Positions 1 through 55,530 of a stretch of DNA of 55,530 nucleotides are shown piece after piece. Each line of letters begins with the position of its first letter. Position 1 is the first letter of the stretch. Below the pieces are notes generated by a model. It saw nothing but the letters and a program-made list of their open reading frames with translations. It did not search any database and was not told where the DNA came from. Made by a program: the position numbers and the translations under genes. Origin of the DNA: an uncultured Bacteroidales bacterium (GTDB taxonomy: Bacteria > Bacteroidota > Bacteroidia > Bacteroidales > Paludibacteraceae). The stretch covers positions 1 to 55,530 of the forward strand of contig ONND01000007.1 in assembly GCA_900319105.1 (NCBI GenBank). Direction: 5' to 3'.

Positions 1-50
1 TTTTAAACATTTTTGTACGGCTAATAACCGTTCTTCAGTTGAATGTTTCA
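1..50 (-). CDS. Partial gene, N-terminus only, possibly IS3-type orfA
   Basis: Read on the minus strand, an ATG at 50 opens a frame that stays open to the window edge and gives MKHSTEERLLAVQKCLK. The hydrophilic start with an STEER motif resembles the first helix of helix-turn-helix proteins such as IS3-type transposase orfA, but 17 residues cannot settle this. A strong hairpin sits just upstream (58-91). The rest lies outside the window. Confidence 0.4.
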
Positions 51-57
51 TAATAAA

Positions 58-91
58 AACCCCAAAAGTTTTGTGTTCAACTTTTGGGGTT
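58..91 (-). terminator. 13-bp perfect hairpin with T-run on the minus strand
   Basis: AACCCCAAAAGTT at 58-70 and its exact complement at 79-91 form a 13-bp stem with an 8-nt loop. On the minus strand the stem is followed by TTTTT and then, within a few bases, by the ATG of the partial gene at 50. It looks like a terminator placed in front of a gene, as some insertion sequences use to block read-through into the transposase. Confidence 0.5.
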
Positions 92-157
92 CATTACACA
101 CATGGAGAGGCTTTTTTTATGCAAAATCCATTTTATTTGGCAAAAAATACCCGAACG

Positions 158-189
158 CTTGCATATGTGCAATTTTTGTAGTACCTTTG
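158..189 (+). promoter_or_regulatory. Bacteroidetes promoter of the gene at 228
   Basis: TTG at 158-160 and TACCTTTG at 182-189 match the -33/-7 consensus. The upstream stretch (TTGCATATGTGCAA then TTTTTG) is shared almost base for base with the promoters at 5465, 16932 and 48830. Confidence 0.8.
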
Positions 190-227
190 TGCCCAAAATT
201 GAGATATAACTAAAAATCAATAACATC

Positions 228-1019
228 ATGAAAAAGTTACTCATTATTATGCTCGTTGCTTTTAGTGCCGCGTGGTCTTATCTTACTGCTGCGACGGATG
301 CAACAAAATGGTATGGTGTTAAAATGCATTCTAGCCAATATGTTCCAACATCCTTCTCCTCCGTCACATATTATTTACAAGGCGATACTACTTATAGAGA
401 CACTATTTACCATGCCTTATATCGCGATGGAGGAGAATATTGTGGTGGGATACGTCAATCGGCAGATCTTCAGCAGGTTTACATCCGTTTGGATGGCAGG
501 ATGATTAATGATGCGGCGGGTATAGATCACGGTGAATATCTGCTCTATGATTTTGATGTTCTGGTTGGCGATACAGTCTGGGCTTACGATCATTCTTACG
601 CAGGAATGGATCCGATGGGTGAGGATACAGAGATTAATCAATACCGATGGATAGTCCAAAAGACCCAAACGATTGATAATAGAAAACATGTTTGGGTAAA
701 AGGTGGACAATCGCAACATGAGGTAGAATGGATAGAGGGAATAGGCTCTCGTTATATATTCTTTGAGAATAACTATAATGCTCTTATTGGAACATATTCC
801 ACTTGGGCACTTTGTGCCGCAGATAGTGAAGGAAACATCCTCTATTCTTTTGACACGGATTATTTGGGAATCCATAATAACAATTGCCAATGGGAACCCA
901 TGGCGATAGATAATGTATCTACAGACAAATCTTCTGTGTCCAAACTCCTCCGTGATGGACAATTGATTATTAAGTCCGGTGATAACTTGTTTAATGCCGA
1001 AGGTCTGCGTATTAAGTAA
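228..1019 (+). CDS. Secreted protein of unknown function with short sorting-type tail
   Basis: 263 residues. Residues 1-22 are a signal peptide (MKKLLIIMLVAFSAAWSYL, then TAA). No catalytic motif is visible; the middle is rich in Trp, Tyr and Asp, as in many extracellular Bacteroidales proteins. The C-terminus (LLRDGQLIIK, a gap, then FNAEGLRIK) matches a short tail also seen at the end of the 7803 protein and in the pseudogene at 3318, and is related to type IX sorting tails. The start has a good promoter 40 bp upstream. The leader just before the ATG (208-235) is repeated at 2369-2396. Function is not recognised. Confidence 0.75.
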   Translation: MKKLLIIMLVAFSAAWSYLTAATDATKWYGVKMHSSQYVPTSFSSVTYYLQGDTTYRDTIYHALYRDGGEYCGGIRQSADLQQVYIRLDGRMINDAAGIDHGEYLLYDFDVLVGDTVWAYDHSYAGMDPMGEDTEINQYRWIVQKTQTIDNRKHVWVKGGQSQHEVEWIEGIGSRYIFFENNYNALIGTYSTWALCAADSEGNILYSFDTDYLGIHNNNCQWEPMAIDNVSTDKSSVSKLLRDGQLIIKSGDNLFNAEGLRIK

Positions 1020-1136
1020 CATTTGACATCCCTAATGGACAGAATGAAGATATTTGGCAGTTTTGTTGACAAATATTTTGTTATATAGCAAAAATTTTAT
1101 AATTTTATCATCGAATTTGCAAAGAATATCAACAAC

Positions 1137-2252
1137 ATGGAGCAACTCAATAGAGCAGAATACATAGAAGCGGTTAAGGCAATAAAAGAGGCTATACAAA
1201 TTAGTCGCTATCGAGCCGCCAAGTTGGTCAATAAAGAGGTATTGGCTTTGTATTATGCGGTGGGTAGATATATCTCACTCAATAGTCGTAATGCTTCATA
1301 CGGAAGTAGTGCTCTGCGGGTTATTTCTGATCAACTCCAACAAGAAATACCCGGATTGAAAGGCTTTTCGGAGTCCAGTTTGAAGAGAATGCGCAAATTC
1401 TATGAGGATTGGAGCGAACTGATAGAGAATCGTCCACCGATAGCGGACGATTTGAATGCAGCCATTATACCATTTGATAATCAGCATATTATAATTCGGC
1501 CACTGACGGTGGACGAATTTACACCAGAGCAATTACAACAATTCTTGTCGGTTCCTTTTATACATCATTATGAGATTCTAACAAAAACTTCCACTATAGA
1601 AGAACGTCTCTTTTATATCCGGCAATGTGCTACGCAGTTTTGGACGAAGGACAAACTGATTGCAAATCTTAAAGCGGACATATTCCATAAGGAAGCGGCT
1701 CCGAATAATTTCCAGATTGCCATTTCAGACAGCCGTTTGCGTGATAAAGCTTTGCAAGTATTCCGCGAAGATGTGGTCTTGGATTTTCTAACGCTTCCTG
1801 ATCCGGATTTTGTGGATGAAAAAGATGTGGAGCAGCAGATTGTAAAGAATATCAAGGACTTCATCATGGCACTTGGCGGCGACTTCAGTTTTATGGGCAA
1901 CCAATACCGATTGATTGTGGACGGAGAAGAGAGTTTTATTGATTTGCTGTTCTTCAATCGCCGTTTGCGTTCCTTAGTAGCTGTTGAACTCAAAAGCGGC
2001 AAATTCAAACCGGAATATGCGGGAAAAATGAATTATTACCTGTCTGCTTTGGATGAATATGTCAAGATGCCGGACGAAAATCCGAGTATTGGTATCATTC
2101 TTTGCCGTTCGATGAACGAAAAGAAAGTAGAATTCTCTTTCCGCGACATGACTAAGCCGATGGGGGTTGCTACATATCATAGTAGTAGCGAACTTCCGGA
2201 AGCATATAAAAACATTCTACCATCTGCAGAGGAATTGAGAAAACTACTATAA
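1137..2252 (+). CDS. YhcG-type PDDEXK nuclease (DUF1016)
   Basis: 371 residues, full length for the DUF1016/YhcG family. The N-terminal part is the alpha-helical DUF1016_N domain (about 10-160). The C-terminal part (about 200-350) is a PD-(D/E)XK nuclease fold with the family's typical run GEESFIDLLFFNRRL followed by VAVELKSGKFKPEYAGKMNY, where D, E and K are the expected catalytic residues. Members are often found next to type I restriction genes and transposons, and some act with recombination-promoting or defence systems. Here it stands alone among broken accessory genes, with no restriction subunit beside it. The start is the first ATG, with an AT-rich upstream region. Confidence 0.85.
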   Translation: MEQLNRAEYIEAVKAIKEAIQISRYRAAKLVNKEVLALYYAVGRYISLNSRNASYGSSALRVISDQLQQEIPGLKGFSESSLKRMRKFYEDWSELIENRPPIADDLNAAIIPFDNQHIIIRPLTVDEFTPEQLQQFLSVPFIHHYEILTKTSTIEERLFYIRQCATQFWTKDKLIANLKADIFHKEAAPNNFQIAISDSRLRDKALQVFREDVVLDFLTLPDPDFVDEKDVEQQIVKNIKDFIMALGGDFSFMGNQYRLIVDGEESFIDLLFFNRRLRSLVAVELKSGKFKPEYAGKMNYYLSALDEYVKMPDENPSIGIILCRSMNEKKVEFSFRDMTKPMGVATYHSSSELPEAYKNILPSAEELRKLL

Positions 2253-2368
2253 CATCATCCCTCTCCGAGACGGTGCTTCCGAGCACTCCGGGAAATTGAT
2301 TTTCTGGAACTTCGATAACTCGACAACTCGATGCCCCGATATATCGAAAAACAACAAACAGCAATATT

Positions 2369-2557
2369 AACTAAAAATCAATAACATTATGAAAAATATC
2401 ATTAATCGCGCCCTCGCGGCAGAGAAAAAACTCTTTACCCTATTGCTCGCTACCGAAATAGTGATGATCCGCGTTTTGCCATACAAAACTGGATGCGAAA
2501 CCGCAATACCATTGAGTTTCTAGGTTTATGGGAAACATTCTTGATATCTCTGGGCTA
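2369..2557 (+). pseudogene. Chimeric remnant: exported-gene leader joined to an internally deleted KilA-N gene
   Basis: 2369-2396 repeats the leader and first codons of the gene at 228 with one difference. 2441-2539 is identical to 5869-5967 inside the KilA-N pseudogene, and 2539-2557 is identical to 6546-6564 near that gene's end. The piece is therefore a KilA-N copy that lost about 580 bp between the two matches, with a one-base overlap at the junction. The ATG at 2389 opens a 44-codon frame that reads the KilA-N part out of frame. No functional product is expected. The rest of 2253-2626 shows nothing else recognisable. Confidence 0.8.
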
Positions 2558-2626
2558 GACCGCTATCTCCAGCCAGAGCCGCAATTTTTCTTTCAATCAT
2601 GGACTTATTTTAATAGACATTGAATT

Positions 2627-3088
2627 ATGAAAAAAGTATTTAAAAAGATATATATTATATTTATTTCGCTGTTGTCTCTGTGGATAGCGTTGGAATGTTT
2701 TTGGTTCTTTTATGGTTATGTATGGTTCGAAGAGGAACATAATGCCCATCTTGCTATCCCGGATGAAGAAGAACCTAATGGAATCGCGAGCTTTGTAATT
2801 TCATCTACAGATGATCTTCAACGCTATTTGAATGACAGGGAGTTTTATGGTCATCTGCCTTTTGAAGGAAATTTGATAGTGGATTCGCTTGATTTTGCAA
2901 ATAATGACTATATCTTTGTAGAAGGACGTCCAATCGTTCGATTAGAGAAGCTTCCGTGGGATCAATGTAGTTTCTACGATTCCGACACATTGACCCCTAT
3001 TTATATTGAATATGGAGAGCCTATATCTCATAAGGTGTACTTATACAAAATTAAACCGAAGAACAAATACAGAAAGGAGTGCGGATGA
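2627..3088 (+). CDS. Small membrane-anchored protein of unknown function
   Basis: 153 residues. One strong membrane segment at about 8-30 (IYIIFISLLSLWIALECFWF), then a mostly acidic extracytoplasmic domain ending in a basic tail (KIKPKNKYRKECG). No family was recognised. It begins 70 bp after the KilA-N fragment and ends just before an RHS remnant. Small proteins of this kind directly before RHS C-terminal pieces are often immunity proteins or orphan tips of RHS loci; that role is inference only. No clear promoter is visible. Confidence 0.6.
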   Translation: MKKVFKKIYIIFISLLSLWIALECFWFFYGYVWFEEEHNAHLAIPDEEEPNGIASFVISSTDDLQRYLNDREFYGHLPFEGNLIVDSLDFANNDYIFVEGRPIVRLEKLPWDQCSFYDSDTLTPIYIEYGEPISHKVYLYKIKPKNKYRKECG

Positions 3089-3110
3089 TATAGAATAATT
3101 GCTTATGAAT

Positions 3111-3404
3111 CGTTTTATATACATATGGTTCTTGGGTTCAGCGACATGGATAACGGATATGGGTGGAACACCTTGCAATATTTTCACTATATGCCGTACG
3201 GAGAGACTTTTGCCGAGCAATCAGTAGCTCCATACAGGGAGCGTTTCCGCTTTACGGGGAAATACAGCAAAATGAATAAACACACCCTTCCTTTTAGGGA
3301 ACGCCTGGGGAGAGACTCGTAAGGTCCTCCATAACGGCCAGATCTACCTCCTTCGTGGCAACAAGACTTACACCCTCACGGGACAGGAAATAATCGTGCC
3401 GTAG
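3111..3404 (+). pseudogene. RHS core remnant followed by a sorting-type tail
   Basis: One frame gives WFLGSATWITDMGGTPC from about 3125; after a frameshift near 3170 the next frame gives QYFHYMPYGETFAEQ and then RERFRFTGK, the hallmark of RHS repeat-associated cores. A single missing base explains the shift. From 3281 a GC-rich palindromic stretch interrupts the gene. In another frame, 3318-3404 encodes RKVLHNGQIYLLRG, NKTYTLTGQEIIVP and a stop, the short sorting-type tail. The locus is a wreck of an RHS gene joined to the end of a secreted-protein gene. Confidence 0.75.
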
Positions 3405-3427
3405 GCTAAGAAGTCAAATCCAATCCC

Positions 3428-3457
3428 GAAGCCTCTCCCAATACCCGGAGGGGCTTC
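3428..3457 (+). terminator. Rho-independent terminator, copy 1
   Basis: GAAGCCTCTCC (3428-3438) pairs with GGAGGGGCTTC (3447-3457), followed by TTTCGTC. The same hairpin and flank recur at 5204-5229, so this is a repeated terminator module. Confidence 0.75.
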
Positions 3458-3523
3458 TTTCGTCTTTCGTCTATCGACCATCGCTAAAAAATACACAAAA
3501 ACGCATAAAAACACACATTTTTC

Positions 3524-3554
3524 TTGCATATATTAAAAATTTGTAGTACCTTTG
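3524..3554 (+). promoter_or_regulatory. Promoter of the AAA ATPase gene
   Basis: TTG at 3524-3526, 20-bp spacer, TACCTTTG at 3547-3554; the gene's ATG lies 30 bp downstream. Confidence 0.8.
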
Positions 3555-3584
3555 CACCGATTTTATTATAATCATAATAATTAT

Positions 3585-4727
3585 ATGAATAATAATTTGG
3601 ACATTAACCCGTTTGTAATAGGTACATACTTTTCCGGTGAGTATTTCTGTGATCGTGAGCAAGAGACATCTTTTTTGATCAAACAAATCCACAACGGACG
3701 CAACGTAACTCTGATAGCGGATCGACGTATTGGTAAATCCGGGCTGATTAGCCATGTGTTTAATCAACCGGAAATACGGAATACCTATCATACGATCGCA
3801 GTGGATTTATATGCCACCGGCAGTTTAGCGGAATTAGTGCATGCCTTTAGCAACGAAGTCTATCGCAGCATTAAACAGCAGTCTTCCTGGTTGGATAAGT
3901 TCTTTCAGGTTATTTCCTCCTTGCGAGTCGGCTTTAAAATGGATGTTATCACGGGAACCCCGTCTTTTGACATCGGCTTAGGCGATATCGTTACTCCGGA
4001 AATGACATTGGAGCAGATCTTTTCCTTCTTGGAATTGGCAGACCGACCGTGTGTAATTGCTTTCGATGAATTTCAGCAGATTACCAACTATCCCGAGAAA
4101 AACATCGAAGCCTTATTGCGAACACATATCCAACAATGCTCGAAAACGAGATTCATCTTCTCCGGCAGTAGAAAACATCTGATGGCGCAGATGTTTCTCT
4201 CTCCCGCTAAACCCTTCTACCAAAGTACCATCAATATGGGGCTGGAAGCAATTCCAAAAGCAACGTATATGGAGTTTGCGAAACGGATGTTCGTAAAAGG
4301 CAATAAGCAAATATCCGACCAAGCCGTTGATCAGGTCTATGATTTATGCCGAGGTATAACATGGTATATGCAAATGATCCTCAATGAATTGTACGCTATG
4401 ACGAGAACGGGCACTCTCTGTACTGCCGAATATATCGATGAAGCCTTGCGCAATGTAGTGCGGGTACAGGAACTTTCATATCGGGAACTTCTGGCATCTA
4501 TTCCTACACGACAAAAAAGCCTGCTGTATGCCCTCTCGAAAGAGCACGGAGCAAAAAACATCACCTCCTCGGCGTTCATTCAGAAACATAAACTCGTCTC
4601 TGCCAGCAGTGTACAATCCGCTTTAAGAGGGTTGGTAGAAAAAGACATTGTCATGGAGCGTGATTCAATATATTGGGTCTATGATGTCTTTTTGGAACAA
4701 TATATAACATCCATGTTTAATTCATGA
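3585..4727 (+). CDS. AAA-type ATPase of the archaeal/MNS-like ATP-binding family
   Basis: 380 residues. A P-loop reads LIADRRIGKSGLI at about 45-57, in the position of the GPRRIGKT motif of this family; the usual Gly-Pro start is replaced by Ala-Asp. Walker B is CVIAFDEFQQI (about 165-175). A sensor-like FIFSGSRKHLM follows, and the C-terminal third is a winged-helix region (about 310-380). Such ATPases are common in Bacteroidales accessory regions and their role is mostly unknown. The ATG at 3585 is chosen because an upstream in-frame TTG overlaps the promoter. The stop lies directly on the truncated AbiEii piece at 4726. Confidence 0.8.
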   Translation: MNNNLDINPFVIGTYFSGEYFCDREQETSFLIKQIHNGRNVTLIADRRIGKSGLISHVFNQPEIRNTYHTIAVDLYATGSLAELVHAFSNEVYRSIKQQSSWLDKFFQVISSLRVGFKMDVITGTPSFDIGLGDIVTPEMTLEQIFSFLELADRPCVIAFDEFQQITNYPEKNIEALLRTHIQQCSKTRFIFSGSRKHLMAQMFLSPAKPFYQSTINMGLEAIPKATYMEFAKRMFVKGNKQISDQAVDQVYDLCRGITWYMQMILNELYAMTRTGTLCTAEYIDEALRNVVRVQELSYRELLASIPTRQKSLLYALSKEHGAKNITSSAFIQKHKLVSASSVQSALRGLVEKDIVMERDSIYWVYDVFLEQYITSMFNS

Positions 4728-5160
4728 CGCGATTAACAAAATCGCCTTAACGGTACTGGGACTGCAACATGTGCCCTTCTCGATAGAAAATAAATGGTTC
4801 AGCGGGCAATGTGAACTTACCACATATGCGTACGAAGAGTTGTTGGATACCAAACTGCGCGCTTTGTACCAACGTAAGAAAGGACGCGACTTGTTCGACC
4901 TACAAGTGGCATTAACTAATCGCCCGGCGGATGTGGACAAAGTGATGGAATGCTACAATCGTTATATGGAATTTGTGGTAGAAAAGGCTCCGACTTATAA
5001 GCAATTCATGCAGAATATGGAGCTCAAGATGCAAGATCCGGAGTTCTTGGATGATACGGATATTTTATTACGTGCCGATGCACTGCAATTCAATCCCGAG
5101 CAAGCATTCAAAATGGTAAAATCCACCTTCATCGACCGCATGTCCGGTCGTAGAGATTAA
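4726..5160 (+). pseudogene. 3' half of an AbiEii-type nucleotidyltransferase toxin gene
   Basis: The frame reads DAINKIALTVLGLQHVPF and then the family's diagnostic run ELLDTKLRALYQ, RKKGRDLFDLQVAL. AbiEii/AbiGii toxins are about 280-330 residues; only the C-terminal 140 or so remain and the catalytic N-terminal GGTALSK-type region is absent. The remnant begins exactly where the ATPase gene ends, which suggests the ATPase gene inserted into or replaced the 5' half. An internal GTG at 4771 could start a 129-residue protein but has no promoter. Confidence 0.8.
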
Positions 5161-5203
5161 ATACCCCTTCCCGTGTTACGGTTTCCCCGATTATCGGAAC
5201 CCC

Positions 5204-5229
5204 GAAGCCTCTCCACCCGGAGGGGCTTC
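5204..5229 (+). terminator. Rho-independent terminator, copy 2
   Basis: GAAGCCTCTCC (5204-5214) pairs with GGAGGGGCTTC (5219-5229) and is followed by TTTCGTC, as at 3428-3457. Confidence 0.75.
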
Positions 5230-5295
5230 TTTCGTCTAACGACTAACGACCATCAATCATCAATCAACAATGTTTTATTTCTGTTTATCGCTTTG

Positions 5296-5407
5296 GAAGG
5301 CTTTTACTCATTAGAGTGCGGAGTTAGGTGGTTAGAGCCATCTGAGAGTTTACTCACAAGTGGGTCTGACCAACTAAGTACGCATAGCGCGAAGCGCAAA
5401 AGCCTTC
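5296..5407. other. Large stem-loop element S1
   Basis: GAAGGCTTTT (5296-5305) is exactly complementary to AAAAGCCTTC (5398-5407). Inside, 5324-5339 pairs with 5362-5377 at about 14 of 16 positions, and GCGC-GAA-GCGC (5387-5397) makes a side hairpin. No open frame covers it. It could be a structured RNA or a DNA hairpin of a mobile element. A D-loop-like GGTTAGAGCC is present, but no tRNA can be built around it. Confidence 0.5.
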
Positions 5408-5464
5408 AAAAGTATTTATCTATGTTTATGTTCTTAAAAAAACTACCAAAAAATACCCAAACGC

Positions 5465-5495
5465 TTGCATATGTGCAATTTTTGTAGTAATTTTG
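5465..5495 (+). promoter_or_regulatory. Promoter of the truncated MNT gene
   Basis: TTG at 5465-5467 and TAATTTTG at 5488-5495, within the extended promoter sequence shared with 158-189. Confidence 0.75.
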
Positions 5496-5510
5496 CAGCG
5501 CAAAAGAGCA

Positions 5511-5639
5511 ATGACATCGAATAACAACATAGTGGAGCAAATCAAAACCCTTGGAAAGAAAGTACTTCCTAAGGGCAGTCACTTATTGTTATACGGATCC
5601 CGTGCGCGAGGCGATAACCGACACGGCTCCGCGCATTGA
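5511..5639 (+). pseudogene. Truncated MNT-type nucleotidyltransferase (antitoxin) gene
   Basis: 42 codons. The protein ends in LLLYGSRARGDNRHGSAH. GSRARGD is the start of the nucleotide-binding motif of minimal nucleotidyltransferases (partners of HEPN toxins); the following Ser-Asp-x-Asp metal-binding part is lost and the frame stops at once. It keeps a good promoter and leader, so a short transcript is likely, but the enzyme cannot be active. Confidence 0.75.
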
Positions 5640-5709
5640 GCAAACGAAGCACTTTATAGATAAGATATAGGGGCTTATTCAATAAAACTCACCGCCCGTC
5701 AGGGACGTA

Positions 5710-5747
5710 AAATACTGGCTGGCACTGACAGCGTAAAAAAGCGGTGA
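5710..5747 (+). repeat. Short intergenic repeat R, copy 1
   Basis: Contains CAGCGTAAAAAAGCGGTGA at 5729-5747, found again at 6602-6620 and with one change at 49852-49870. Copies 1 and 2 also share the preceding AAATACTGGCTGGCAC-like stretch. CTCACCGC at 5689-5696 can pair with GCGGTGAG at the end of this copy. The KilA-N pseudogene lies between copies 1 and 2. Confidence 0.75.
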
Positions 5748-5773
5748 GAAATATTGGAAAATAAAAATTAATT

Positions 5774-6585
5774 ATGGCGAAAGTTAAATCAGACACATTA
5801 CATGTGCAAGGCATTAATGTAGGAATCTACACAGAGGATTATCAGAACGAGTATATCTCATTGACAGATATTGCTCGCTACCGAAATAGTGATGATCCGC
5901 GTTTTGCCATACAAAACTGGATGCGAAACCGCAATACCATTGAGTTTCTAGGTTTATGGGAAACATTTTTAAAAATGAAGCCGGATTAAATCGCTTTGTG
6001 ATGACGCCATCCAAGTGGATTGACTTAACCGGAGCTATAGGTATTATCACTAAAGCTGGAAGATATGGAAGTGGCACTTACGCCCATAGCGACATAGCAA
6101 TGGAATTCGCTTCGTGGATTTCATCGGAGTTTAAACTCTATTTGATGAAGGATTACCGCCGTCTGAAATATGACGAGAATTCGCGTCTTTCGCTGTCATG
6201 GAACCTCAATCGGGAAATCTCTAAACTCAATTATAGGGTGCATACTGATGCTATTCAGCAGAATTTATTGCCTTCTGAATTAACCAAGGAACAACAATCT
6301 TATGTCTATGCCGATGAGGCAGATGTGCTCAATGTTGCTTTGTTTGGAATGACAGCTGCTCAATGGAGAGCACAGAACCAAGGTAAAAAAGGAAATATAA
6401 GAGATTATGCGTCAATCCAACAATTATTGGTATTAGCAAATTTGGAATCGTATAATGCACTTTTAATAGAACAACATCAACCACAATCAAGTCGTTTGCA
6501 ATCATTGCGTGATATGGCGATAAAGCAGTTACAAACCTTGTCTGCTCTTGATATCTCTGGGCTACCTCAATTGCCCAAAGCATAA
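5774..6585 (+). pseudogene. KilA-N domain gene, frameshifted
   Basis: Frame one gives the KilA-N start with ISLTDIARYRNSDDPRFAIQ and RNRNTIEFLGLWE, then stops at 5989. The downstream frame, entered at about 5965, gives KNEAGLNRFVMTPSKWIDLT, GRYGSGTYAHSDIAMEFASW and a helical C-terminus. The family has roughly ten more residues between these parts, so a small deletion has removed them and shifted the frame. KilA-N proteins are DNA-binding domain proteins of phages and accessory islands. The break is at the same point (after GGGAAACATT) where the fragment at 2441 breaks off. Copies of repeat R flank it. Confidence 0.85.
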
Positions 6586-6620
6586 ATACTGCTGGCACCG
6601 ACAGCGTAAAAAAGCGGTGA
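6584..6620 (+). repeat. Short intergenic repeat R, copy 2
   Basis: Starts at the stop codon of the KilA-N pseudogene; core CAGCGTAAAAAAGCGGTGA at 6602-6620. CACCG and CGGTG within it can form a small hairpin. Confidence 0.75.
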
Positions 6621-6660
6621 AAAAGACATATTAACAGCGTTTATTGACGCTTTGTTCTTG

Positions 6661-6855
6661 GCACATCTGAATTCGGAAAATTCAAAGAAACTTTAACCAG
6701 GGCATTGCAGCAATGAATGTCTGTCGGCGTATGCATATATCTCCCTCTTGGGTTTATTGTATATACGCGGCGGGCTTCGTGTTGCTATCCGGTTAAAGTA
6801 GGCATTTTCCGAAGCCTAAGATGTGCGGGATAGAAACAAGATGTCCCGCTTTTTT
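6661..6855 (+). ncRNA. Structured RNA-like element S2 with terminator
   Basis: Nested helices: GCACATCT (6661-6668) with AGATGTGC (6819-6826); TCGGAAAAT (6673-6681) with ATTTTCCGA (6804-6812); CTTTAACC (6691-6698) with GGTTAAAG (6791-6798); GCGTAT (6727-6732) with ATACGC (6763-6768). It ends with GCGGGA (6825-6830) pairing with TCCCGC (6844-6849) and a T-run, a Rho-independent terminator on the plus strand that competes with the outermost helix. No open frame or family match was recognised, and no clear TAnnTTTG promoter lies directly upstream. The layout resembles the element at 50138-50293. A structured ncRNA is favoured; a DNA-level element is possible. Confidence 0.55.
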
Positions 6856-6932
6856 ATGCGGATGAAAGTGTTGTATAGCTGATGTAAATAGTGTGATTAT
6901 TCGTGTTTTTTGGGGACAATATATATTTGACT

Positions 6933-6999
6933 ATTTGTCATGTAACACTATATAATTTGTCATATGTATTGCATATTCCAAAATAAAATACTAATTTTG
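6933..6999 (+). promoter_or_regulatory. Promoter and direct-repeat operator of the AraC-type regulator gene
   Basis: ATTTGTC at 6933-6939 and again at 6955-6961 (22-bp period), then TATTGCA at 6967-6973 supplying the -33 TTG, 20-bp spacer, TAATTTTG at 6992-6999. The same parts with the same spacing occur at 7712-7778, which points to one regulator acting on both genes. Confidence 0.75.
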
Positions 7000-7021
7000 C
7001 AACAGATTTTGAAATGAAGGT

Positions 7022-7693
7022 ATGAAAATAGTAAGAAGTCTGTTTATGCAAAAATGTTGCTCGTTGGTTTTTTGTCCAATATTACTGAATGTCAGCTTTG
7101 CGCCAAACCAAGAGCAACGAATTATTGAGGAGGAGATCAGCCATACTAACGGAGTATGGGCGTTATTGTTGTTTGTAGTTGCAGCAGTAGTGGTAACCGT
7201 TTGTATAGTGTATTTACGCAGACGCCGCTCGGCAGAACTGAAGAATCGTGCAACGGGCAATCCTATAATTCAGGTTCCGAATAATAAGACACAATACAAC
7301 AAAACGCAATCGGAGAAAGAGGCTGCAATAGAAGAAGGTATTGTAAGCGTAGATTCGCTTACTCCTGAAGAATTGTTTGCGTACATGAGTCGGATTATTC
7401 AATCCGAACTATTATTTCTCCGTGCTGATTTTGGGCGCCAGTGTTTAATGGATCGTTTTCATCTGAGCAAAGAGCGTGTCGGACAAGCGTTTGCTCAAGG
7501 TAGTTCCTATAATTCGGTAGCGGACTATATTCGTGATTTGCGCTTAGATTACTCTACCAATTTGCTCAAGCACCCCGAATTATCAATTAGCGACGTCTCG
7601 AAAGCTTCGGGCTTTTTGAGTCTGTCTGTCTATACCCGCACTTTTCGTAAAAAATACGGAGTAACCCCCTCGGCATATCGTGCCCAAGGGTAA
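7022..7693 (+). CDS. Membrane-anchored AraC-family transcription regulator
   Basis: 223 residues. An N-terminal signal-like segment is followed by a short extracytoplasmic stretch, one membrane helix (about 46-64, VWALLLFVVAAVVVTVCIVY), an RRRR stop-transfer, a linker, and a C-terminal AraC-type double HTH (about 120-222). The HTH is shown by VADYIRDLRLDYSTNLLK, ISDVSKASGFLSLSVYTRTF and RKKYGVTPSAYRA. It lacks the sensor and kinase parts of hybrid two-component proteins, so it looks like a minimal membrane-bound regulator. A probable target is the surface-protein gene at 7803, whose promoter repeats its own operator. What it senses is unknown. Confidence 0.85.
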   Translation: MKIVRSLFMQKCCSLVFCPILLNVSFAPNQEQRIIEEEISHTNGVWALLLFVVAAVVVTVCIVYLRRRRSAELKNRATGNPIIQVPNNKTQYNKTQSEKEAAIEEGIVSVDSLTPEELFAYMSRIIQSELLFLRADFGRQCLMDRFHLSKERVGQAFAQGSSYNSVADYIRDLRLDYSTNLLKHPELSISDVSKASGFLSLSVYTRTFRKKYGVTPSAYRAQG

Positions 7694-7711
7694 AGAGGGG
7701 TTATTTTTACT

Positions 7712-7778
7712 ATTTGTCGTAAGACGATAGACCATTTGTCTTACGTATTGCACGTTTTCTTAAAAAGCAATACCTTTG
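7712..7778 (+). promoter_or_regulatory. Promoter and direct-repeat operator of the surface-protein gene
   Basis: ATTTGTC at 7712-7718 and 7734-7740 (22-bp period), TATTGCA at 7746-7752, TACCTTTG at 7771-7778. Distances between all parts equal those at 6933-6999. Two half-sites two helical turns apart, next to the -33 region, fit activation by an AraC-type dimer. Confidence 0.75.
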
Positions 7779-7802
7779 CACTCGTTTTTGATGAGTTTGT
7801 TT

Positions 7803-10800
7803 ATGAAAAGGTATTGTTTTTTAGTCTTATTAGGCGTGTTTTTTCGTACCAGTTTGTGGGCATATACCGCATATTTCCATGCGGGTAGCGGAATGGTTAA
7901 TGGTTCAACCGATTGTACCATAACAGAGTCTTCTGACGGCGCAGGAATAGAATTGCCTACCGCCGTTCTTAACAATTGCTCTTTATGGGAGTTTGCCGGA
8001 TGGGCAGTGCGTTCGATTGCATATGAATCGAATAGCAATCTAACCCAGCCTATCTATCGCGCGGGAACATTATATATATTAAGTTCCGCTGAGACGTTTT
8101 ATGCGGTATATCGCTATAAGACCAACCGTTATCATGAGATATATGTAAATGATCAATTGATGACGGGTGGTAAATATTTGATGGTAAATACACACGACTA
8201 TTCATGTATCTATCCCAATGGCAATAATCTGTCTCCGCAAAGCATTGAAGACTATTACAGTACATGGTCTGACGGATATATTGATATTGATGCAGCAACA
8301 GCCTCTCGATTGAGTACAGATATAAAGACGAAATTGCCCTATATATTTGAACAACGGGAAGTGAAGAATCATTATTGGGCTTTGTATAATGTGGCAATGA
8401 ACAAATATCTCAAGATTACAATTCCTATAGGTATGCAAGATAGCTATGATGAGAATACACATAGTTTGATAGAGCGCATTGATTGGAATTTGTTTAATTT
8501 TATAGACGCGCATGACCTTAGCCATAGGTTGGCTGTCGTGACAACTAACCAGTGGGGAGAAGTTACGGCCAGTTATCCGGATTTTTATATGTTTTGTCAA
8601 GCGACAGTATATGCATCCGAGCCGGATTGCGAAGCCCCGAATCACACGGTATCGCTGGATGCAGGGACGAACGGAAGAGTAACTATATCTAAATTAGTCG
8701 AGACGGATTATCATGCCGGAGTCACTTTACCTGCTGCTACACCGAATACCGGTAGTAGCGGATGTGACGAGTTATGGGAGTTTGCCGGATGGACAGAGAG
8801 TGGGTCGATACTTTCTACGGATTCTTCAGGATTGTCCAAACGGCTCTATTTGGAGGGAGAGGTGTATTATCCGGAACGAGACGAAACATTACACGCTGTT
8901 TTTCGACGCAAGTCCTACATCTGGGAAAGAGTAGCGAATCTGGCTGAGTTAAAGACGTTAAAGGCTGGTGAAAAGATTCTAATAGCGTACGATAATGGGG
9001 TGGACTATTATGTGCTATCGTCTGACGAAGCGTCAGTAGGTTACAATATCGGAAAAAACATTGGATATGATGCCATCACCTCAATATCAAATACAGGTCT
9101 TGTTTGGTCTCTGGAGGGAGAAGAGAGTGCTTGGCGACTCAAAGATGCAAATGGCAAGCATTTAGATCTAACCCGTTCAGACTTCGCATATTCCTATAGT
9201 TATCCTTGGGATCGCTGGTCAGACGAGTTCACCATAACCGGATCTTCTACGTTCCAGATACATAGTAATTTTGGCGAGCAGCGTTTTCTGACGACGGATG
9301 GAACGAAATTCTTCTCGCAACTTGGAGTCAACTCCAATTTCGCTATCTTCCGTCAAGTGACGACTTATTCCAAAACACCTAAATGCGAAACATATGCGGT
9401 GCTGTTCAATTCGGGTGAAGGGACTTTTACCGGCATGTCCACTAATGAACAACTCATAATACCGAATGTCAGTTCAGATAGGGGATTGAACCTTAGTGAT
9501 TCTTCCGTCCCTGTTCCAACGGTGGATTGCGCCGGATGGTCCTTTGCCGGTTGGCGTATAGGGCACGGCTTGAATGCTACAACGAATGCACCGGGTATGC
9601 TTTATAGGGCATCAGACACGTTTATTCCTATGCAGGATAGCCTGGTGCTTTATGCCGTTTATCAATACGGAAGTGGTGGCACTTATTACGAGAAAGTGAC
9701 ATCGGCGGAGGATGTGACCTCCGGAGATACCTATATTCTTGTGAACACCTCGAACACGAAAGCGGTAACGTACAAGAATTCCAATTCGTCATGGAGCGGA
9801 ACATCTGTAACTATCACAAATGATACTATATCTGGGAATGCAGTCCCTGCTACATTACTATGGACATATAACGGTACATATTTTTATAATGGAACAGATG
9901 ATAGTAACCATCGTTTGGCGAATAATGGGAATACAAGTTATGCCGGACAGTTAACAGATAGTTCGTCGCCTTTTACTCTGACTTATAGCACCAGCTCATG
10001 GTGGAGTACCACAACATATTACTTACGATGGGCTAACTCAAGTTTCTCGTATCAGAGCAAAGACTCAAAACATCAGTTCTTTATTTTTAAGCAGAAGACC
10101 TCCGCATCGGGGTATAACTCATGGCCTCATTGTACGCCGTTCAAAGTAGTTCTTAATGCGTGTGGAGGGGCATTCTCTACAGAAGGTGATACGCGCTCTT
10201 TGACGGAGAACGAGGCCGGTCAAGGTGTGTCATTGGAAGGATACGAACCGACGAATAATTGCGAATGGACGTTTGTCGGGTGGACAGAGAAAGGCGGGCT
10301 TAATGCTTCCACTGTAGCGCCAGATGATTTACTGTGTTCTTCTGCTACTTTTGTACCCAAAGAAGCGACCGATCAGTTGTATGCGGTTTACTATGATAAT
10401 GCATCCAGATTATGGTCCTCTTATCCCGCTTGCGATGGACGAATAGAAGTGGTAGAATGGCGCGCAAACGCTATTGTGGTAGAGAGTTATACGCTTACAG
10501 GCACACCCTCGTTCAATGGAATACCTGCTATAGCGAATGCCGATGGGACGTACACTATAGAATATGATGTACTGAGCAATCCATGTACGCCACTTCTTAT
10601 ATCATGGGGGAGTACGAAAGCCATTATCAAAACACCGATGATAGTGACTTCATACAGCCGAACATCAGCAGTCACGGATGTAGTTGAGAATTGCGAGAGT
10701 TGTGATATATTTATTCTGGACGGCGGCACAGCGGTTGTGGACAAACCCAATAGTGTGCGGAATGTGACGATCTATTCAGGGGGAAGGCTTGAGATTGATT

Positions 10801-12203
10801 CTGAGCAAAGTTTGACTGCGGCATCATTTACTATGTGTGCCTTTGGCGATGAAGAGGCTCCGATAGCCAGGATTCAAGGTGCATTCAATTGTCCGGTTTT
10901 TAACTATGACCAGCGTATAGACAATAGCCGATATTATTGGTTTTCATTACCTTACGATGTGTCATTGAATAATGTGAACTATGCTTTGCTTGATGCCAAC
11001 AGCCCAACGAATGCTATATATGACAAGGATTATTATATTCAATTCTATGATGGCGTTCGTCGAGCGCAAGAGAAAGGAACATCTTCCACCTATTGGACAC
11101 ATATAGCTGATATAGAAGATGAAACGTATCAGACGAAATCAACACTTAAAGCAGGACGCGGATACTTGTTGGGATTGCCAAGATCGAAACAAAACCAAAC
11201 AGGGCATAAATATCGTACATTGCGTTTCCCGATGAATGTCACGGACGGATGGCGTACGGAACAAGAAGCCGGCAAGATTGTAGCGGTTCAAGGTGCCGAT
11301 TGTGCTGATATGGTGCAGCACGTCGGGTGGAATCTTATAGGCAATCCTTTTCTGATGCCTTTTAGTGCCACTTCGGCTGCAGATGTTACTGGTGGTAAAT
11401 TAGAATATTATTACGAAGATGGTGAATGGGTGTCGCCTTGGTATACAATTGAAGGAGGGACAGAATCAGTGCCTTATGTCACATTGTATGACCCTCAAAC
11501 CGATGAATATACCCAAACGACTCTTGTAGGTGCATTGTTGCAGCCATTTAGTGCTGCGTTCGTTCAATTGAATGAAGGAGTGAGCGGACTTTCTTTCCAA
11601 GGATCAATAGTTTCTAAAAACAATGTTCCGGCAAAGCGAATGGGACTGCTGCATGAAGAAGAGGATGAGGCTACAACTCTGACTATTATTGCTAAAAACA
11701 CGATAGGTTCGGACAGAAGTACAATTATAGTGAATGATCGATACAATAGTTCCTACGAAATCGGTGCGGATTTGCTCAAAATGAAGAATCAGGGAAAATT
11801 ACAACTATATACGCTGCAACAAAACGTGCAACACGCCTTTAATGCAATGAACTATATGGATGCAGATTCTATACCGATAGGGTTTATCCAAAATACAGAT
11901 GGAGAAATAACCATTTCTACCGCTATCGAAAAGTGCAATGAAGAAGTGAATGGAATCTGGCTTTATGATAACGAAGCGCAAACACAAACCAACCTGCTTT
12001 CAGAAGGATATACATTCTATTCGAAAGCAGGAATATACAACAACCGCTTATGGTTGCGCATAACTAAACAAGAAGGAATAACTACCGATATCAACTCTGC
12101 TTCAAACAACTTCCTAAATGGGGATGAGGTGCGTAAAGTTATGATTAATGGACACTTATACATATTACGTGAAGGGCGGGTATATGATGTATTAGGAAGA
12201 TAA
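7803..12203 (+). CDS. Giant surface protein with four FAGW repeats and sorting-type tail
   Basis: 1466 residues, starting with a signal peptide (MKRYCFLVLLGVFFRTSLWA). At least four modules resemble InlB B-repeat/Listeria-Bacteroides repeats: each has Cys-x-x-x-Trp-x-Phe-(A/V)-Gly-Trp and ends in (L/F)YAVY or LHAVF, at about residues 50-95, 290-365, 560-610 and 810-855. Between them lie Trp- and Tyr-rich segments such as VTSGDTYILVNTS. The C-terminus holds a beta-rich region and the tail RKVMINGHLYILR, EGRVYDVLGR. An upstream in-frame TTG (7776) overlaps the promoter; ATG 7791 is possible, but 7803 gives the best signal peptide. Likely exported to the cell surface; the ligand is unknown. Confidence 0.85.
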   Translation: MKRYCFLVLLGVFFRTSLWAYTAYFHAGSGMVNGSTDCTITESSDGAGIELPTAVLNNCSLWEFAGWAVRSIAYESNSNLTQPIYRAGTLYILSSAETFYAVYRYKTNRYHEIYVNDQLMTGGKYLMVNTHDYSCIYPNGNNLSPQSIEDYYSTWSDGYIDIDAATASRLSTDIKTKLPYIFEQREVKNHYWALYNVAMNKYLKITIPIGMQDSYDENTHSLIERIDWNLFNFIDAHDLSHRLAVVTTNQWGEVTASYPDFYMFCQATVYASEPDCEAPNHTVSLDAGTNGRVTISKLVETDYHAGVTLPAATPNTGSSGCDELWEFAGWTESGSILSTDSSGLSKRLYLEGEVYYPERDETLHAVFRRKSYIWERVANLAELKTLKAGEKILIAYDNGVDYYVLSSDEASVGYNIGKNIGYDAITSISNTGLVWSLEGEESAWRLKDANGKHLDLTRSDFAYSYSYPWDRWSDEFTITGSSTFQIHSNFGEQRFLTTDGTKFFSQLGVNSNFAIFRQVTTYSKTPKCETYAVLFNSGEGTFTGMSTNEQLIIPNVSSDRGLNLSDSSVPVPTVDCAGWSFAGWRIGHGLNATTNAPGMLYRASDTFIPMQDSLVLYAVYQYGSGGTYYEKVTSAEDVTSGDTYILVNTSNTKAVTYKNSNSSWSGTSVTITNDTISGNAVPATLLWTYNGTYFYNGTDDSNHRLANNGNTSYAGQLTDSSSPFTLTYSTSSWWSTTTYYLRWANSSFSYQSKDSKHQFFIFKQKTSASGYNSWPHCTPFKVVLNACGGAFSTEGDTRSLTENEAGQGVSLEGYEPTNNCEWTFVGWTEKGGLNASTVAPDDLLCSSATFVPKEATDQLYAVYYDNASRLWSSYPACDGRIEVVEWRANAIVVESYTLTGTPSFNGIPAIANADGTYTIEYDVLSNPCTPLLISWGSTKAIIKTPMIVTSYSRTSAVTDVVENCESCDIFILDGGTAVVDKPNSVRNVTIYSGGRLEIDSEQSLTAASFTMCAFGDEEAPIARIQGAFNCPVFNYDQRIDNSRYYWFSLPYDVSLNNVNYALLDANSPTNAIYDKDYYIQFYDGVRRAQEKGTSSTYWTHIADIEDETYQTKSTLKAGRGYLLGLPRSKQNQTGHKYRTLRFPMNVTDGWRTEQEAGKIVAVQGADCADMVQHVGWNLIGNPFLMPFSATSAADVTGGKLEYYYEDGEWVSPWYTIEGGTESVPYVTLYDPQTDEYTQTTLVGALLQPFSAAFVQLNEGVSGLSFQGSIVSKNNVPAKRMGLLHEEEDEATTLTIIAKNTIGSDRSTIIVNDRYNSSYEIGADLLKMKNQGKLQLYTLQQNVQHAFNAMNYMDADSIPIGFIQNTDGEITISTAIEKCNEEVNGIWLYDNEAQTQTNLLSEGYTFYSKAGIYNNRLWLRITKQEGITTDINSASNNFLNGDEVRKVMINGHLYILREGRVYDVLGR

Positions 12204-12218
12204 AGAAGAGGTGTAGGT

Positions 12219-12593
12219 ATGAGAAAAAGGTATAGTCTGTTCTTCGTGTTGCTTTTGGTGTGCCTGTCAATGAAAGCTGAGTTCTCTCCGTTTGAGAGAC
12301 CAACAGTTTGTTTCCAGCCAGGAACGATAAACACAATGCCCACCAATACACGTTTTATTAGTGCGCACACAGTCCCTGTTGCAGAAGTATATTCTCCTGC
12401 ATCGATGTCCTCAAATACTACCCCTCGTTCGTTGAGACGTAATGGGCGCGACGAACCCGGGGGCGGAAATCCATCCGATCCATATATGGACACACCTTTA
12501 GGAGACGTTCCTGTTGTATGGATCTTGGTAATAGGTGTTTGGTATGTATGGCGAACAAAGATTAAGAGTAATTTGTTTACAAGAGTAGGTTGA
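12219..12593 (+). CDS. Small secreted protein with Pro/Gly linker and C-terminal membrane helix
   Basis: 124 residues, 15 bp after the surface-protein gene and surely cotranscribed. Signal peptide at 1-20 (RYSLFFVLLLVCLSMKA), low-complexity middle, then DEPGGGNPSDPYMDTPLGD, one hydrophobic helix (VPVVWILVIGVWYVW) and a basic end (RTKIKSN). Proteins with this PGGG-DPY-TPLGD-helix-basic plan commonly follow repeat-rich surface proteins in Bacteroidales; the C-terminal signal looks like a membrane anchor or a sorting signal of its own. Role unknown. Confidence 0.75.
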   Translation: MRKRYSLFFVLLLVCLSMKAEFSPFERPTVCFQPGTINTMPTNTRFISAHTVPVAEVYSPASMSSNTTPRSLRRNGRDEPGGGNPSDPYMDTPLGDVPVVWILVIGVWYVWRTKIKSNLFTRVG

Positions 12594-12621
12594 TTAGTTA
12601 CATTTTTCGCATTCGTTCGCC

Positions 12622-12656
12622 CTCCCATGAGATTACCCCCTCATGGGAGTTTTTTT
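12622..12656 (+). terminator. Rho-independent terminator of the surface-protein operon
   Basis: CTCCCATGAG (12622-12631) and CTCATGGGAG (12640-12649) form a perfect 10-bp stem followed by seven T. Confidence 0.9.
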
Positions 12657-12698
12657 AATCCCCTAACCCCCTAATCCCCCAAAAATCTTCGCTTTTCC

Positions 12699-12729
12699 TT
12701 GCACAATTCAAAAAAAAGCAGTACCTTTG
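12699..12729 (+). promoter_or_regulatory. proS promoter
   Basis: TTG at 12699-12701, 20-bp spacer, TACCTTTG at 12722-12729. Confidence 0.85.
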
Positions 12730-12782
12730 CAGCCGATTTGGAAAAAGACCCAATGGTAAATGCATAAATAGTAAATATATAG

Positions 12783-14273
12783 ATGGCTAATTTTCAAAAA
12801 CTGACTCCTCGTAGTGAGGACTATTCTAAATGGTACAATGAGCTGGTCGTCAAGGCTGATCTGGCGGAGCAGAGTGCAGTCCGCGGATGTATGGTGATCA
12901 AACCTTACGGCTATGCAATCTGGGAAAAGATCCAGGCGGAACTTGACCGCCGATTCAAGGAACAGGGAGTTAAAAACGCCTATTTCCCTCTGCTGATCCC
13001 CAAATCGTTCCTCAGTCGTGAGGCGGAGCACGTGGAGGGATTCGCCAAGGAGTGCGCCGTAGTGACCCACCACCGTCTGATGAACGATCCGAACGGCAAA
13101 GGTGTGGTGGTCGATCCGCAGGCTAAACTGGAAGAAGAGCTGATCATCCGTCCTACCTCGGAGACGATCATCTGGAGCACGTATAAGAACTGGATCTCGT
13201 CCTATCGCGACCTGCCTATCCTCTGCAACCAATGGTGTAACGTCATGCGTTGGGAGATGCGTACGCGTCTCTTCCTCCGTACGGCGGAGTTCCTGTGGCA
13301 GGAAGGTCACACGGCACATGCCACCAAGGAGGAAGCGGAGGACTACGCACGCCAGATGCTCGATGTATATGCGGATTTCGCGGAGAACGTGATGGCTATT
13401 CCGGTCGTTAAGGGAGTCAAGAGCCCGAACGAGCGTTTCGCCGGCGCACTCAATACGTATTGTATCGAAGCTATGATGCAGGACGGCAAGGCGCTGCAGG
13501 CGGGTACCTCGCATTTCTTGGGACAGAACTTCGCGAAGAGTTTTGATGTACAGTTCCTCTCGAAGGAGAATAAATACGAGTACGTATGGGCTACGTCTTG
13601 GGGCGTTTCGACGCGTTTGATGGGTGCGCTCATCATGACCCACTCCGACGATAACGGACTCGTCCTGCCGCCGCACCTCGCGCCGATACAGGTGGTTATC
13701 GTGCCGATCTTCAAGAAAGAGGAAGACCTCGCCAAACTGCTCGTCAAACTCAATCCGCTGGCAGACCAACTCAAGGCACTCGGCATCCGCGTCAAGGTGG
13801 ATACCGATGAGAAATATACGCCGGGTTATAAGTTCGCCGATTACGAGCTCAAGGGAGTACCTATTCGCTTGGCGATGGGAGGCCGTGATCTCGAGAACGG
13901 CACTATCGAGATAGCACGCCGTGACACGCAGACCAAAGAGACGATTTCTCTCGATGGAATCGTGGAAAAAATACAATCCCTGCTGGAGGAGATCCAGAAG
14001 AACCTGCTGCAGAAAGCCCTCGATTTCCGTATCGCCAACACCCGCGAGGTGAACAGCTATGACGAGTTCAAAGAGGAGCTGAAGAAAGGCGGTTTCCTTC
14101 TCGCTCACTGGGATGGTACCGCCGAGACGGAGCAGCGTATCAAGGATGAGACGAAAGCGACGATCCGTTGCATCCCCTTGTCCGACCTGCCGGGACATCA
14201 TAGCGAGCCGGGAGTCTGCATGGTAACCGGCAAACCGAGTGCCGGAAGAGTTGTTTTCGCACTCAACTACTAA
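12783..14273 (+). CDS. proS: Proline--tRNA ligase, short (archaeal/eukaryote-like) type
   Basis: 496 residues. Class II synthetase that charges tRNA-Pro in the cytoplasm. Motif 2/3 regions are visible ([39 protein letters not shown]), as is the anticodon-binding domain (about 285-400) and the C-terminal zinc-type extension ending in GRVVFALNY. The roughly 500-residue form without the INS editing domain is the one found across Bacteroidetes. Single-gene unit with its own promoter and terminator. Base composition is more GC-rich than the accessory region to the left. Confidence 0.97.
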
Positions 14274-14279
14274 AAACAA

Positions 14280-14304
14280 AACGTCCTTCGGGGCGTTTTT
14301 TTTG
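14280..14304 (+). terminator. proS terminator
   Basis: AACGTCC, loop TTCG, GGGCGTT and a T-run; the UUCG tetraloop makes it strong. Confidence 0.85.
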
Positions 14305-14397
14305 TCTAATGAAGCTCAAAAGGCAACAAAAAAATCAACAATACGTAAATTTTTTGCCTTTTTTCTTTACAATACGTAAAAAAAATGCGCGTGCGTG

Positions 14398-14428
14398 TTG
14401 CGTATGTGAAAAAATTGTTGTACTTTTG
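14398..14428 (+). promoter_or_regulatory. Promoter of the small lipoprotein gene at 14486
   Basis: TTG at 14398-14400, 20-bp spacer, TACTTTTG at 14421-14428. Confidence 0.75.
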
Positions 14429-14485
14429 CGAAGTTTTTTTTTATAAAAACGAAAAAGTGTTTAATTTTAAATATTATTTATTAGT

Positions 14486-14737
14486 ATGAAGAAAATTTTT
14501 ATGAGTGTAGCAGTTATTAGCATGATGGCGGTAGCTGCCGGAATGGTATCCTGCAATCCGAATAGAACCCAGTGCTGGTTGCTGCGTGGTACGTGGGCAA
14601 ACGGACAGGTGGAGGAGCGCTATTTCTACGGTTCGGGTGACGAGGCGGATGCGCAGTTGGAAATCATGCACCAAAACGGAGCGAATAAGATTCACCGCGA
14701 GTCGGCAGCCAAGAGCAAATCGGATTGCCATAACTAA
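14486..14737 (+). CDS. Small lipoprotein of unknown function
   Basis: 83 residues with a lipoprotein signal: MKKIFMSVAVISMMAVAAG, then MVSC, with Cys 23 as the lipidation site. The mature part is about 60 residues, with WLLRGTWANGQVEERYFYGS and a basic C-terminus; it reads like a small domain that pairs an amino-acid counter region with a Gln/Asn-rich helix. No family recognised. It shares a transcript with the two genes that follow, all encoding exported proteins. Confidence 0.7.
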   Translation: MKKIFMSVAVISMMAVAAGMVSCNPNRTQCWLLRGTWANGQVEERYFYGSGDEADAQLEIMHQNGANKIHRESAAKSKSDCHN

Positions 14738-14787
14738 AAACAATCACAAATATCCCCAATGTTTAATTAAAAAATCAATTTATTGAA

Positions 14788-15186
14788 ATGAAAAAGATTT
14801 TATTTGCAATGATGGCCTGCGTGGCTTTGTTTGCTTTCACAGCATGTGAGAAGACCGACTCTCAGATTTTTGACCTCGATTACGATGAGGCAAGCGGCGA
14901 GTCGGGTACTAAAATGGCTTATGAACTGAACTACAAAGGCATCTTCATTCAGGAGCTGAGTAGCGTTTCCACGCCTGTTACTTCTTCGGAAACTACATTT
15001 AAGATTGACGGTAAGAAGAAATCTGCTCAGAAGAAGATGAAAGCAGCGTTCCAGACGGCAGGTGAGAAAGCACAGGCTAAGGCCGGTCAAGACAACCAAG
15101 TAATGAAGGGCTTCAAGGTGCTCCTGAAATATAACGTAGCAGGAGATAAAAATCAAGAGATTATTGATAGCTTCACCTTCAAATAA
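14788..15186 (+). CDS. Lipoprotein of unknown function
   Basis: 132 residues; lipobox ALFAFTAC with Cys 20. The mature protein starts acidic (EKTDSQIFDLDYDEASGES), continues with a beta-type stretch (MAYELNYKGIFIQEL), then a strongly basic Ala/Lys helix (about 72-105, KKKSAQKKMKAAFQTAGEKA). The opposite charges of the two halves are notable. No domain recognised. It lies 50 bp after the preceding lipoprotein gene. Confidence 0.7.
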   Translation: MKKILFAMMACVALFAFTACEKTDSQIFDLDYDEASGESGTKMAYELNYKGIFIQELSSVSTPVTSSETTFKIDGKKKSAQKKMKAAFQTAGEKAQAKAGQDNQVMKGFKVLLKYNVAGDKNQEIIDSFTFK

Positions 15187-15265
15187 TCGCATGTGCTGAT
15201 TTGGATGTGCGAGGCTGATTACCTCGCACATTCTCTATTTTTTTAACAAAACATTTATTATTAGC

Positions 15266-16642
15266 ATGAAAAAGAATTTCTATTTAGTGGCATGGGCTAT
15301 GATTTGCCTGTTTGCTTCTCCGGTATGGGCAGAGGCAAAGTATCCTTACATTAAGTTGGTACAGGACAGTTTGTCAACGATTAAAGCGAATAATGAGAAG
15401 GGCGAGTTCGTGGATCATTCCGGTTCGTACCGTGCCGGTCAGCAGAGTTATACACTGAGCGCGATGATCTACGGGAGTCTTATGCCCAAACCGTTTGAGA
15501 AGCCGGATACTACGGCGGATCCTTTCTTCTGCGAGATTCAGGTAAACGACCTGCAGGACAAGCCGGTGACGGAATTCACCAAGCGTGAAAACCTGAACAA
15601 GCGTCTGATGGTCAGTATAATGTCTGCGCGTATGTCGTCGCAACCGATGTCTTATGATTGGGTGCATGGTTTTATCCTGGAGCGCGGCGGAGAATACAAA
15701 GTGCGTATGCAGTTTTCTCCCACCGGTCTCGATTCGACGGTGCAGTTAGTATTCCCGGACTATCCTACCTGGCGTATGTTTGACCGTCGCGCGAACAGCA
15801 ACGTCGGTCAGCCGGTCTGTTTCCAGGTTCGTTACAACTCCGGCTATCCTTACGAGCCGAGTTCGTATATCGACGGTCTGTATGCCAAGCTGACCTTGAC
15901 GGATACAACCTTCAAGGTGCTGGGAACCAAGCAGATCCCGTTGACCTTCAAGACCAAGCCGCTCTATAAGAAGGCAGTCATAGATACGCTGCAGCTCGAC
16001 CATGACCCGCTCCCCGCCGGTAAGTACTATGTTATCCATGAGACCAATTGGCAGGTACGTCCGGGGGCTTCGCTGAAGGATACCATGACGATGTTCGTCA
16101 ATGATACCGTACGTGCTTCTTCGTCTATCAACAAAGCCGAGTTCACCCGCGATGAGACCGTCGATATCGATTATTCCGTCAGCTACGGATTCCCGTATAT
16201 CTCGGTGAAGGACAGCGTAACGAAAAAGCCCTTCGTGAATGTGACAGTCGTAATCGTCGATTCGGTGAAGGCTAAAAATCAATGGGACGAAGAGGTGTTC
16301 AAGAAATTGGTGGTACTCAAGCAAGATACCAACCGTATCATGGATGATTCGCTGGCCTTCAAGGCGCTGGATCATAAGGGTGCTTTCCACCTTGCGCTGA
16401 ACGCTATTCCGGACAGCGTGCTCAACAAGAAAATCTATGCTATCGTAGAAGTATATTTCAACCAGTACTCACATTATCGTAAGACCTATCCGCTGACCGT
16501 GACAGGCAAGCCGACGGCTATCACGAACGTAGCCGAAGAGCAGGAGACGATGTACTACGACCTGCTCGGTCGCCCGGTTGGTTCCAAACCTTCCGTAGGC
16601 GGTATCTATGTCACGAAAGGCAAGAAAGTGTTGGTACGATAA
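15266..16642 (+). CDS. Secreted protein with type IX-like C-terminal tail
   Basis: 458 residues. Signal peptide 1-22 (MKKNFYLVAWAMICLFASPV, then WAE). The body is beta-rich with repeated Ig-like or fibronectin-like stretches, no catalytic motif seen. The end (ETMYYDLLGRPVG, GGIYVTKGKKVLVR) is the common Bacteroidales form YDLxGRxV...GIYxxxGKKVLVK related to type IX sorting domains. It follows two lipoprotein genes and is closed by a terminator. Likely surface or secreted; function unknown. Confidence 0.8.
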   Translation: MKKNFYLVAWAMICLFASPVWAEAKYPYIKLVQDSLSTIKANNEKGEFVDHSGSYRAGQQSYTLSAMIYGSLMPKPFEKPDTTADPFFCEIQVNDLQDKPVTEFTKRENLNKRLMVSIMSARMSSQPMSYDWVHGFILERGGEYKVRMQFSPTGLDSTVQLVFPDYPTWRMFDRRANSNVGQPVCFQVRYNSGYPYEPSSYIDGLYAKLTLTDTTFKVLGTKQIPLTFKTKPLYKKAVIDTLQLDHDPLPAGKYYVIHETNWQVRPGASLKDTMTMFVNDTVRASSSINKAEFTRDETVDIDYSVSYGFPYISVKDSVTKKPFVNVTVVIVDSVKAKNQWDEEVFKKLVVLKQDTNRIMDDSLAFKALDHKGAFHLALNAIPDSVLNKKIYAIVEVYFNQYSHYRKTYPLTVTGKPTAITNVAEEQETMYYDLLGRPVGSKPSVGGIYVTKGKKVLVR

Positions 16643-16687
16643 CCGCGCAGCCGGCAAGAAACTCTGACGGACAGGCCTACCCCCCTT

Positions 16688-16715
16688 CCCCTCCCTACAA
16701 GGAGGGGCTTTTTTT
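16688..16715 (+). terminator. Terminator made of a GC-rich palindrome
   Basis: CCCCTCC (16688-16694) pairs with GGAGGGG (16701-16707), then C and seven T. Its sequence belongs to the same GC-rich palindrome type that is inserted into several coding regions at 24654-46496. Confidence 0.85.
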
Positions 16716-16797
16716 GTGTTGTAACTTCGGACGCCGCCTGCCTTTGGCATTCCCCCGAAAGTACAGTCGCGTCCTGCCGGGCATATGCAAGGTATAA

Positions 16798-16923
16798 GGA
16801 AGAATTTTTCTTATGGGATAACTCCCTGCGTTTATGAGTGCTATTTCCCGTTTTTATGCAAGCATAAACGTAAAATATCCCTCCTAAACACGCAAAATAT
16901 ATTTGCTAAAGAAAAATTCTTCC
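16798..16923. other. Inverted-repeat element S3 directly before a promoter
   Basis: GGAAGAATTTTTCTT (16798-16812) is the exact complement of 16909-16923. Nested inside are GGGATA with TATCCC and CGTTTATG with CATAAACG, and TATGCAAGCATA at 16855-16866. The right arm ends 9 bp before the promoter TTG at 16932. No frame covers it. The same core and placement recur at 48694-48825. The rest of 16716-17000 shows nothing else. Confidence 0.6.
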
Positions 16924-16931
16924 TCTAAAAC

Positions 16932-16962
16932 TTGCATATGTGCAATTTTTGTTGTACCTTTG
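16932..16962 (+). promoter_or_regulatory. Promoter of the HD-lpx operon
   Basis: TTG at 16932-16934, 20-bp spacer, TACCTTTG at 16955-16962, with the TTGCATATGTGCAA extension. Confidence 0.85.
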
Positions 16963-17000
16963 TAGCCGATTTTAAAATGACGTATTGCGCGCATGGGCGT

Positions 17001-18290
17001 ATGGCTAATAAAAGGAAGATAATAAACGATCCCGTTTTCGGTTTTTTGTCGATACCGAACGAACTGATATTTGACGTGCTGCAGCACCCGTACGTGCAGC
17101 GTTTGAACCGCATCCGTCAGTTGGGCTTGTCGTATCTCGTCTATCCGGGTGCTATGCACAGCCGGTTCAGCCATTCGTTAGGCGCTATGCACCTCATGCA
17201 CGAGGCGATTAGCGCCTTGCGCTTGAAAGGAGTGGAGATTACGGAGGCGGAGGAGACAAGCGCCATGATCGCTATTCTGCTGCATGACATTGGTCACGGG
17301 CCTTTCTCGCACGTGCTGGAGCATACCATCGTGGATGGCGTGACGCACGAGGATATATCGCTGCTGATGATGGAGCGGATCAATGAAGACCTCTCGAAGG
17401 TACAAAGGGACAAAGTACAATGTACAAAGGGACCTTTGGATACAGCGATCGCTATTTTCAAGAACGAATATCCGAAGCATTTCCTGCATCAGTTGATATC
17501 GAGTCAGTTGGACGTGGACCGCATGGACTACCTATGTCGTGACTCTTTCTTCACGGGTGTGCAGGAAGGCCGTGTGGCGAGTGAGCGACTGCTGAAGATG
17601 TTGGACGTAAAGGATGACCGCCTCGTTGTACAGATAAAGGGTATCTACAGCGTGGAGAAATTCCTCGTAGCGCGGCGACTGATGTACTGGCAGGTCTATC
17701 TGCATAAAACCAGTGTGGCGGCCGAGCAACAATTGATTAAGATCCTGAGTCGTGCCAAAGAATTGGCAAGGAATGTACAAAGGGACAATGTACAATGTAC
17801 AAAGGAGCTTTTCTGTTCGCCGGCATTACGCTATTTCTTGTATCAGAACGTGTCTTTCAAGGATTTTGGTACGCATAGCGAGGCGCTGGAGCAATACGCG
17901 CTGCTGGATGACAACGATGTGTTATGCGCTATCAAGGTATGGATCAGCAGTGAGGACAAGGTGCTGAGTACCTTGAGCGAGAGTTTTATTAACCGCCGTC
18001 TTTTCCGCGGCGAACTGATAGAGAGCCCGTTGACCGAAGTTCAAAAGAAAGAGCTGAATGCGCATTACGCAAAGGTCCTTGGGGTGAGTGAGGACGAAGC
18101 GCAGTACTGCTGGAGCGAGCATATTTCCACCAGCAATACCTACTCGGAAAAAGCCGACAGCATAGGTATCCTGTATAACGACGGACAGATTCGCGACATC
18201 GCTGACGCGAGCGAGATACTCGACCTCGAGGCGCTGACGCGCAAACCAATCAAACGATATTTATTTAAATTGAGAGAAAATGGAATTTAG
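17001..18290 (+). CDS. HD-domain phosphohydrolase of the SAMHD1/YdhJ type
   Basis: 429 residues from ATG 17001 (ATG 16977 is an alternative; homologues of this type start near KRKIINDPVFGF). The metal-binding HD motif is seen in HSRFSHSLGAMHLM followed by AILLHDIGHGPFSHVLEH, and the later QLDVDRMDYLCRDSFFTGV is typical of dNTP triphosphohydrolase-like proteins. Substrate is not known for this subgroup. Two near-identical 33-bp sequences (17400-17432, 17775-17807) are inserted in frame and add VQRDKVQCTKG and VQRDNVQCTKE. The gene overlaps lpxD by 11 bp and heads the operon. Confidence 0.9.
   Translation: MANKRKIINDPVFGFLSIPNELIFDVLQHPYVQRLNRIRQLGLSYLVYPGAMHSRFSHSLGAMHLMHEAISALRLKGVEITEAEETSAMIAILLHDIGHGPFSHVLEHTIVDGVTHEDISLLMMERINEDLSKVQRDKVQCTKGPLDTAIAIFKNEYPKHFLHQLISSQLDVDRMDYLCRDSFFTGVQEGRVASERLLKMLDVKDDRLVVQIKGIYSVEKFLVARRLMYWQVYLHKTSVAAEQQLIKILSRAKELARNVQRDNVQCTKELFCSPALRYFLYQNVSFKDFGTHSEALEQYALLDDNDVLCAIKVWISSEDKVLSTLSESFINRRLFRGELIESPLTEVQKKELNAHYAKVLGVSEDEAQYCWSEHISTSNTYSEKADSIGILYNDGQIRDIADASEILDLEALTRKPIKRYLFKLRENGI
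17400..17432 (+). repeat. 33-bp in-frame insertion repeat, copy 1
   Basis: Starts GTACAAAGGGACAAAG and ends TACAATGTACAAAGGGA-like; contains the palindrome GTACAATGTAC with flanking AAAGG. Differs from copy 2 at about three positions. Confidence 0.8.
17775..17807 (+). repeat. 33-bp in-frame insertion repeat, copy 2
   Basis: Same unit as 17400-17432, same orientation and the same reading phase, 375 bp downstream in the same gene. Confidence 0.8.
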
Positions 18291-19323
18291 TGCACAACAA
18301 ATAGCTGCTGTTTTGGGTGGAACTCTGTATGGCAATTCGAATGCCAAAGTGAGCGACGTAGCGCCGATTGAGCAAGCGCAAGCATGCCACTTGACGTTCA
18401 TCACCGATGAGAAATACCTGCCTTTCCTGGAGAAGACGAAAGCAGGTGTGATCCTGATTACACGCAGCGTAGTAGAAGGTAAGATCACCTTCCCTGACGG
18501 CGAAGGCAAAGCCGGCGGTGCGGTGATCTTAGTGGAGAATGCCCGCGGCGCAATGGGGCAACTGCTGAAGATGGTGTCGGCAGCTATGTTCCCTGCCAAG
18601 AAAGGCATCGAGCAGCCGTGCTTCATTACTGAAGGTGTCCAAGTGCCCGAAGAGGCGTATATCGGTGCCTTTGCGTATATCGGCAAGAATGTGCATTTGG
18701 GAGCCGGTGTGCAGATATACCCTCAAGTGTATATCGGCGATAATGTGACCATCGGTGACGGCGCTATTCTGTACGCGGGCGTGAAAGTGTACGCGAACTG
18801 CAAGGTAGGCAAGCAATGTATCCTCCATAGCGGGGTAGTGATCGGCGCAGACGGATTTGGCTTTGAACCCGACGCACAGGGTGTGAACCAGAAGATCCCG
18901 CAGATCGGCAATGTGATTATTGAGGACGACGTGGAGATCGGTGCTAATACGACGATAGACCGCGCGATGATGGGTTCAACCATTGTGCGCAAGAATGTCA
19001 AGGTGGATAACCTCGTTCAGATTGCGCATAATGTGGAGGTAGGCGAATCGACCTTCCTTTGCGCACAAGTAGGTATCGCCGGTAGCAGCAAGGTAGGCAA
19101 ACATTGTATCTTAACCGGCCAAGTAGGCGTAGCAGGACATATTGAGGTAACCGATAACTGCATCTTCGGTGCCCAGACAGGTGTGGCAAGCAGCGTTCGC
19201 AAGCCCGGTATGTACCAGGGTTATCCGGCGATTGATGCCGCTAACTGGCGTCGCTCGACGGTGGGATTCAAACAACTGCCGGACATCCTCAAACGTCTGC
19301 AAGCATTAGAGAATAACAAATAA
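18280..19323 (+). CDS. lpxD: UDP-3-O-(3-hydroxyacyl)glucosamine N-acyltransferase
   Basis: 347 residues. Third step of lipid A synthesis: transfers a 3-hydroxyacyl chain from ACP to the glucosamine amine. The N-terminal uridine-binding domain (1-100) is followed by a long left-handed beta-helix of hexapeptide repeats (about 105-310; IGAFAYIGKNVHLGAGVQIY and so on). The catalytic His lies in VQIAHNVEVGESTFLCAQVG, and GADGFGFEPDAQG matches the family. It overlaps the HD gene by 11 bp and is 8 bp from lpxC. Confidence 0.97.
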   Translation: MEFSAQQIAAVLGGTLYGNSNAKVSDVAPIEQAQACHLTFITDEKYLPFLEKTKAGVILITRSVVEGKITFPDGEGKAGGAVILVENARGAMGQLLKMVSAAMFPAKKGIEQPCFITEGVQVPEEAYIGAFAYIGKNVHLGAGVQIYPQVYIGDNVTIGDGAILYAGVKVYANCKVGKQCILHSGVVIGADGFGFEPDAQGVNQKIPQIGNVIIEDDVEIGANTTIDRAMMGSTIVRKNVKVDNLVQIAHNVEVGESTFLCAQVGIAGSSKVGKHCILTGQVGVAGHIEVTDNCIFGAQTGVASSVRKPGMYQGYPAIDAANWRRSTVGFKQLPDILKRLQALENNK

Positions 19324-19331
19324 TCGATATC

Positions 19332-20237
19332 ATGAAACAAAAAACGATTCAATCTGAGTTTACGTTGAGTTCGGTAGGTCTGCATACAGGCCTTCAGATC
19401 ACGGCTACTTTTCATCCGGCACCGGTAAATACCGGTATATGTCTCCGCCGCGTGGATCTGCCTAAGAAACCTTGCCACCAGGCTTTGGCTGACTATGTTT
19501 CCGGCACCGAGCGCGGCACGGTGCTGGAACGCGGTAAATGGAAGATCTCCACGGTAGAGCATGCCCTAAGCGCATTGTATGCAATGGGTGTGGATAACTG
19601 TATCATTGATGTGGATGCGCCGGAGATGCCGATTCTCGATGGCAGTGCCCGTATGTTCGTCAAGGAGATAGAGCGTGTAGGCGTCGTAGAGCAAGAGGCG
19701 GAGCAAAATGTCTTTGTGGTAACAGAGCCGATAGAGTATGTCTCGGAGCACGGAAATATCCTGCGTATCGAGCCGTGCGACCATTATGAGGTGGATGTGA
19801 CCATTGCTTTCCGCTCGATGTTACTGCGTGAGCAGCACGCTACGCTGACCGACTTGACCAAATACCCCAAAGAGATCGCTGCGGCGCGTACGTTCTGCTT
19901 TGTCAGAGAGATAGAGCCGTTGCTGCGCGTGGGCTTGATCAAGGGCGGTGACCTGAAGAACGCACTCGTCATATACGAGACGGAGATGTCGCAGGAAGGT
20001 ATGGATTATTTCTGCGACAAGATGGGACAGCCGCACCTCGATGCCACCAAATTAGGTTACCTCTCGCCGCTGAACTATCAGAACGAGCCGGCACGCCATA
20101 AACTATTAGACGTGATAGGCGACCTGTCGCTATTAGGAATGCGTCTGCAAGGGCGTATCGTAGCGTACAAACCCGGACACACCTTCAATACGCAATGCGT
20201 CCGCCGTCTGCGCAACCAAATCATCAACGAAGAATAA
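19332..20237 (+). CDS. lpxC: UDP-3-O-acyl-N-acetylglucosamine deacetylase, stand-alone form
   Basis: 301 residues. Zinc deacetylase for the committed step of lipid A synthesis. The zinc ligands are visible: His in STVEHALSALYAMGVDN, and His plus Asp in RHKLLDVIGDLSLLG. The catalytic Glu lies in the TVEH region, and the C-terminal GHTFNTQCVRRLR is conserved. In Bacteroides and relatives LpxC is usually fused to FabZ (about 460 residues); here it ends after the LpxC domain and lpxA follows 13 bp later, with no FabZ sequence between. Confidence 0.97.
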   Translation: MKQKTIQSEFTLSSVGLHTGLQITATFHPAPVNTGICLRRVDLPKKPCHQALADYVSGTERGTVLERGKWKISTVEHALSALYAMGVDNCIIDVDAPEMPILDGSARMFVKEIERVGVVEQEAEQNVFVVTEPIEYVSEHGNILRIEPCDHYEVDVTIAFRSMLLREQHATLTDLTKYPKEIAAARTFCFVREIEPLLRVGLIKGGDLKNALVIYETEMSQEGMDYFCDKMGQPHLDATKLGYLSPLNYQNEPARHKLLDVIGDLSLLGMRLQGRIVAYKPGHTFNTQCVRRLRNQIINEE

Positions 20238-20250
20238 ATAAGAGAGATAT

Positions 20251-21021
20251 ATGATAAGTCCTTTAGCAAGCATTCATCCGGAAGCCAAGATAGGCGAGAA
20301 TGTAGAGATCGGTCCGTTTGTATTTATTGACCGAGATGTAGAGATCGGTGACGGCTGTATTATCGACGCCAGTGCAACGATATGCCAGTACACCAAGCTG
20401 GGTAAGAACTGCCACGTGTTCCCTTCTGCAGTAATAGGAGCCATCCCGCAGGATTTGAAGTTCCACAACGAAGTGACGTGGACCATTATCGGAGACAACT
20501 GTGTGCTTCGTGAGTTCGTGACCGTACACCGCGGTACGTTCAGTAAGGGACAGACCGTGATCGGTAACAATAACCTGATCATGGCGTACTGCCACGTAGC
20601 GCATGACTGTATCCTGCATAATAACATTATTATGTCCAACACGACGCAGCTGGCCGGCGAGGTGGAAGTGGATGATTTTGCCATCATCGGCGGCGGTACG
20701 CTGGTACACCAGTTCAGCCATATCGGCAGCCATGTAATGGTACAAGGCGGTTCGCGTATCAACAAGGATGTGCCGCCCTATATCATCGCCGCGCGTGAGC
20801 CGATTGCTTACTGCGGCGTGAACTCGGTAGGTTTGAACCGCCGTGGTTATACACCCGAACAGATTCATACCATCCAGGAGGTGTATCGTCTCCTCTACCA
20901 GGGAGGAATGAACACCACTCAGGCTGTTGCGCATATCGAGGCTACCATTCCGCAGAGCGAAGAGCGGGACGTGATTTTGAATTTTGTTAAAGGATCGACA
21001 CGCGGTGTCGTAAGAGCATAA
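20251..21021 (+). CDS. lpxA: UDP-N-acetylglucosamine O-acyltransferase
   Basis: 256 residues. First enzyme of lipid A synthesis, a trimeric left-handed beta-helix. Hexapeptide repeats fill 1-190 (IHPEAKIGENVEIGPFVFID). The catalytic His is in MAYCHVAHDCILHNN, IGAIPQDLKF is the family signature, and a helical C-terminal domain follows (NSVGLNRRGYTPEQI). Ends one base before the glnS start. Confidence 0.97.
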   Translation: MISPLASIHPEAKIGENVEIGPFVFIDRDVEIGDGCIIDASATICQYTKLGKNCHVFPSAVIGAIPQDLKFHNEVTWTIIGDNCVLREFVTVHRGTFSKGQTVIGNNNLIMAYCHVAHDCILHNNIIMSNTTQLAGEVEVDDFAIIGGGTLVHQFSHIGSHVMVQGGSRINKDVPPYIIAAREPIAYCGVNSVGLNRRGYTPEQIHTIQEVYRLLYQGGMNTTQAVAHIEATIPQSEERDVILNFVKGSTRGVVRA

Positions 21022-21022
21022 T

Positions 21023-22768
21023 ATGGAACAAGAAATAATCGTGCCGGCAGGCAAAGAAGAGAAAAGTCTCAATTTTATTGAGCAGATCGTAGAGAAAGAT
21101 CTGGCAGACGGAGTGAATGACGGACGTATTCAGACCCGTTTCCCGCCGGAGCCTAACGGCTACCTGCATATTGGTCATGTGAAGGCTATTTGTATGGACT
21201 TCGGTATCGCGGAGAAATACAATGGTGTATGTAACCTGCGTTTCGACGATACGAACCCTGCCAAAGAGGACACCGAATACGTAGAGACCATCGAGCGTGA
21301 TATAGCTTGGTTGGGATTCAAGTGGGGACAGATCTTCTATGCCTCCGATTATTTCGAGCAGCTCTACGATCTGGCTATCCGTTTTATCAAGGCCGGCAAG
21401 GCTTATGTCGATGAACAAACAGCCGAGCAGATTGCCGAGCAGAAAGGTACGCCGACCGAGCCCGGTGTGGCATCGCCTTACCGCGACCGTCCGATCGAGG
21501 AGAACCTGCGTCTCTTCGAAGCAATGCAACGCGGCGAGATAGAGGAAGGCAAGATGGTGCTCCGTGCCAAGATAGACATGGCGAATCCGAATATGCACTT
21601 CCGCGATCCGATTATGTACCGCATCATTACCTCCCATCCGCACCACCGTACCGGACGCAAATGGAACGTTTATCCAATGTATGATTTTGCGCATGGGCAG
21701 AGCGATTATTTCGAGGGTGTGACGCACTCTATCTGTACGCTCGAGTTCGAGGTACACCGTCCGCTATACGACTATTTCCTCGACCAGATCACCGGAGAGA
21801 ATTTCTGTGGTATGTCGCCTTACGGACCGGACTATCGTCCGAAACAGCGTGAGTTCAACCGCCTTAACATCACTTATACGGTGATGTCGAAACGTAAGAT
21901 GTTACAGCTCGTCAAGGAAGGTCTTGTAGCCGGATGGGATGATCCGCGTATGCCGACTGTATGCGGCCTGCGTCGTCGCGGTTATACCCCGCAAGCCATC
22001 CGTACCTTCATGGATAAGATCGGTTATACCAAGGTGGAGGGAATGATTGACCAAGGACTCTTGGAACACGTCATCCGCGAGGACCTCAAAGAGACAGCAC
22101 CCCGTGTATGCGCTATTTTTGATCCCGTCAAACTCGTCATTACCAATTACGAAGGCGAAGGCGAGACTATTATCGCGGAGAATATCGACGGACACGAGGA
22201 ACTCGGCACGCGTGAGATGCGCTTCGGTAAAGAGATGTGGATTGAGCGCGGTGACTTCCTCGAAGAAGCGGATAATAAGTTCTACCGCTTGAGCCCCGGC
22301 GGCCGCGAGGTACGTCTCAAAGCCTCGTACATCATCCAAGCCACCGGCTGCGAGAAAGATGCGAATGGAAACATCACTACCGTCTATGCTACCTACGACC
22401 CGAATTCCAAGTCGGGCACCGAGGGCGGCAACCGTAAGACCAAAGCGACCATCAACTGGGTAGAGTGTAATTCTGCTCTCGACGCAGAGGTGCGTCTGTA
22501 CGACCGCTTGTTCGCCGTGGAGAACCCGAGCGCTGAGGAGGGAGATTTCCGTGATCTGCTTAATCCGGAAAGCCTGATCGTAAAGAATATCAAGATCGAA
22601 GGTTCGCTGCGCAGTGAGTTACACGCACCGATAGTAGTAGATGGCATTGAGCAGGAGAACCATTACCAGTTGCTCAAACAGGGTTACTTTGTCGTCGATC
22701 CTGATACTACGGCAGACAAACTGGTACTCAATCGTACGTGCTCGCTCAAGGATAACTATCTGAAATAG
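21023..22768 (+). CDS. glnS: Glutamine--tRNA ligase
   Basis: 581 residues. Class I synthetase for tRNA-Gln. The HIGH motif is in PPEPNGYLHIGHVKAICMDF (about 40-60), the KMSKS equivalent is VMSKRKML, and the C-terminal half has the two beta-barrel anticodon domains. The first residues (MEQEIIVPAGKEE) form an N-terminal tag outside the family core; nearly the same codons open gyrB. Its position after lpxA is in the lipid A operon. Confidence 0.97.
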   Translation: MEQEIIVPAGKEEKSLNFIEQIVEKDLADGVNDGRIQTRFPPEPNGYLHIGHVKAICMDFGIAEKYNGVCNLRFDDTNPAKEDTEYVETIERDIAWLGFKWGQIFYASDYFEQLYDLAIRFIKAGKAYVDEQTAEQIAEQKGTPTEPGVASPYRDRPIEENLRLFEAMQRGEIEEGKMVLRAKIDMANPNMHFRDPIMYRIITSHPHHRTGRKWNVYPMYDFAHGQSDYFEGVTHSICTLEFEVHRPLYDYFLDQITGENFCGMSPYGPDYRPKQREFNRLNITYTVMSKRKMLQLVKEGLVAGWDDPRMPTVCGLRRRGYTPQAIRTFMDKIGYTKVEGMIDQGLLEHVIREDLKETAPRVCAIFDPVKLVITNYEGEGETIIAENIDGHEELGTREMRFGKEMWIERGDFLEEADNKFYRLSPGGREVRLKASYIIQATGCEKDANGNITTVYATYDPNSKSGTEGGNRKTKATINWVECNSALDAEVRLYDRLFAVENPSAEEGDFRDLLNPESLIVKNIKIEGSLRSELHAPIVVDGIEQENHYQLLKQGYFVVDPDTTADKLVLNRTCSLKDNYLK

Positions 22769-22810
22769 TCAAAAAATCGAAGGACCGCTTCGCTCAAAGC
22801 AGAAGGAATC

Positions 22811-23227
22811 TTGCGTACGCGCGTATATAATAATAAGGAGCAGATCTACTGCGAATGGCGTCACCGATGGGTGCGCCTGACCCCGGAAGAGTGGGTTCGC
22901 CAGCAACTGCTTCATTATTTGGTGGAACAAATGGACTATCCTGCCTCGTTGATAGCTGTGGAGGCGGCTATCACGGTTGGAGAAGCCAAGAAACGATGCG
23001 ATGCTATCGTGTATGACCGCCAAATGAAGCCGCTCGTACTGATTGAGTGTAAAGCAGAGACAGTTCCCCTGACGCAAAAAACATTAGATCAAGCAATTAC
23101 ATATAACCGAAAACTAAACGTACCGTACCTGTTGTTATACAACGGAATACAGACGATTTTTGTGAATGGAAAAGATAATAACCCTTCAGGACTCCTTAGA
23201 TACGCCGACCTTTTACGGCGTGAATAA
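22811..23227 (+). CDS. HSDR_N-type protein (type I restriction R subunit N-terminal-like)
   Basis: 138 residues from a TTG at 22811. No in-frame ATG exists before the core; AGAAGGA lies just upstream and could serve as the ribosome site. The core is VRQQLLHYLVEQMDYPASLI, then the nuclease-like CDAIVYDRQMKPLVLIECKA, where D, E-x-K form a PD-(D/E)XK pattern, and YNRKLNVPYLLLYNGIQTIF. Widespread in Bacteroidetes as a single-domain protein; its role is unknown and no restriction subunits lie near. Its 3' end overlaps phoH by 62 bp in another frame. Confidence 0.85.
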   Translation: MRTRVYNNKEQIYCEWRHRWVRLTPEEWVRQQLLHYLVEQMDYPASLIAVEAAITVGEAKKRCDAIVYDRQMKPLVLIECKAETVPLTQKTLDQAITYNRKLNVPYLLLYNGIQTIFVNGKDNNPSGLLRYADLLRRE

Positions 23228-24089
23228 CCAAAACATACTTTGCCTCAAAAACCAACATCCCGATGTGCGTGTGGTAGCGCGCGGATACCAGGTGAAAGTG
23301 ACGGGATCTGAGGTTGCCGTCGCCCATTTCGAGCAATCATTACTGGCTTGCGAGCAATTCTGTATACGCAATAACCGCCTGACCGAGCAGGATATATTGA
23401 TGTTGCTCCGCGGCGACAAACCACAGGAGCAAGCGACGGATAATCTCATCCTGCATGGAGTGAACGGCAAGTCCATCTATGCCCGTTCTACGAACCAGAA
23501 AGCACTTGTTCAAGCGTATGAGAAGAACGATTTGCTGTTTGCTGTAGGACCGGCCGGAAGCGGAAAGACCTACACCGCTATCGCGTTGGCTGTGCGCGCA
23601 TTGAAAAATAAAGAGGTACGTCGTATCATACTATCCAGACCAGCTGTCGAAGCAGGCGAGAAATTGGGTTTTCTGCCCGGTGACATGAAAGAGAAAATCG
23701 ATCCCTACCTGCAGCCTTTGTACGATGCGTTGCAAGATATGATCCCTGCTGCCAAACTGACGGAATATATGGAGAAAGGTGTGATTCAGATTGCTCCTCT
23801 GGCATTTATGCGCGGGCGAACGCTATCGGACGCAGTAGTGATATTGGACGAGGCGCAGAATACCACGGCATTGCAACTCAAAATGTTCCTTACCCGTCTC
23901 GGTTTTGGCAGTAAGATGGTAGTTACCGGTGACATGACGCAGATCGACCTCCCGCCGACCCAGAAATCAGGCCTGCGAGACGCTATGGAGCGATTCAAAT
24001 ACATCAAAGAAATCAGTATTATCAAGTTCAATGAGAAAGATATCGTGCGCCATCCACTGGTAAAACAGATTGTGGCGGCGTATAAGTAA
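23166..24089 (+). CDS. phoH: PhoH-like ATPase
   Basis: 307 residues. P-loop ATPase of the PhoH family, linked to RNA metabolism. An N-terminal KH-like region (about 1-90) comes before Walker A GPAGSGKTYTAIALAV, then SRPAVEAGEKLGFLPGDMKE and Walker B VVILDEAQNTT, followed by TRLGFGSKMVVTGDMTQIDL. All are family signatures. The ATG at 23166 lies within the preceding gene; a later start would cut the KH-like domain. Last gene of the plus-strand cluster. Confidence 0.95.
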   Translation: MEKIITLQDSLDTPTFYGVNNQNILCLKNQHPDVRVVARGYQVKVTGSEVAVAHFEQSLLACEQFCIRNNRLTEQDILMLLRGDKPQEQATDNLILHGVNGKSIYARSTNQKALVQAYEKNDLLFAVGPAGSGKTYTAIALAVRALKNKEVRRIILSRPAVEAGEKLGFLPGDMKEKIDPYLQPLYDALQDMIPAAKLTEYMEKGVIQIAPLAFMRGRTLSDAVVILDEAQNTTALQLKMFLTRLGFGSKMVVTGDMTQIDLPPTQKSGLRDAMERFKYIKEISIIKFNEKDIVRHPLVKQIVAAYK

Positions 24090-24113
24090 GGATTAGGGGT
24101 TAGCGTTTAGTGC

Positions 24114-25181
24114 TTAGAGGGCGAAGAGGTACTCGAATGCCTCGCGGGCTTCGGAAGGCGTAATGAGTTGGTTGATGACCGGTTCGCCAATAGAACGAAT
24201 GAGTGTGCAGTTAATTTCATCTGCGCGCTCGTTCTTTTTATCCTGTTGCATGAGAGCAATAAGCCGGTCAAGGTCGGAGCATTTGCATTGCGGTTTTCCG
24301 TATGCATGGAGCATAATCTGTGTCAACTGCTGAAGCGGTTCTTTCGGACATCCGAGTTTGGTGACGCTTAGATAGAGTTCTGCAATCATTCCGTACAACA
24401 CGGCATAGCCATGGTAGAGCGGCTCGACACCCGGATGGGCATTTGCGTGTGAGAGTTCTTCCAGCGCATGGCCGAAAGTATGACCGAGGTTGAGGGCTTT
24501 GCGAAGACCCTTCTCTTTTGGGTCAGAGGCTACAATCGCTTCCTTAATAGACACGCATTGCGATACGAGTGGCGTGATATCTTCTATTGGCATTGTGTCT
24601 ATGTCATACGCCAACAACGCATCCCATAAGGAAGGCTCTTGGAATCCTTCTCTCTCCCCCTCTATGGGGGAGTTGGAGGGGGCTTCCACCAGTCCTGTTT
24701 TGAGCATTTCAGCAAAGCCGCTGAGGAACTCCTTAGCAGGTAAGGTCTTGAGCCATTTCGTGCAGATGATGGTTTCTACAGGAGGATAGAAAGCACCAAT
24801 ACTGTTCTTTAGCCCGCGATAGTTAAAGCCCGTCTTGCCGCCGGACGACGCATCTACCATGCCCAAAAGAGTGGTAGGTATATTGATATAGTCGATGCCA
24901 CGTTTGTAGGTCGCCGCCGCAAAGCCTGCCATGTCGGTCAGCACGCCGCCTCCGACAGCGATGACTAATCCACGGCGTGTCATCTCTTGTGCAAACAGAA
25001 AATCCCATATCTGCTGCACTGTTTCAAGTGATTTAGCCGACTCGTCTATCATCAATCGCAATACAGGCAGTTTTTCTAAAGCGGGAATGTTCAACCTCAC
25101 TGCCTTATCGGCAATGACGCACACCTGCTCATAGCGTTGAAGCCACGGATTCAGTGCTTTATATACATCTTGACAAACCAT
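24114..25181 (-). CDS. aroB: 3-dehydroquinate synthase
   Basis: 355 residues from ATG 25181. Second step of the shikimate pathway; NAD- and zinc-dependent. Signatures: GGGVLTDMAGFAAATYKRGI, PTTLLGMVDASSGGKTGFN, and zinc ligands in LNLGHTFGHALE with the later His in the NAHPGVEPLYHGYAV region. The longer upstream frame overlaps the promoter and is not used. About 17 residues (VEAPSNSPIEGEREGFQE, roughly 164-181) are an insertion encoded by a GC-rich palindrome (24642-24690) placed in a surface loop between conserved helices. Divergent from the gene at 25288. Confidence 0.95.
   Translation of the reverse strand: MVCQDVYKALNPWLQRYEQVCVIADKAVRLNIPALEKLPVLRLMIDESAKSLETVQQIWDFLFAQEMTRRGLVIAVGGGVLTDMAGFAAATYKRGIDYINIPTTLLGMVDASSGGKTGFNYRGLKNSIGAFYPPVETIICTKWLKTLPAKEFLSGFAEMLKTGLVEAPSNSPIEGEREGFQEPSLWDALLAYDIDTMPIEDITPLVSQCVSIKEAIVASDPKEKGLRKALNLGHTFGHALEELSHANAHPGVEPLYHGYAVLYGMIAELYLSVTKLGCPKEPLQQLTQIMLHAYGKPQCKCSDLDRLIALMQQDKKNERADEINCTLIRSIGEPVINQLITPSEAREAFEYLFAL
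24642..24690 (-). repeat. GC-rich palindromic insertion inside aroB
   Basis: CTCCCCC (24654-24660) and GGGGGAG (24666-24672) form a perfect stem; flanks read TTGGAGGGGGCTTCC. Inserted in frame. Same family as 42270, 44637, 46034 and 46461. Confidence 0.75.
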
Positions 25182-25189
25182 TTCACCTG

Positions 25190-25220
25190 CAAAATTACTG
25201 CTTTTTTGCGAAATATGCAA
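25190..25220 (-). promoter_or_regulatory. aroB promoter
   Basis: On the minus strand TTG (25220-25218), 20-bp spacer, TAATTTTG (25197-25190). The start codon follows 9 bp later, giving a very short leader. Confidence 0.85.
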
Positions 25221-25236
25221 GAATTTTGCATTTTTA

Positions 25237-25268
25237 TTTGCATATATTCCGGAAAAATTGTAATTTTG
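25237..25268 (+). promoter_or_regulatory. Promoter of the TonB-C protein gene at 25288
   Basis: TTTG at 25237-25240, 20-bp spacer, TAATTTTG at 25261-25268. Back to back with the aroB promoter; 17 bp separate the two. Confidence 0.85.
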
Positions 25269-25287
25269 CAGCGAATAATATAGCCCT

Positions 25288-26052
25288 ATGAAACGAGTTT
25301 TATTTATCCTTTTCGCCTGTTTGTATATATTCACCATCCATTCTAAAGAACCTACTATTCGATTAAACATGGATTGTGGAGAGAATAATTATGACGACAG
25401 ACAAGACTCAGTATTAGTTACGGCTAAAAACGATGAACTTAATATCTTCCATTGGAATGTATATGAAAATTGTTGCTGTGAGCTTGAACCGGAAATGATC
25501 ACGTCCGGCGATACAATATTCGTGTACAATACTGATGTGGCTAAAGTCACTTGTTTATGTATGTGTTTCTATAAAATCAAATACACAATCAATAATCTCC
25601 CTCATGGCGACTATACGCTTATTATCGGAGATAAAACTTATAAGCAACATGTAACAAAATTGTCCACACAACTCTCTATTAGTCCAGAGAAAGATACGGT
25701 GGTTGTTGTTCGCCAACCTAATCCAATTGATACAACCATTGTTTATCTCGAAGCAGATACATATCCAAGTTTTCCAGGCGGAGAAAAAGCAAAAGAGAAA
25801 TATATTGTAAATCATATTCAATGTGAACATAATAATGAATTATGTTATGCGGTTGTATCAGCAGTAGTTGAACGTGACGGAAGTCTTTCTGATGTTAAAA
25901 TAAATAAAGCTTATAGTTTAAATATAGATAGCCAACACGAAAAACAAGCGATTGAAATTGTGCGCTCAATGCCTCAATGGCTCCCGGGAAAAATAGGGAA
26001 TACAATAGTCCGTGTAGAAACAGATATTGAAGTCGATTTTAATTGTAAATAA
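25288..26052 (+). CDS. Exported protein with TonB C-terminal-like domain
   Basis: 254 residues. Signal peptide 1-19. An N-terminal beta domain with a Cys-rich patch (ENCCCELEPE, KVTCLCMCFYK) is followed by a TonB-C-like domain (about 155-254): YPSFPGGEKAKEKYIVNHI, VVSAVVERDGSLSDVKI and EIVRSMPQWLPGK. This is the common Bacteroidetes form in which the TonB C-terminus is exported on its own, without the N-terminal membrane helix and proline stretch of true energy transducers, so coupling to ExbBD is doubtful. The same domain returns at 27891. Confidence 0.85.
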   Translation: MKRVLFILFACLYIFTIHSKEPTIRLNMDCGENNYDDRQDSVLVTAKNDELNIFHWNVYENCCCELEPEMITSGDTIFVYNTDVAKVTCLCMCFYKIKYTINNLPHGDYTLIIGDKTYKQHVTKLSTQLSISPEKDTVVVVRQPNPIDTTIVYLEADTYPSFPGGEKAKEKYIVNHIQCEHNNELCYAVVSAVVERDGSLSDVKINKAYSLNIDSQHEKQAIEIVRSMPQWLPGKIGNTIVRVETDIEVDFNCK

Positions 26053-26059
26053 AAATCCT

Positions 26060-26890
26060 ATGAAACGCCTCATTCCTATCCTCCTCGCTTGTCTCTGCTT
26101 GACGGCTTGCCATAAAGACTCCACTTCACGTGGATTTCTTGCCAATGACCTTTCCTATAAGCTTATTTGTCCGGATTCTATTCCTACTGATGAGGTTTAT
26201 TCGTGGTGGAGTGAATCCGCCAAACAAAGTTGGATAGAGTACGGAAATGAACCGAAGGAAGACAGGTGGTTTATCTTGCCCGAACCATTAGGCTTCCGAG
26301 GTGCGGATTTTCAACGTTTTTACATTCATTATGATACTGTGTACAAGGTTTCCGATTCGATCTACCACATAGATGGAAGAACGCGCTGTAAAGACGAAAT
26401 CTGTACAATCTCCGGCAGTTTGATCGTTGATTCTGTCGTTCCGCTTAATGACACGTTATTTAGTGTAGATGATTTCATAATGTTTACCGGTTCAGGTACG
26501 CTCTATGCCCATTATACCCTGCAAGCGAACCATAACGACAAGCACATAGCCGACTTAGTGGGAAAGGCCTGTTTTGACTATCTGATTCATAACGATACCG
26601 TTTATTATGATGCTATCCGTTTTGCCGGTGATGGGTATTGCAACAACCAATATATCGGTAAATGGATCTATTTGGACGCCCATGATACGCTTTCCTGCAA
26701 TTGGGGTGATTTCCGTATTCCCGAATCCAATCGCTTGGATGGAGGGTGTGGGGTATTTATCCCATATGAAGAGTTCTACAATAATGGCTGGAAGACCTAT
26801 ATTGATTGGGATCGTCATGGCTGGATAGCCGATCCGGAGCATGCCTACTATGACTCTATCTACCAAGCCGATATCAACTGGTGGAAATAA
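26060..26890 (+). CDS. Lipoprotein of unknown function
   Basis: 276 residues from ATG 26060, 7 bp after the previous stop. Lipobox LACLCLTAC (Cys 17). The mature part is Asp-, Tyr- and Trp-rich with a final stretch NNGWKTYIDWDRHGWIADPE; no domain recognised. The first 38 bp of the coding region match the start of the gene at 27891 almost exactly, so the two share a signal-peptide module. An upstream in-frame start at 26027 would lie in the preceding gene and lose the lipobox position. Confidence 0.75.
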   Translation: MKRLIPILLACLCLTACHKDSTSRGFLANDLSYKLICPDSIPTDEVYSWWSESAKQSWIEYGNEPKEDRWFILPEPLGFRGADFQRFYIHYDTVYKVSDSIYHIDGRTRCKDEICTISGSLIVDSVVPLNDTLFSVDDFIMFTGSGTLYAHYTLQANHNDKHIADLVGKACFDYLIHNDTVYYDAIRFAGDGYCNNQYIGKWIYLDAHDTLSCNWGDFRIPESNRLDGGCGVFIPYEEFYNNGWKTYIDWDRHGWIADPEHAYYDSIYQADINWWK

Positions 26891-26945
26891 ATATAAGCCT
26901 TAATCGGCATAAATGCAGAAAATTTGCATTATTTTGCTCAAAAAC

Positions 26946-27005
26946 TTGCCGGTATCGGCAAAAATTAGTATCTTTGCAGTGAATTTGATATAAAACTTGC
27001 CGATA
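26946..27005 (+). promoter_or_regulatory. Promoter and palindromic operator of the HTH-Fic gene
   Basis: TTGCCGGTATCGGCAA (26946-26961) is a palindrome with 6-bp arms and covers the -33 TTG. TATCTTTG follows at 26969-26976 after a 20-bp spacer. Another half-site, TTGCCGATA, lies at 26997-27005 against the start codon, and a weaker one (ATGCCGATT on the minus strand) near 26899. This fits autorepression by the protein's own N-terminal HTH. Confidence 0.7.
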
Positions 27006-27887
27006 ATGGAGTATATATCTGTCATACAGTTTGCCGAGAAATACGGCATTAGCGAACGTACCGCGCGTAATTATTGTGCGGCAGGAAAGATCGATGGTGC
27101 CTTTCTGACGGGCAAAACATGGAACATCCCTGCCGATGCCGTGTTACCCCAAAAAGGAAAGCAGAAACTCTCTCCGCTGCTCACCCGTTTGCGTGAAGAA
27201 AAAGACTCTCGTCTCAAGGGCGGTATCTACCATCGTACGCAGATTGATCTGACCTACAACTCCAACCATATCGAAGGAAGCAAACTGACCAAAGAGCAGA
27301 CGCGCTATATCTTCGAGACCAATACGCTCGGCATCACGACCGAGAACACGTCCGTGGATGATATCATGGAGACCGTCAACCATTTCCGTTGTATCGATTA
27401 TGTCATCGACCATGCGACGGATAAGATTAGCGAGGCGCATATCAAGGCCCTCCACGCTATCCTCAAGGCTAACACCTCCGATAGCCGCAAAGATTGGTTC
27501 GCTGTGGGTGATTACAAACGTCTTGCCAACGAGGTGGGCGAACAAGAGACGATTGCACCCAAAGAGGTTCATCGAGCCATGAAAGCTTTGCTTGCCAACT
27601 ATAACGCCACTAAACAAGTGACGTTCGATGACATCTTGGACTTCCACGTGCGATTTGAGCGGATCCATCCCTTCCAGGACGGAAATGGTCGTGTGGGCCG
27701 TTTGTTGCTCTTCTGGCAATGCCTGCAAAGCGCCCAAGTGCCGTTTATCATTACCGAGGACTTGCGTCTCTTCTACTATCGCGGTCTGCAAAACTGGGGC
27801 ATTACCAACGGTTATCTCCGTGATACCTGCCTCACCGCCCAAGACCACTACAAAGCCTTATTGGACTACTTCAAAATCAAATATTGA
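27006..27887 (+). CDS. Fic-domain AMPylase-type protein with N-terminal HTH
   Basis: 293 residues from ATG 27006. N-terminal MerR/excisionase-like HTH (ISVIQFAEKYGISERTARNY, then a wing with GKTWNIPADA). The Fic domain has the complete active-site loop HPFQDGNGRVGR (about 221-232), so nucleotide transfer should be possible. An inhibitory helix motif (S/T)xxxE(G/N) is present before it as SNHIEG, placing it in the class with an N-terminal inhibitory helix. Targets unknown. HTH-Fic proteins of this kind are common in gut Bacteroidetes. The operator at 26946 suggests it controls its own gene. An upstream TTG at 26997 is rejected. Confidence 0.93.
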   Translation: MEYISVIQFAEKYGISERTARNYCAAGKIDGAFLTGKTWNIPADAVLPQKGKQKLSPLLTRLREEKDSRLKGGIYHRTQIDLTYNSNHIEGSKLTKEQTRYIFETNTLGITTENTSVDDIMETVNHFRCIDYVIDHATDKISEAHIKALHAILKANTSDSRKDWFAVGDYKRLANEVGEQETIAPKEVHRAMKALLANYNATKQVTFDDILDFHVRFERIHPFQDGNGRVGRLLLFWQCLQSAQVPFIITEDLRLFYYRGLQNWGITNGYLRDTCLTAQDHYKALLDYFKIKY

Positions 27888-27890
27888 TTT

Positions 27891-28295
27891 ATGAAACGCC
27901 TCATTCCTATCCTTCTTGCCTGTCTCTTGCCCTTCATTGCGCAGGCGCAAGACACTATTCCTGCTGATCCTGATCAAGAAATATTCATCGATAGATATAA
28001 TGTGCCTGAGTTCCTCGGTGGACAGAAGGCGCTATTCGAATATCTGGCAAACAATGTGCATTATCCGGAACAGGCTGTCAAAGATAGTATTGAAGATCGC
28101 GTCATTGTACAATTTTTAGTGCAGGCAGATGGGACCATTACGGATATTGAGGTCGTTCGTTCAAAGGGGTATCCTGAGTTTGACGAGGAAGCGGTACGTG
28201 TAATTTCCGAAATGCCCCAATGGGTCTGGAAACACGACCCGGGAGAGTCCGCTCCAATGAGATACTTCGTGCCCGTTCATTTCAAACTTCAATAG
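27891..28295 (+). CDS. Small exported TonB C-terminal-domain protein
   Basis: 134 residues; signal peptide MKRLIPILLACLLPFIAQA, cleaved before QDT. The rest is a TonB-C domain: PEFLGGQKALFEYLANNVHY, PEQAVKDSIEDRVIVQFLVQ, ADGTITDIEVVRSKGYPEFD and EMPQWVWKHDPGE. No membrane anchor follows. 3 bp after fic and 4 bp before the next gene, so one transcript. Confidence 0.9.
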   Translation: MKRLIPILLACLLPFIAQAQDTIPADPDQEIFIDRYNVPEFLGGQKALFEYLANNVHYPEQAVKDSIEDRVIVQFLVQADGTITDIEVVRSKGYPEFDEEAVRVISEMPQWVWKHDPGESAPMRYFVPVHFKLQ

Positions 28296-28299
28296 CTTT

Positions 28300-28935
28300 A
28301 TGAAACGCCTAATCTACATATTCCTCTCCCTAATTGCCATTTTGGCGATAGGTGTCATTTTCTGCAACCGGGCGGTCATTAAAACCGCCGAAGATAAGAT
28401 GTATGATGACGTTTCAGTTATTCCTTATAATCGTGTCGGCGTGCTTCTTGGAACAAGCCCCAAAGGCAGAAGCGGAGACCCTAATGTGTTTTATATCCGT
28501 CGTGTCGAGGCCTGCGTGGCACTCTACCAAGCCGGGAAGATAGATCGCATCCTTGTCAGCGGAGACAATTCGCGCACGACGTACGATGAACCGACCTGTA
28601 TCAAAGAGGATCTCATCGTCGCTGGTGTGCCCGATAGTGTCATTTATCTCGACTACGCAGGTTTCCGTACATACGATTCGATGGTTCGTGCCAAAGAAGT
28701 CTTCGGGCTTTCGTCTTTTACCATCATCTCGCAGCCCTTTCATAACGAGCGTGCGTTGTATATCGCTATCATGAAAGGGCTTGATGTCGTGGCTTTCAAT
28801 GCGCCTGATGTGCAAGTTCGTCATTGGCAAATACGCATGACCGTCCGCGAATGGCTTGCCCGAACCAACGCCGTTCTTGATATTTATACCGACAAACAGC
28901 CTCATTTTCTTGGCGAGGCTGTTGAGATTGAGTAA
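28300..28935 (+). CDS. SanA/YdcF-like (DUF218) membrane protein
   Basis: 211 residues. N-terminal membrane helix (LIYIFLSLIAILAIGVIF), then a DUF218 domain: RVGVLLGTSPKGRSGDPNVF, YQAGKIDRILVSGDNSRTTY, DEPTCIKEDLIVAGVPDSVI, LDYAGFRTYDSMVRAKEVFG and ISQPFHNERALYIA. This is the SanA/YdcF pattern; SanA is linked to envelope barrier function and vancomycin sensitivity in Enterobacteria, but the reaction is unknown. Last gene of this plus-strand group. Confidence 0.9.
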   Translation: MKRLIYIFLSLIAILAIGVIFCNRAVIKTAEDKMYDDVSVIPYNRVGVLLGTSPKGRSGDPNVFYIRRVEACVALYQAGKIDRILVSGDNSRTTYDEPTCIKEDLIVAGVPDSVIYLDYAGFRTYDSMVRAKEVFGLSSFTIISQPFHNERALYIAIMKGLDVVAFNAPDVQVRHWQIRMTVREWLARTNAVLDIYTDKQPHFLGEAVEIE

Positions 28936-29056
28936 ACAGAGAATCAGAATTGGGGATTTTCTTTTCGGAGGACGGCACGGATGAAGTTGTCTATGCGGGC
29001 ATAGTTTGGACGGAATAAAGACCGAATATTATGGTCCGTGAATGATACCGATTACA

Positions 29057-29111
29057 ACCTACTAATCACCTACTAACTACCTACTAATAACCTACTATTC
29101 ACATACTAATA
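29057..29111 (+). repeat. Five tandem 11-bp repeats
   Basis: Five units of ACCTACTAAyn-type sequence in exact 11-bp phase: ACCTACTAATC, ACCTACTAACT, ACCTACTAATA, ACCTACTATTC, ACATACTAATA. They lie in the 570-bp gap between the SanA-like gene and gyrB. Could be an operator array or a plain variable repeat. Apart from this and the hairpins after 29280, 28936-29400 shows no gene. Confidence 0.75.
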
Positions 29112-29353
29112 TCATAGTAGAATATGCTAAAATTGAGTGCATGTTACGCATGTAGCGAATGCTCCTGCACTTTGAGGCAAAATTTTGCGCTAAAGCCGGC
29201 AAGGAAATGAGGCAAAATGACTAAAAATTGACGGAAAAAAATAATTAAAAAATGACGGGAAACGACAATTTTTGAAGTAACTTCGGCCCTCCCGCAAGCG
29301 GGCTCCCGCCGAATTTTCTTTCGCTCTGTTGAGCAAACAACAACTATTCCGTC

Positions 29354-29381
29354 AAAAAAGCTTAAAAAAGCGAGCTTTTTT
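29354..29381 (+). terminator. Hairpin with T-run upstream of gyrB
   Basis: AAAAAAGCT (29354-29362) pairs with AGCTTTTTT (29373-29381). A second GC-rich hairpin, CCCGC-AA-GCGGG, lies near 29292-29303. Together with a TAACTTCG box near 29277 they could bound a small transcript of about 100 nt. Confidence 0.5.
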
Positions 29382-29399
29382 CATTTTTTTGCCAAAATA

Positions 29400-29431
29400 T
29401 TTGTATATTTCAAAAAATTGTAGTACCTTTG
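29400..29431 (+). promoter_or_regulatory. gyrB operon promoter
   Basis: TTTG at 29400-29403, 20-bp spacer, TACCTTTG at 29424-29431. The leader of about 70 nt contains an alternating GCGCGCGCGC stretch. Confidence 0.85.
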
Positions 29432-29471
29432 CAGCGTTTTATATGCGCGCGCGCTTGCGTTAGTGTATTGA

Positions 29472-31567
<2,096 letters not shown>

Positions 31568-31568
<1 letters not shown>

Positions 31569-32116
31569 TGAAAATAGCGGTTTATTGTAGTGCAAAAGAT
31601 AGTATTCCGGCGGAGTACCTGGCTTTAGGCGATGCGTTTGGGGCATGGTTGGGCGAGCAAGGGCATACGCTGGTGTACGGCGGCGCTACGGGCGGACTGA
31701 TGTCGCGGACAAGCAAGGCGGCTAAGGCACACGGAGCACGTGTGATAGGGGTCATTCCATCCCGTATCAAAGCAGCCGGAAGATTAGCAGAGCACTGCGA
31801 TGAACTGATAGAAGTGGCGAATATGTCAGAGCGCAAACAACGCATGCGTGACGAAGCGGAAATCATCGTATGTCTGCCAGGGAGTTATGGTACATTGGAC
31901 GAGATGATGGATGCAACTTCTTCTGCTATCGTGGGTGAGCATCATAAACCAACCTTCGTGCTGAATTACAAAGGTTTTTATGATGCACTCAGGCAACAGA
32001 TCAGTCACATGCAGTTATTGGGCTTTATTCCTGCGCAGCAGAGTTATGAACCGGTGTTCGTGAATACACTGGAAGGACTATATAGCGAAATAAATAACAT
32101 AAATAACAAATCATAA
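31568..32116 (+). CDS. LOG-family protein (TIGR00730), cytokinin riboside phosphoribohydrolase-like
   Basis: 182 residues. Rossmann-type fold. GGATGGLMSRTSKAAKAHGA and LPGSYGTLDEMMDA correspond to the LOG signatures PGGxGTxxE. In this copy the second Gly is Ser and the final Glu follows an Asp (LDEMMDA), so activity should not be assumed but the catalytic Arg (ERKQRMRDEA) is kept. Known members split nucleoside monophosphates at the N-glycosidic bond. Tightly joined to gyrB. Confidence 0.9.
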
Positions 32117-32128
32117 ATTCGATTTTTT

Positions 32129-33442
32129 ATGAACCTATTTACGGCCAGATTAACCGGCAAAATGGTCTCGGCAGACGCGTTCGAGAAAAACATCTATGAC
32201 ATGCAAGAACGTGTCAAACGTTGGCGTATGATTGAGAAATCGCCTGAATTGGCGGAGTATCTCGAATTAAAGAAAATCGTGGAGAGTCGCGACTTTCAGG
32301 AACGTAAACAAGAGTTATCGACGCGTAAGTATAGCGATACGGACGAGGGTCGTAAAATGAATGCGTTTGAGCGTCTGAGTTCGTCCTTGCGTATGAAGGG
32401 CTACAAGTACGCGCTGGAGAGTGAGACATTCCAGGCTTTCCTGCAATTCCAGAAAACCGATGAATTCCAGAAGATAAACAGCTTCAAGGAGCGTCTCAAA
32501 TCGAGTGAGTTGCGCATGTATAACATGATCTACCGCTCGGCGTTCTATAAGAACTATATGAAAGTGCTCAATTCTCCGGAACTCAAGCAGTTAACCGAGC
32601 TGGAAAAGGAGGTGAATACAGAGGATTTCCAGAAACGTAATGCTTTCTGGGCGGATAGTAAACGTTGGCAGCACTCGGATGATTATAAGACCGAGAAACG
32701 TTACCAAGAGTTGGCTAACTCTGAGGATATTAAGTTCTATTATGAATCCCGCGAAGAGAAGATCGACTGGGCAGAACTTTTCCGTCCGGCGTTCGAAGAT
32801 GACATGAGTTCGAATAAGAACTGGAAGCCGGGATACGGCTACGCTAATCCTGCTATGAAAGATGGTCATTCGCGTACTGATGAGCTACAGGCTTACAACG
32901 GAGGTAAAAATACCTTCTACGCCGATGGTCGTATGGATCTGGAGACCCGCGCTGAGTCCAAGACCGCTGTGGCATGGGATTCGAAAAAAGGATTCGTAGA
33001 ACATGTGTTTGACTATACCTCGGACGTGATGAATACCAAGGAGGCTTTTGCCCAGGAGAAAGGTATGTTCATGGCCAAAGTGCGCAGCCAGGGTACCGGA
33101 CATCATTTCTTCGGTCTGTCCACTGGCAAACCCAATACTCCATTGATAGCAATGTATTTCTATAATGGAGATATCCATCAAATGGGACTCATTGATGGAA
33201 ATCGTACGCAATTGGTACCTCTAACTGGTATGCTGCGCTCAATGTATTATGTATATACCTTCCGCTGGACGAAGAATGAGTTGGTATGGTACGTGAACAA
33301 TATGGAGGTATTGCGTACGCGCAATAGCCTTAGCGCCGAGCAGCGTTTCTTCCTTGCACAATCGTTCCTGCCGGGCAACGAGAAAGGTGGCGAAGGAAAA
33401 CTGAAAGTGCAGTGGGCTCGCGCTTATAGAACGGTGGACTAA
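32129..33442 (+). CDS. FF-like helical repeats plus GH16-like beta-sandwich
   Basis: 437 residues, no signal peptide. Residues 1-215 hold charged helical repeats of about 40 residues, each with a phrase like (S/T)xxFQxRxxF (SRDFQERKQEL, TDEFQKINSFKERL, TEDFQKRNAFWADS), similar to FF domains. Residues 225-437 resemble a GH16/laminarinase-like sandwich (YYVYTFRWTKNELVWYVNNM). The GH16 catalytic ExDxE is not evident, so it may bind rather than cut. A cytoplasmic protein of this makeup between gyrB and kdsA is unexpected. The function is not recognised. Confidence 0.75.
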   Translation: MNLFTARLTGKMVSADAFEKNIYDMQERVKRWRMIEKSPELAEYLELKKIVESRDFQERKQELSTRKYSDTDEGRKMNAFERLSSSLRMKGYKYALESETFQAFLQFQKTDEFQKINSFKERLKSSELRMYNMIYRSAFYKNYMKVLNSPELKQLTELEKEVNTEDFQKRNAFWADSKRWQHSDDYKTEKRYQELANSEDIKFYYESREEKIDWAELFRPAFEDDMSSNKNWKPGYGYANPAMKDGHSRTDELQAYNGGKNTFYADGRMDLETRAESKTAVAWDSKKGFVEHVFDYTSDVMNTKEAFAQEKGMFMAKVRSQGTGHHFFGLSTGKPNTPLIAMYFYNGDIHQMGLIDGNRTQLVPLTGMLRSMYYVYTFRWTKNELVWYVNNMEVLRTRNSLSAEQRFFLAQSFLPGNEKGGEGKLKVQWARAYRTVD

Positions 33443-33479
33443 ATAGTACATTGTAAATGACCAAATCGTAAATGTCTTT

Positions 33480-34259
33480 ATGTTTCTGATTGCCGGGCCT
33501 TGTGCCATCGAAAATAGAGAGATTGTCATGCAGACGGCAGAAACTTTACGAAGTCTCTGCTATGATTTGGGTATCACCCTCTATTTTAAGTCGTCTTTCG
33601 ACAAAGCGAACCGAACCTCTGCGTCGGCTCGAGGCATAGGTATGGATGAGGGATTGAAGATCCTGGAGGAGGTAAAATCCGCTTTTGACCTGCCTATTGT
33701 GACCGATGTGCATGAGTCATGGCAATGTGCGCCGGTGGCCGAAGTGGCGGACGTGCTGCAGATTCCGGCGTTCCTCAGTCGTCAGACGGACCTCCTGCAA
33801 GCGGCAGCGAAAACAGAACGCATAGTCAATGTGAAGAAAGGTCAATTCATGGCGCCATGGGATATGAAGGGCGCCATCGAGAAGATAGAACAGGTACAGC
33901 CTGCTGCTGCGCGCGAAGGTAAGGTGTGGCTCACCGAAAGAGGCTCTTCGTTTGGATACGGAAGACTTGTAGTGGATATGACCTCGCTGGTGGAGATGCG
34001 TCGTTTCGGATGCCCCGTGGTCTTCGATGCAACACATTCGGTTCAGCAGCCTTCTTCGCAGGCAGGTATCACCGGAGGCAATCGAATGATGGTGCCTTAT
34101 CTGATGCGTGCAGCGTTGGCAGTAGGAGTGGACGGTTTGTTCATCGAGACTCATCCGGATCCTGACCGAGCAATCTCTGATGCGGCTAACCAAGTGAAGT
34201 TATCGGATATGAGAGCGTTGCTTGAGCAGGCATTAAAAATTGACGCGACAGTCAACTGA
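33480..34259 (+). CDS. kdsA: 3-deoxy-8-phosphooctulonate synthase
   Basis: 259 residues. Condenses arabinose 5-phosphate and PEP to KDO 8-phosphate for LPS core. TIM barrel with LIAGPCAIENREIVMQ, FKSSFDKANRTSASA, VPYLMRAALAVGVDGLFIET and HPDPDRAISDAAN. The Cys in GPCAIEN is common to the metal-dependent and independent forms, so the type cannot be told here. With lpxDCA in this window it completes part of the LPS supply. Confidence 0.97.
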   Translation: MFLIAGPCAIENREIVMQTAETLRSLCYDLGITLYFKSSFDKANRTSASARGIGMDEGLKILEEVKSAFDLPIVTDVHESWQCAPVAEVADVLQIPAFLSRQTDLLQAAAKTERIVNVKKGQFMAPWDMKGAIEKIEQVQPAAAREGKVWLTERGSSFGYGRLVVDMTSLVEMRRFGCPVVFDATHSVQQPSSQAGITGGNRMMVPYLMRAALAVGVDGLFIETHPDPDRAISDAANQVKLSDMRALLEQALKIDATVN

Positions 34260-34273
34260 AAAAATAACCCATT

Positions 34274-35968
34274 ATGGAACAGACAATCACTATTTATTGT
34301 AAGAACACGCACGCTTATCACGATGTACCGCGCGGTATTTCTTTGATTCAACTGAAGGACCTGTTAGGTGTTCAGTTGCCGTACCCCATCATCGCTGCGC
34401 ACGTGAACTACAAAGTGGAGAATCTTGATTTCCTGCTCTATAAGCCCAAGGATATTGAGTTTCTTGATGCCAGTTCGCCTTCAGGAATGCGCGCGTATGT
34501 GCGCACACTAAATATGGTATTGGCCTGTGCTATTAATGAGTTATATCCTGATATAGACCTGCGTATTGAGCATCCGATAAGCAAAGGGTATTACTGCACG
34601 CTTCAATGGCATCAGCCTAAAGAGGCCGATATGAATGAGGAGAAAGAGCCGCCGGTAGTGACGCCTCAAATGGTACAAGCAATCAAGACACGTATGCATC
34701 AGATCATTGCGGAGGACAGGCCTATCTATGAGGAAGAGAAGCAGACAAAAGAGGTCATCCGCATGTTCGCCGAGCGGTATAATAACGAAAGTTCGATCTT
34801 TGAGACTTTGGGAAATCCTTATTGCCGCTATTTCCGCATGGGGGATTTTATTGACTATTATACCAACGTGCTCTTGCCATCCTCCGGCTATATCAATGTA
34901 TTTGATCTCCAATCTTTCCAGGATGGCTTGTTGCTGCGAATCCCCAATCGTACCAACCCGACGATCCTTGAGGATGCTATTCCACAGGACAAAATGTTCT
35001 CCATCTTCCAGGAGTATAACCGATGGAATAAACTGCTGCGTATCAACAATGTAAATGATTTCAATATCGCTTGTAAGCAGAATAAATCTTTCGGCTTGAT
35101 TAAGCTTGCAGAGGCGCTACATGAGAAGAAGATAGCCCAGATAGCGGACTCCATCGCAGAGAAACGGCCTAAGATCGTCTTCATTTCCGGTGCTTCGTCT
35201 TCCGGTAAGACCACGTTCTCCAAGCGTCTGCAGATTCAGTTGCTGGTAGATGGTATCCGTCCCGAGGTGCTCTCTATGGACGACTATTTTGTCAATCGTG
35301 TGGACACCCCGAAAGATGAGAATGGTCAGTACGATTTTGAAACCGTTAATGCGGTTGATCTGCCTTTCTTCAGAGAGCAAATCAAGGATCTGTTAGAGGG
35401 CAAGGAGGTTAACCTGCCGACGTATGATTTCACGAAAGGCGAACGCGTCTTCAGAGGGAACAAACTTAAACTCCAGAAGGACTCAGTTCTGGTGATAGAG
35501 GGTTTACATGCGCTTAATCCGTGCATCCTGCCGGATGTACCGCGCTCGTTGACGTATAAGATATACGTATCAGCCTTGACTACGATCAATATTGATAACC
35601 ATAACTGGATACCGACGACCGATATCCGTTTGCTGCGTCGCATAGTGCGTGATTATAAGTACCGCGGTTTCTCTGCGCGTGAGACGATCGCACGTTGTCC
35701 GTCTGTTATCCGAGGCGAGACCAAATGGGTCTATCCGTTCCAGGAGGAAGCAGATGTAATGTTCAACTCTGCGCTTATCTTTGAGTTCGCTGTGCTCAAA
35801 CGCCATGCGGAGCCGATCCTGTTAGAGGTCCCTAAGTTCTGTGACGAGTACAGCGAGGCACACCGGTTGTTGAAATTCCTGCAGTATTTCGTACCGGTGC
35901 CCGAACGTGAGATTCCGCCTACATCGTTCTTGCGTGAGTTTGTCGGTGGTAGTTCGTTCCGTTATTAA
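34274..35968 (+). CDS. Nucleoside kinase with TGS/threonyl-tRNA-synthetase-like N-terminus
   Basis: 564 residues, typical length for the Bacteroidetes fused form. N-terminal TGS/SAD-like region (about 1-270), then a uridine kinase-like P-loop domain: IVFISGASSSGKTTFSKRLQ (about 295-315), LSMDDYFVNRVDTPKDENGQ, YDFETVNAVDLPFF and VLVIEGLHALNPCI. Expected to phosphorylate nucleosides such as uridine or cytidine. 14 bp after kdsA. Confidence 0.93.
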   Translation: MEQTITIYCKNTHAYHDVPRGISLIQLKDLLGVQLPYPIIAAHVNYKVENLDFLLYKPKDIEFLDASSPSGMRAYVRTLNMVLACAINELYPDIDLRIEHPISKGYYCTLQWHQPKEADMNEEKEPPVVTPQMVQAIKTRMHQIIAEDRPIYEEEKQTKEVIRMFAERYNNESSIFETLGNPYCRYFRMGDFIDYYTNVLLPSSGYINVFDLQSFQDGLLLRIPNRTNPTILEDAIPQDKMFSIFQEYNRWNKLLRINNVNDFNIACKQNKSFGLIKLAEALHEKKIAQIADSIAEKRPKIVFISGASSSGKTTFSKRLQIQLLVDGIRPEVLSMDDYFVNRVDTPKDENGQYDFETVNAVDLPFFREQIKDLLEGKEVNLPTYDFTKGERVFRGNKLKLQKDSVLVIEGLHALNPCILPDVPRSLTYKIYVSALTTINIDNHNWIPTTDIRLLRRIVRDYKYRGFSARETIARCPSVIRGETKWVYPFQEEADVMFNSALIFEFAVLKRHAEPILLEVPKFCDEYSEAHRLLKFLQYFVPVPEREIPPTSFLREFVGGSSFRY

Positions 35969-35997
35969 TGGCACGTTATTTGTAGATTACAACTTGT

Positions 35998-36450
35998 ATG
36001 AAGAAGATTAGTGTGATATGTCTTTTCGTCATGCTCGCATTGTTACGGATGTGGGCTGACGATTCTATTAGGGTAGCTCCGAGACCGAATATATTAGAGT
36101 CTATGCCGGGTGTTGAAGTAATTCAGGACTCCGCAGTGGCATTATTATTGGACGGCGTGATGAATGGCCATAGAGAGTGGGTTGAGATAGACGGCTACCG
36201 CGTGCAGATCTATTCCTCCAATCAACAGCAGTACGCCAAGGCAGAAGCCTTGGATCTGGAGGCTAAGTTGCAGGACCGCGTGAGCCATACGATTTATGTA
36301 CAATATATCTCGCCGTTCTGGAAAGTACGTATAGGTGACTTCCGCTCCTACGACGAAGCAAAGGAGTACAAACGTATATTTGTGCAGCAATATCCGAATA
36401 TGGTGGGAGATACGTATATTGTCCGTGATAAAATCAAAGTATTACAATGA
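35998..36450 (+). CDS. Exported SPOR-domain protein
   Basis: 150 residues. Signal peptide 1-21 ([20 protein letters not shown]). The C-terminal 80 residues form a SPOR fold ([54 protein letters not shown]). SPOR domains bind peptidoglycan stripped of stem peptides, often at the septum. Its stop overlaps the folE start by four bases. Confidence 0.92.
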
Positions 36451-37031
36451 ATCTACAAGAATTTCATAGTAATCCGGAAGTAACCGCTGCTATTGAGAAA
36501 GCAGTAGAAGCAACACTCTTACAGATAGGTGAAGATCCGCAGCGCGAAGGTTTGAAAAAAACACCGCATCGTGTAGGAAATGCCTTGCAGTTTCTCACGA
36601 AAGGCTACAAAGAGGATCCGGAGGCGATTCTTCGTTCGGCTCTTTTTGAAGAGGACTACCGTCAGATGGTGGTAGTGAAGGACATCGATTTCTATTCACT
36701 ATGCGAGCATCATATGCTGCCTTTCTTTGGTAAGGTTCACGTGGCGTATATTCCGAACGGACGTATCACGGGGCTGAGTAAGATTGCCCGTGTGGTGGAT
36801 GTGTTCGCCCGCCGTCTTCAGGTGCAAGAGCGGCTCACAACACAGATCAAGGATTGTATCCAGAATACCCTCAATCCCTTAGGCGTGATGGTGGTTATTG
36901 AGGCAGAACACCTGTGTATGCAGATGCGCGGTGTTCAGAAACAACATGCCATGACCGTTACTTCGGACTTCACCGGTGTCTTCAATCAAGCCAAAACCCG
37001 CGAAGAATTCATGAAACTCATTAAGGGTTAA
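36447..37031 (+). CDS. folE: GTP cyclohydrolase I
   Basis: 194 residues. Makes 7,8-dihydroneopterin triphosphate, the first step of folate synthesis. Zinc ligands and active site are in [40 protein letters not shown] and [15 protein letters not shown]. End of the gyrB operon; no clear terminator before the convergent gene. Confidence 0.97.
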
Positions 37032-37040
37032 CGTATAGCG

Positions 37041-38054
37041 CTACTTCCTCTTTAGAAAACGATTCTCCAGCACGTGCCATGAAATGAGGCCGGTCAGAAT
37101 CACGCAGACAACATATATCATCGTCGATGGCCATACGCCGAAAGTTGTAAAACAACCGACTGACAGCAATATTTTTAGGATCGGACCATGATAGATGTAG
37201 ATTCCATAGGATATATCTCCGTATCGGGCAAAATTATTCAGCGCGCGTAGCGAGTAAGCTGCCCAAAGGACGATGATCCCCCATGCTAATGGGCTGAATA
37301 TCTCCCAACCCAAATAGTATTCCGCAACAAAAACGACGACGGCAGGCAAAATGAGCTGGCGTTTGTATTGTAAGAACGTCTCTTTGTAGATATACCCTGC
37401 CATGCCGGCGGCAAAGAAGGTCATAAAACCCGGTAACTGGCGGGCTAAAAAAATGTATATCTCATTATGCCGAACCTCGCCAAGCATCGACATACCATTT
37501 CGATAGATCATAGCAATGAGGTAAATCAGACCTAATACCAGCCACGGGCGTTTGCTTTTGCGCAACCATACCATCAATAGCGGAAGGATAAGATAAAAGC
37601 CGACCTCTATTTTTAGTGTCCACAAGGCAGGATTGACGCTGTTATCATTGATCAACGGATGATTAAACACACCTGGCAGCCATGGATGTAAAAAATTCAG
37701 GAAACTGATGTTGGCCCCAATATATTCCCACCAATCGGCAGATTTATAGTACGCTGCGGCTGAGAACGAACTGATGGCGACCAAACCTACCGCGCAACTG
37801 AGAATAACAAACAAGTATGCCGGTAATAGACGTTTGGCGCGCTTGATGAAGTATGACTTCAAACTACTGCGCTCATAACTCTGCGCGATGAGGAAACCGG
37901 ATATCACAAAGAAACCGGTCACCGAAAGACCGGTGTTGAACCAACCGCAAAATTGCTGTAATTCCGGGAATAATGCAATGACCGTCAAATGGCCCAAGAC
38001 CACATTGAAAGCGAATAAGAAACGCAGGAAATCAAAGCAATTATCTCGTTTCAT
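37041..38054 (-). CDS. Acyltransferase family 3 membrane protein
   Basis: 337 residues, about ten membrane helices. Starts with the family signature CFDFLRFLFAFNVVLGHLTV (catalytic His) and SVTGFFVISGFLIAQSYERS, then SYFIKRAKRLLPAYL. Members acetylate or acylate surface polysaccharides. The gene overlaps the PorZ-like gene by 14 bp and ends the rdgB-porZ operon. Confidence 0.92.
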   Translation of the reverse strand: MKRDNCFDFLRFLFAFNVVLGHLTVIALFPELQQFCGWFNTGLSVTGFFVISGFLIAQSYERSSLKSYFIKRAKRLLPAYLFVILSCAVGLVAISSFSAAAYYKSADWWEYIGANISFLNFLHPWLPGVFNHPLINDNSVNPALWTLKIEVGFYLILPLLMVWLRKSKRPWLVLGLIYLIAMIYRNGMSMLGEVRHNEIYIFLARQLPGFMTFFAAGMAGYIYKETFLQYKRQLILPAVVVFVAEYYLGWEIFSPLAWGIIVLWAAYSLRALNNFARYGDISYGIYIYHGPILKILLSVGCFTTFGVWPSTMIYVVCVILTGLISWHVLENRFLKRK

Positions 38055-41000
38055 GCATCACTAATATTTTGCAGACATTATGCCCGCCTTTGGCGTTGCA
38101 TAGAGCCGTATATACACCCGGACGAACGCGTTTGCCGTATCCGTCTTTACCGTCCCAAATCGCCAGACCTCCGTTGCTACGGGTCTTACAAACCAAGTTT
38201 CCTCCGGCATCTACAATACGTACTTCCGTGTTGTCCATCAGACCGGTAATAGAGATATAGCCCTGATAGTTCGGACGTACAGGATTCGGATAGGCGTATA
38301 TATTTTTCATATCCTCTTGCGCTTCATTGGCATCGCTCTGGTAGGAGAGCAAACCGATACTGGTGCCGACGTATAGTTCGCCGGTCTTTGGCTCAATAGC
38401 CAGACAATAGATACCATCGGATACTAACGGCGAATTATATTTCGTGAAGTGCTCTATCGTCTCCAGTCCGTCAGCCGAAACGAGATACAGACCGGAGGTT
38501 TCTGTGCCAATCCATTTGCGGCCAGCCGCATCTTCGGTGATACAATTGATCATCTCGTTGCCTAAGAGGTAGTCTCCCAGACCCGTTCCGTCGTTACGGG
38601 GAATGATGATGCGTTTGCATTGGTTCTTATGGTTCAATAATTGTTGTACATCCTCTATGATAAAGAGTCCGCTTTCGGTTCCGACCCAAATCTCTCCGTT
38701 GGCCATCTGGCACAGCGAGTAGATATATTGCGGTCGGATGGTTTTGCCGTTTTGGTCCACGAAGGAAGAGTAGAATACCGCCTTGTCATCGCCGGTATAG
38801 GCAATCGTACCGTTGTCGTTGAATACGCCGATACCGGGTGTTTCGCGTGCGTCGGCGAGAATCTTAATATTCGGATTCTGATTCCAGATGAGCAGTTCTT
38901 TCGCTCGGTTACGATCGCGTGTCGCCACATTGCTGATACGTACCCATGAGCCGTTTTTGAGCAGCACTTTCACGCCGTTGTAAGATTTATTGAGCATCCA
39001 TAAGTTACCATCTGTATCATAAACCAGGCCATCTACCCACGTGAATCCTTCTTCCGGTTCGATAACCGCTTCCAAACCATTAATCGTGTTCTTAGGCAAG
39101 TACTGTTTGTAAAACTCATTATTGCGGAATTCCAGTAACCCGAATCCGAAGGATGATGCGAAGAAATGCGAGGGGTTGTTGGCATCCACTGCCGCATCGC
39201 ATATATCTGCTGTGTAGTGGGTGGAGGTCACTGATTCCAGATGCTGATGGGTGTAATTACGCCAAAATCCGTTTTCGCGAACCATGACATGTCCTGGTCG
39301 AAAATAGTTAACGGCAAAATAACCACCTGGGAGCATAAATAGTTTGTCATCTTTAATGCGTATTCGGTAACTAAAATTCGAACATGGTGTGTTGAGTGCA
39401 AACTGCTGGGTTCCATCGGCGCCATTCCATTTTTGCAGACCATATTCCGGTACAGCGAACCATATATCCTGTCCGCTGCGAACGATATCATTAAGTGTGC
39501 CGGAGATCGGCAACTGAGAATCACTTGCTCCGTCAAATTCAAAAATCAAACCGTCTGTTGTCTGTGCGATCACGGAGGATTGCGAATGTATGAAAACGTT
39601 GACCCATTGATAAGTCGGCATTAGTTGTGCCCATTGGTTATTATGCCGGTAATAAAGGGAACTATCGGCGTAAGCATATAGATCGTCGTTCTTAGTACCG
39701 ATACTGGAAATCGAATGATTAAAAGGTGTATAAATAGGTTTCCAGGTGGCATAGTCAATCAGGTTACTATTGAGCGGAGCAGAGTAGATGGCACTTTCTG
39801 TTGCTGCATAGATACTGTCACCAATGATGCATACGTGGTGAATCTGTAATTCTTTGTCGTCTTTCATCAGTATATAGGTCTCCGATATCTCATTCTTGCG
39901 CGTATTGAGGCGGATGATCCCTATCGAGGAGCTGATATAAACATCTGTGCCGTAACTGTAGGTGCTATAGAACTCAGACGGACGGGTCTCTGTGCTGAGG
40001 AAGAGATCCGACATACTCTGTATATCTCCTTGTGCCGTTAAGATGTCTATTTGTCCATTCTGATAGACCAGCACCGTTTTTCGTGTCTCCCTGCTGTATC
40101 CTACGAGTGTAATGTTTGCCCCACTTAAACCATCTAATTTGGAGATTGGTTTTATCTCATCCGTCTTTTTATTCACGCCCATGAGTGAACCATTGGCAAC
40201 GCAGAACGTCTTTTCACCGGCATCTTCGATGAGCGAGATATTATTATAGGAGAAATGTGTCTTCCAGTTTTTCATTGTGCCGATGGAGAAACTCTCTTCT
40301 TTCTCCCATTGTATTTTTTCTTCGGGTCCAGGGTCGTCGTAGTCCAGTTCCAATAAGCCTGCACTCGTACCTATGAATAGGATGGAGGACTGAGGTACAG
40401 CGCATAGTGATAGGATGGTGTTGCTTAGTAAAGGTGCATTCGAAGCATCATACTGCATCTCTATTGTCTGCAAGTCCTCCGAAAAACAATAGAGACCGCT
40501 CAACTCGGTACCTACCCATATACGACGGGACGCATCCTCGGCGAAACATAAAATCCGTTCGTCTGCTAAGTCGCTGATAGTATGGCAGGTATCGTTGCCA
40601 TATAGCAGGCGCTCAGGGTTGTCGAAGACGAAGAAGCCTTTGTTGGTACCAACAAGAATCTTTCCGCTGCTTGTTTGGCATAATGCCGTGATATACTCAG
40701 GCTGGATAATGGTTCCGTTCTCCGTTGTGAAGGACGATACGAAAACGGCTTGGTCGTCTGATTCATCAGCAATCGTTCCGTTGTCATTAAAGATGCCAAT
40801 ACCGGGGGTAACGCGCATATCGGAGAGCACCTTAATATGCGGATTCTGGTTCCAAATCAGCAGTTCTTTCGTTCGGTTGCGGTCTTGCGTAGCTACATTG
40901 CTAATCCGTCCCCATGTGCTATCGCGAAGCAGAACTTTTACACCGTTATGACTTATATTGAGCATCCATAGGTTACCGTCAGCGTCAAATACTAAACCAT

Positions 41001-42075
41001 CTACCCAAGTATATTTCTTTTCATTGGAAGTGAGTGATTCCAATCCGTTTTCGGTATTGCTTGGCAGATATTGATGGTAAAAAGTATCTTTACGAAATTC
41101 TATCAATCCGTATCCGAAAGAGGCTACGAAGAAATGCGAAGGATCGGTAGGATCTATAGCCACATCGCAATAATCTTCGCTTTTGTCTATTCGCGATGTC
41201 ATATAAGTGTTGTCGTAGTTCTGCCATTTACCTTCTTCATACGTCACCATTACCCCGGGACGATTGTAAAAGCCGGCATCGTAACCCCCATTGACCATAG
41301 CCAATTTGCCGGCAGCATATCGTAAGCGATAGGGATTGTTATTGAGCGGACCTTGCGGTTTATAGGTCGTACGCTCTGTTGCCATTACGCGGACGATACC
41401 TTCTTCGCCGCCGGCATACCAATCGCTGCCGAGGTCTTTGTAATGAAGACCCTTGTTCTGATCCGGTTCAATGCGACCATTACGAGGCTCACGCGTCCAA
41501 AAAGTATAGTCTACGATATTTGTTTTTTTCGAGGCACAGAAGAGACTGTCGGCGGTAAAGGCATATATACTATCGTTATCTACCACTATATCAATTATTT
41601 CTGTCTCCTGTCCGCCCGGACGTAGCCAGTAACTATCCACCAGCTTGCGTTCGTTCAGGTTCATCGTCTGCACGCCGTAAGGAGTGGAGAGAAACGCGAT
41701 GCGACCATCAATCGTTATGTTGTTAATGGTCTTGCGCTGCGTCATGTCTTTTTCATATAGTCCCGGGATATAGTGGACGCCTTGCTCGTCCATCATATCA
41801 ATCTTGCCGTTACCATAACCGATGATTAACTGCGCCCCTTTCTGATCGTAATAGATACAGGTAATGTCCGTGCCGCTCAGGTTGGCATAGGTCTGAATCT
41901 TTTCTGTCTGTTTATCTACACTATAGAGGCTGCCGTCTGAGGTCGCATAGACGCGATCCTCGGACATGGCGATTCGGGTCACATGGTTATAGGCCATGTG
42001 GAATGTCCATTTTTGAGCTGGCAAACCGATGGAGGTGAGCAGCGCAAGGATTATGAGGTAAGTACGTCGTATCAT
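38041..42075 (-). CDS. PorZ-like type IX secretion component, tandemly duplicated
   Basis: 1344 residues, against about 780 for P. gingivalis PorZ. Signal peptide 1-20 (LIILALLTSIGLPAQ). Two consecutive two-propeller units: unit 1 at about 21-600 (starts KWTFHMAYNHVTRIA) and unit 2 at about 625-1245 (starts NWKTHFSYNNISLIE). Their middle parts are very alike: GLVFDADGNLWMLN against GLVYDTDGNLWMLN, and NRTKELLIWNQNPHIKVLSD against NRAKELLIWNQNPNIKILAD. One C-terminal sorting-type domain follows (YPNPVRPNYQGYISITG, then RVRPGVYTALCNAKGG). PorZ acts at the cell surface in attaching cargo to anionic LPS. A propeller-type two-component regulator is ruled out by lack of HTH or kinase domain. Confidence 0.85.
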   Translation of the reverse strand: MIRRTYLIILALLTSIGLPAQKWTFHMAYNHVTRIAMSEDRVYATSDGSLYSVDKQTEKIQTYANLSGTDITCIYYDQKGAQLIIGYGNGKIDMMDEQGVHYIPGLYEKDMTQRKTINNITIDGRIAFLSTPYGVQTMNLNERKLVDSYWLRPGGQETEIIDIVVDNDSIYAFTADSLFCASKKTNIVDYTFWTREPRNGRIEPDQNKGLHYKDLGSDWYAGGEEGIVRVMATERTTYKPQGPLNNNPYRLRYAAGKLAMVNGGYDAGFYNRPGVMVTYEEGKWQNYDNTYMTSRIDKSEDYCDVAIDPTDPSHFFVASFGYGLIEFRKDTFYHQYLPSNTENGLESLTSNEKKYTWVDGLVFDADGNLWMLNISHNGVKVLLRDSTWGRISNVATQDRNRTKELLIWNQNPHIKVLSDMRVTPGIGIFNDNGTIADESDDQAVFVSSFTTENGTIIQPEYITALCQTSSGKILVGTNKGFFVFDNPERLLYGNDTCHTISDLADERILCFAEDASRRIWVGTELSGLYCFSEDLQTIEMQYDASNAPLLSNTILSLCAVPQSSILFIGTSAGLLELDYDDPGPEEKIQWEKEESFSIGTMKNWKTHFSYNNISLIEDAGEKTFCVANGSLMGVNKKTDEIKPISKLDGLSGANITLVGYSRETRKTVLVYQNGQIDILTAQGDIQSMSDLFLSTETRPSEFYSTYSYGTDVYISSSIGIIRLNTRKNEISETYILMKDDKELQIHHVCIIGDSIYAATESAIYSAPLNSNLIDYATWKPIYTPFNHSISSIGTKNDDLYAYADSSLYYRHNNQWAQLMPTYQWVNVFIHSQSSVIAQTTDGLIFEFDGASDSQLPISGTLNDIVRSGQDIWFAVPEYGLQKWNGADGTQQFALNTPCSNFSYRIRIKDDKLFMLPGGYFAVNYFRPGHVMVRENGFWRNYTHQHLESVTSTHYTADICDAAVDANNPSHFFASSFGFGLLEFRNNEFYKQYLPKNTINGLEAVIEPEEGFTWVDGLVYDTDGNLWMLNKSYNGVKVLLKNGSWVRISNVATRDRNRAKELLIWNQNPNIKILADARETPGIGVFNDNGTIAYTGDDKAVFYSSFVDQNGKTIRPQYIYSLCQMANGEIWVGTESGLFIIEDVQQLLNHKNQCKRIIIPRNDGTGLGDYLLGNEMINCITEDAAGRKWIGTETSGLYLVSADGLETIEHFTKYNSPLVSDGIYCLAIEPKTGELYVGTSIGLLSYQSDANEAQEDMKNIYAYPNPVRPNYQGYISITGLMDNTEVRIVDAGGNLVCKTRSNGGLAIWDGKDGYGKRVRPGVYTALCNAKGGHNVCKILVMHETR

Positions 42076-42752
42076 GCTTCTTTATTTAGTAGGTTTACTA
42101 AAGCCTGCATTGCGCGTGCGCGGTGGCTGATATGGTTCTTTAGTTCGGCAGGCAGTTCGCCGAAGGTCTTGTCGTAACCTTCCGGAACGAAGATCGGATC
42201 ATAACCGAAACCTCCCTGACCGTATTCCTCTTCTGCGATTCGACCTCTCACAATCCCCTCAACCTGAATAAACTCCTTCCCTTCAGTGAGGGATGGGATA
42301 GGCTTCCTAATCAGTGTGATGACGGTCTTGAATTGACAGCCCCTATTGTCCTTGCCCTCCAGCTCCCGTAGCGCTTTCGCCCGGTTTGCTGCGAAAATAT
42401 CTTTTTCTGTCAGCGGAGCGGTCTGTATTCCGTCAACGCAGTGGTCTGTGTTCTTTTTGTACCATCTTGCCGTATAAACGCCCGGAGCACCGCCTAAAGC
42501 ATCTATCTCCAGACCCGTATCATCGGCGAAGACTCCGTCGATCTGATCTCTGAGATCTGACTCCTTATTGCAGATAAACTCCCAAACGGTTTGCGCTTTG
42601 ATATAACTATTCTCGGATAGCGTCGAACCGGTCTCTTCTATCTCGGAATTAAAACCGATCTCTTTCAGACTCAATACCTCCACGCCGGCCGGCATTATTG
42701 CCTGTACCTCTGATAACTTATGCGCATTATTGGATGCAAAAACTAATCTCAT
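42072..42752 (-). CDS. rdgB: Non-canonical purine NTP pyrophosphatase (RdgB/HAM1)
   Basis: 226 residues from ATG 42752; the longer frame upstream runs through the promoter. Hydrolyses ITP, dITP and XTP. Signatures: LVFASNNAHKLSEVQ, VFADDTGLEIDALGGAPGVY and GFGYDPIFVPEGYDKTFGEL. Residues at about 149-161 (KPIPSLTEGKE) are an in-frame insertion encoded by a palindromic repeat. The stop overlaps the PorZ start (ATGA). Confidence 0.95.
   Translation of the reverse strand: MRLVFASNNAHKLSEVQAIMPAGVEVLSLKEIGFNSEIEETGSTLSENSYIKAQTVWEFICNKESDLRDQIDGVFADDTGLEIDALGGAPGVYTARWYKKNTDHCVDGIQTAPLTEKDIFAANRAKALRELEGKDNRGCQFKTVITLIRKPIPSLTEGKEFIQVEGIVRGRIAEEEYGQGGFGYDPIFVPEGYDKTFGELPAELKNHISHRARAMQALVNLLNKEA
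42270..42306 (-). repeat. Palindromic insertion inside rdgB
   Basis: Minus-strand reading AGGAAGCCTATCCCATCCCT, then CACTGAAGGGAAGGAG. CCCT/AGGG stem at 42279-42292. Encodes KPIPSLTEGKE, very close to KPTPTLPKGKE of the GH53 gene. Confidence 0.8.
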
Positions 42753-42776
42753 AACGTTCCTAAACCTTTGCAGGCG

Positions 42777-42807
42777 CAAAGGTACTGCTTTTTTTTGACA
42801 TACGCAA
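42777..42807 (-). promoter_or_regulatory. rdgB-porZ operon promoter
   Basis: Minus strand: TTG (42807-42805), 20-bp spacer, TACCTTTG (42784-42777), ATG 25 bp downstream. Confidence 0.85.
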
Positions 42808-42827
42808 ATATTCGCGAATTTTTGCAA

Positions 42828-42859
42828 CAAAAAAAAGCAACACTCCTAAAGAATGTTGC
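42828..42859 (-). terminator. Terminator of the tRNA operon
   Basis: On the minus strand GCAACATTC pairs with GAGTGTTGC (one mismatch), followed by a run of nine T. Confidence 0.85.
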
Positions 42860-42866
42860 TCTCTTG

Positions 42867-42950
42867 TGCGCAGGATGAGACTCGAACTCACACGATCTTG
42901 CGACCACTACCCCCTCAAAGTAGCGTGTATACCAATTTCACCACCTGCGC
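42867..42950 (-). tRNA. tRNA-Leu (GAG)
   Basis: 84 nt with acceptor GCGCAGG/CCTGCGC, D-arm GGTGGTGAAATTGGTATACA, anticodon loop TTGAGGG inside stem CTACT/GGTAG, class II variable arm and T-loop GTTCGAGTC. No encoded CCA. Confidence 0.93.
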
Positions 42951-42954
42951 GTCG

Positions 42955-43036
42955 TGCCCAGAACAGGACTCGAACCTGCACACCTCGCGGCATGCGCACC
43001 TGAAACGCACGCGTCTACCAATTCCGCCATCTGGGC
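42955..43036 (-). tRNA. tRNA-Leu (CAG)
   Basis: 82 nt with acceptor GCCCAGA/TCTGGGC, anticodon loop TTCAGGT inside TGCGT/GCGCA, long variable arm, T-loop GGTTCGAGTCC. Four bases from the next tRNA. Confidence 0.95.
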
Positions 43037-43047
43037 AAAAAAAAAGG

Positions 43048-43120
43048 AGCGGAAAACGAGACTCGAACTCGCGACCCCAACCTTGGCAAGGTTGTGCTCT
43101 ACCAACTGAGCTATTTCCGC
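43048..43120 (-). tRNA. tRNA-Gly (GCC)
   Basis: 73 nt with acceptor GCGGAAA/TTTCCGC, D-arm AGCTCAGTTGGTAGAGCA, anticodon stem-loop ACCTTGCCAAGGT, T-loop GTTCGAGTC. First tRNA of the minus-strand transcript. Confidence 0.96.
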
Positions 43121-43174
43121 TTACTTCTTTCGTATTTGAAAGATCATTTCGCCTCCATTTTTTGAAAGCGGGTG

Positions 43175-43205
43175 CAAAAGTACTGCTTTTTTTTGATATA
43201 CGCAA
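43175..43205 (-). promoter_or_regulatory. tRNA operon promoter
   Basis: Minus strand: TTG (43205-43203), 20-bp spacer, TACTTTTG (43182-43175). Confidence 0.8.
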
Positions 43206-43250
43206 ATTTTTTAACAAAAAAATGCAAAAAAAATGTATTTTTGCCTGTTT

Positions 43251-44096
43251 TTAGACCCAACCAAGGCATCCAACGGCAAAAGTGGAGAGCATTAGGACCG
43301 GCATTTGCAGATCTAACGCACTTCCTTCATGCGTCCAAACAAACCCTATATGCCATACCCATATTGGTACCACAACCAGTACCCATAGATGCCCCCAAAG
43401 AGCGAACAACGCAAGGCATGCAATCAACAGGCAGGTGTGGTAGATCTTACTGCCGGTAATGCCCAGCAGCGACGCAAACGTGTGCTTCCCGTGCGCGCGA
43501 TCATTATTCATATCGCGTATGTTGTTCAGATTGAGGACACCCACACAGGGCAGCCCGATCGCAATACCGCAATAGATCGTTTCCCAACTCATGAACTGCG
43601 TCTGCAGGTAGAATGAACCCAACGTACTCACCAATCCGAAGAAGACGAACACTCCCAAATCGCCCAAACCCATATAGCCGTAACTATGCCGGCCGAGTGT
43701 ATAGGTCATCGCGCCGATGATGGCTAATAGACCCAAGAGAATGAAAAGCAGACTCTTTACCCCGATAAGCGAACCGAATGCGCAGTAAATAAGCGAAGTG
43801 CCAAACAAAATAGAAAGGAAAATAAAAACGCCTATCATCGCTTTCATCTGCGGCGCGGTGATCGTGCCGGCCTGCATTCCGTAGGCGGCACGGCCATGCT
43901 GATCCGAGTCCGTTCCTTTCTGCGCATCGCCTAATTCATTACTCAAGTTGCTTAAGATCTGCAAACACAAGGTTGTACAGATAGCCAAAGCAAACACAGG
44001 CCAGTTTAGCCAACCTGCCAAACCTGCCCCTAAGATAATGCCCGACATCGATAGCGGTAAGGTCCGCAAACGTAGCGATTGGATATACGGATTCAT
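43251..44096 (-). CDS. menA: 1,4-dihydroxy-2-naphthoate polyprenyltransferase
   Basis: 281 residues, about eight membrane helices. UbiA-family prenyltransferase for menaquinone. Prenyl-diphosphate sites: NELGDAQKGTDSDQHGRA (about 55-72) and NNIRDMNNDRAHGKHT. The gene overlaps the GH53 gene by four bases. Menaquinone is the only quinone expected in this phylum. Confidence 0.95.
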   Translation of the reverse strand: MNPYIQSLRLRTLPLSMSGIILGAGLAGWLNWPVFALAICTTLCLQILSNLSNELGDAQKGTDSDQHGRAAYGMQAGTITAPQMKAMIGVFIFLSILFGTSLIYCAFGSLIGVKSLLFILLGLLAIIGAMTYTLGRHSYGYMGLGDLGVFVFFGLVSTLGSFYLQTQFMSWETIYCGIAIGLPCVGVLNLNNIRDMNNDRAHGKHTFASLLGITGSKIYHTCLLIACLALFALWGHLWVLVVVPIWVWHIGFVWTHEGSALDLQMPVLMLSTFAVGCLGWV

Positions 44097-45199
44097 CGTT
44101 TATTGGGATTTTGACTGTTCAGTAAGATCTGCATCACTTCCGACGGAGTGCCTTCCGGCGTGAACGCACCCATGTCATAAGAGCCCCATCCGAGCGGGAT
44201 ATACTCTGCCGGCCGCCAGCCGCCATATACCTCCGGCTCCCAATAGAAAATACCGGCACAGGAGTCGATAGCTGTCGCGCGCTGGATAAAATCTGCCATC
44301 ACTACCGGCGAAAGCGTATCATTGGCGAACATTCCGACCTCGGCAATCATCACCGGGCAATGCCAGTCATGAATGAGCCGCTTGATATTTTCTTCCGCTA
44401 ACTCGTTCATTTCCTGCCAACTCTTACCGCCGTTCCAAGCGCTCATCATCGGGTAGTGGCTCAGTCCGATCATGTCCCATTTGCCGCCGTTGTCATGCAT
44501 TGATTGCCAGAACCAGTCGCGACGCTCATACGCGTTATCGACATGTACGATGACGATGATATCGCTGAACGCCTCTTTGGCGGCTTCGTATCCGACACGA
44601 GTGAAACCGGCATAGCGTCCCCATGCCTCATCTATCTCCTTCCCTTTAGGGAGGGTCGGGGTAGGCTTGCTCACTTTTCCCATCGGCCATAGCATCCCGT
44701 TCGGCGTCTCGTTGCCTATCTGTACCCATTCAGGCTTGATCCCCTCTTCCTTGAGTGCATAGAGCACATCGAGCGTGTGTTCACGCACCGCCTCGCACAT
44801 TGTCTTATAGTCATAGTTCTGCCATGCCGCTGGGATCGTCTGGTGACTCGGGTCTGCGAAGAAATCCGAATAGTGAATATCAATCATTATTCGCTGTCCC
44901 GCTTCCGCGGCACGCTTGGCGAGAGAGAGCATGTCCTCTTTGTTGCTCCATCCGGTCGAGTGGTTCACCCATACGCGCAGTCGTACGGCGTTCATTCCCA
45001 TTCCGCGCAGTACCTCAATACAGTCAGACCCCTGACCGCTGACTTCAGAGGGCTTATAAAACGCCACTCCGTCATGCTCCATCTCGCTCAGCCAACTCAG
45101 GTCCGCACCTTTGGCCCAGCTGCCGCGAGGACTGTCTGTCCGATGATAACATCCGGTCAAAAGACCAAGGATACTTGCAATAAAGAAAATCTTTTTCAT
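44093..45199 (-). CDS. GH53 arabinogalactan endo-beta-1,4-galactanase lipoprotein
   Basis: 368 residues. Lipobox ILGLLTGC (Cys 17), so lipid-anchored. GH53 signatures: KGADLSWLSEMEHDGVAFY, GMNAVRLRVWVNHSTGWSNK, IDIHYSDFFADPSHQTIPAA, VQIGNETPNGMLWP (acid/base Glu) and MIAEVGMF (nucleophile Glu). Cuts galactan side chains of pectin. Residues of about 177-188 (SKPTPTLPKGKE) are a palindrome-encoded in-frame insertion. No SusCD pair is nearby. Confidence 0.93.
   Translation of the reverse strand: MKKIFFIASILGLLTGCYHRTDSPRGSWAKGADLSWLSEMEHDGVAFYKPSEVSGQGSDCIEVLRGMGMNAVRLRVWVNHSTGWSNKEDMLSLAKRAAEAGQRIMIDIHYSDFFADPSHQTIPAAWQNYDYKTMCEAVREHTLDVLYALKEEGIKPEWVQIGNETPNGMLWPMGKVSKPTPTLPKGKEIDEAWGRYAGFTRVGYEAAKEAFSDIIVIVHVDNAYERRDWFWQSMHDNGGKWDMIGLSHYPMMSAWNGGKSWQEMNELAEENIKRLIHDWHCPVMIAEVGMFANDTLSPVVMADFIQRATAIDSCAGIFYWEPEVYGGWRPAEYIPLGWGSYDMGAFTPEGTPSEVMQILLNSQNPNKR
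44637..44670 (-). repeat. Palindromic insertion inside the GH53 gene
   Basis: Minus-strand AAGCCTACCCCGACCCTCCC, then TAAAGGGAAGGAG. CCCT/AGGG stem at 44642-44651. Best example of the family consensus. Confidence 0.8.
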
Positions 45200-45232
45200 A
45201 CAAAATGTTTTTTAACCACTAACCCCTAACCG

Positions 45233-45604
45233 TTATTTGAATCCGAAAACGAAATAGACCGCTCCGACAAGTAACAGGCATGCCACTAAATGATTCCATC
45301 GCAACTGCATATGAAACGCCAGAGCGCTAAAAACGAGAAACACAATCAGTGTGATAACCTCCTGAATCACTTTGAGTTGCATCAGCGAGAATGAACCGCC
45401 ATTACCCTCAAAACCAATACGGTTTGCCGGCACTTGGAGGCAGTATTCAAAGAACGCGATACCCCACGAGAGGAGGATCACAAAAATCAGAGGCGTGGCA
45501 TTGTTGATGAAGCCGGTCTGTTGCAGCTTCAGATGTCCGTACCACGCAAGCGTCATGAAGATATTCGACGCTAATAGTAATAAGATGGTATATAATGCAT
45601 TCAT
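45233..45604 (-). CDS. DUF486 membrane protein (DMT-like)
   Basis: 123 residues, four membrane helices. Signatures ASNIFMTLAWYGHLKL, LLSWGIAFFEYCLQVPANRI and GFEGNGGSFSLMQLKVIQEV identify DUF486. Resembles half of a drug/metabolite transporter; substrate unknown. Start overlaps the ttcA-like gene stop by four bases. Confidence 0.95.
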   Translation of the reverse strand: MNALYTILLLLASNIFMTLAWYGHLKLQQTGFINNATPLIFVILLSWGIAFFEYCLQVPANRIGFEGNGGSFSLMQLKVIQEVITLIVFLVFSALAFHMQLRWNHLVACLLLVGAVYFVFGFK

Positions 45605-46332
45605 AATTTCGGCAAATAGTCAAATTTTACATTAGTCATTGCCGCAAACATGGTGTCGGCGGCTTCGGGATGGAGCGCTTTGATCTGCGCCAGCAGTCCT
45701 TTCACTTTCTCACGCGAACTCACATGCTCGAAGGGACATAAATGCGGCTGTTTCTGATAGCCTTTTTCCTGGGCGTGCGCGATCAAGTCTGCTTCGTCAA
45801 TCAGGCATAACGGACGGATGATCTGAATCGGCATCTTGTCCATCTGCAGCATCGGCGGCATGGTCGCGACGGCCCCTTGATAGATGAGGTTCATCAGCAG
45901 CGTCTCTAACAGGTCGTCGCGATGATGACCGAAGGCAATCTTGTTGCACCCGAGCTCCTGCGCTACGTTAAACAGGGTCTTGCGTCTGTACCACGAGCAC
46001 AAGAAACAGGGGTTGTTAATCTCGCGAGGGGTTCTCCCTTCCCTCAAGGGAGGGGACGGGGGGAGGCTTATGTCCCGCACGATGAACGGCACTTGAGCGG
46101 CGTCACAGAAGGACTGCAGGTAACTCATATCGCTTTCGTAGGCCCGCTCTTTGACCCGCACATGGATTGCTGTCACGCGAAACCGCGGCTTGTATATCTG
46201 TGCCCGTTGACCCAGTAACTCAACCAACGCCAACGAGTCCTTGCCGCCGCTCAGTCCCACCAATATATGGTCGCCGTCGGCTATCAGACCATAGTCTGCG
46301 CAAGCCTTATGAAATTTCTTGACGATATTCAT
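45601..46332 (-). CDS. TtcA-like tRNA 2-thiocytidine synthetase
   Basis: 243 residues. ATP pyrophosphatase loop LVGLSGGKDSLALVELL (about 24-40) and the CxxC motif NNPCFLCSWYRRKTLF that binds the iron-sulfur cluster, then AFGHHRDDLLETLLMNL. This is the TtcA plan of s2C32 synthesis; a third Cys (HLCPFE) is also present. About 13 residues (LPPSPPLREGRTP) before the CxxC motif come from an inserted palindrome. Confidence 0.9.
   Translation of the reverse strand: MNIVKKFHKACADYGLIADGDHILVGLSGGKDSLALVELLGQRAQIYKPRFRVTAIHVRVKERAYESDMSYLQSFCDAAQVPFIVRDISLPPSPPLREGRTPREINNPCFLCSWYRRKTLFNVAQELGCNKIAFGHHRDDLLETLLMNLIYQGAVATMPPMLQMDKMPIQIIRPLCLIDEADLIAHAQEKGYQKQPHLCPFEHVSSREKVKGLLAQIKALHPEAADTMFAAMTNVKFDYLPKL
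46034..46070 (-). repeat. Palindromic insertion inside the ttcA-like gene
   Basis: Plus-strand CTCCCTTCCCTCAAGGGAGG followed by GGACGGGGGGAGGCTTA. Arms CCCT and AGGG around CA. Encodes LPPSPPLREGR on the minus strand. Confidence 0.8.
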
Positions 46333-46820
46333 TCTGCCGCCTGTTGCAATCGTTTTTCGTATTTCTGGATCTCTAAGGACGTACGCGTGATACGTTTCTC
46401 GAGCTCTTTGATGTCGCGAATGACGATCTGCAGGTGTTGCGCCCGCTCCACAGCCTCTTGTTCCCTTCCCTTTAGAACATTGTCGGGGTAGGCTTGTCTT
46501 TTCCCGTTGCGGTAGAGTAGCAACTCTTTGCCGTCGTCACGCACCAGGATACGCAGACCGCTCGGCAAACTCTGTACATAATTGCCGTGGTCCTGGTACT
46601 TGTCGTTTTTCTCGTATTTGAAGAGCATGATCAGGCTGTCGGAAACGGGCAAAAGGGAATCCAGTTGGGCTTCGTAATAAACTAACGAACGCTGCTGCTC
46701 GGTGAGCGAGACCGAGTCCCGCTCATGCTTCTCCGCGCGGTACTGTTCTACTTTCGACGGCTTGTTACATCCCGCCATCACCAGCCCGCATAGGGCTATC
46801 CAAAAAAGACGCTTTCTCAT
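46329..46820 (-). CDS. Lipoprotein with C-terminal coiled coil
   Basis: 163 residues from ATG 46820; the longer frame would lose the lipobox. Lipobox ALCGLVMAGC (Cys 18). The mature part is charged and helical, ending in a coiled coil (EAVERAQHLQIVIRDIKELE, KRITRTSLEIQKYEKRLQQA). Residues of about 108-120 (KRQAYPDNVLKGRE) stem from a worn palindromic insertion. Function unknown. First gene of the minus-strand operon leading to menA. Confidence 0.85.
   Translation of the reverse strand: MRKRLFWIALCGLVMAGCNKPSKVEQYRAEKHERDSVSLTEQQRSLVYYEAQLDSLLPVSDSLIMLFKYEKNDKYQDHGNYVQSLPSGLRILVRDDGKELLLYRNGKRQAYPDNVLKGREQEAVERAQHLQIVIRDIKELEKRITRTSLEIQKYEKRLQQAAE
46461..46496 (-). repeat. Worn palindromic insertion inside the lipoprotein gene
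   Basis: Plus strand TTCCCTTCCCTTTAG, an altered centre, then TCGGGGTAGGCTTG. Ends match the GH53 copy; the centre has lost the palindrome. Confidence 0.65.
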
Positions 46821-46828
46821 AACGACTG

Positions 46829-46859
46829 CAAAGGTAGTATTTTTTTTTGAATTGTGCAA
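46829..46859 (-). promoter_or_regulatory. Promoter of the lipoprotein-ttcA-menA operon
   Basis: Minus strand: TTG (46859-46857), 20-bp spacer, TACCTTTG (46836-46829). Confidence 0.85.
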
Positions 46860-46912
46860 GAAAATTATCAATAATCGTTCCGTAGGATAAGAAAAAGCGA
46901 AGATTTTTTTGT

Positions 46913-46942
46913 CGATGGTCGTTAGTCGATGGTCGATGGACC
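46913..46942. repeat. GTCGATGG-type intergenic repeat
   Basis: Three close units of (G)TCGATGG / TCGTTAG. The reverse complement resembles 3460-3485 and 5229-5253 (CTAACGACTAACGACCATC), so this is a dispersed intergenic sequence. Confidence 0.55.
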
Positions 46943-47041
46943 ACACATTATGGTTCTATTCTTACCATAGCCCTTCTAATCCCTAATGCGAGGGATTTTG
47001 GTGCCGAAATGCAGAAATTAGAACAAAAAGGAAAGAAAAAC

Positions 47042-47072
47042 TTGCATAGTTGAAATAAAAGTTGTACCTTTG
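47042..47072 (+). promoter_or_regulatory. Promoter of the metallophosphoesterase gene
   Basis: TTG at 47042-47044, 20-bp spacer, TACCTTTG at 47065-47072, ATG 24 bp downstream. Confidence 0.85.
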
Positions 47073-47095
47073 CCCTCCTTTACAAAAAAAGCGAT

Positions 47096-48634
47096 ATGAA
47101 AAAAATTACCAATCTTTTGTTGATGACCTTGCTGGCACTCTGCATGAGCCTGACAAGTTGTGTTAAAGACCCGGAAGTGGACAATCCTAAAGAAAAAGAC
47201 CCAGACTTCAAGTACATTATGTTGATGAGCGACATCCACGTGATGGCTCCCCAACTGCTGGAGAAAAGAGGCTCGGCCTATGAGAAGTATCTGAGTCAGG
47301 ACCCCAAACTGTTGGAATACAGCGGCGAGGTGTTGGAATATCTGGTAGGAGAGACGCTCCAGCGTAACCCTGACCTTGTCATCATCCCGGGAGACCTGAC
47401 GAAAGACGGTGAACTGGTGAGCCCTCAGTTGGTGGTGAGTGTTCTCGCAAAACTGCGCAGTGCCGGCATTCCGGTAATAGTAGTGCCGGGAAATCACGAC
47501 ATTGACAATCCGGAGGGCTATTACTTTGACGGCGACAACATGCGCCCGGCAGCACGCACATCGCCCGAGCAGTTTGCGGCGCTCTATGCGGACTTCGGCT
47601 ACAACCAGGCGTACGCCAAAGACCCCGCCTCCCTCTCCTTCGTCTGTGAACCGCTGAAAGGACTCGTCTTGCTGTGCATCGACACCGATAAGTATGAAGA
47701 AAATCGCTACATCGATAAAGGCGACACGATTAACTATAACCAGACTGCAGGCCGTATTCGTCCGGCTACGCTGACCTGGATGCTGGCGGAAGCGGACAAA
47801 GCCCGCGAGTTGGGAAAGCAGGTGGTGCTCGTACAACACCATAACATCGTACAGCACTACGATGCACAAGGTGCCCTCCAAGGTGATTACATCATTGCTG
47901 ACTACGAGAATGTAAGCAAGCAGCTGATGGCGCATGGCATCCACTTGGCTTTTACAGGCCATTCGCATCTCCAAGACATTGCCCAATATCGTACCATAGC
48001 AGATAATAACCAACTCGACAGCCTGATTGATGTATCTACAGGATCCTCTATCTCTTACCCCAACCCCTGGCGCACGATCAAGGTGAGCAATGACTTCACG
48101 GAGTGGCAGATCAAGACCGGGTACGTGACGACCATACCTTCGCTCAGTAACGTGCAATCGACGTGTTACAAAAGCCTCCACGATAATTTCAAAGGAGGAC
48201 TGGGCTGGCATATCAAAGATGGATGGAGCAGCATAGATAAAAATCGTTCTCAGCTGGAAGCATTAGGCTTACCAAAGGGATTCTTTCCTCAAACGCCTGA
48301 AGAATTGACGGAACTGCTGACGACATACCTCGGCGATCAGTTGGCCGGGATTTTTATGATTTATAACGAGGGCAACGAGTGGAAGAATCCCCAAGCATCG
48401 GCACTGGAACTTCAACTGAAGAGCAATTTGGAGAAGTTGCTGCGTGACAGGGCGGCAGTAGTTGGCTTGGATGATACGCAGACCGCAGGTCTTGTCATTC
48501 TCTTCAATACCATGTACAGCGCGAATTTTGAGCCGGGATTGAAGAGTATGTTGACAGATATTAACCAGTACATCGCCCCTGATAGGAAAAGCCGAACGGA
48601 CGACCTCAACGTGGTCTTGCGTATAGGCCGATAA
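47096..48634 (+). CDS. Calcineurin-type metallophosphoesterase lipoprotein
   Basis: 512 residues. Lipobox LCMSLTSC (Cys 19). Metallophosphoesterase motifs in order: DIHV (about 45), PGDLTKDGE, VVPGNHDIDNP, QHHNIVQHY and FTGHSHLQDIA. The C-terminal 170 residues are helical and not recognised. It likely faces the periplasm or cell surface; substrate unknown. Single-gene unit. Confidence 0.92.
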   Translation: MKKITNLLLMTLLALCMSLTSCVKDPEVDNPKEKDPDFKYIMLMSDIHVMAPQLLEKRGSAYEKYLSQDPKLLEYSGEVLEYLVGETLQRNPDLVIIPGDLTKDGELVSPQLVVSVLAKLRSAGIPVIVVPGNHDIDNPEGYYFDGDNMRPAARTSPEQFAALYADFGYNQAYAKDPASLSFVCEPLKGLVLLCIDTDKYEENRYIDKGDTINYNQTAGRIRPATLTWMLAEADKARELGKQVVLVQHHNIVQHYDAQGALQGDYIIADYENVSKQLMAHGIHLAFTGHSHLQDIAQYRTIADNNQLDSLIDVSTGSSISYPNPWRTIKVSNDFTEWQIKTGYVTTIPSLSNVQSTCYKSLHDNFKGGLGWHIKDGWSSIDKNRSQLEALGLPKGFFPQTPEELTELLTTYLGDQLAGIFMIYNEGNEWKNPQASALELQLKSNLEKLLRDRAAVVGLDDTQTAGLVILFNTMYSANFEPGLKSMLTDINQYIAPDRKSRTDDLNVVLRIGR

Positions 48635-48693
48635 TATTACCCCCAAAAATTAAAGATTTTCGGGGCCCCCATAAGGACATATACTAAGCACCG

Positions 48694-48825
48694 CGGACAT
48701 TTTTTGAGAACCGCTAAAACGGTTTCCTGTTTTGCCCATACAAATACCATCTTATGCAAGCATAGCTATTATTTGTCTGTGCTAAACAGATAAAATTTCA
48801 TTTTATTTTTCAAAAAAAATGTCCG
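48694..48825. other. Inverted-repeat element S6 directly before a promoter
   Basis: CGGACATTTTTTG (48694-48706) is complementary to CAAAAAAAATGTCCG (48811-48825) apart from two extra A. TATGCAAGCATA lies inside at 48753-48764, as in the element at 16798-16923, and small hairpins ACCG/CGGT and TCTGT/ACAGA flank it. The right arm ends 4 bp before the promoter. 48635-48693 holds a weak CCCC/GGGG hairpin and nothing else. Confidence 0.6.
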
Positions 48826-48829
48826 AACG

Positions 48830-48861
48830 TTTGCGTATGTGCAATTTTTGTAGTAACTTTG
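48830..48861 (+). promoter_or_regulatory. Promoter of the RhuM gene
   Basis: TTTG at 48830-48833, 20-bp spacer, TAACTTTG at 48854-48861. The 100-nt leader has hairpins CCTCCC/GGGAGG and the palindrome ATTTCACATGTGAAAT. Confidence 0.85.
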
Positions 48862-48960
48862 CACCCGAAACGTCCTCCCGACGGAACGGGAGGAGTGGTC
48901 TCCGCCGAGGAGGGTAAACATTTCACATGTGAAATTTGTGCCCACATGATACCTAAGAAT

Positions 48961-49803
48961 ATGAAAGACGAAATAGTTTTATATCAACCCAACGAGCAAT
49001 TCCAATTGGAAGTGCAGTTGAAAGACGAGACCGTATGGCTCACTCAGCCGCAAATAGCAGCCTTGTTTGGTGTCCAAAGACCTGCTGTCACCAAACATCT
49101 TCGTAATATCTTCCAAGAGGGAGAACTAGACCCAAATTCAGTTAGTTCCATTTTGGAACATACTGCCGCAGATGGCAAGGTTTATAGCACGCAGTTCTAT
49201 AACTTAGACGCCATATTATCAGTAGGTTATCGCGTTAATAGCAAGAATGCGACATTGTTCCGTAGATGGGCAAATCAAGTATTAAAGGACTACTTGTTAC
49301 GCGGCTATGCCGTTAATCAACGTTTGCTGAATATTGAAAACCAATTGGTGTCGCAGCAGAAACAATTAGCGCAACACCAAGAACAGATAGATTTCTTTGT
49401 GCGTACATCACTACCACCCGTTGAAGGTATCTTTTATGATGGTCAGATTTTTGATGCTTACACGTTTGTAAATGATCGAATCCGCGAAGCAAAGAAACGT
49501 ATTATCCTCATTGATAACTATGTAGATGATAGCGTATTGAAGATGTTGGATAAACGTGCGAAAGGAGTTTCTGCAAAAGTATATACCAAGTTTTTTACAC
49601 CGCAGTTGTCCCTTGATTTCGACAAGCACAACGCACAATACGAGCCTATTGAGGTAGAGCAGTTTGACCGCTCGCATGATAGGTTCTTATGCATTGACGA
49701 GACGGTCTATCATATTGGCGCATCGCTCAAAGATTTAGGCAAGAAATGGTTTGCTTTTAGCAGAATGGAGCAAACAACGACTGAACTATTGAATAAGATG
49801 TAA
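48961..49803 (+). CDS. RhuM-family virulence-type protein
   Basis: 280 residues from ATG 48961. N-terminal RhuM DNA-binding-like domain: VWLTQPQIAALFGVQRPAVT, KHLRNIFQEGELDPNSVSSI and TQFYNLDAILSVGYRVNSKN. C-terminal region: FDAYTFVNDRIREAKKRIIL, IDNYVDDSVLKMLDKRAKGV and HDRFLCIDETVYHIGASLKD, the last resembling a half phospholipase-D motif. Often found beside restriction systems and in mobile islands; the role is unknown. Longer frames upstream run through the leader hairpins. Repeat R follows its stop. Confidence 0.9.
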   Translation: MKDEIVLYQPNEQFQLEVQLKDETVWLTQPQIAALFGVQRPAVTKHLRNIFQEGELDPNSVSSILEHTAADGKVYSTQFYNLDAILSVGYRVNSKNATLFRRWANQVLKDYLLRGYAVNQRLLNIENQLVSQQKQLAQHQEQIDFFVRTSLPPVEGIFYDGQIFDAYTFVNDRIREAKKRIILIDNYVDDSVLKMLDKRAKGVSAKVYTKFFTPQLSLDFDKHNAQYEPIEVEQFDRSHDRFLCIDETVYHIGASLKDLGKKWFAFSRMEQTTTELLNKM

Positions 49804-49840
49804 GATCTTTGATATCACAATTTGTGATTTCAAATAGACC

Positions 49841-49875
49841 GCTGAGCTCAGCAGCGTAAAAAAGTGGTGAAAAAG
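49841..49875 (+). repeat. Short intergenic repeat R, copy 3
   Basis: CAGCGTAAAAAAGTGGTGA at 49852-49870, one base different from copies 1 and 2, followed by the same AAAAAG. Preceded by the palindrome GCTGAGCTCAGC (49841-49852). Confidence 0.75.
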
Positions 49876-49888
49876 AAGAGTTGAACAT

Positions 49889-50053
49889 ATGAAATACACT
49901 ATAGTCATAGAGGAGATTTTGCGTAAAGAGGTGGCTGTTGAGGTAAAAGACGTAGAGGAAGCAGAAGAGATTGTTGAGGCGCTTTATCGCAAAGGGGAGA
50001 TTGTTTTGGACGCAGGTGATTTCATTGGAGAACCGACCATAACATGTAAGTGA
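49889..50053 (+). CDS. Small DpnD/PcfM-like protein
   Basis: 54 residues: MKYTIVIEEILRKEVAVEVK, a short acidic helix (DVEEAEEIVEALYRKGEIVL), then DAGDFIGEPT. The EIVLDAxDFxG ending and the beta-alpha-beta layout match the DpnD/PcfM family, small proteins of phages and conjugative elements, one of which lies in the pneumococcal DpnI cassette. Here it sits between rhuM and a DpnII-type operon. Too short for routine gene calling. GAAGAG lies 7 bp upstream. Confidence 0.8.
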   Translation: MKYTIVIEEILRKEVAVEVKDVEEAEEIVEALYRKGEIVLDAGDFIGEPTITCK

Positions 50054-50137
50054 AAATCGAGAAACATAATTGACATAAAAACATCCGCAGCGGCGGAGTA
50101 AACATATTTATTAATTAGCGTTTGCTATTTGTCTATT

Positions 50138-50293
50138 CGCACTGAAACGTAGGAACTTTCAAGAATAAGCAAATTAGAAAGAACAAAAGCAAACCCGCAG
50201 TTTTTGCGGGCGACTTGTCTTTCTATTGGTGCTATTCCTACGACCACAGTGCGAGCAAGTTTGCCCGCATTTTGCGTTTATATAGGTCGTAGA
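50138..50293 (+). ncRNA. Structured leader element S4 of the DpnII operon
   Basis: Nested helices: CGCACTG (50138-50144) with CAGTGCG (50247-50253); CGTAGGAA (50148-50155) with TTCCTACG (50235-50242); TAGAAAG with CTTTCTA (about 50175-50181 and 50218-50224); CCCGCA (50194-50199) with TGCGGG (50205-50210). Two competing pairings exist: CTACGACC (50238-50245) with GGTCGTAG (50285-50292), and TGCGGGC (50205-50211) with GCCCGCA (50263-50269). Both cannot form with the first set. The layout and several short sequences match the element at 6661-6855. It could be a regulatory leader for the operon or an independent RNA. Confidence 0.55.
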
Positions 50294-50333
50294 AGCAGAA
50301 TAGGAAAGGTAGCAGGCAGTAAAATGCTATCTA

Positions 50334-51245
50334 ATGAAAATCACCGAATCGGTCGCTAAACCATTTATAAAGTGGGTTGGCGGCAAGACACAGCTCATTG
50401 AGCAATTAGAAGCTTTGCTTCCGGCTGATTTTGAGGAATGGAAAGAGGTGACGTACATTGAGCCTTTTGTGGGCGGAGGAGCGATGCTCTTCTATATGTT
50501 ACGTACACACGCCAATATCCAAACAGCCGTTATTAACGACATCAATTCGGATCTGACGACGTGCTACAAGGTGGTGCGCAATCATCCGTCGGAATTGGTG
50601 GAGTCTCTGCGACAGATCCAAGACGAGTATTATGCACTCACGTCTGAAGATGAGCGCAAGGCTTTCTATATGCAGCGGCGTGACGAGTTCAACACGAAAT
50701 CCTTAGACCCGCTCCGTAACACCACACTATTCTTTTTTCTGAACCGTACTTGCTTTAACGGCCTTTATCGTGTCAATAAAGCAGGACTTTTCAACGTGCC
50801 TTTCGGTCGTTATGATCATCCGCAGATATGTGATGCCAAGACGATTTATGCAGATAGTGCGTTATTGCAAAAGGTAGAGATATATACCGGGGACTACCAG
50901 CAAGTTTTTCCTTTTGCACAAGGAAAGACACTCTTTTATTTCGATCCGCCTTACCGTCCTTTGAACAATACCAGCAGTTTTAACGATTATGCGAAAGAGC
51001 CTTTTAATGACCTCGCGCAAGTTCGTCTCAAAGATTTTTGCGACACAGTTGACGCATCCGGCTATCATTTCATGCTGAGCAATTCGGATTGTCAGGATGG
51101 TTTCTTTGATGATCTCTATTCTCCATACATCATTGAGCGTGTTTTTGCATCGCGTAGTATAAATGCGAACCCCAGCAAACGCGGCAAACTGACAGAGATT
51201 TTGGTGCACAATTACAAAGATGTTAAACAAAACCAATTATTCTAA
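50334..51245 (+). CDS. DNA adenine methyltransferase, DpnM/Dam type
   Basis: 303 residues. Class D12 (alpha) N6-adenine methyltransferase, expected target GATC. Motif X-like start KPFIKWVGGKTQLIEQ, AdoMet motif IEPFVGGGAMLFYML, catalytic DPPY in LFYFDPPYRPLNNTSSFN. C-terminus ANPSKRGKLTEILVHNY. First gene of a DpnII-type operon; protects host double-stranded DNA. Confidence 0.95.
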   Translation: MKITESVAKPFIKWVGGKTQLIEQLEALLPADFEEWKEVTYIEPFVGGGAMLFYMLRTHANIQTAVINDINSDLTTCYKVVRNHPSELVESLRQIQDEYYALTSEDERKAFYMQRRDEFNTKSLDPLRNTTLFFFLNRTCFNGLYRVNKAGLFNVPFGRYDHPQICDAKTIYADSALLQKVEIYTGDYQQVFPFAQGKTLFYFDPPYRPLNNTSSFNDYAKEPFNDLAQVRLKDFCDTVDASGYHFMLSNSDCQDGFFDDLYSPYIIERVFASRSINANPSKRGKLTEILVHNYKDVKQNQLF

Positions 51246-51248
51246 ACT

Positions 51249-52127
51249 ATGGCAGCACATACCGAAGAACAATTTGAGATATTTATGTCTCAGTTAAGAA
51301 AAACTAACCAAACATTAGATTATTTTTTCTGCGACTTTAAGAAAATAAAATCAAACGTAGATCGAATAAAGGTAAATCTCAATTTACTAAATAGTTTATT
51401 GACCTCTTCAGATATTAAAAGCACTATAAATTGTATATTTAGGGAATATGGCACAAAGCCTTTTGAGGTGCTAGATATTTTGATTGCGGTAAGAGATAGT
51501 AAGGACGGCGTATGGGTGGTAGAAAAGTCGCCTTTGGACGAACCACAAAAATTATCAAATATGCTTAAAACCCCAGATGGGGTATACACTTTTCTAAAAA
51601 CGACAGGTTTGCTGAATCTATTTCAAAATAAAGATCTTACGAACCTTGTTGATTATGTGTTTGGAATAGAGACGGGAATGGATACCAACGCACGCAAAAA
51701 TAGAAGTGGTCAAATAATGGAAAATGAGATCAGTTCAATTTTAAGATCAAATGGTATCCCTTTCAAAAGTCAAGTAAAATCTATAACTTTCCCAGATTTG
51801 AAAGAGAAATTAGGAAAAGATGTTAAGAAATTTGATTTTTCCATACGTACAGCACACAAAACATACTTATTAGAAGTAAATTTCTATAATGGAGGAGGTT
51901 CTAAGCCGAATGAGGTTGCTCGTGCTTATACAGGTATTGCTCCCAAAATCAATAGTAATCCTAAATATGAATTTGTGTGGATTACAGATGGACAAGGCTG
52001 GTTTGAAGCAAAGCCAGAAATCAAAGCTGCATATGATGTAATTCCTTCTATTTATAATTTAACAAGCCTCCCTGATTTTTTAACAAAGATAAAAGAAGAA
52101 GGTTTAGTCGCCGATAGTTTATTTTGA
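51249..52127 (+). CDS. DpnII-type restriction endonuclease
   Basis: 292 residues, family length. The nuclease centre is FDFSIRTAHKTYLLEVNFYN followed by GGGSKPNEVARAY, matching the DpnII/MboI family (D, E-x-N, GGGSK). Expected to cut unmethylated GATC. AT-richer than its neighbours (Lys, Asn, Ile-rich), which suggests a separate source. Between the two methyltransferase genes, 3 bp after the first and 4 bp before the second. Confidence 0.93.
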   Translation: MAAHTEEQFEIFMSQLRKTNQTLDYFFCDFKKIKSNVDRIKVNLNLLNSLLTSSDIKSTINCIFREYGTKPFEVLDILIAVRDSKDGVWVVEKSPLDEPQKLSNMLKTPDGVYTFLKTTGLLNLFQNKDLTNLVDYVFGIETGMDTNARKNRSGQIMENEISSILRSNGIPFKSQVKSITFPDLKEKLGKDVKKFDFSIRTAHKTYLLEVNFYNGGGSKPNEVARAYTGIAPKINSNPKYEFVWITDGQGWFEAKPEIKAAYDVIPSIYNLTSLPDFLTKIKEEGLVADSLF

Positions 52128-52131
52128 TATA

Positions 52132-53316
52132 ATGCCCACTTATCCTACATACCCCGATTTTCGCATCCTGCAAGGCGATTGCATGGAACGATTGAACGAG
52201 ATAGAGGACAACTCTATCGACGCTATCTTTGCTGATCCGCCGTACTTCCTGAGTAATGGCGGAATAAGCGTGCAAAGCGGCAAGCAAGTGTGCGTGGACA
52301 AAGGCGACTGGGACAAAGGCGGCACACCTGAATACATCTACGAGTTTAATCGCAAATGGCTTGGTCTATGTCGCTCCAAACTGAAAGAAAACGGAACGAT
52401 CTGGATTAGTGGCACGCACCACAACATCCACGTAGTTATGCGCTGCCTGCAAGAATTAGGCTACAAAGTGCTCAATACGATTACTTGGCAGAAAACAGAT
52501 CCGCCACCTAATTTATCATGCAAATATTTTAATTTCTCTACGGAACTCATCATCTGGGCGCGTAAGTCGGAAAAGAAAACGCACAAGTTCAACTACGAGA
52601 CCATGAAGCAACTCAACGGCGGTACGCAGATGACCGATGTGTGGCGTATTCCGGCGGTGGGTTCATGGGAGAAACTGCAAGGCAAACACCCGACACAAAA
52701 GACCTTGCGTCTATTGTATCGAATCATCCTTGCTTCTACCAACGAAGGCGACACCATCCTTGACCCGTTTAGCGGTTCGGGCACGACCGGTATTGCCGCT
52801 AATCTACTCGGACGCAAGTATATTGGTATAGAACAAGATAGTTCCTTTGTGGATTTGTCAATGCGCCGCCGCCAAGCTTTAGAGGATGCGCCGACCCGTA
52901 AAAAGCTCTACGATAAGATGCGTGAAAATGGGCAAGAAGCAACCGTTCTCGTCAACCATATGCGCGAGAAAGACCGCGAACTGGCGATGCAATTAGGCAT
53001 AACGTACACGCGTGCCGGAGATAGTAAAGGTTCGTTGCTTGTGAAAGAAGGCTTTGAGCGTTTGGGGTATATTTGCCTGCATACCAACGGAGAGAATCCG
53101 CAACTATTCAAGCAGACTAACAAAGGCTTTCGGATATATACCGCGAAAGATTTACAGAATATGGGATTTTCTGCCGAGAACGCACCGTATTATGCGGTTT
53201 TCCTCTTTGACCCGAACAAACCTATTCACTTCGACCAAGAGATAGATTTGCACAAAAAGAAATATACCCAAGTGGCACACATTGAGCCGTTACGTAGTTT
53301 TATAACCATAAAATAA
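52132..53316 (+). CDS. DpnA-type methyltransferase with C-terminal extension
   Basis: 394 residues. Beta-class N4/N6 methyltransferase: DPPYFLSNGGISVQSGKQVC (about 36-55) and the AdoMet loop DPFSGSGTTGIAANLLGRKY, GIEQD. In DpnII systems the second methyltransferase (about 268 residues) also works on single-stranded DNA during transformation. Residues from about 265 on (MRENGQEATVLVNHMREKDR to the end) are an extra domain of about 125 residues, not recognised, with GSLLVKEGFERLGYICLHTN and YYAVFLFDPNKPI. Confidence 0.92.
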   Translation: MPTYPTYPDFRILQGDCMERLNEIEDNSIDAIFADPPYFLSNGGISVQSGKQVCVDKGDWDKGGTPEYIYEFNRKWLGLCRSKLKENGTIWISGTHHNIHVVMRCLQELGYKVLNTITWQKTDPPPNLSCKYFNFSTELIIWARKSEKKTHKFNYETMKQLNGGTQMTDVWRIPAVGSWEKLQGKHPTQKTLRLLYRIILASTNEGDTILDPFSGSGTTGIAANLLGRKYIGIEQDSSFVDLSMRRRQALEDAPTRKKLYDKMRENGQEATVLVNHMREKDRELAMQLGITYTRAGDSKGSLLVKEGFERLGYICLHTNGENPQLFKQTNKGFRIYTAKDLQNMGFSAENAPYYAVFLFDPNKPIHFDQEIDLHKKKYTQVAHIEPLRSFITIK

Positions 53317-53396
53317 AAGACCAATTTCCTTCCTCTCATTGTTAATCAAACCGATGGAATAAAGCGATATTCTTATAAAATCATAGAAAAATCTGT

Positions 53397-53423
53397 AAAG
53401 CACCCTATGGGTGCTTTTTTTTT
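53397..53423 (+). terminator. Terminator of the DpnII operon
   Basis: AAAGCACCC (53397-53405), loop TAT, GGGTGCTTT and a T-run. Confidence 0.9.
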
Positions 53424-53535
53424 GCGCATTTATTTCGAGAGGGGTTTTTATTACTCATTACTTCCTTACTTCCTTCTCTTTTATCAAACTTTTCTCTTCC
53501 TTGCGTTTTCAAAAAAGTCTAAAATGAGTTCAAAA

Positions 53536-53563
53536 TTACACAGTTTATTTTAAACTGTATAAT
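53536..53563. promoter_or_regulatory. Palindrome, possible operator
   Basis: ACAGTTTA (53540-53547) and TAAACTGT (53551-53558) with outer ATTA/TAAT. It lies about 20 bp upstream of the promoter for the gene at 53806. Confidence 0.5.
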
Positions 53564-53581
53564 TTGTGATTTTTTGTGTCT

Positions 53582-53612
53582 TTTGGTATTTCAAATAAAT
53601 GTTGTACCTTTG
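53582..53612 (+). promoter_or_regulatory. Promoter of the mobilizable-element genes
   Basis: TTTG at 53582-53585, 19-bp spacer, TACCTTTG at 53605-53612. The leader of about 190 nt contains palindromes GCAGCTGC and TGAAGGCGCCTTCA (53760-53773). 53424-53535 and 53613-53805 hold no gene. Confidence 0.75.
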
Positions 53613-53805
53613 TACGAAAATTCCGAGCTAACCTGAGCAAGTTAATTCACGATATATAGAAAAGTAACCCGTAAACACGCATTCATTATATATGTAGAAA
53701 GCGTCCTAAAAAATTTTTTATTTATTAACCCGCGAGGTTTTGCAGGCTTGCAGCTGCGTTGAAGGCGCCTTCACTGACAAAGCCAAGCATAAATCTCAAA
53801 GGTTT

Positions 53806-54195
53806 ATGACAAAATCAAATCAAAGCCCTGCACCCCAGGCACCCGCTGCGCGTAAGCGCAGAAACACCTATCGTAATCTCGCTATCGAGTTTTACGCCCG
53901 TAATTCATCTTCAGTGCTGGCCATCACCCGTCAGTACTGGCCCAACCAACCCTGGACGTCACAGCCCGAACTGGCGCGTATCCTCTCCCTCAAACTCGGG
54001 TGGCAGGTGGACTATCGCCCACTATCCAAACAACTCAGACGCGTCCATCGCTTCGACGATGCCGTGCGGCAACGCACCTTCCAACTCCTCGCCATGAAGG
54101 AACTTTATGCCCCGAATTTTTCGTGGGACGCATTTTGTATCCGATGGAATTCGCCAACCCCCCAAAAAGTCGTACCTTTGCACCCAAATAAATGA
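53806..54195 (+). CDS. Small basic protein upstream of the RepA-like ATPase
   Basis: 129 residues from ATG 53806; an upstream TTG start lies within palindromes. Basic N-terminus (APAARKRRNTYRNLAIEFYA), then a helical domain of DNA-binding appearance (WTSQPELARILSLKLGWQVD, YRPLSKQLRRVHRFD). No family recognised. It overlaps the ATPase gene by four bases (ATGA), so the two are translated together. The end of the gene holds a TACCTTTG box (54173-54180) without a well-placed -33 element. Confidence 0.65.
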   Translation: MTKSNQSPAPQAPAARKRRNTYRNLAIEFYARNSSSVLAITRQYWPNQPWTSQPELARILSLKLGWQVDYRPLSKQLRRVHRFDDAVRQRTFQLLAMKELYAPNFSWDAFCIRWNSPTPQKVVPLHPNK

Positions 54196-55247
54196 CTATG
54201 AAAATGGAAGAATTATCGATTATTGATCAGCTGGCGCAGTTGCGGATTACGGCCTCCTCTCAAATCCCGCCGCATGAGTTCCTCTACACCTGGAATGGTA
54301 CGCCGTGTTTTGCCAAAGGCGAGTTGGTGGCGGTCACCGGTAAAGCCAAATCCGGCAAGACCTACCTCAACTCCATCCTGATGGCAGCAGCAAGCGGTCA
54401 GTCTTTTCTGGGTCTCAAATGTCTGATAAACAGACCTTTATGCGTCCTCTGGATTGACACCGAACAAAGTGCCGACAGCACCTGCGAGATCCTCCGTGAC
54501 CGTATCGGTGCGATGATTGGCGAGACGCCGAGTGAGAACCTCTATCACGTCTTTAACCTCCGTTCCGTTAACTGGCAGAACCGCCTTTTATGCGTCCTCT
54601 CGGCTATCGCCATCTGCAAACCCGACCTCGTCATCTTCGACGGCATACGCGATGTGGTAGGCGACATCAATAACTACGAGGAAGCGCAGAACCTCATCGG
54701 TCAACTCCTGCACGTTGCGTCCGACTATAAGACCTGTATCGTCTGTGTCCTCCACCAAAACAAAGCGGTGGAGGACAAGACCCTACGCGGCGCCTTGGGT
54801 ACCGAACTGCAAAACAAGAGTTTTGAGACCTACGAGTGTTCCAAGAACTCCGACACCCGTATCTTCACCGTCAAGCAGACCGCCACGCGTAAGTACGATA
54901 TGCCCGGTCGCATTGATTTCTGCCTCTCGCCTGATGGACTGCCTATCCCCTGCGAGGTACCTCAGGATCCCTCTTCGTCGGCTGCTCCGACCATAAGGTC
55001 GGAGAAACTCTCCTTCAACCCCGAATACCTCACACCAGACGGCAAAATCGACAAAACGCATTTGTTTCATTACATTTTGTCTGAAGGACGAAAAATGGCA
55101 CTACCACAACTACGACAAGTGGTGATGAAAGTGGCTAATATCCAAAGTTTTAATTTTGCCTTCCGTGTCATAGAAGAGGCGCATACCGCAGGACTCATTC
55201 AAACCATCAAAGAAGGTACAGAAACATACTATCAATTAGTCACCTAA
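54192..55247 (+). CDS. RepA/DnaB-like AAA ATPase of a mobile element
   Basis: 351 residues. RecA-fold ATPase: Walker A VTGKAKSGKTYLNSILMAAA (about 48-66), then RPLCVLWIDTEQSADSTCEI, Walker B LVIFDGIRDVVGDINNYEEA and VCVLHQNKAVEDKTLRGALG. C-terminal winged-helix-like part (about 290-351). Similar ATPases precede primase and mobilization genes in Bacteroidales mobilizable islands and may load onto the element's replication origin. ATG 54198 is an alternative start. Confidence 0.85.
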   Translation: MTMKMEELSIIDQLAQLRITASSQIPPHEFLYTWNGTPCFAKGELVAVTGKAKSGKTYLNSILMAAASGQSFLGLKCLINRPLCVLWIDTEQSADSTCEILRDRIGAMIGETPSENLYHVFNLRSVNWQNRLLCVLSAIAICKPDLVIFDGIRDVVGDINNYEEAQNLIGQLLHVASDYKTCIVCVLHQNKAVEDKTLRGALGTELQNKSFETYECSKNSDTRIFTVKQTATRKYDMPGRIDFCLSPDGLPIPCEVPQDPSSSAAPTIRSEKLSFNPEYLTPDGKIDKTHLFHYILSEGRKMALPQLRQVVMKVANIQSFNFAFRVIEEAHTAGLIQTIKEGTETYYQLVT

Positions 55248-55257
55248 ATAGCACTTT

Positions 55258-55515
55258 TTGACGAGGTTCCTGTTCGTTTAGTACTGTTAGCCCCCTTAAG
55301 GGGGGTAACGTACGTACTAAAGAACGAGAGAGGGAACCTGTCAACCGCCCTGAATAAAACAGCATCCATTTAGCCTCTATTCAGCGGTCATTTACGTTAC
55401 CACATCGTTACCACTACGTAACGTCCGAGGTCCATTACAAACATCGTGCATTTTTGTCGCATCCTTGCGACAACATAGTATTAACCCTTAAAACCCTCTT
55501 CAACGAGTTAAGAGG
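55258..55515. other. Hairpin field, probable origin or transfer region, cut by the window edge
   Basis: 55258-55344 folds almost end to end: TTGAC/GTCAA, AGGTTCC/GGAACCT, GTTC and TTTAGTAC with GTACTAAAGAAC, GTTA/TAAC and CCCCC/GGGGG. Further hairpins: CCGCCCTGAATA with TATTCAGCGG (55345-55387), GTCGCA/TGCGAC (55456-55471) and CCTCTT/AAGAGG (55495-55515). No frame covers the region. Position behind a RepA-like ATPase suggests an origin of replication or transfer. Confidence 0.55.
55395..55423 (+). repeat. 11-bp iterons
   Basis: CGTTACCACAT, CGTTACCACTA, then CGTAACG in inverted orientation. GTAACGTAC also appears at the tip of the large hairpin. Iteron-like binding sites are inferred. Confidence 0.6.
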
Positions 55516-55530
55516 CGCTCTCTAACCTCG

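Follow-up and report, generated by a model that had tools for sequence, protein, structure and literature searches.

The locus raises the question of what a structured element is doing in two diverged copies within one window (the whole stretch of DNA analysed, 55,530 nucleotides from an uncultured Bacteroidales bacterium). The earlier note had placed the copies at 6661-6855 and 50138-50293, had described each as three nested helices, and had read them as conserved RNA or folded single-stranded DNA of no known family. A covariance model, R1, was built from 15 long-form copies and zero short-form copies. Because this long-form-only model still retrieved copy 2 (50101-50273, 25.7 bits, E 3e-4), the two copies are related, as the note had claimed, and both are members of one large structured RNA family with a long form and a short form and a length of about 160-270 nt. 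The covariance-model search of Bacteroidales genomes that the note had suggested found copies throughout the order. All 37 genomes of the window's genus carried the RNA, with a maximum of 18 copies per genome, as did 100 of 150 genomes in a family-level sample and, beyond Bacteroidales, 13 of 296 sampled genomes of other orders. The features of copy 1, the long form, are as follows.

6633..6854, + strand, copy 1, whole element (cmsearch with R1, 187.5 bits; the copy is in the training set)
6637..6650, + strand, 5′ hairpin H0, GCGTTTATTGACGC (sequence)
6661..6668, + strand, left side of helix P1, right side 6819-6826 (sequence, covariation)
6672..6681, + strand, left side of helix P2, right side 6804-6813 (sequence, covariation)
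6690-6698, + strand, left side of helix P3, right side 6791-6799 (sequence)
6690..6738, + strand, 5′ interior strand (P3L, P4L, P5L), partner 6757-6800 (RNAduplex, -43.6 kcal/mol)
6768..6794, + strand, switching strand I, alternative partner 6824-6851 in helix T (RNAduplex, -28.6 kcal/mol; covariation over 93 copies)
6824..6855, + strand, 3′ strand and U-tract, TTTTTT at 6850-6855 (sequence, fold, RNAduplex)
7022..7693, + strand, gene behind copy 1, an AraC-type regulator (HTH_18), ATG 167 nt past the RNA

Copy 2, the short form, precedes a restriction system.

50113..50274, + strand, copy 2, whole element (cmsearch with R2, 152.7 bits; the copy is in the training set)
50117..50126, + strand, H0, AGCGTTTGCT (sequence)
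50138..50144, + strand, left side of P1, right side 50247-50253 (sequence, short-form covariation)
50148..50155, + strand, left side of P2, right side 50235-50242 (sequence, short-form covariation)
50176-50181, + strand, left side of P3, right side 50219-50224 (sequence)
50204..50229, + strand, switching strand, partners 50168-50200 (-22.3 kcal/mol) or, in T, 50246-50270 (-28.1 kcal/mol) (RNAduplex)
50246..50273, + strand, 3′ strand and weak U-tract, TTTTG (sequence, RNAduplex)
50334..51245, + strand, gene behind copy 2, a D12-class adenine DNA methyltransferase of a DpnII-type restriction system
51249-52127, DpnII of the same system
52132-53316, second methyltransferase of the same system

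The three helices were thus located in both copies as P1, P2, and P3, and both copies folded more stably than their shuffles (6655-6860, -81 versus -52.2 ± 4.1 kcal/mol, z -7.0; 50130-50300, -52.8 versus -38.4 ± 3.6 kcal/mol, z -4.0). The three-helix description was incomplete, since P4, P5, and the 3′ strand also belong to the element, and the start was set too late, the 5′ hairpin being included; the best bounds are 6633-6854 and 50113-50274. Covariation, on which the note had staked its claim, persisted in the larger alignment. Across the 47 pairs of P1-P5, which like the three-pair local stem described below were part of the model that made the alignment, 95.9% of cells were paired and 38 pairs showed double-sided changes, a result reached by 0 of 500 shuffles. 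The covariation score was 0.656, against 0.223 for shuffles and at most 0.094 for the slid alignment. P1 was 98.7% paired with double changes in 7/7 pairs, and P2 99.2% with 6/7. In the short form, P1-P3 were 94.1% paired with double changes in all 18 pairs (P1, 98.9% and 7/7; P2, 99.7% and 6/6). The loop of H0 also covaries with the 5′ strand of P4 in a pairing termed PK1 (93 copies; 89.1% of cells paired, double changes in 5/6 pairs), which in copy 1 could join 6641-6646 to 6711-6716, as judged by eye. The secondary structure is therefore conserved by covariation, as in an attenuator.

Position relative to genes was equally regular. The nearest downstream open reading frame (at least 100 aa) lay on the same strand in 97 of 103 long-set copies, counted over related genomes that are not independent of each other, which makes the associated p-value too small, at a median distance of 59 nt; upstream genes showed less strand bias (78/105). 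In the short form, a same-strand frame of at least 60 aa began within 400 nt in 66 of 68 loci, or in 62 of 64 (median 57.5 nt) after four double entries were removed, compared with 24 of 53 in the direction leading away from the 5′ end and with 53% for a set of 2000 random places. Four loci (L085, L027, L091, L093) have the frame's first ATG just 0-2 nt past the model end, and overlaps of more than 100 nt between the RNA and a frame of at least 100 aa occur in 14 of 107 copies. The element thus keeps a constant position and strand immediately before genes, where an attenuator is expected. This gene-leader position was absent from the earlier reading.

The upstream neighbours were less constant. 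That the elements lie downstream of a KilA-N/RhuM gene and repeat R held for these two copies, with a KilA-N gene as the same-strand upstream gene of copy 1 and a dpnD-like gene intervening before copy 2. It did not hold as a rule: the 73 same-strand upstream genes included just four that match ORF6N, three that match RhuM, and one KilA-N gene, that of copy 1, so that KilA-N/RhuM was rejected as a constant partner. Within 260 nt upstream of H0, the 107 copies had 103 TAnnTTTG boxes, which we take to be the promoter consensus. Forty-four of these boxes were 71-100 nt upstream, and 47 of the 107 copies, under half, had a box within the preferred zone. An ACATATT box was rejected as the promoter since by eye it pairs in many leaders with ATATGT, forming the 3′ side of a small hairpin, and the TAnnTTTG boxes lie further upstream, and a leader peptide was rejected since by eye the ATG within the 5′ strand of P4 is not conserved.

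We consider it likely that the element acts in cis, as a 5′ leader RNA through which transcription attenuation governs the gene that immediately follows. In this mechanism, the nascent leader would fold into the long nested structure of H0 and P1-P5, and the loop of H0 would dock onto the 5′ strand of P4. This fold, presumably the ON state, would consume strand I in P4/P5, leave the strand before the U-tract free, and let the polymerase read on. Alternatively, strand I would pair with the 3′-terminal strand into helix T, a terminator helix of about 23 bp before the U-tract, and transcription would stop before the gene; a signal would shift the balance between the two folds. The position before genes, the covariation of both alternative pairings, the U-tract, and the enriched upstream promoter-like box support this reading.

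Helix T was not part of the model that made the alignment. Two alternative pairings are open to strand I, one with its 5′ partner in P4/P5 and one with the 3′-terminal strand (median 23 bp). In the long form, T was 88.6% paired with double changes in 13 of 18 pairs (0/500 shuffles as high), and in the short form 84.9% paired with double changes in 15 of 16. Native strands paired better than strands swapped between copies in 88 of 93 long forms (-28.3 versus -21.6 kcal/mol) and 52 of 53 short forms (-22.9 versus -15.1 kcal/mol). A U-tract (at least 6 T in 8) was found at the RNA end in 88 of 93 long and 43 of 53 short forms, compared with 11.5% of random places; it was missing in 5 long forms and in 10 short forms, copy 2 included. 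An alternative terminator-like stem thus precedes the U-tract, as in attenuators. From the geometry, T and intact P1-P3 should exclude each other because the roughly two nucleotides joining P1R to the T strand would need to span the P1-P3 stack. Computed energies favour P1-P5, so the formation of T would depend on assistance during transcription or on a factor. A first guess, in which the 5′ TTTGTTCTTG paired with the 3′ strand, was dropped; it showed no covariation, and by eye L005 and L006 alter the 3′ strand while the 5′ side is constant.

Regarding the effector, the leader could tentatively be a metabolite- or ion-binding riboswitch, its aptamer being the conserved H0/PK1 region with the P2-P1 and P4-P5 joints. 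The switch architecture, the many copies per genome, and near-invariant residues (GCGTTT.., TTTGTT in the long form, GAA..TTC, and CC after P2R) outside helices that vary freely in sequence are consistent with this. However, no Rfam riboswitch model matches the leader RNA, and the known targets have no pathway in common, the downstream genes including surface or secreted (BspA-type) proteins, DNA methyltransferases, restriction enzymes, sulfatases, and glycan enzymes. Such mixed accessory targets, among them UDP-galactopyranose mutase (2/95), are easier to reconcile with a shared factor than with a metabolite. NusG paralogs serve as antitermination factors for Bacteroides capsule operons, and it is conceivable, if rather doubtful, that the effector is a protein or the elongation complex itself, the leader recruiting an antitermination factor or sensing polymerase speed.

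It is unlikely that the 3′ strand instead folds locally, alone or with P1R/P2R, so that attenuation would proceed via another alternative pairing than that with strand I. With P1R/P2R admitted as the 5′ arm, 86 of 93 long copies had a predicted local hairpin that reaches the T-run, a three-pair local stem was 94.4% paired with double changes in an alignment made with that stem, and the minimum-energy fold of copy 1 consists of P1-P5 with the local hairpin GCGGGA/TCCCGC rather than T. Since this hairpin and its TTTTTT are compatible with P1-P5, that fold need not block termination there. Against a local terminator, T covaries along its length, and the hairpin within the 3′ strand alone averaged -7.8 kcal/mol in the long form and -3.1 kcal/mol in the short form; every one of the 93 long copies had a stronger T. 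It was consequently rejected as sole terminator and kept as a rival since hairpins based on P1R/P2R are possible. The hairpin predicted with P1R/P2R allowed overlaps a well-formed half of T in 54 of 93 long copies.

That the element is a free-standing small RNA, upstream of genes by chance, is quite improbable. The terminator-like helix and U-tract could be its own terminator, and a terminated leader would itself be an RNA of about 200 nt, but the fixed position before same-strand genes in both forms, the promoter-like boxes further upstream, and the ATGs that in some copies abut the U-tract argue against it. Least credible by far is a mobile-element end or recombination site acting as folded single-stranded DNA; of the two original readings, RNA stands, whereas folded single-stranded DNA, like an insertion-sequence end, does not fit the fixed orientation. 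The copies are dispersed and numerous and some adjoin mobile or defence genes, but their orientation before genes is fixed, rather than independent as in attC-like sites, they have the U-tract and G-U pairs among the conserved pairs, exact patterns matched no viral contig, and there was no match for copy 1 in phages or for copy 2 in plasmids.

The absence of a known family was borne out. At gathering score no Rfam family, 6S included, matches the leader RNA; permissive scans gave just microRNA models far below cut-off on three copies (L028, E 0.9; L029, E 3; L048, E 0.44), and for copy 1 nothing up to E 5. The leader RNA resembles transcription-terminating riboswitches and attenuators in its 5′ leader position, nested aptamer-like fold, strand common to two exclusive helices, terminator-like helix with U-tract, and gene directly behind, but differs in its unrelated accessory targets, its switching strand of about 23 nt, and scores below every Rfam cut-off. 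UpxY/NusG-paralog capsule leaders, EAR, and put are antitermination leaders; they share leader-borne read-through control and in some cases glycan genes, the comparison being by Rfam scans. Flavo-1 occurs in many copies. Flavo-1 and other motifs of Weinberg et al. (2010; PMC2864571) are likewise structured Bacteroidota RNAs, but Flavo-1 copies are reported to lie both sense and antisense to transcripts (PMC9723704), whereas the leader RNA, with no Rfam match, is strand-fixed. At the level of titles and abstract openings, no description of the leader RNA was found. A 2021 human-microbiome survey (PMC8040213) refers to thousands of candidates in its supplements, which may include an unnamed earlier prediction; the family is apparently uncatalogued.

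These data describe a candidate class of regulatory RNA that no Rfam 15 family recognises and that is present in, and outside, a major order of gut bacteria. Its covariation is very strong, and it combines a docked loop and two competing helices with a readable switch mechanism. Having two such folds, it may turn surface, glycan, and DNA-defence genes on and off, and we predict that restriction-modification, surface, and glycan genes of Bacteroidales are gated at transcription by this RNA, for which exact strands are given above. Identifying the signal would provide a handle on the timing of defence and surface gene activation. More speculatively, one ancient leader class across Bacteroidia, at up to 18 copies per genome, might tie the expression of phage-facing and host-facing accessory genes (restriction-modification, BspA-type surface, and glycan/capsule genes) to a single shared intracellular signal, as an RNA-level interface and defence regulon, certain leaders having a second RNA element in series, DUF805b (RF02914, clan CL00115). 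The latter, listed in Rfam just as a cis-regulatory RNA, is a 35-nt model occupying some of the same leaders, whereas the leader RNA lies upstream of it; DUF805 and DUF805b models did not match the leader RNA itself, their matches being confined to the spacer behind. A separate set of ten loci had 0 matches, and in 11 of 27 loci, chosen partly for a visible shared spacer motif, DUF805b at gathering score sits between the U-tract and the ATG, which places it in a composite leader.

The two structured elements of the window, copy 1 of the long form and copy 2 of the short form, belong to a new, widespread family of cis-regulatory RNAs that probably work like an attenuator or a riboswitch, membership of the ligand-binding riboswitch kind being putative. 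The elements and their switching strands lie as follows:

6633–6854: copy 1 (long form)
50113–50274: copy 2 (short form)
6768–6794: interior switching strand of copy 1, complementary to two partner strands
50204–50229: interior switching strand of copy 2, likewise complementary to two partner strands

The first context set comprised 107 distinct copies, including ten short forms that the initial DNA searches had returned, and 103 of the 107 had a callable neighbor. The nearest downstream ORF was on the same strand in 97 of the 103 copies, at a median distance of 59 nt, and four of the six exceptions (L080, L090, L062, and L127) had a same-strand ORF at 59–179 nt in another ORF reading. For the short form, other orders included, a same-strand ORF was found within 400 nt in 62 of 64 distinct loci (median 57.5 nt); the same 400-nt test was positive in 24/53 cases when directed outward from the 5′ end and at 1067/2000 random places. 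Upstream TAnnTTTG boxes numbered 103, of which 44 fell 71–100 nt before the 5′ hairpin H0, and the ATG of some leaders abutted the U-tract. Given this strand-fixed ORF position, the upstream boxes, and the ATGs at the U-tract, the element is therefore a gene leader.

The earlier note had claimed folding at both places, and each site was indeed strongly folded. Its view of the two as diverged copies of one element also held, as the covariance model R1, built from 15 long-form copies without any short-form member, matched copy 2 (25.7 bits) as well as further short forms, the best of which reached 53.6 bits; a second model, R2, was built from nine short-form copies. The three nested helices that the note described are P1–P3, to which the element adds H0, P4/P5, and a 3′ strand before the U-tract.

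Absence of covariation in a larger alignment had been set beforehand as the refuting outcome. With 93 long-form copies aligned using R1 (alignment A5), the fold contained 47 pairs, 95.9% paired and 38 changed on both sides, in an alignment leaning towards P1–P5, which were already in R1. None of 500 shuffles scored as high, and sliding left at most 24 pairs with change on both sides. A scan of all column pairs ranked P1, P2, and P3 at the top, followed by P5 and by helix T, in which the 3′ strand pairs with the interior strand. Two pairings absent from R1 were also supported, namely PK1 between the H0 loop and the 5′ strand of P4 (89.1% of cells paired, double changes in 5/6 pairs) and the distal half of T (96.7% paired, double changes in 6/10 pairs). 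P4 and a three-pair local 3′ stem, both in R1, were 92.9% and 94.4% paired, with 14/500 shuffles reaching their double-change pair count and 0/500 their other measures. Since all of these pairings are kept, the same bases have two partners. The short form has the same P1–P3 and the same T.

In copies 1 and 2, the interior strand has two complementary partners, the 5′ interior strand and the final strand ahead of the U-tract. Across the 93 long copies, its pairing with the 3′ strand had a median length of 23 bp and an energy of −28.3 kcal/mol, compared with −21.6 kcal/mol when 3′ strands were swapped between copies and −13.8 kcal/mol for simply shuffled strands, and the native pairing was better than the mean of its own swaps in 88/93 long and 52/53 short copies. 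The competing P4/P5 pairing averaged −26.3 (long) and −19.1 kcal/mol (short). A U-rich end followed 88/93 long and 43/53 short copies, compared with 11.5% of random places. As P1R, the right strand of P1, runs almost straight on into the 3′ strand, geometry would keep T from coexisting with intact P1–P3. Against such a switch, however, the computed energies of the whole element favor P1–P5, and local hairpins reaching the T-run were predicted in 86/93 copies if the right strands P1R/P2R may participate. Moreover, the local hairpin and TTTTTT of copy 1 are compatible with P1–P5, and the U-tract of copy 2 is only TTTT.

Genome counts are lower bounds, as a limited number of candidates was scored per genome. 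At E ≤ 0.01, R1 matched 37/37 genomes of the genus, including the source genome, with at least 18 matches in the richest one, and at least 5/24 other Bacteroidales genomes, one marginally. It matched at least 100/150 genomes and 27/33 genera of the family (E ≤ 0.001) and at least 46/247 genomes of the order (E ≤ 1e-5). R2 matched at least 24/39 relatives, at least 55/247 genomes in at least 46/165 genera of the order, and at least 14/296 genomes of a phylum sample, 13 of these 14 being from other orders of the same class. The exact 5′ pattern occurred in 33 stretches of named genomes, including Paludibacteraceae and Muribaculaceae MAGs, many of them ruminant-derived judging by record title. 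Viral contigs matched neither this nor the short-form pattern, and Blast searches found copy 1 in no phage record and copy 2 in no plasmid record. Close same-strand pairs (G081:C34:64974–65194 with 65415–65587; G253:C66:1250–1414 with 2375–2539) are possibly double leaders.

Comparison with Rfam, suggested earlier, placed no family on the element at gathering score. Permissive scans gave nothing for copy 1 and only microRNA models, far below cut-off, over L028, L029, and L048. A partial literature search together with Rfam 15 found no published account of the leader family.

DUF805b (RF02914) was detected at gathering score between U-tract and ATG in 11/27 loci (L107, L018, L048, L109, L040, L114, L054, L104, L026, L123, and L120), which is not a frequency, as the 27 were chosen partly for a visible motif; ten further loci scanned against Rfam had none. 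The gene behind it runs off the locus in L054. Repeat R consists of a small hairpin and, after it, GTAAAAAAG(C/T)GGTGA; it occurs three times in the window:

5722–5755: repeat R before the KilA-N gene
6590–6625: repeat R before copy 1
49847–49880: repeat R before dpnD

Several other copies of the RNA also have related units (GTCG..CGACGTTAAAC) in front of them, and the loop of this type could, judged by eye, pair downstream as an H-type pseudoknot. Between positions 5450 and 7050 of the window, the only Rfam overlap with the first unit was GP20-b, which at E 4 was far below cut-off. Another conserved 5′ unit, CACGCTGG..(A)TGTCT...AGACA(TA)TT, whose halves pair by eye, lies between promoter box and core, 20–70 nt upstream of H0 in L117, L118, L091, L112, L090, and others. 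Directly before the ATG, L103, L106, L057, L024, L074, and L116 carry the spacer motif AAGTTGCG(C/T)CCGACAC..ATT..GGG, which several times precedes BspA-like genes. In some short-form leaders, a small hairpin of the GTAGC..GCTAC type ends a few nt before the ATG (window 50308–50331; also L023, L029, and L030).

Among the matches listed (25 of 60 families), the 95 downstream proteins included eight BspA-type LRR_5, four EcoRI_methylase, and two each of D12 methyltransferase, N6_N4_Mtase, N6_Mtase, PvuRts1I-like, sulfatase, and GLF; these are raw counts, and one protein may match several families. The 54 short-form targets, partly overlapping with this set, included six LRR_5, five MmeI_Mtase, and three N6_Mtase (among 25 of 44 families listed). 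Of 73 upstream genes, one encoded LRR_5 and none a DNA methyltransferase among the families listed (25 of 74). A crude N-terminal signal test was positive in 49/95 downstream versus 6/53 upstream proteins. In the window, the gene behind copy 2 encodes the adenine methyltransferase of a DpnII system, and an AraC-type regulator gene lies 167 nt downstream of copy 1. Upstream of copy 1, the KilA-N gene (5775–6585) looks interrupted, its open ORF beginning at 5956 and covering profile positions 66–100 only. In other orders, L221, L223, L228, and L230 are followed by related-looking proteins of 68–95 aa without a Pfam match, which share a stretch around NG(D/E/K)I.
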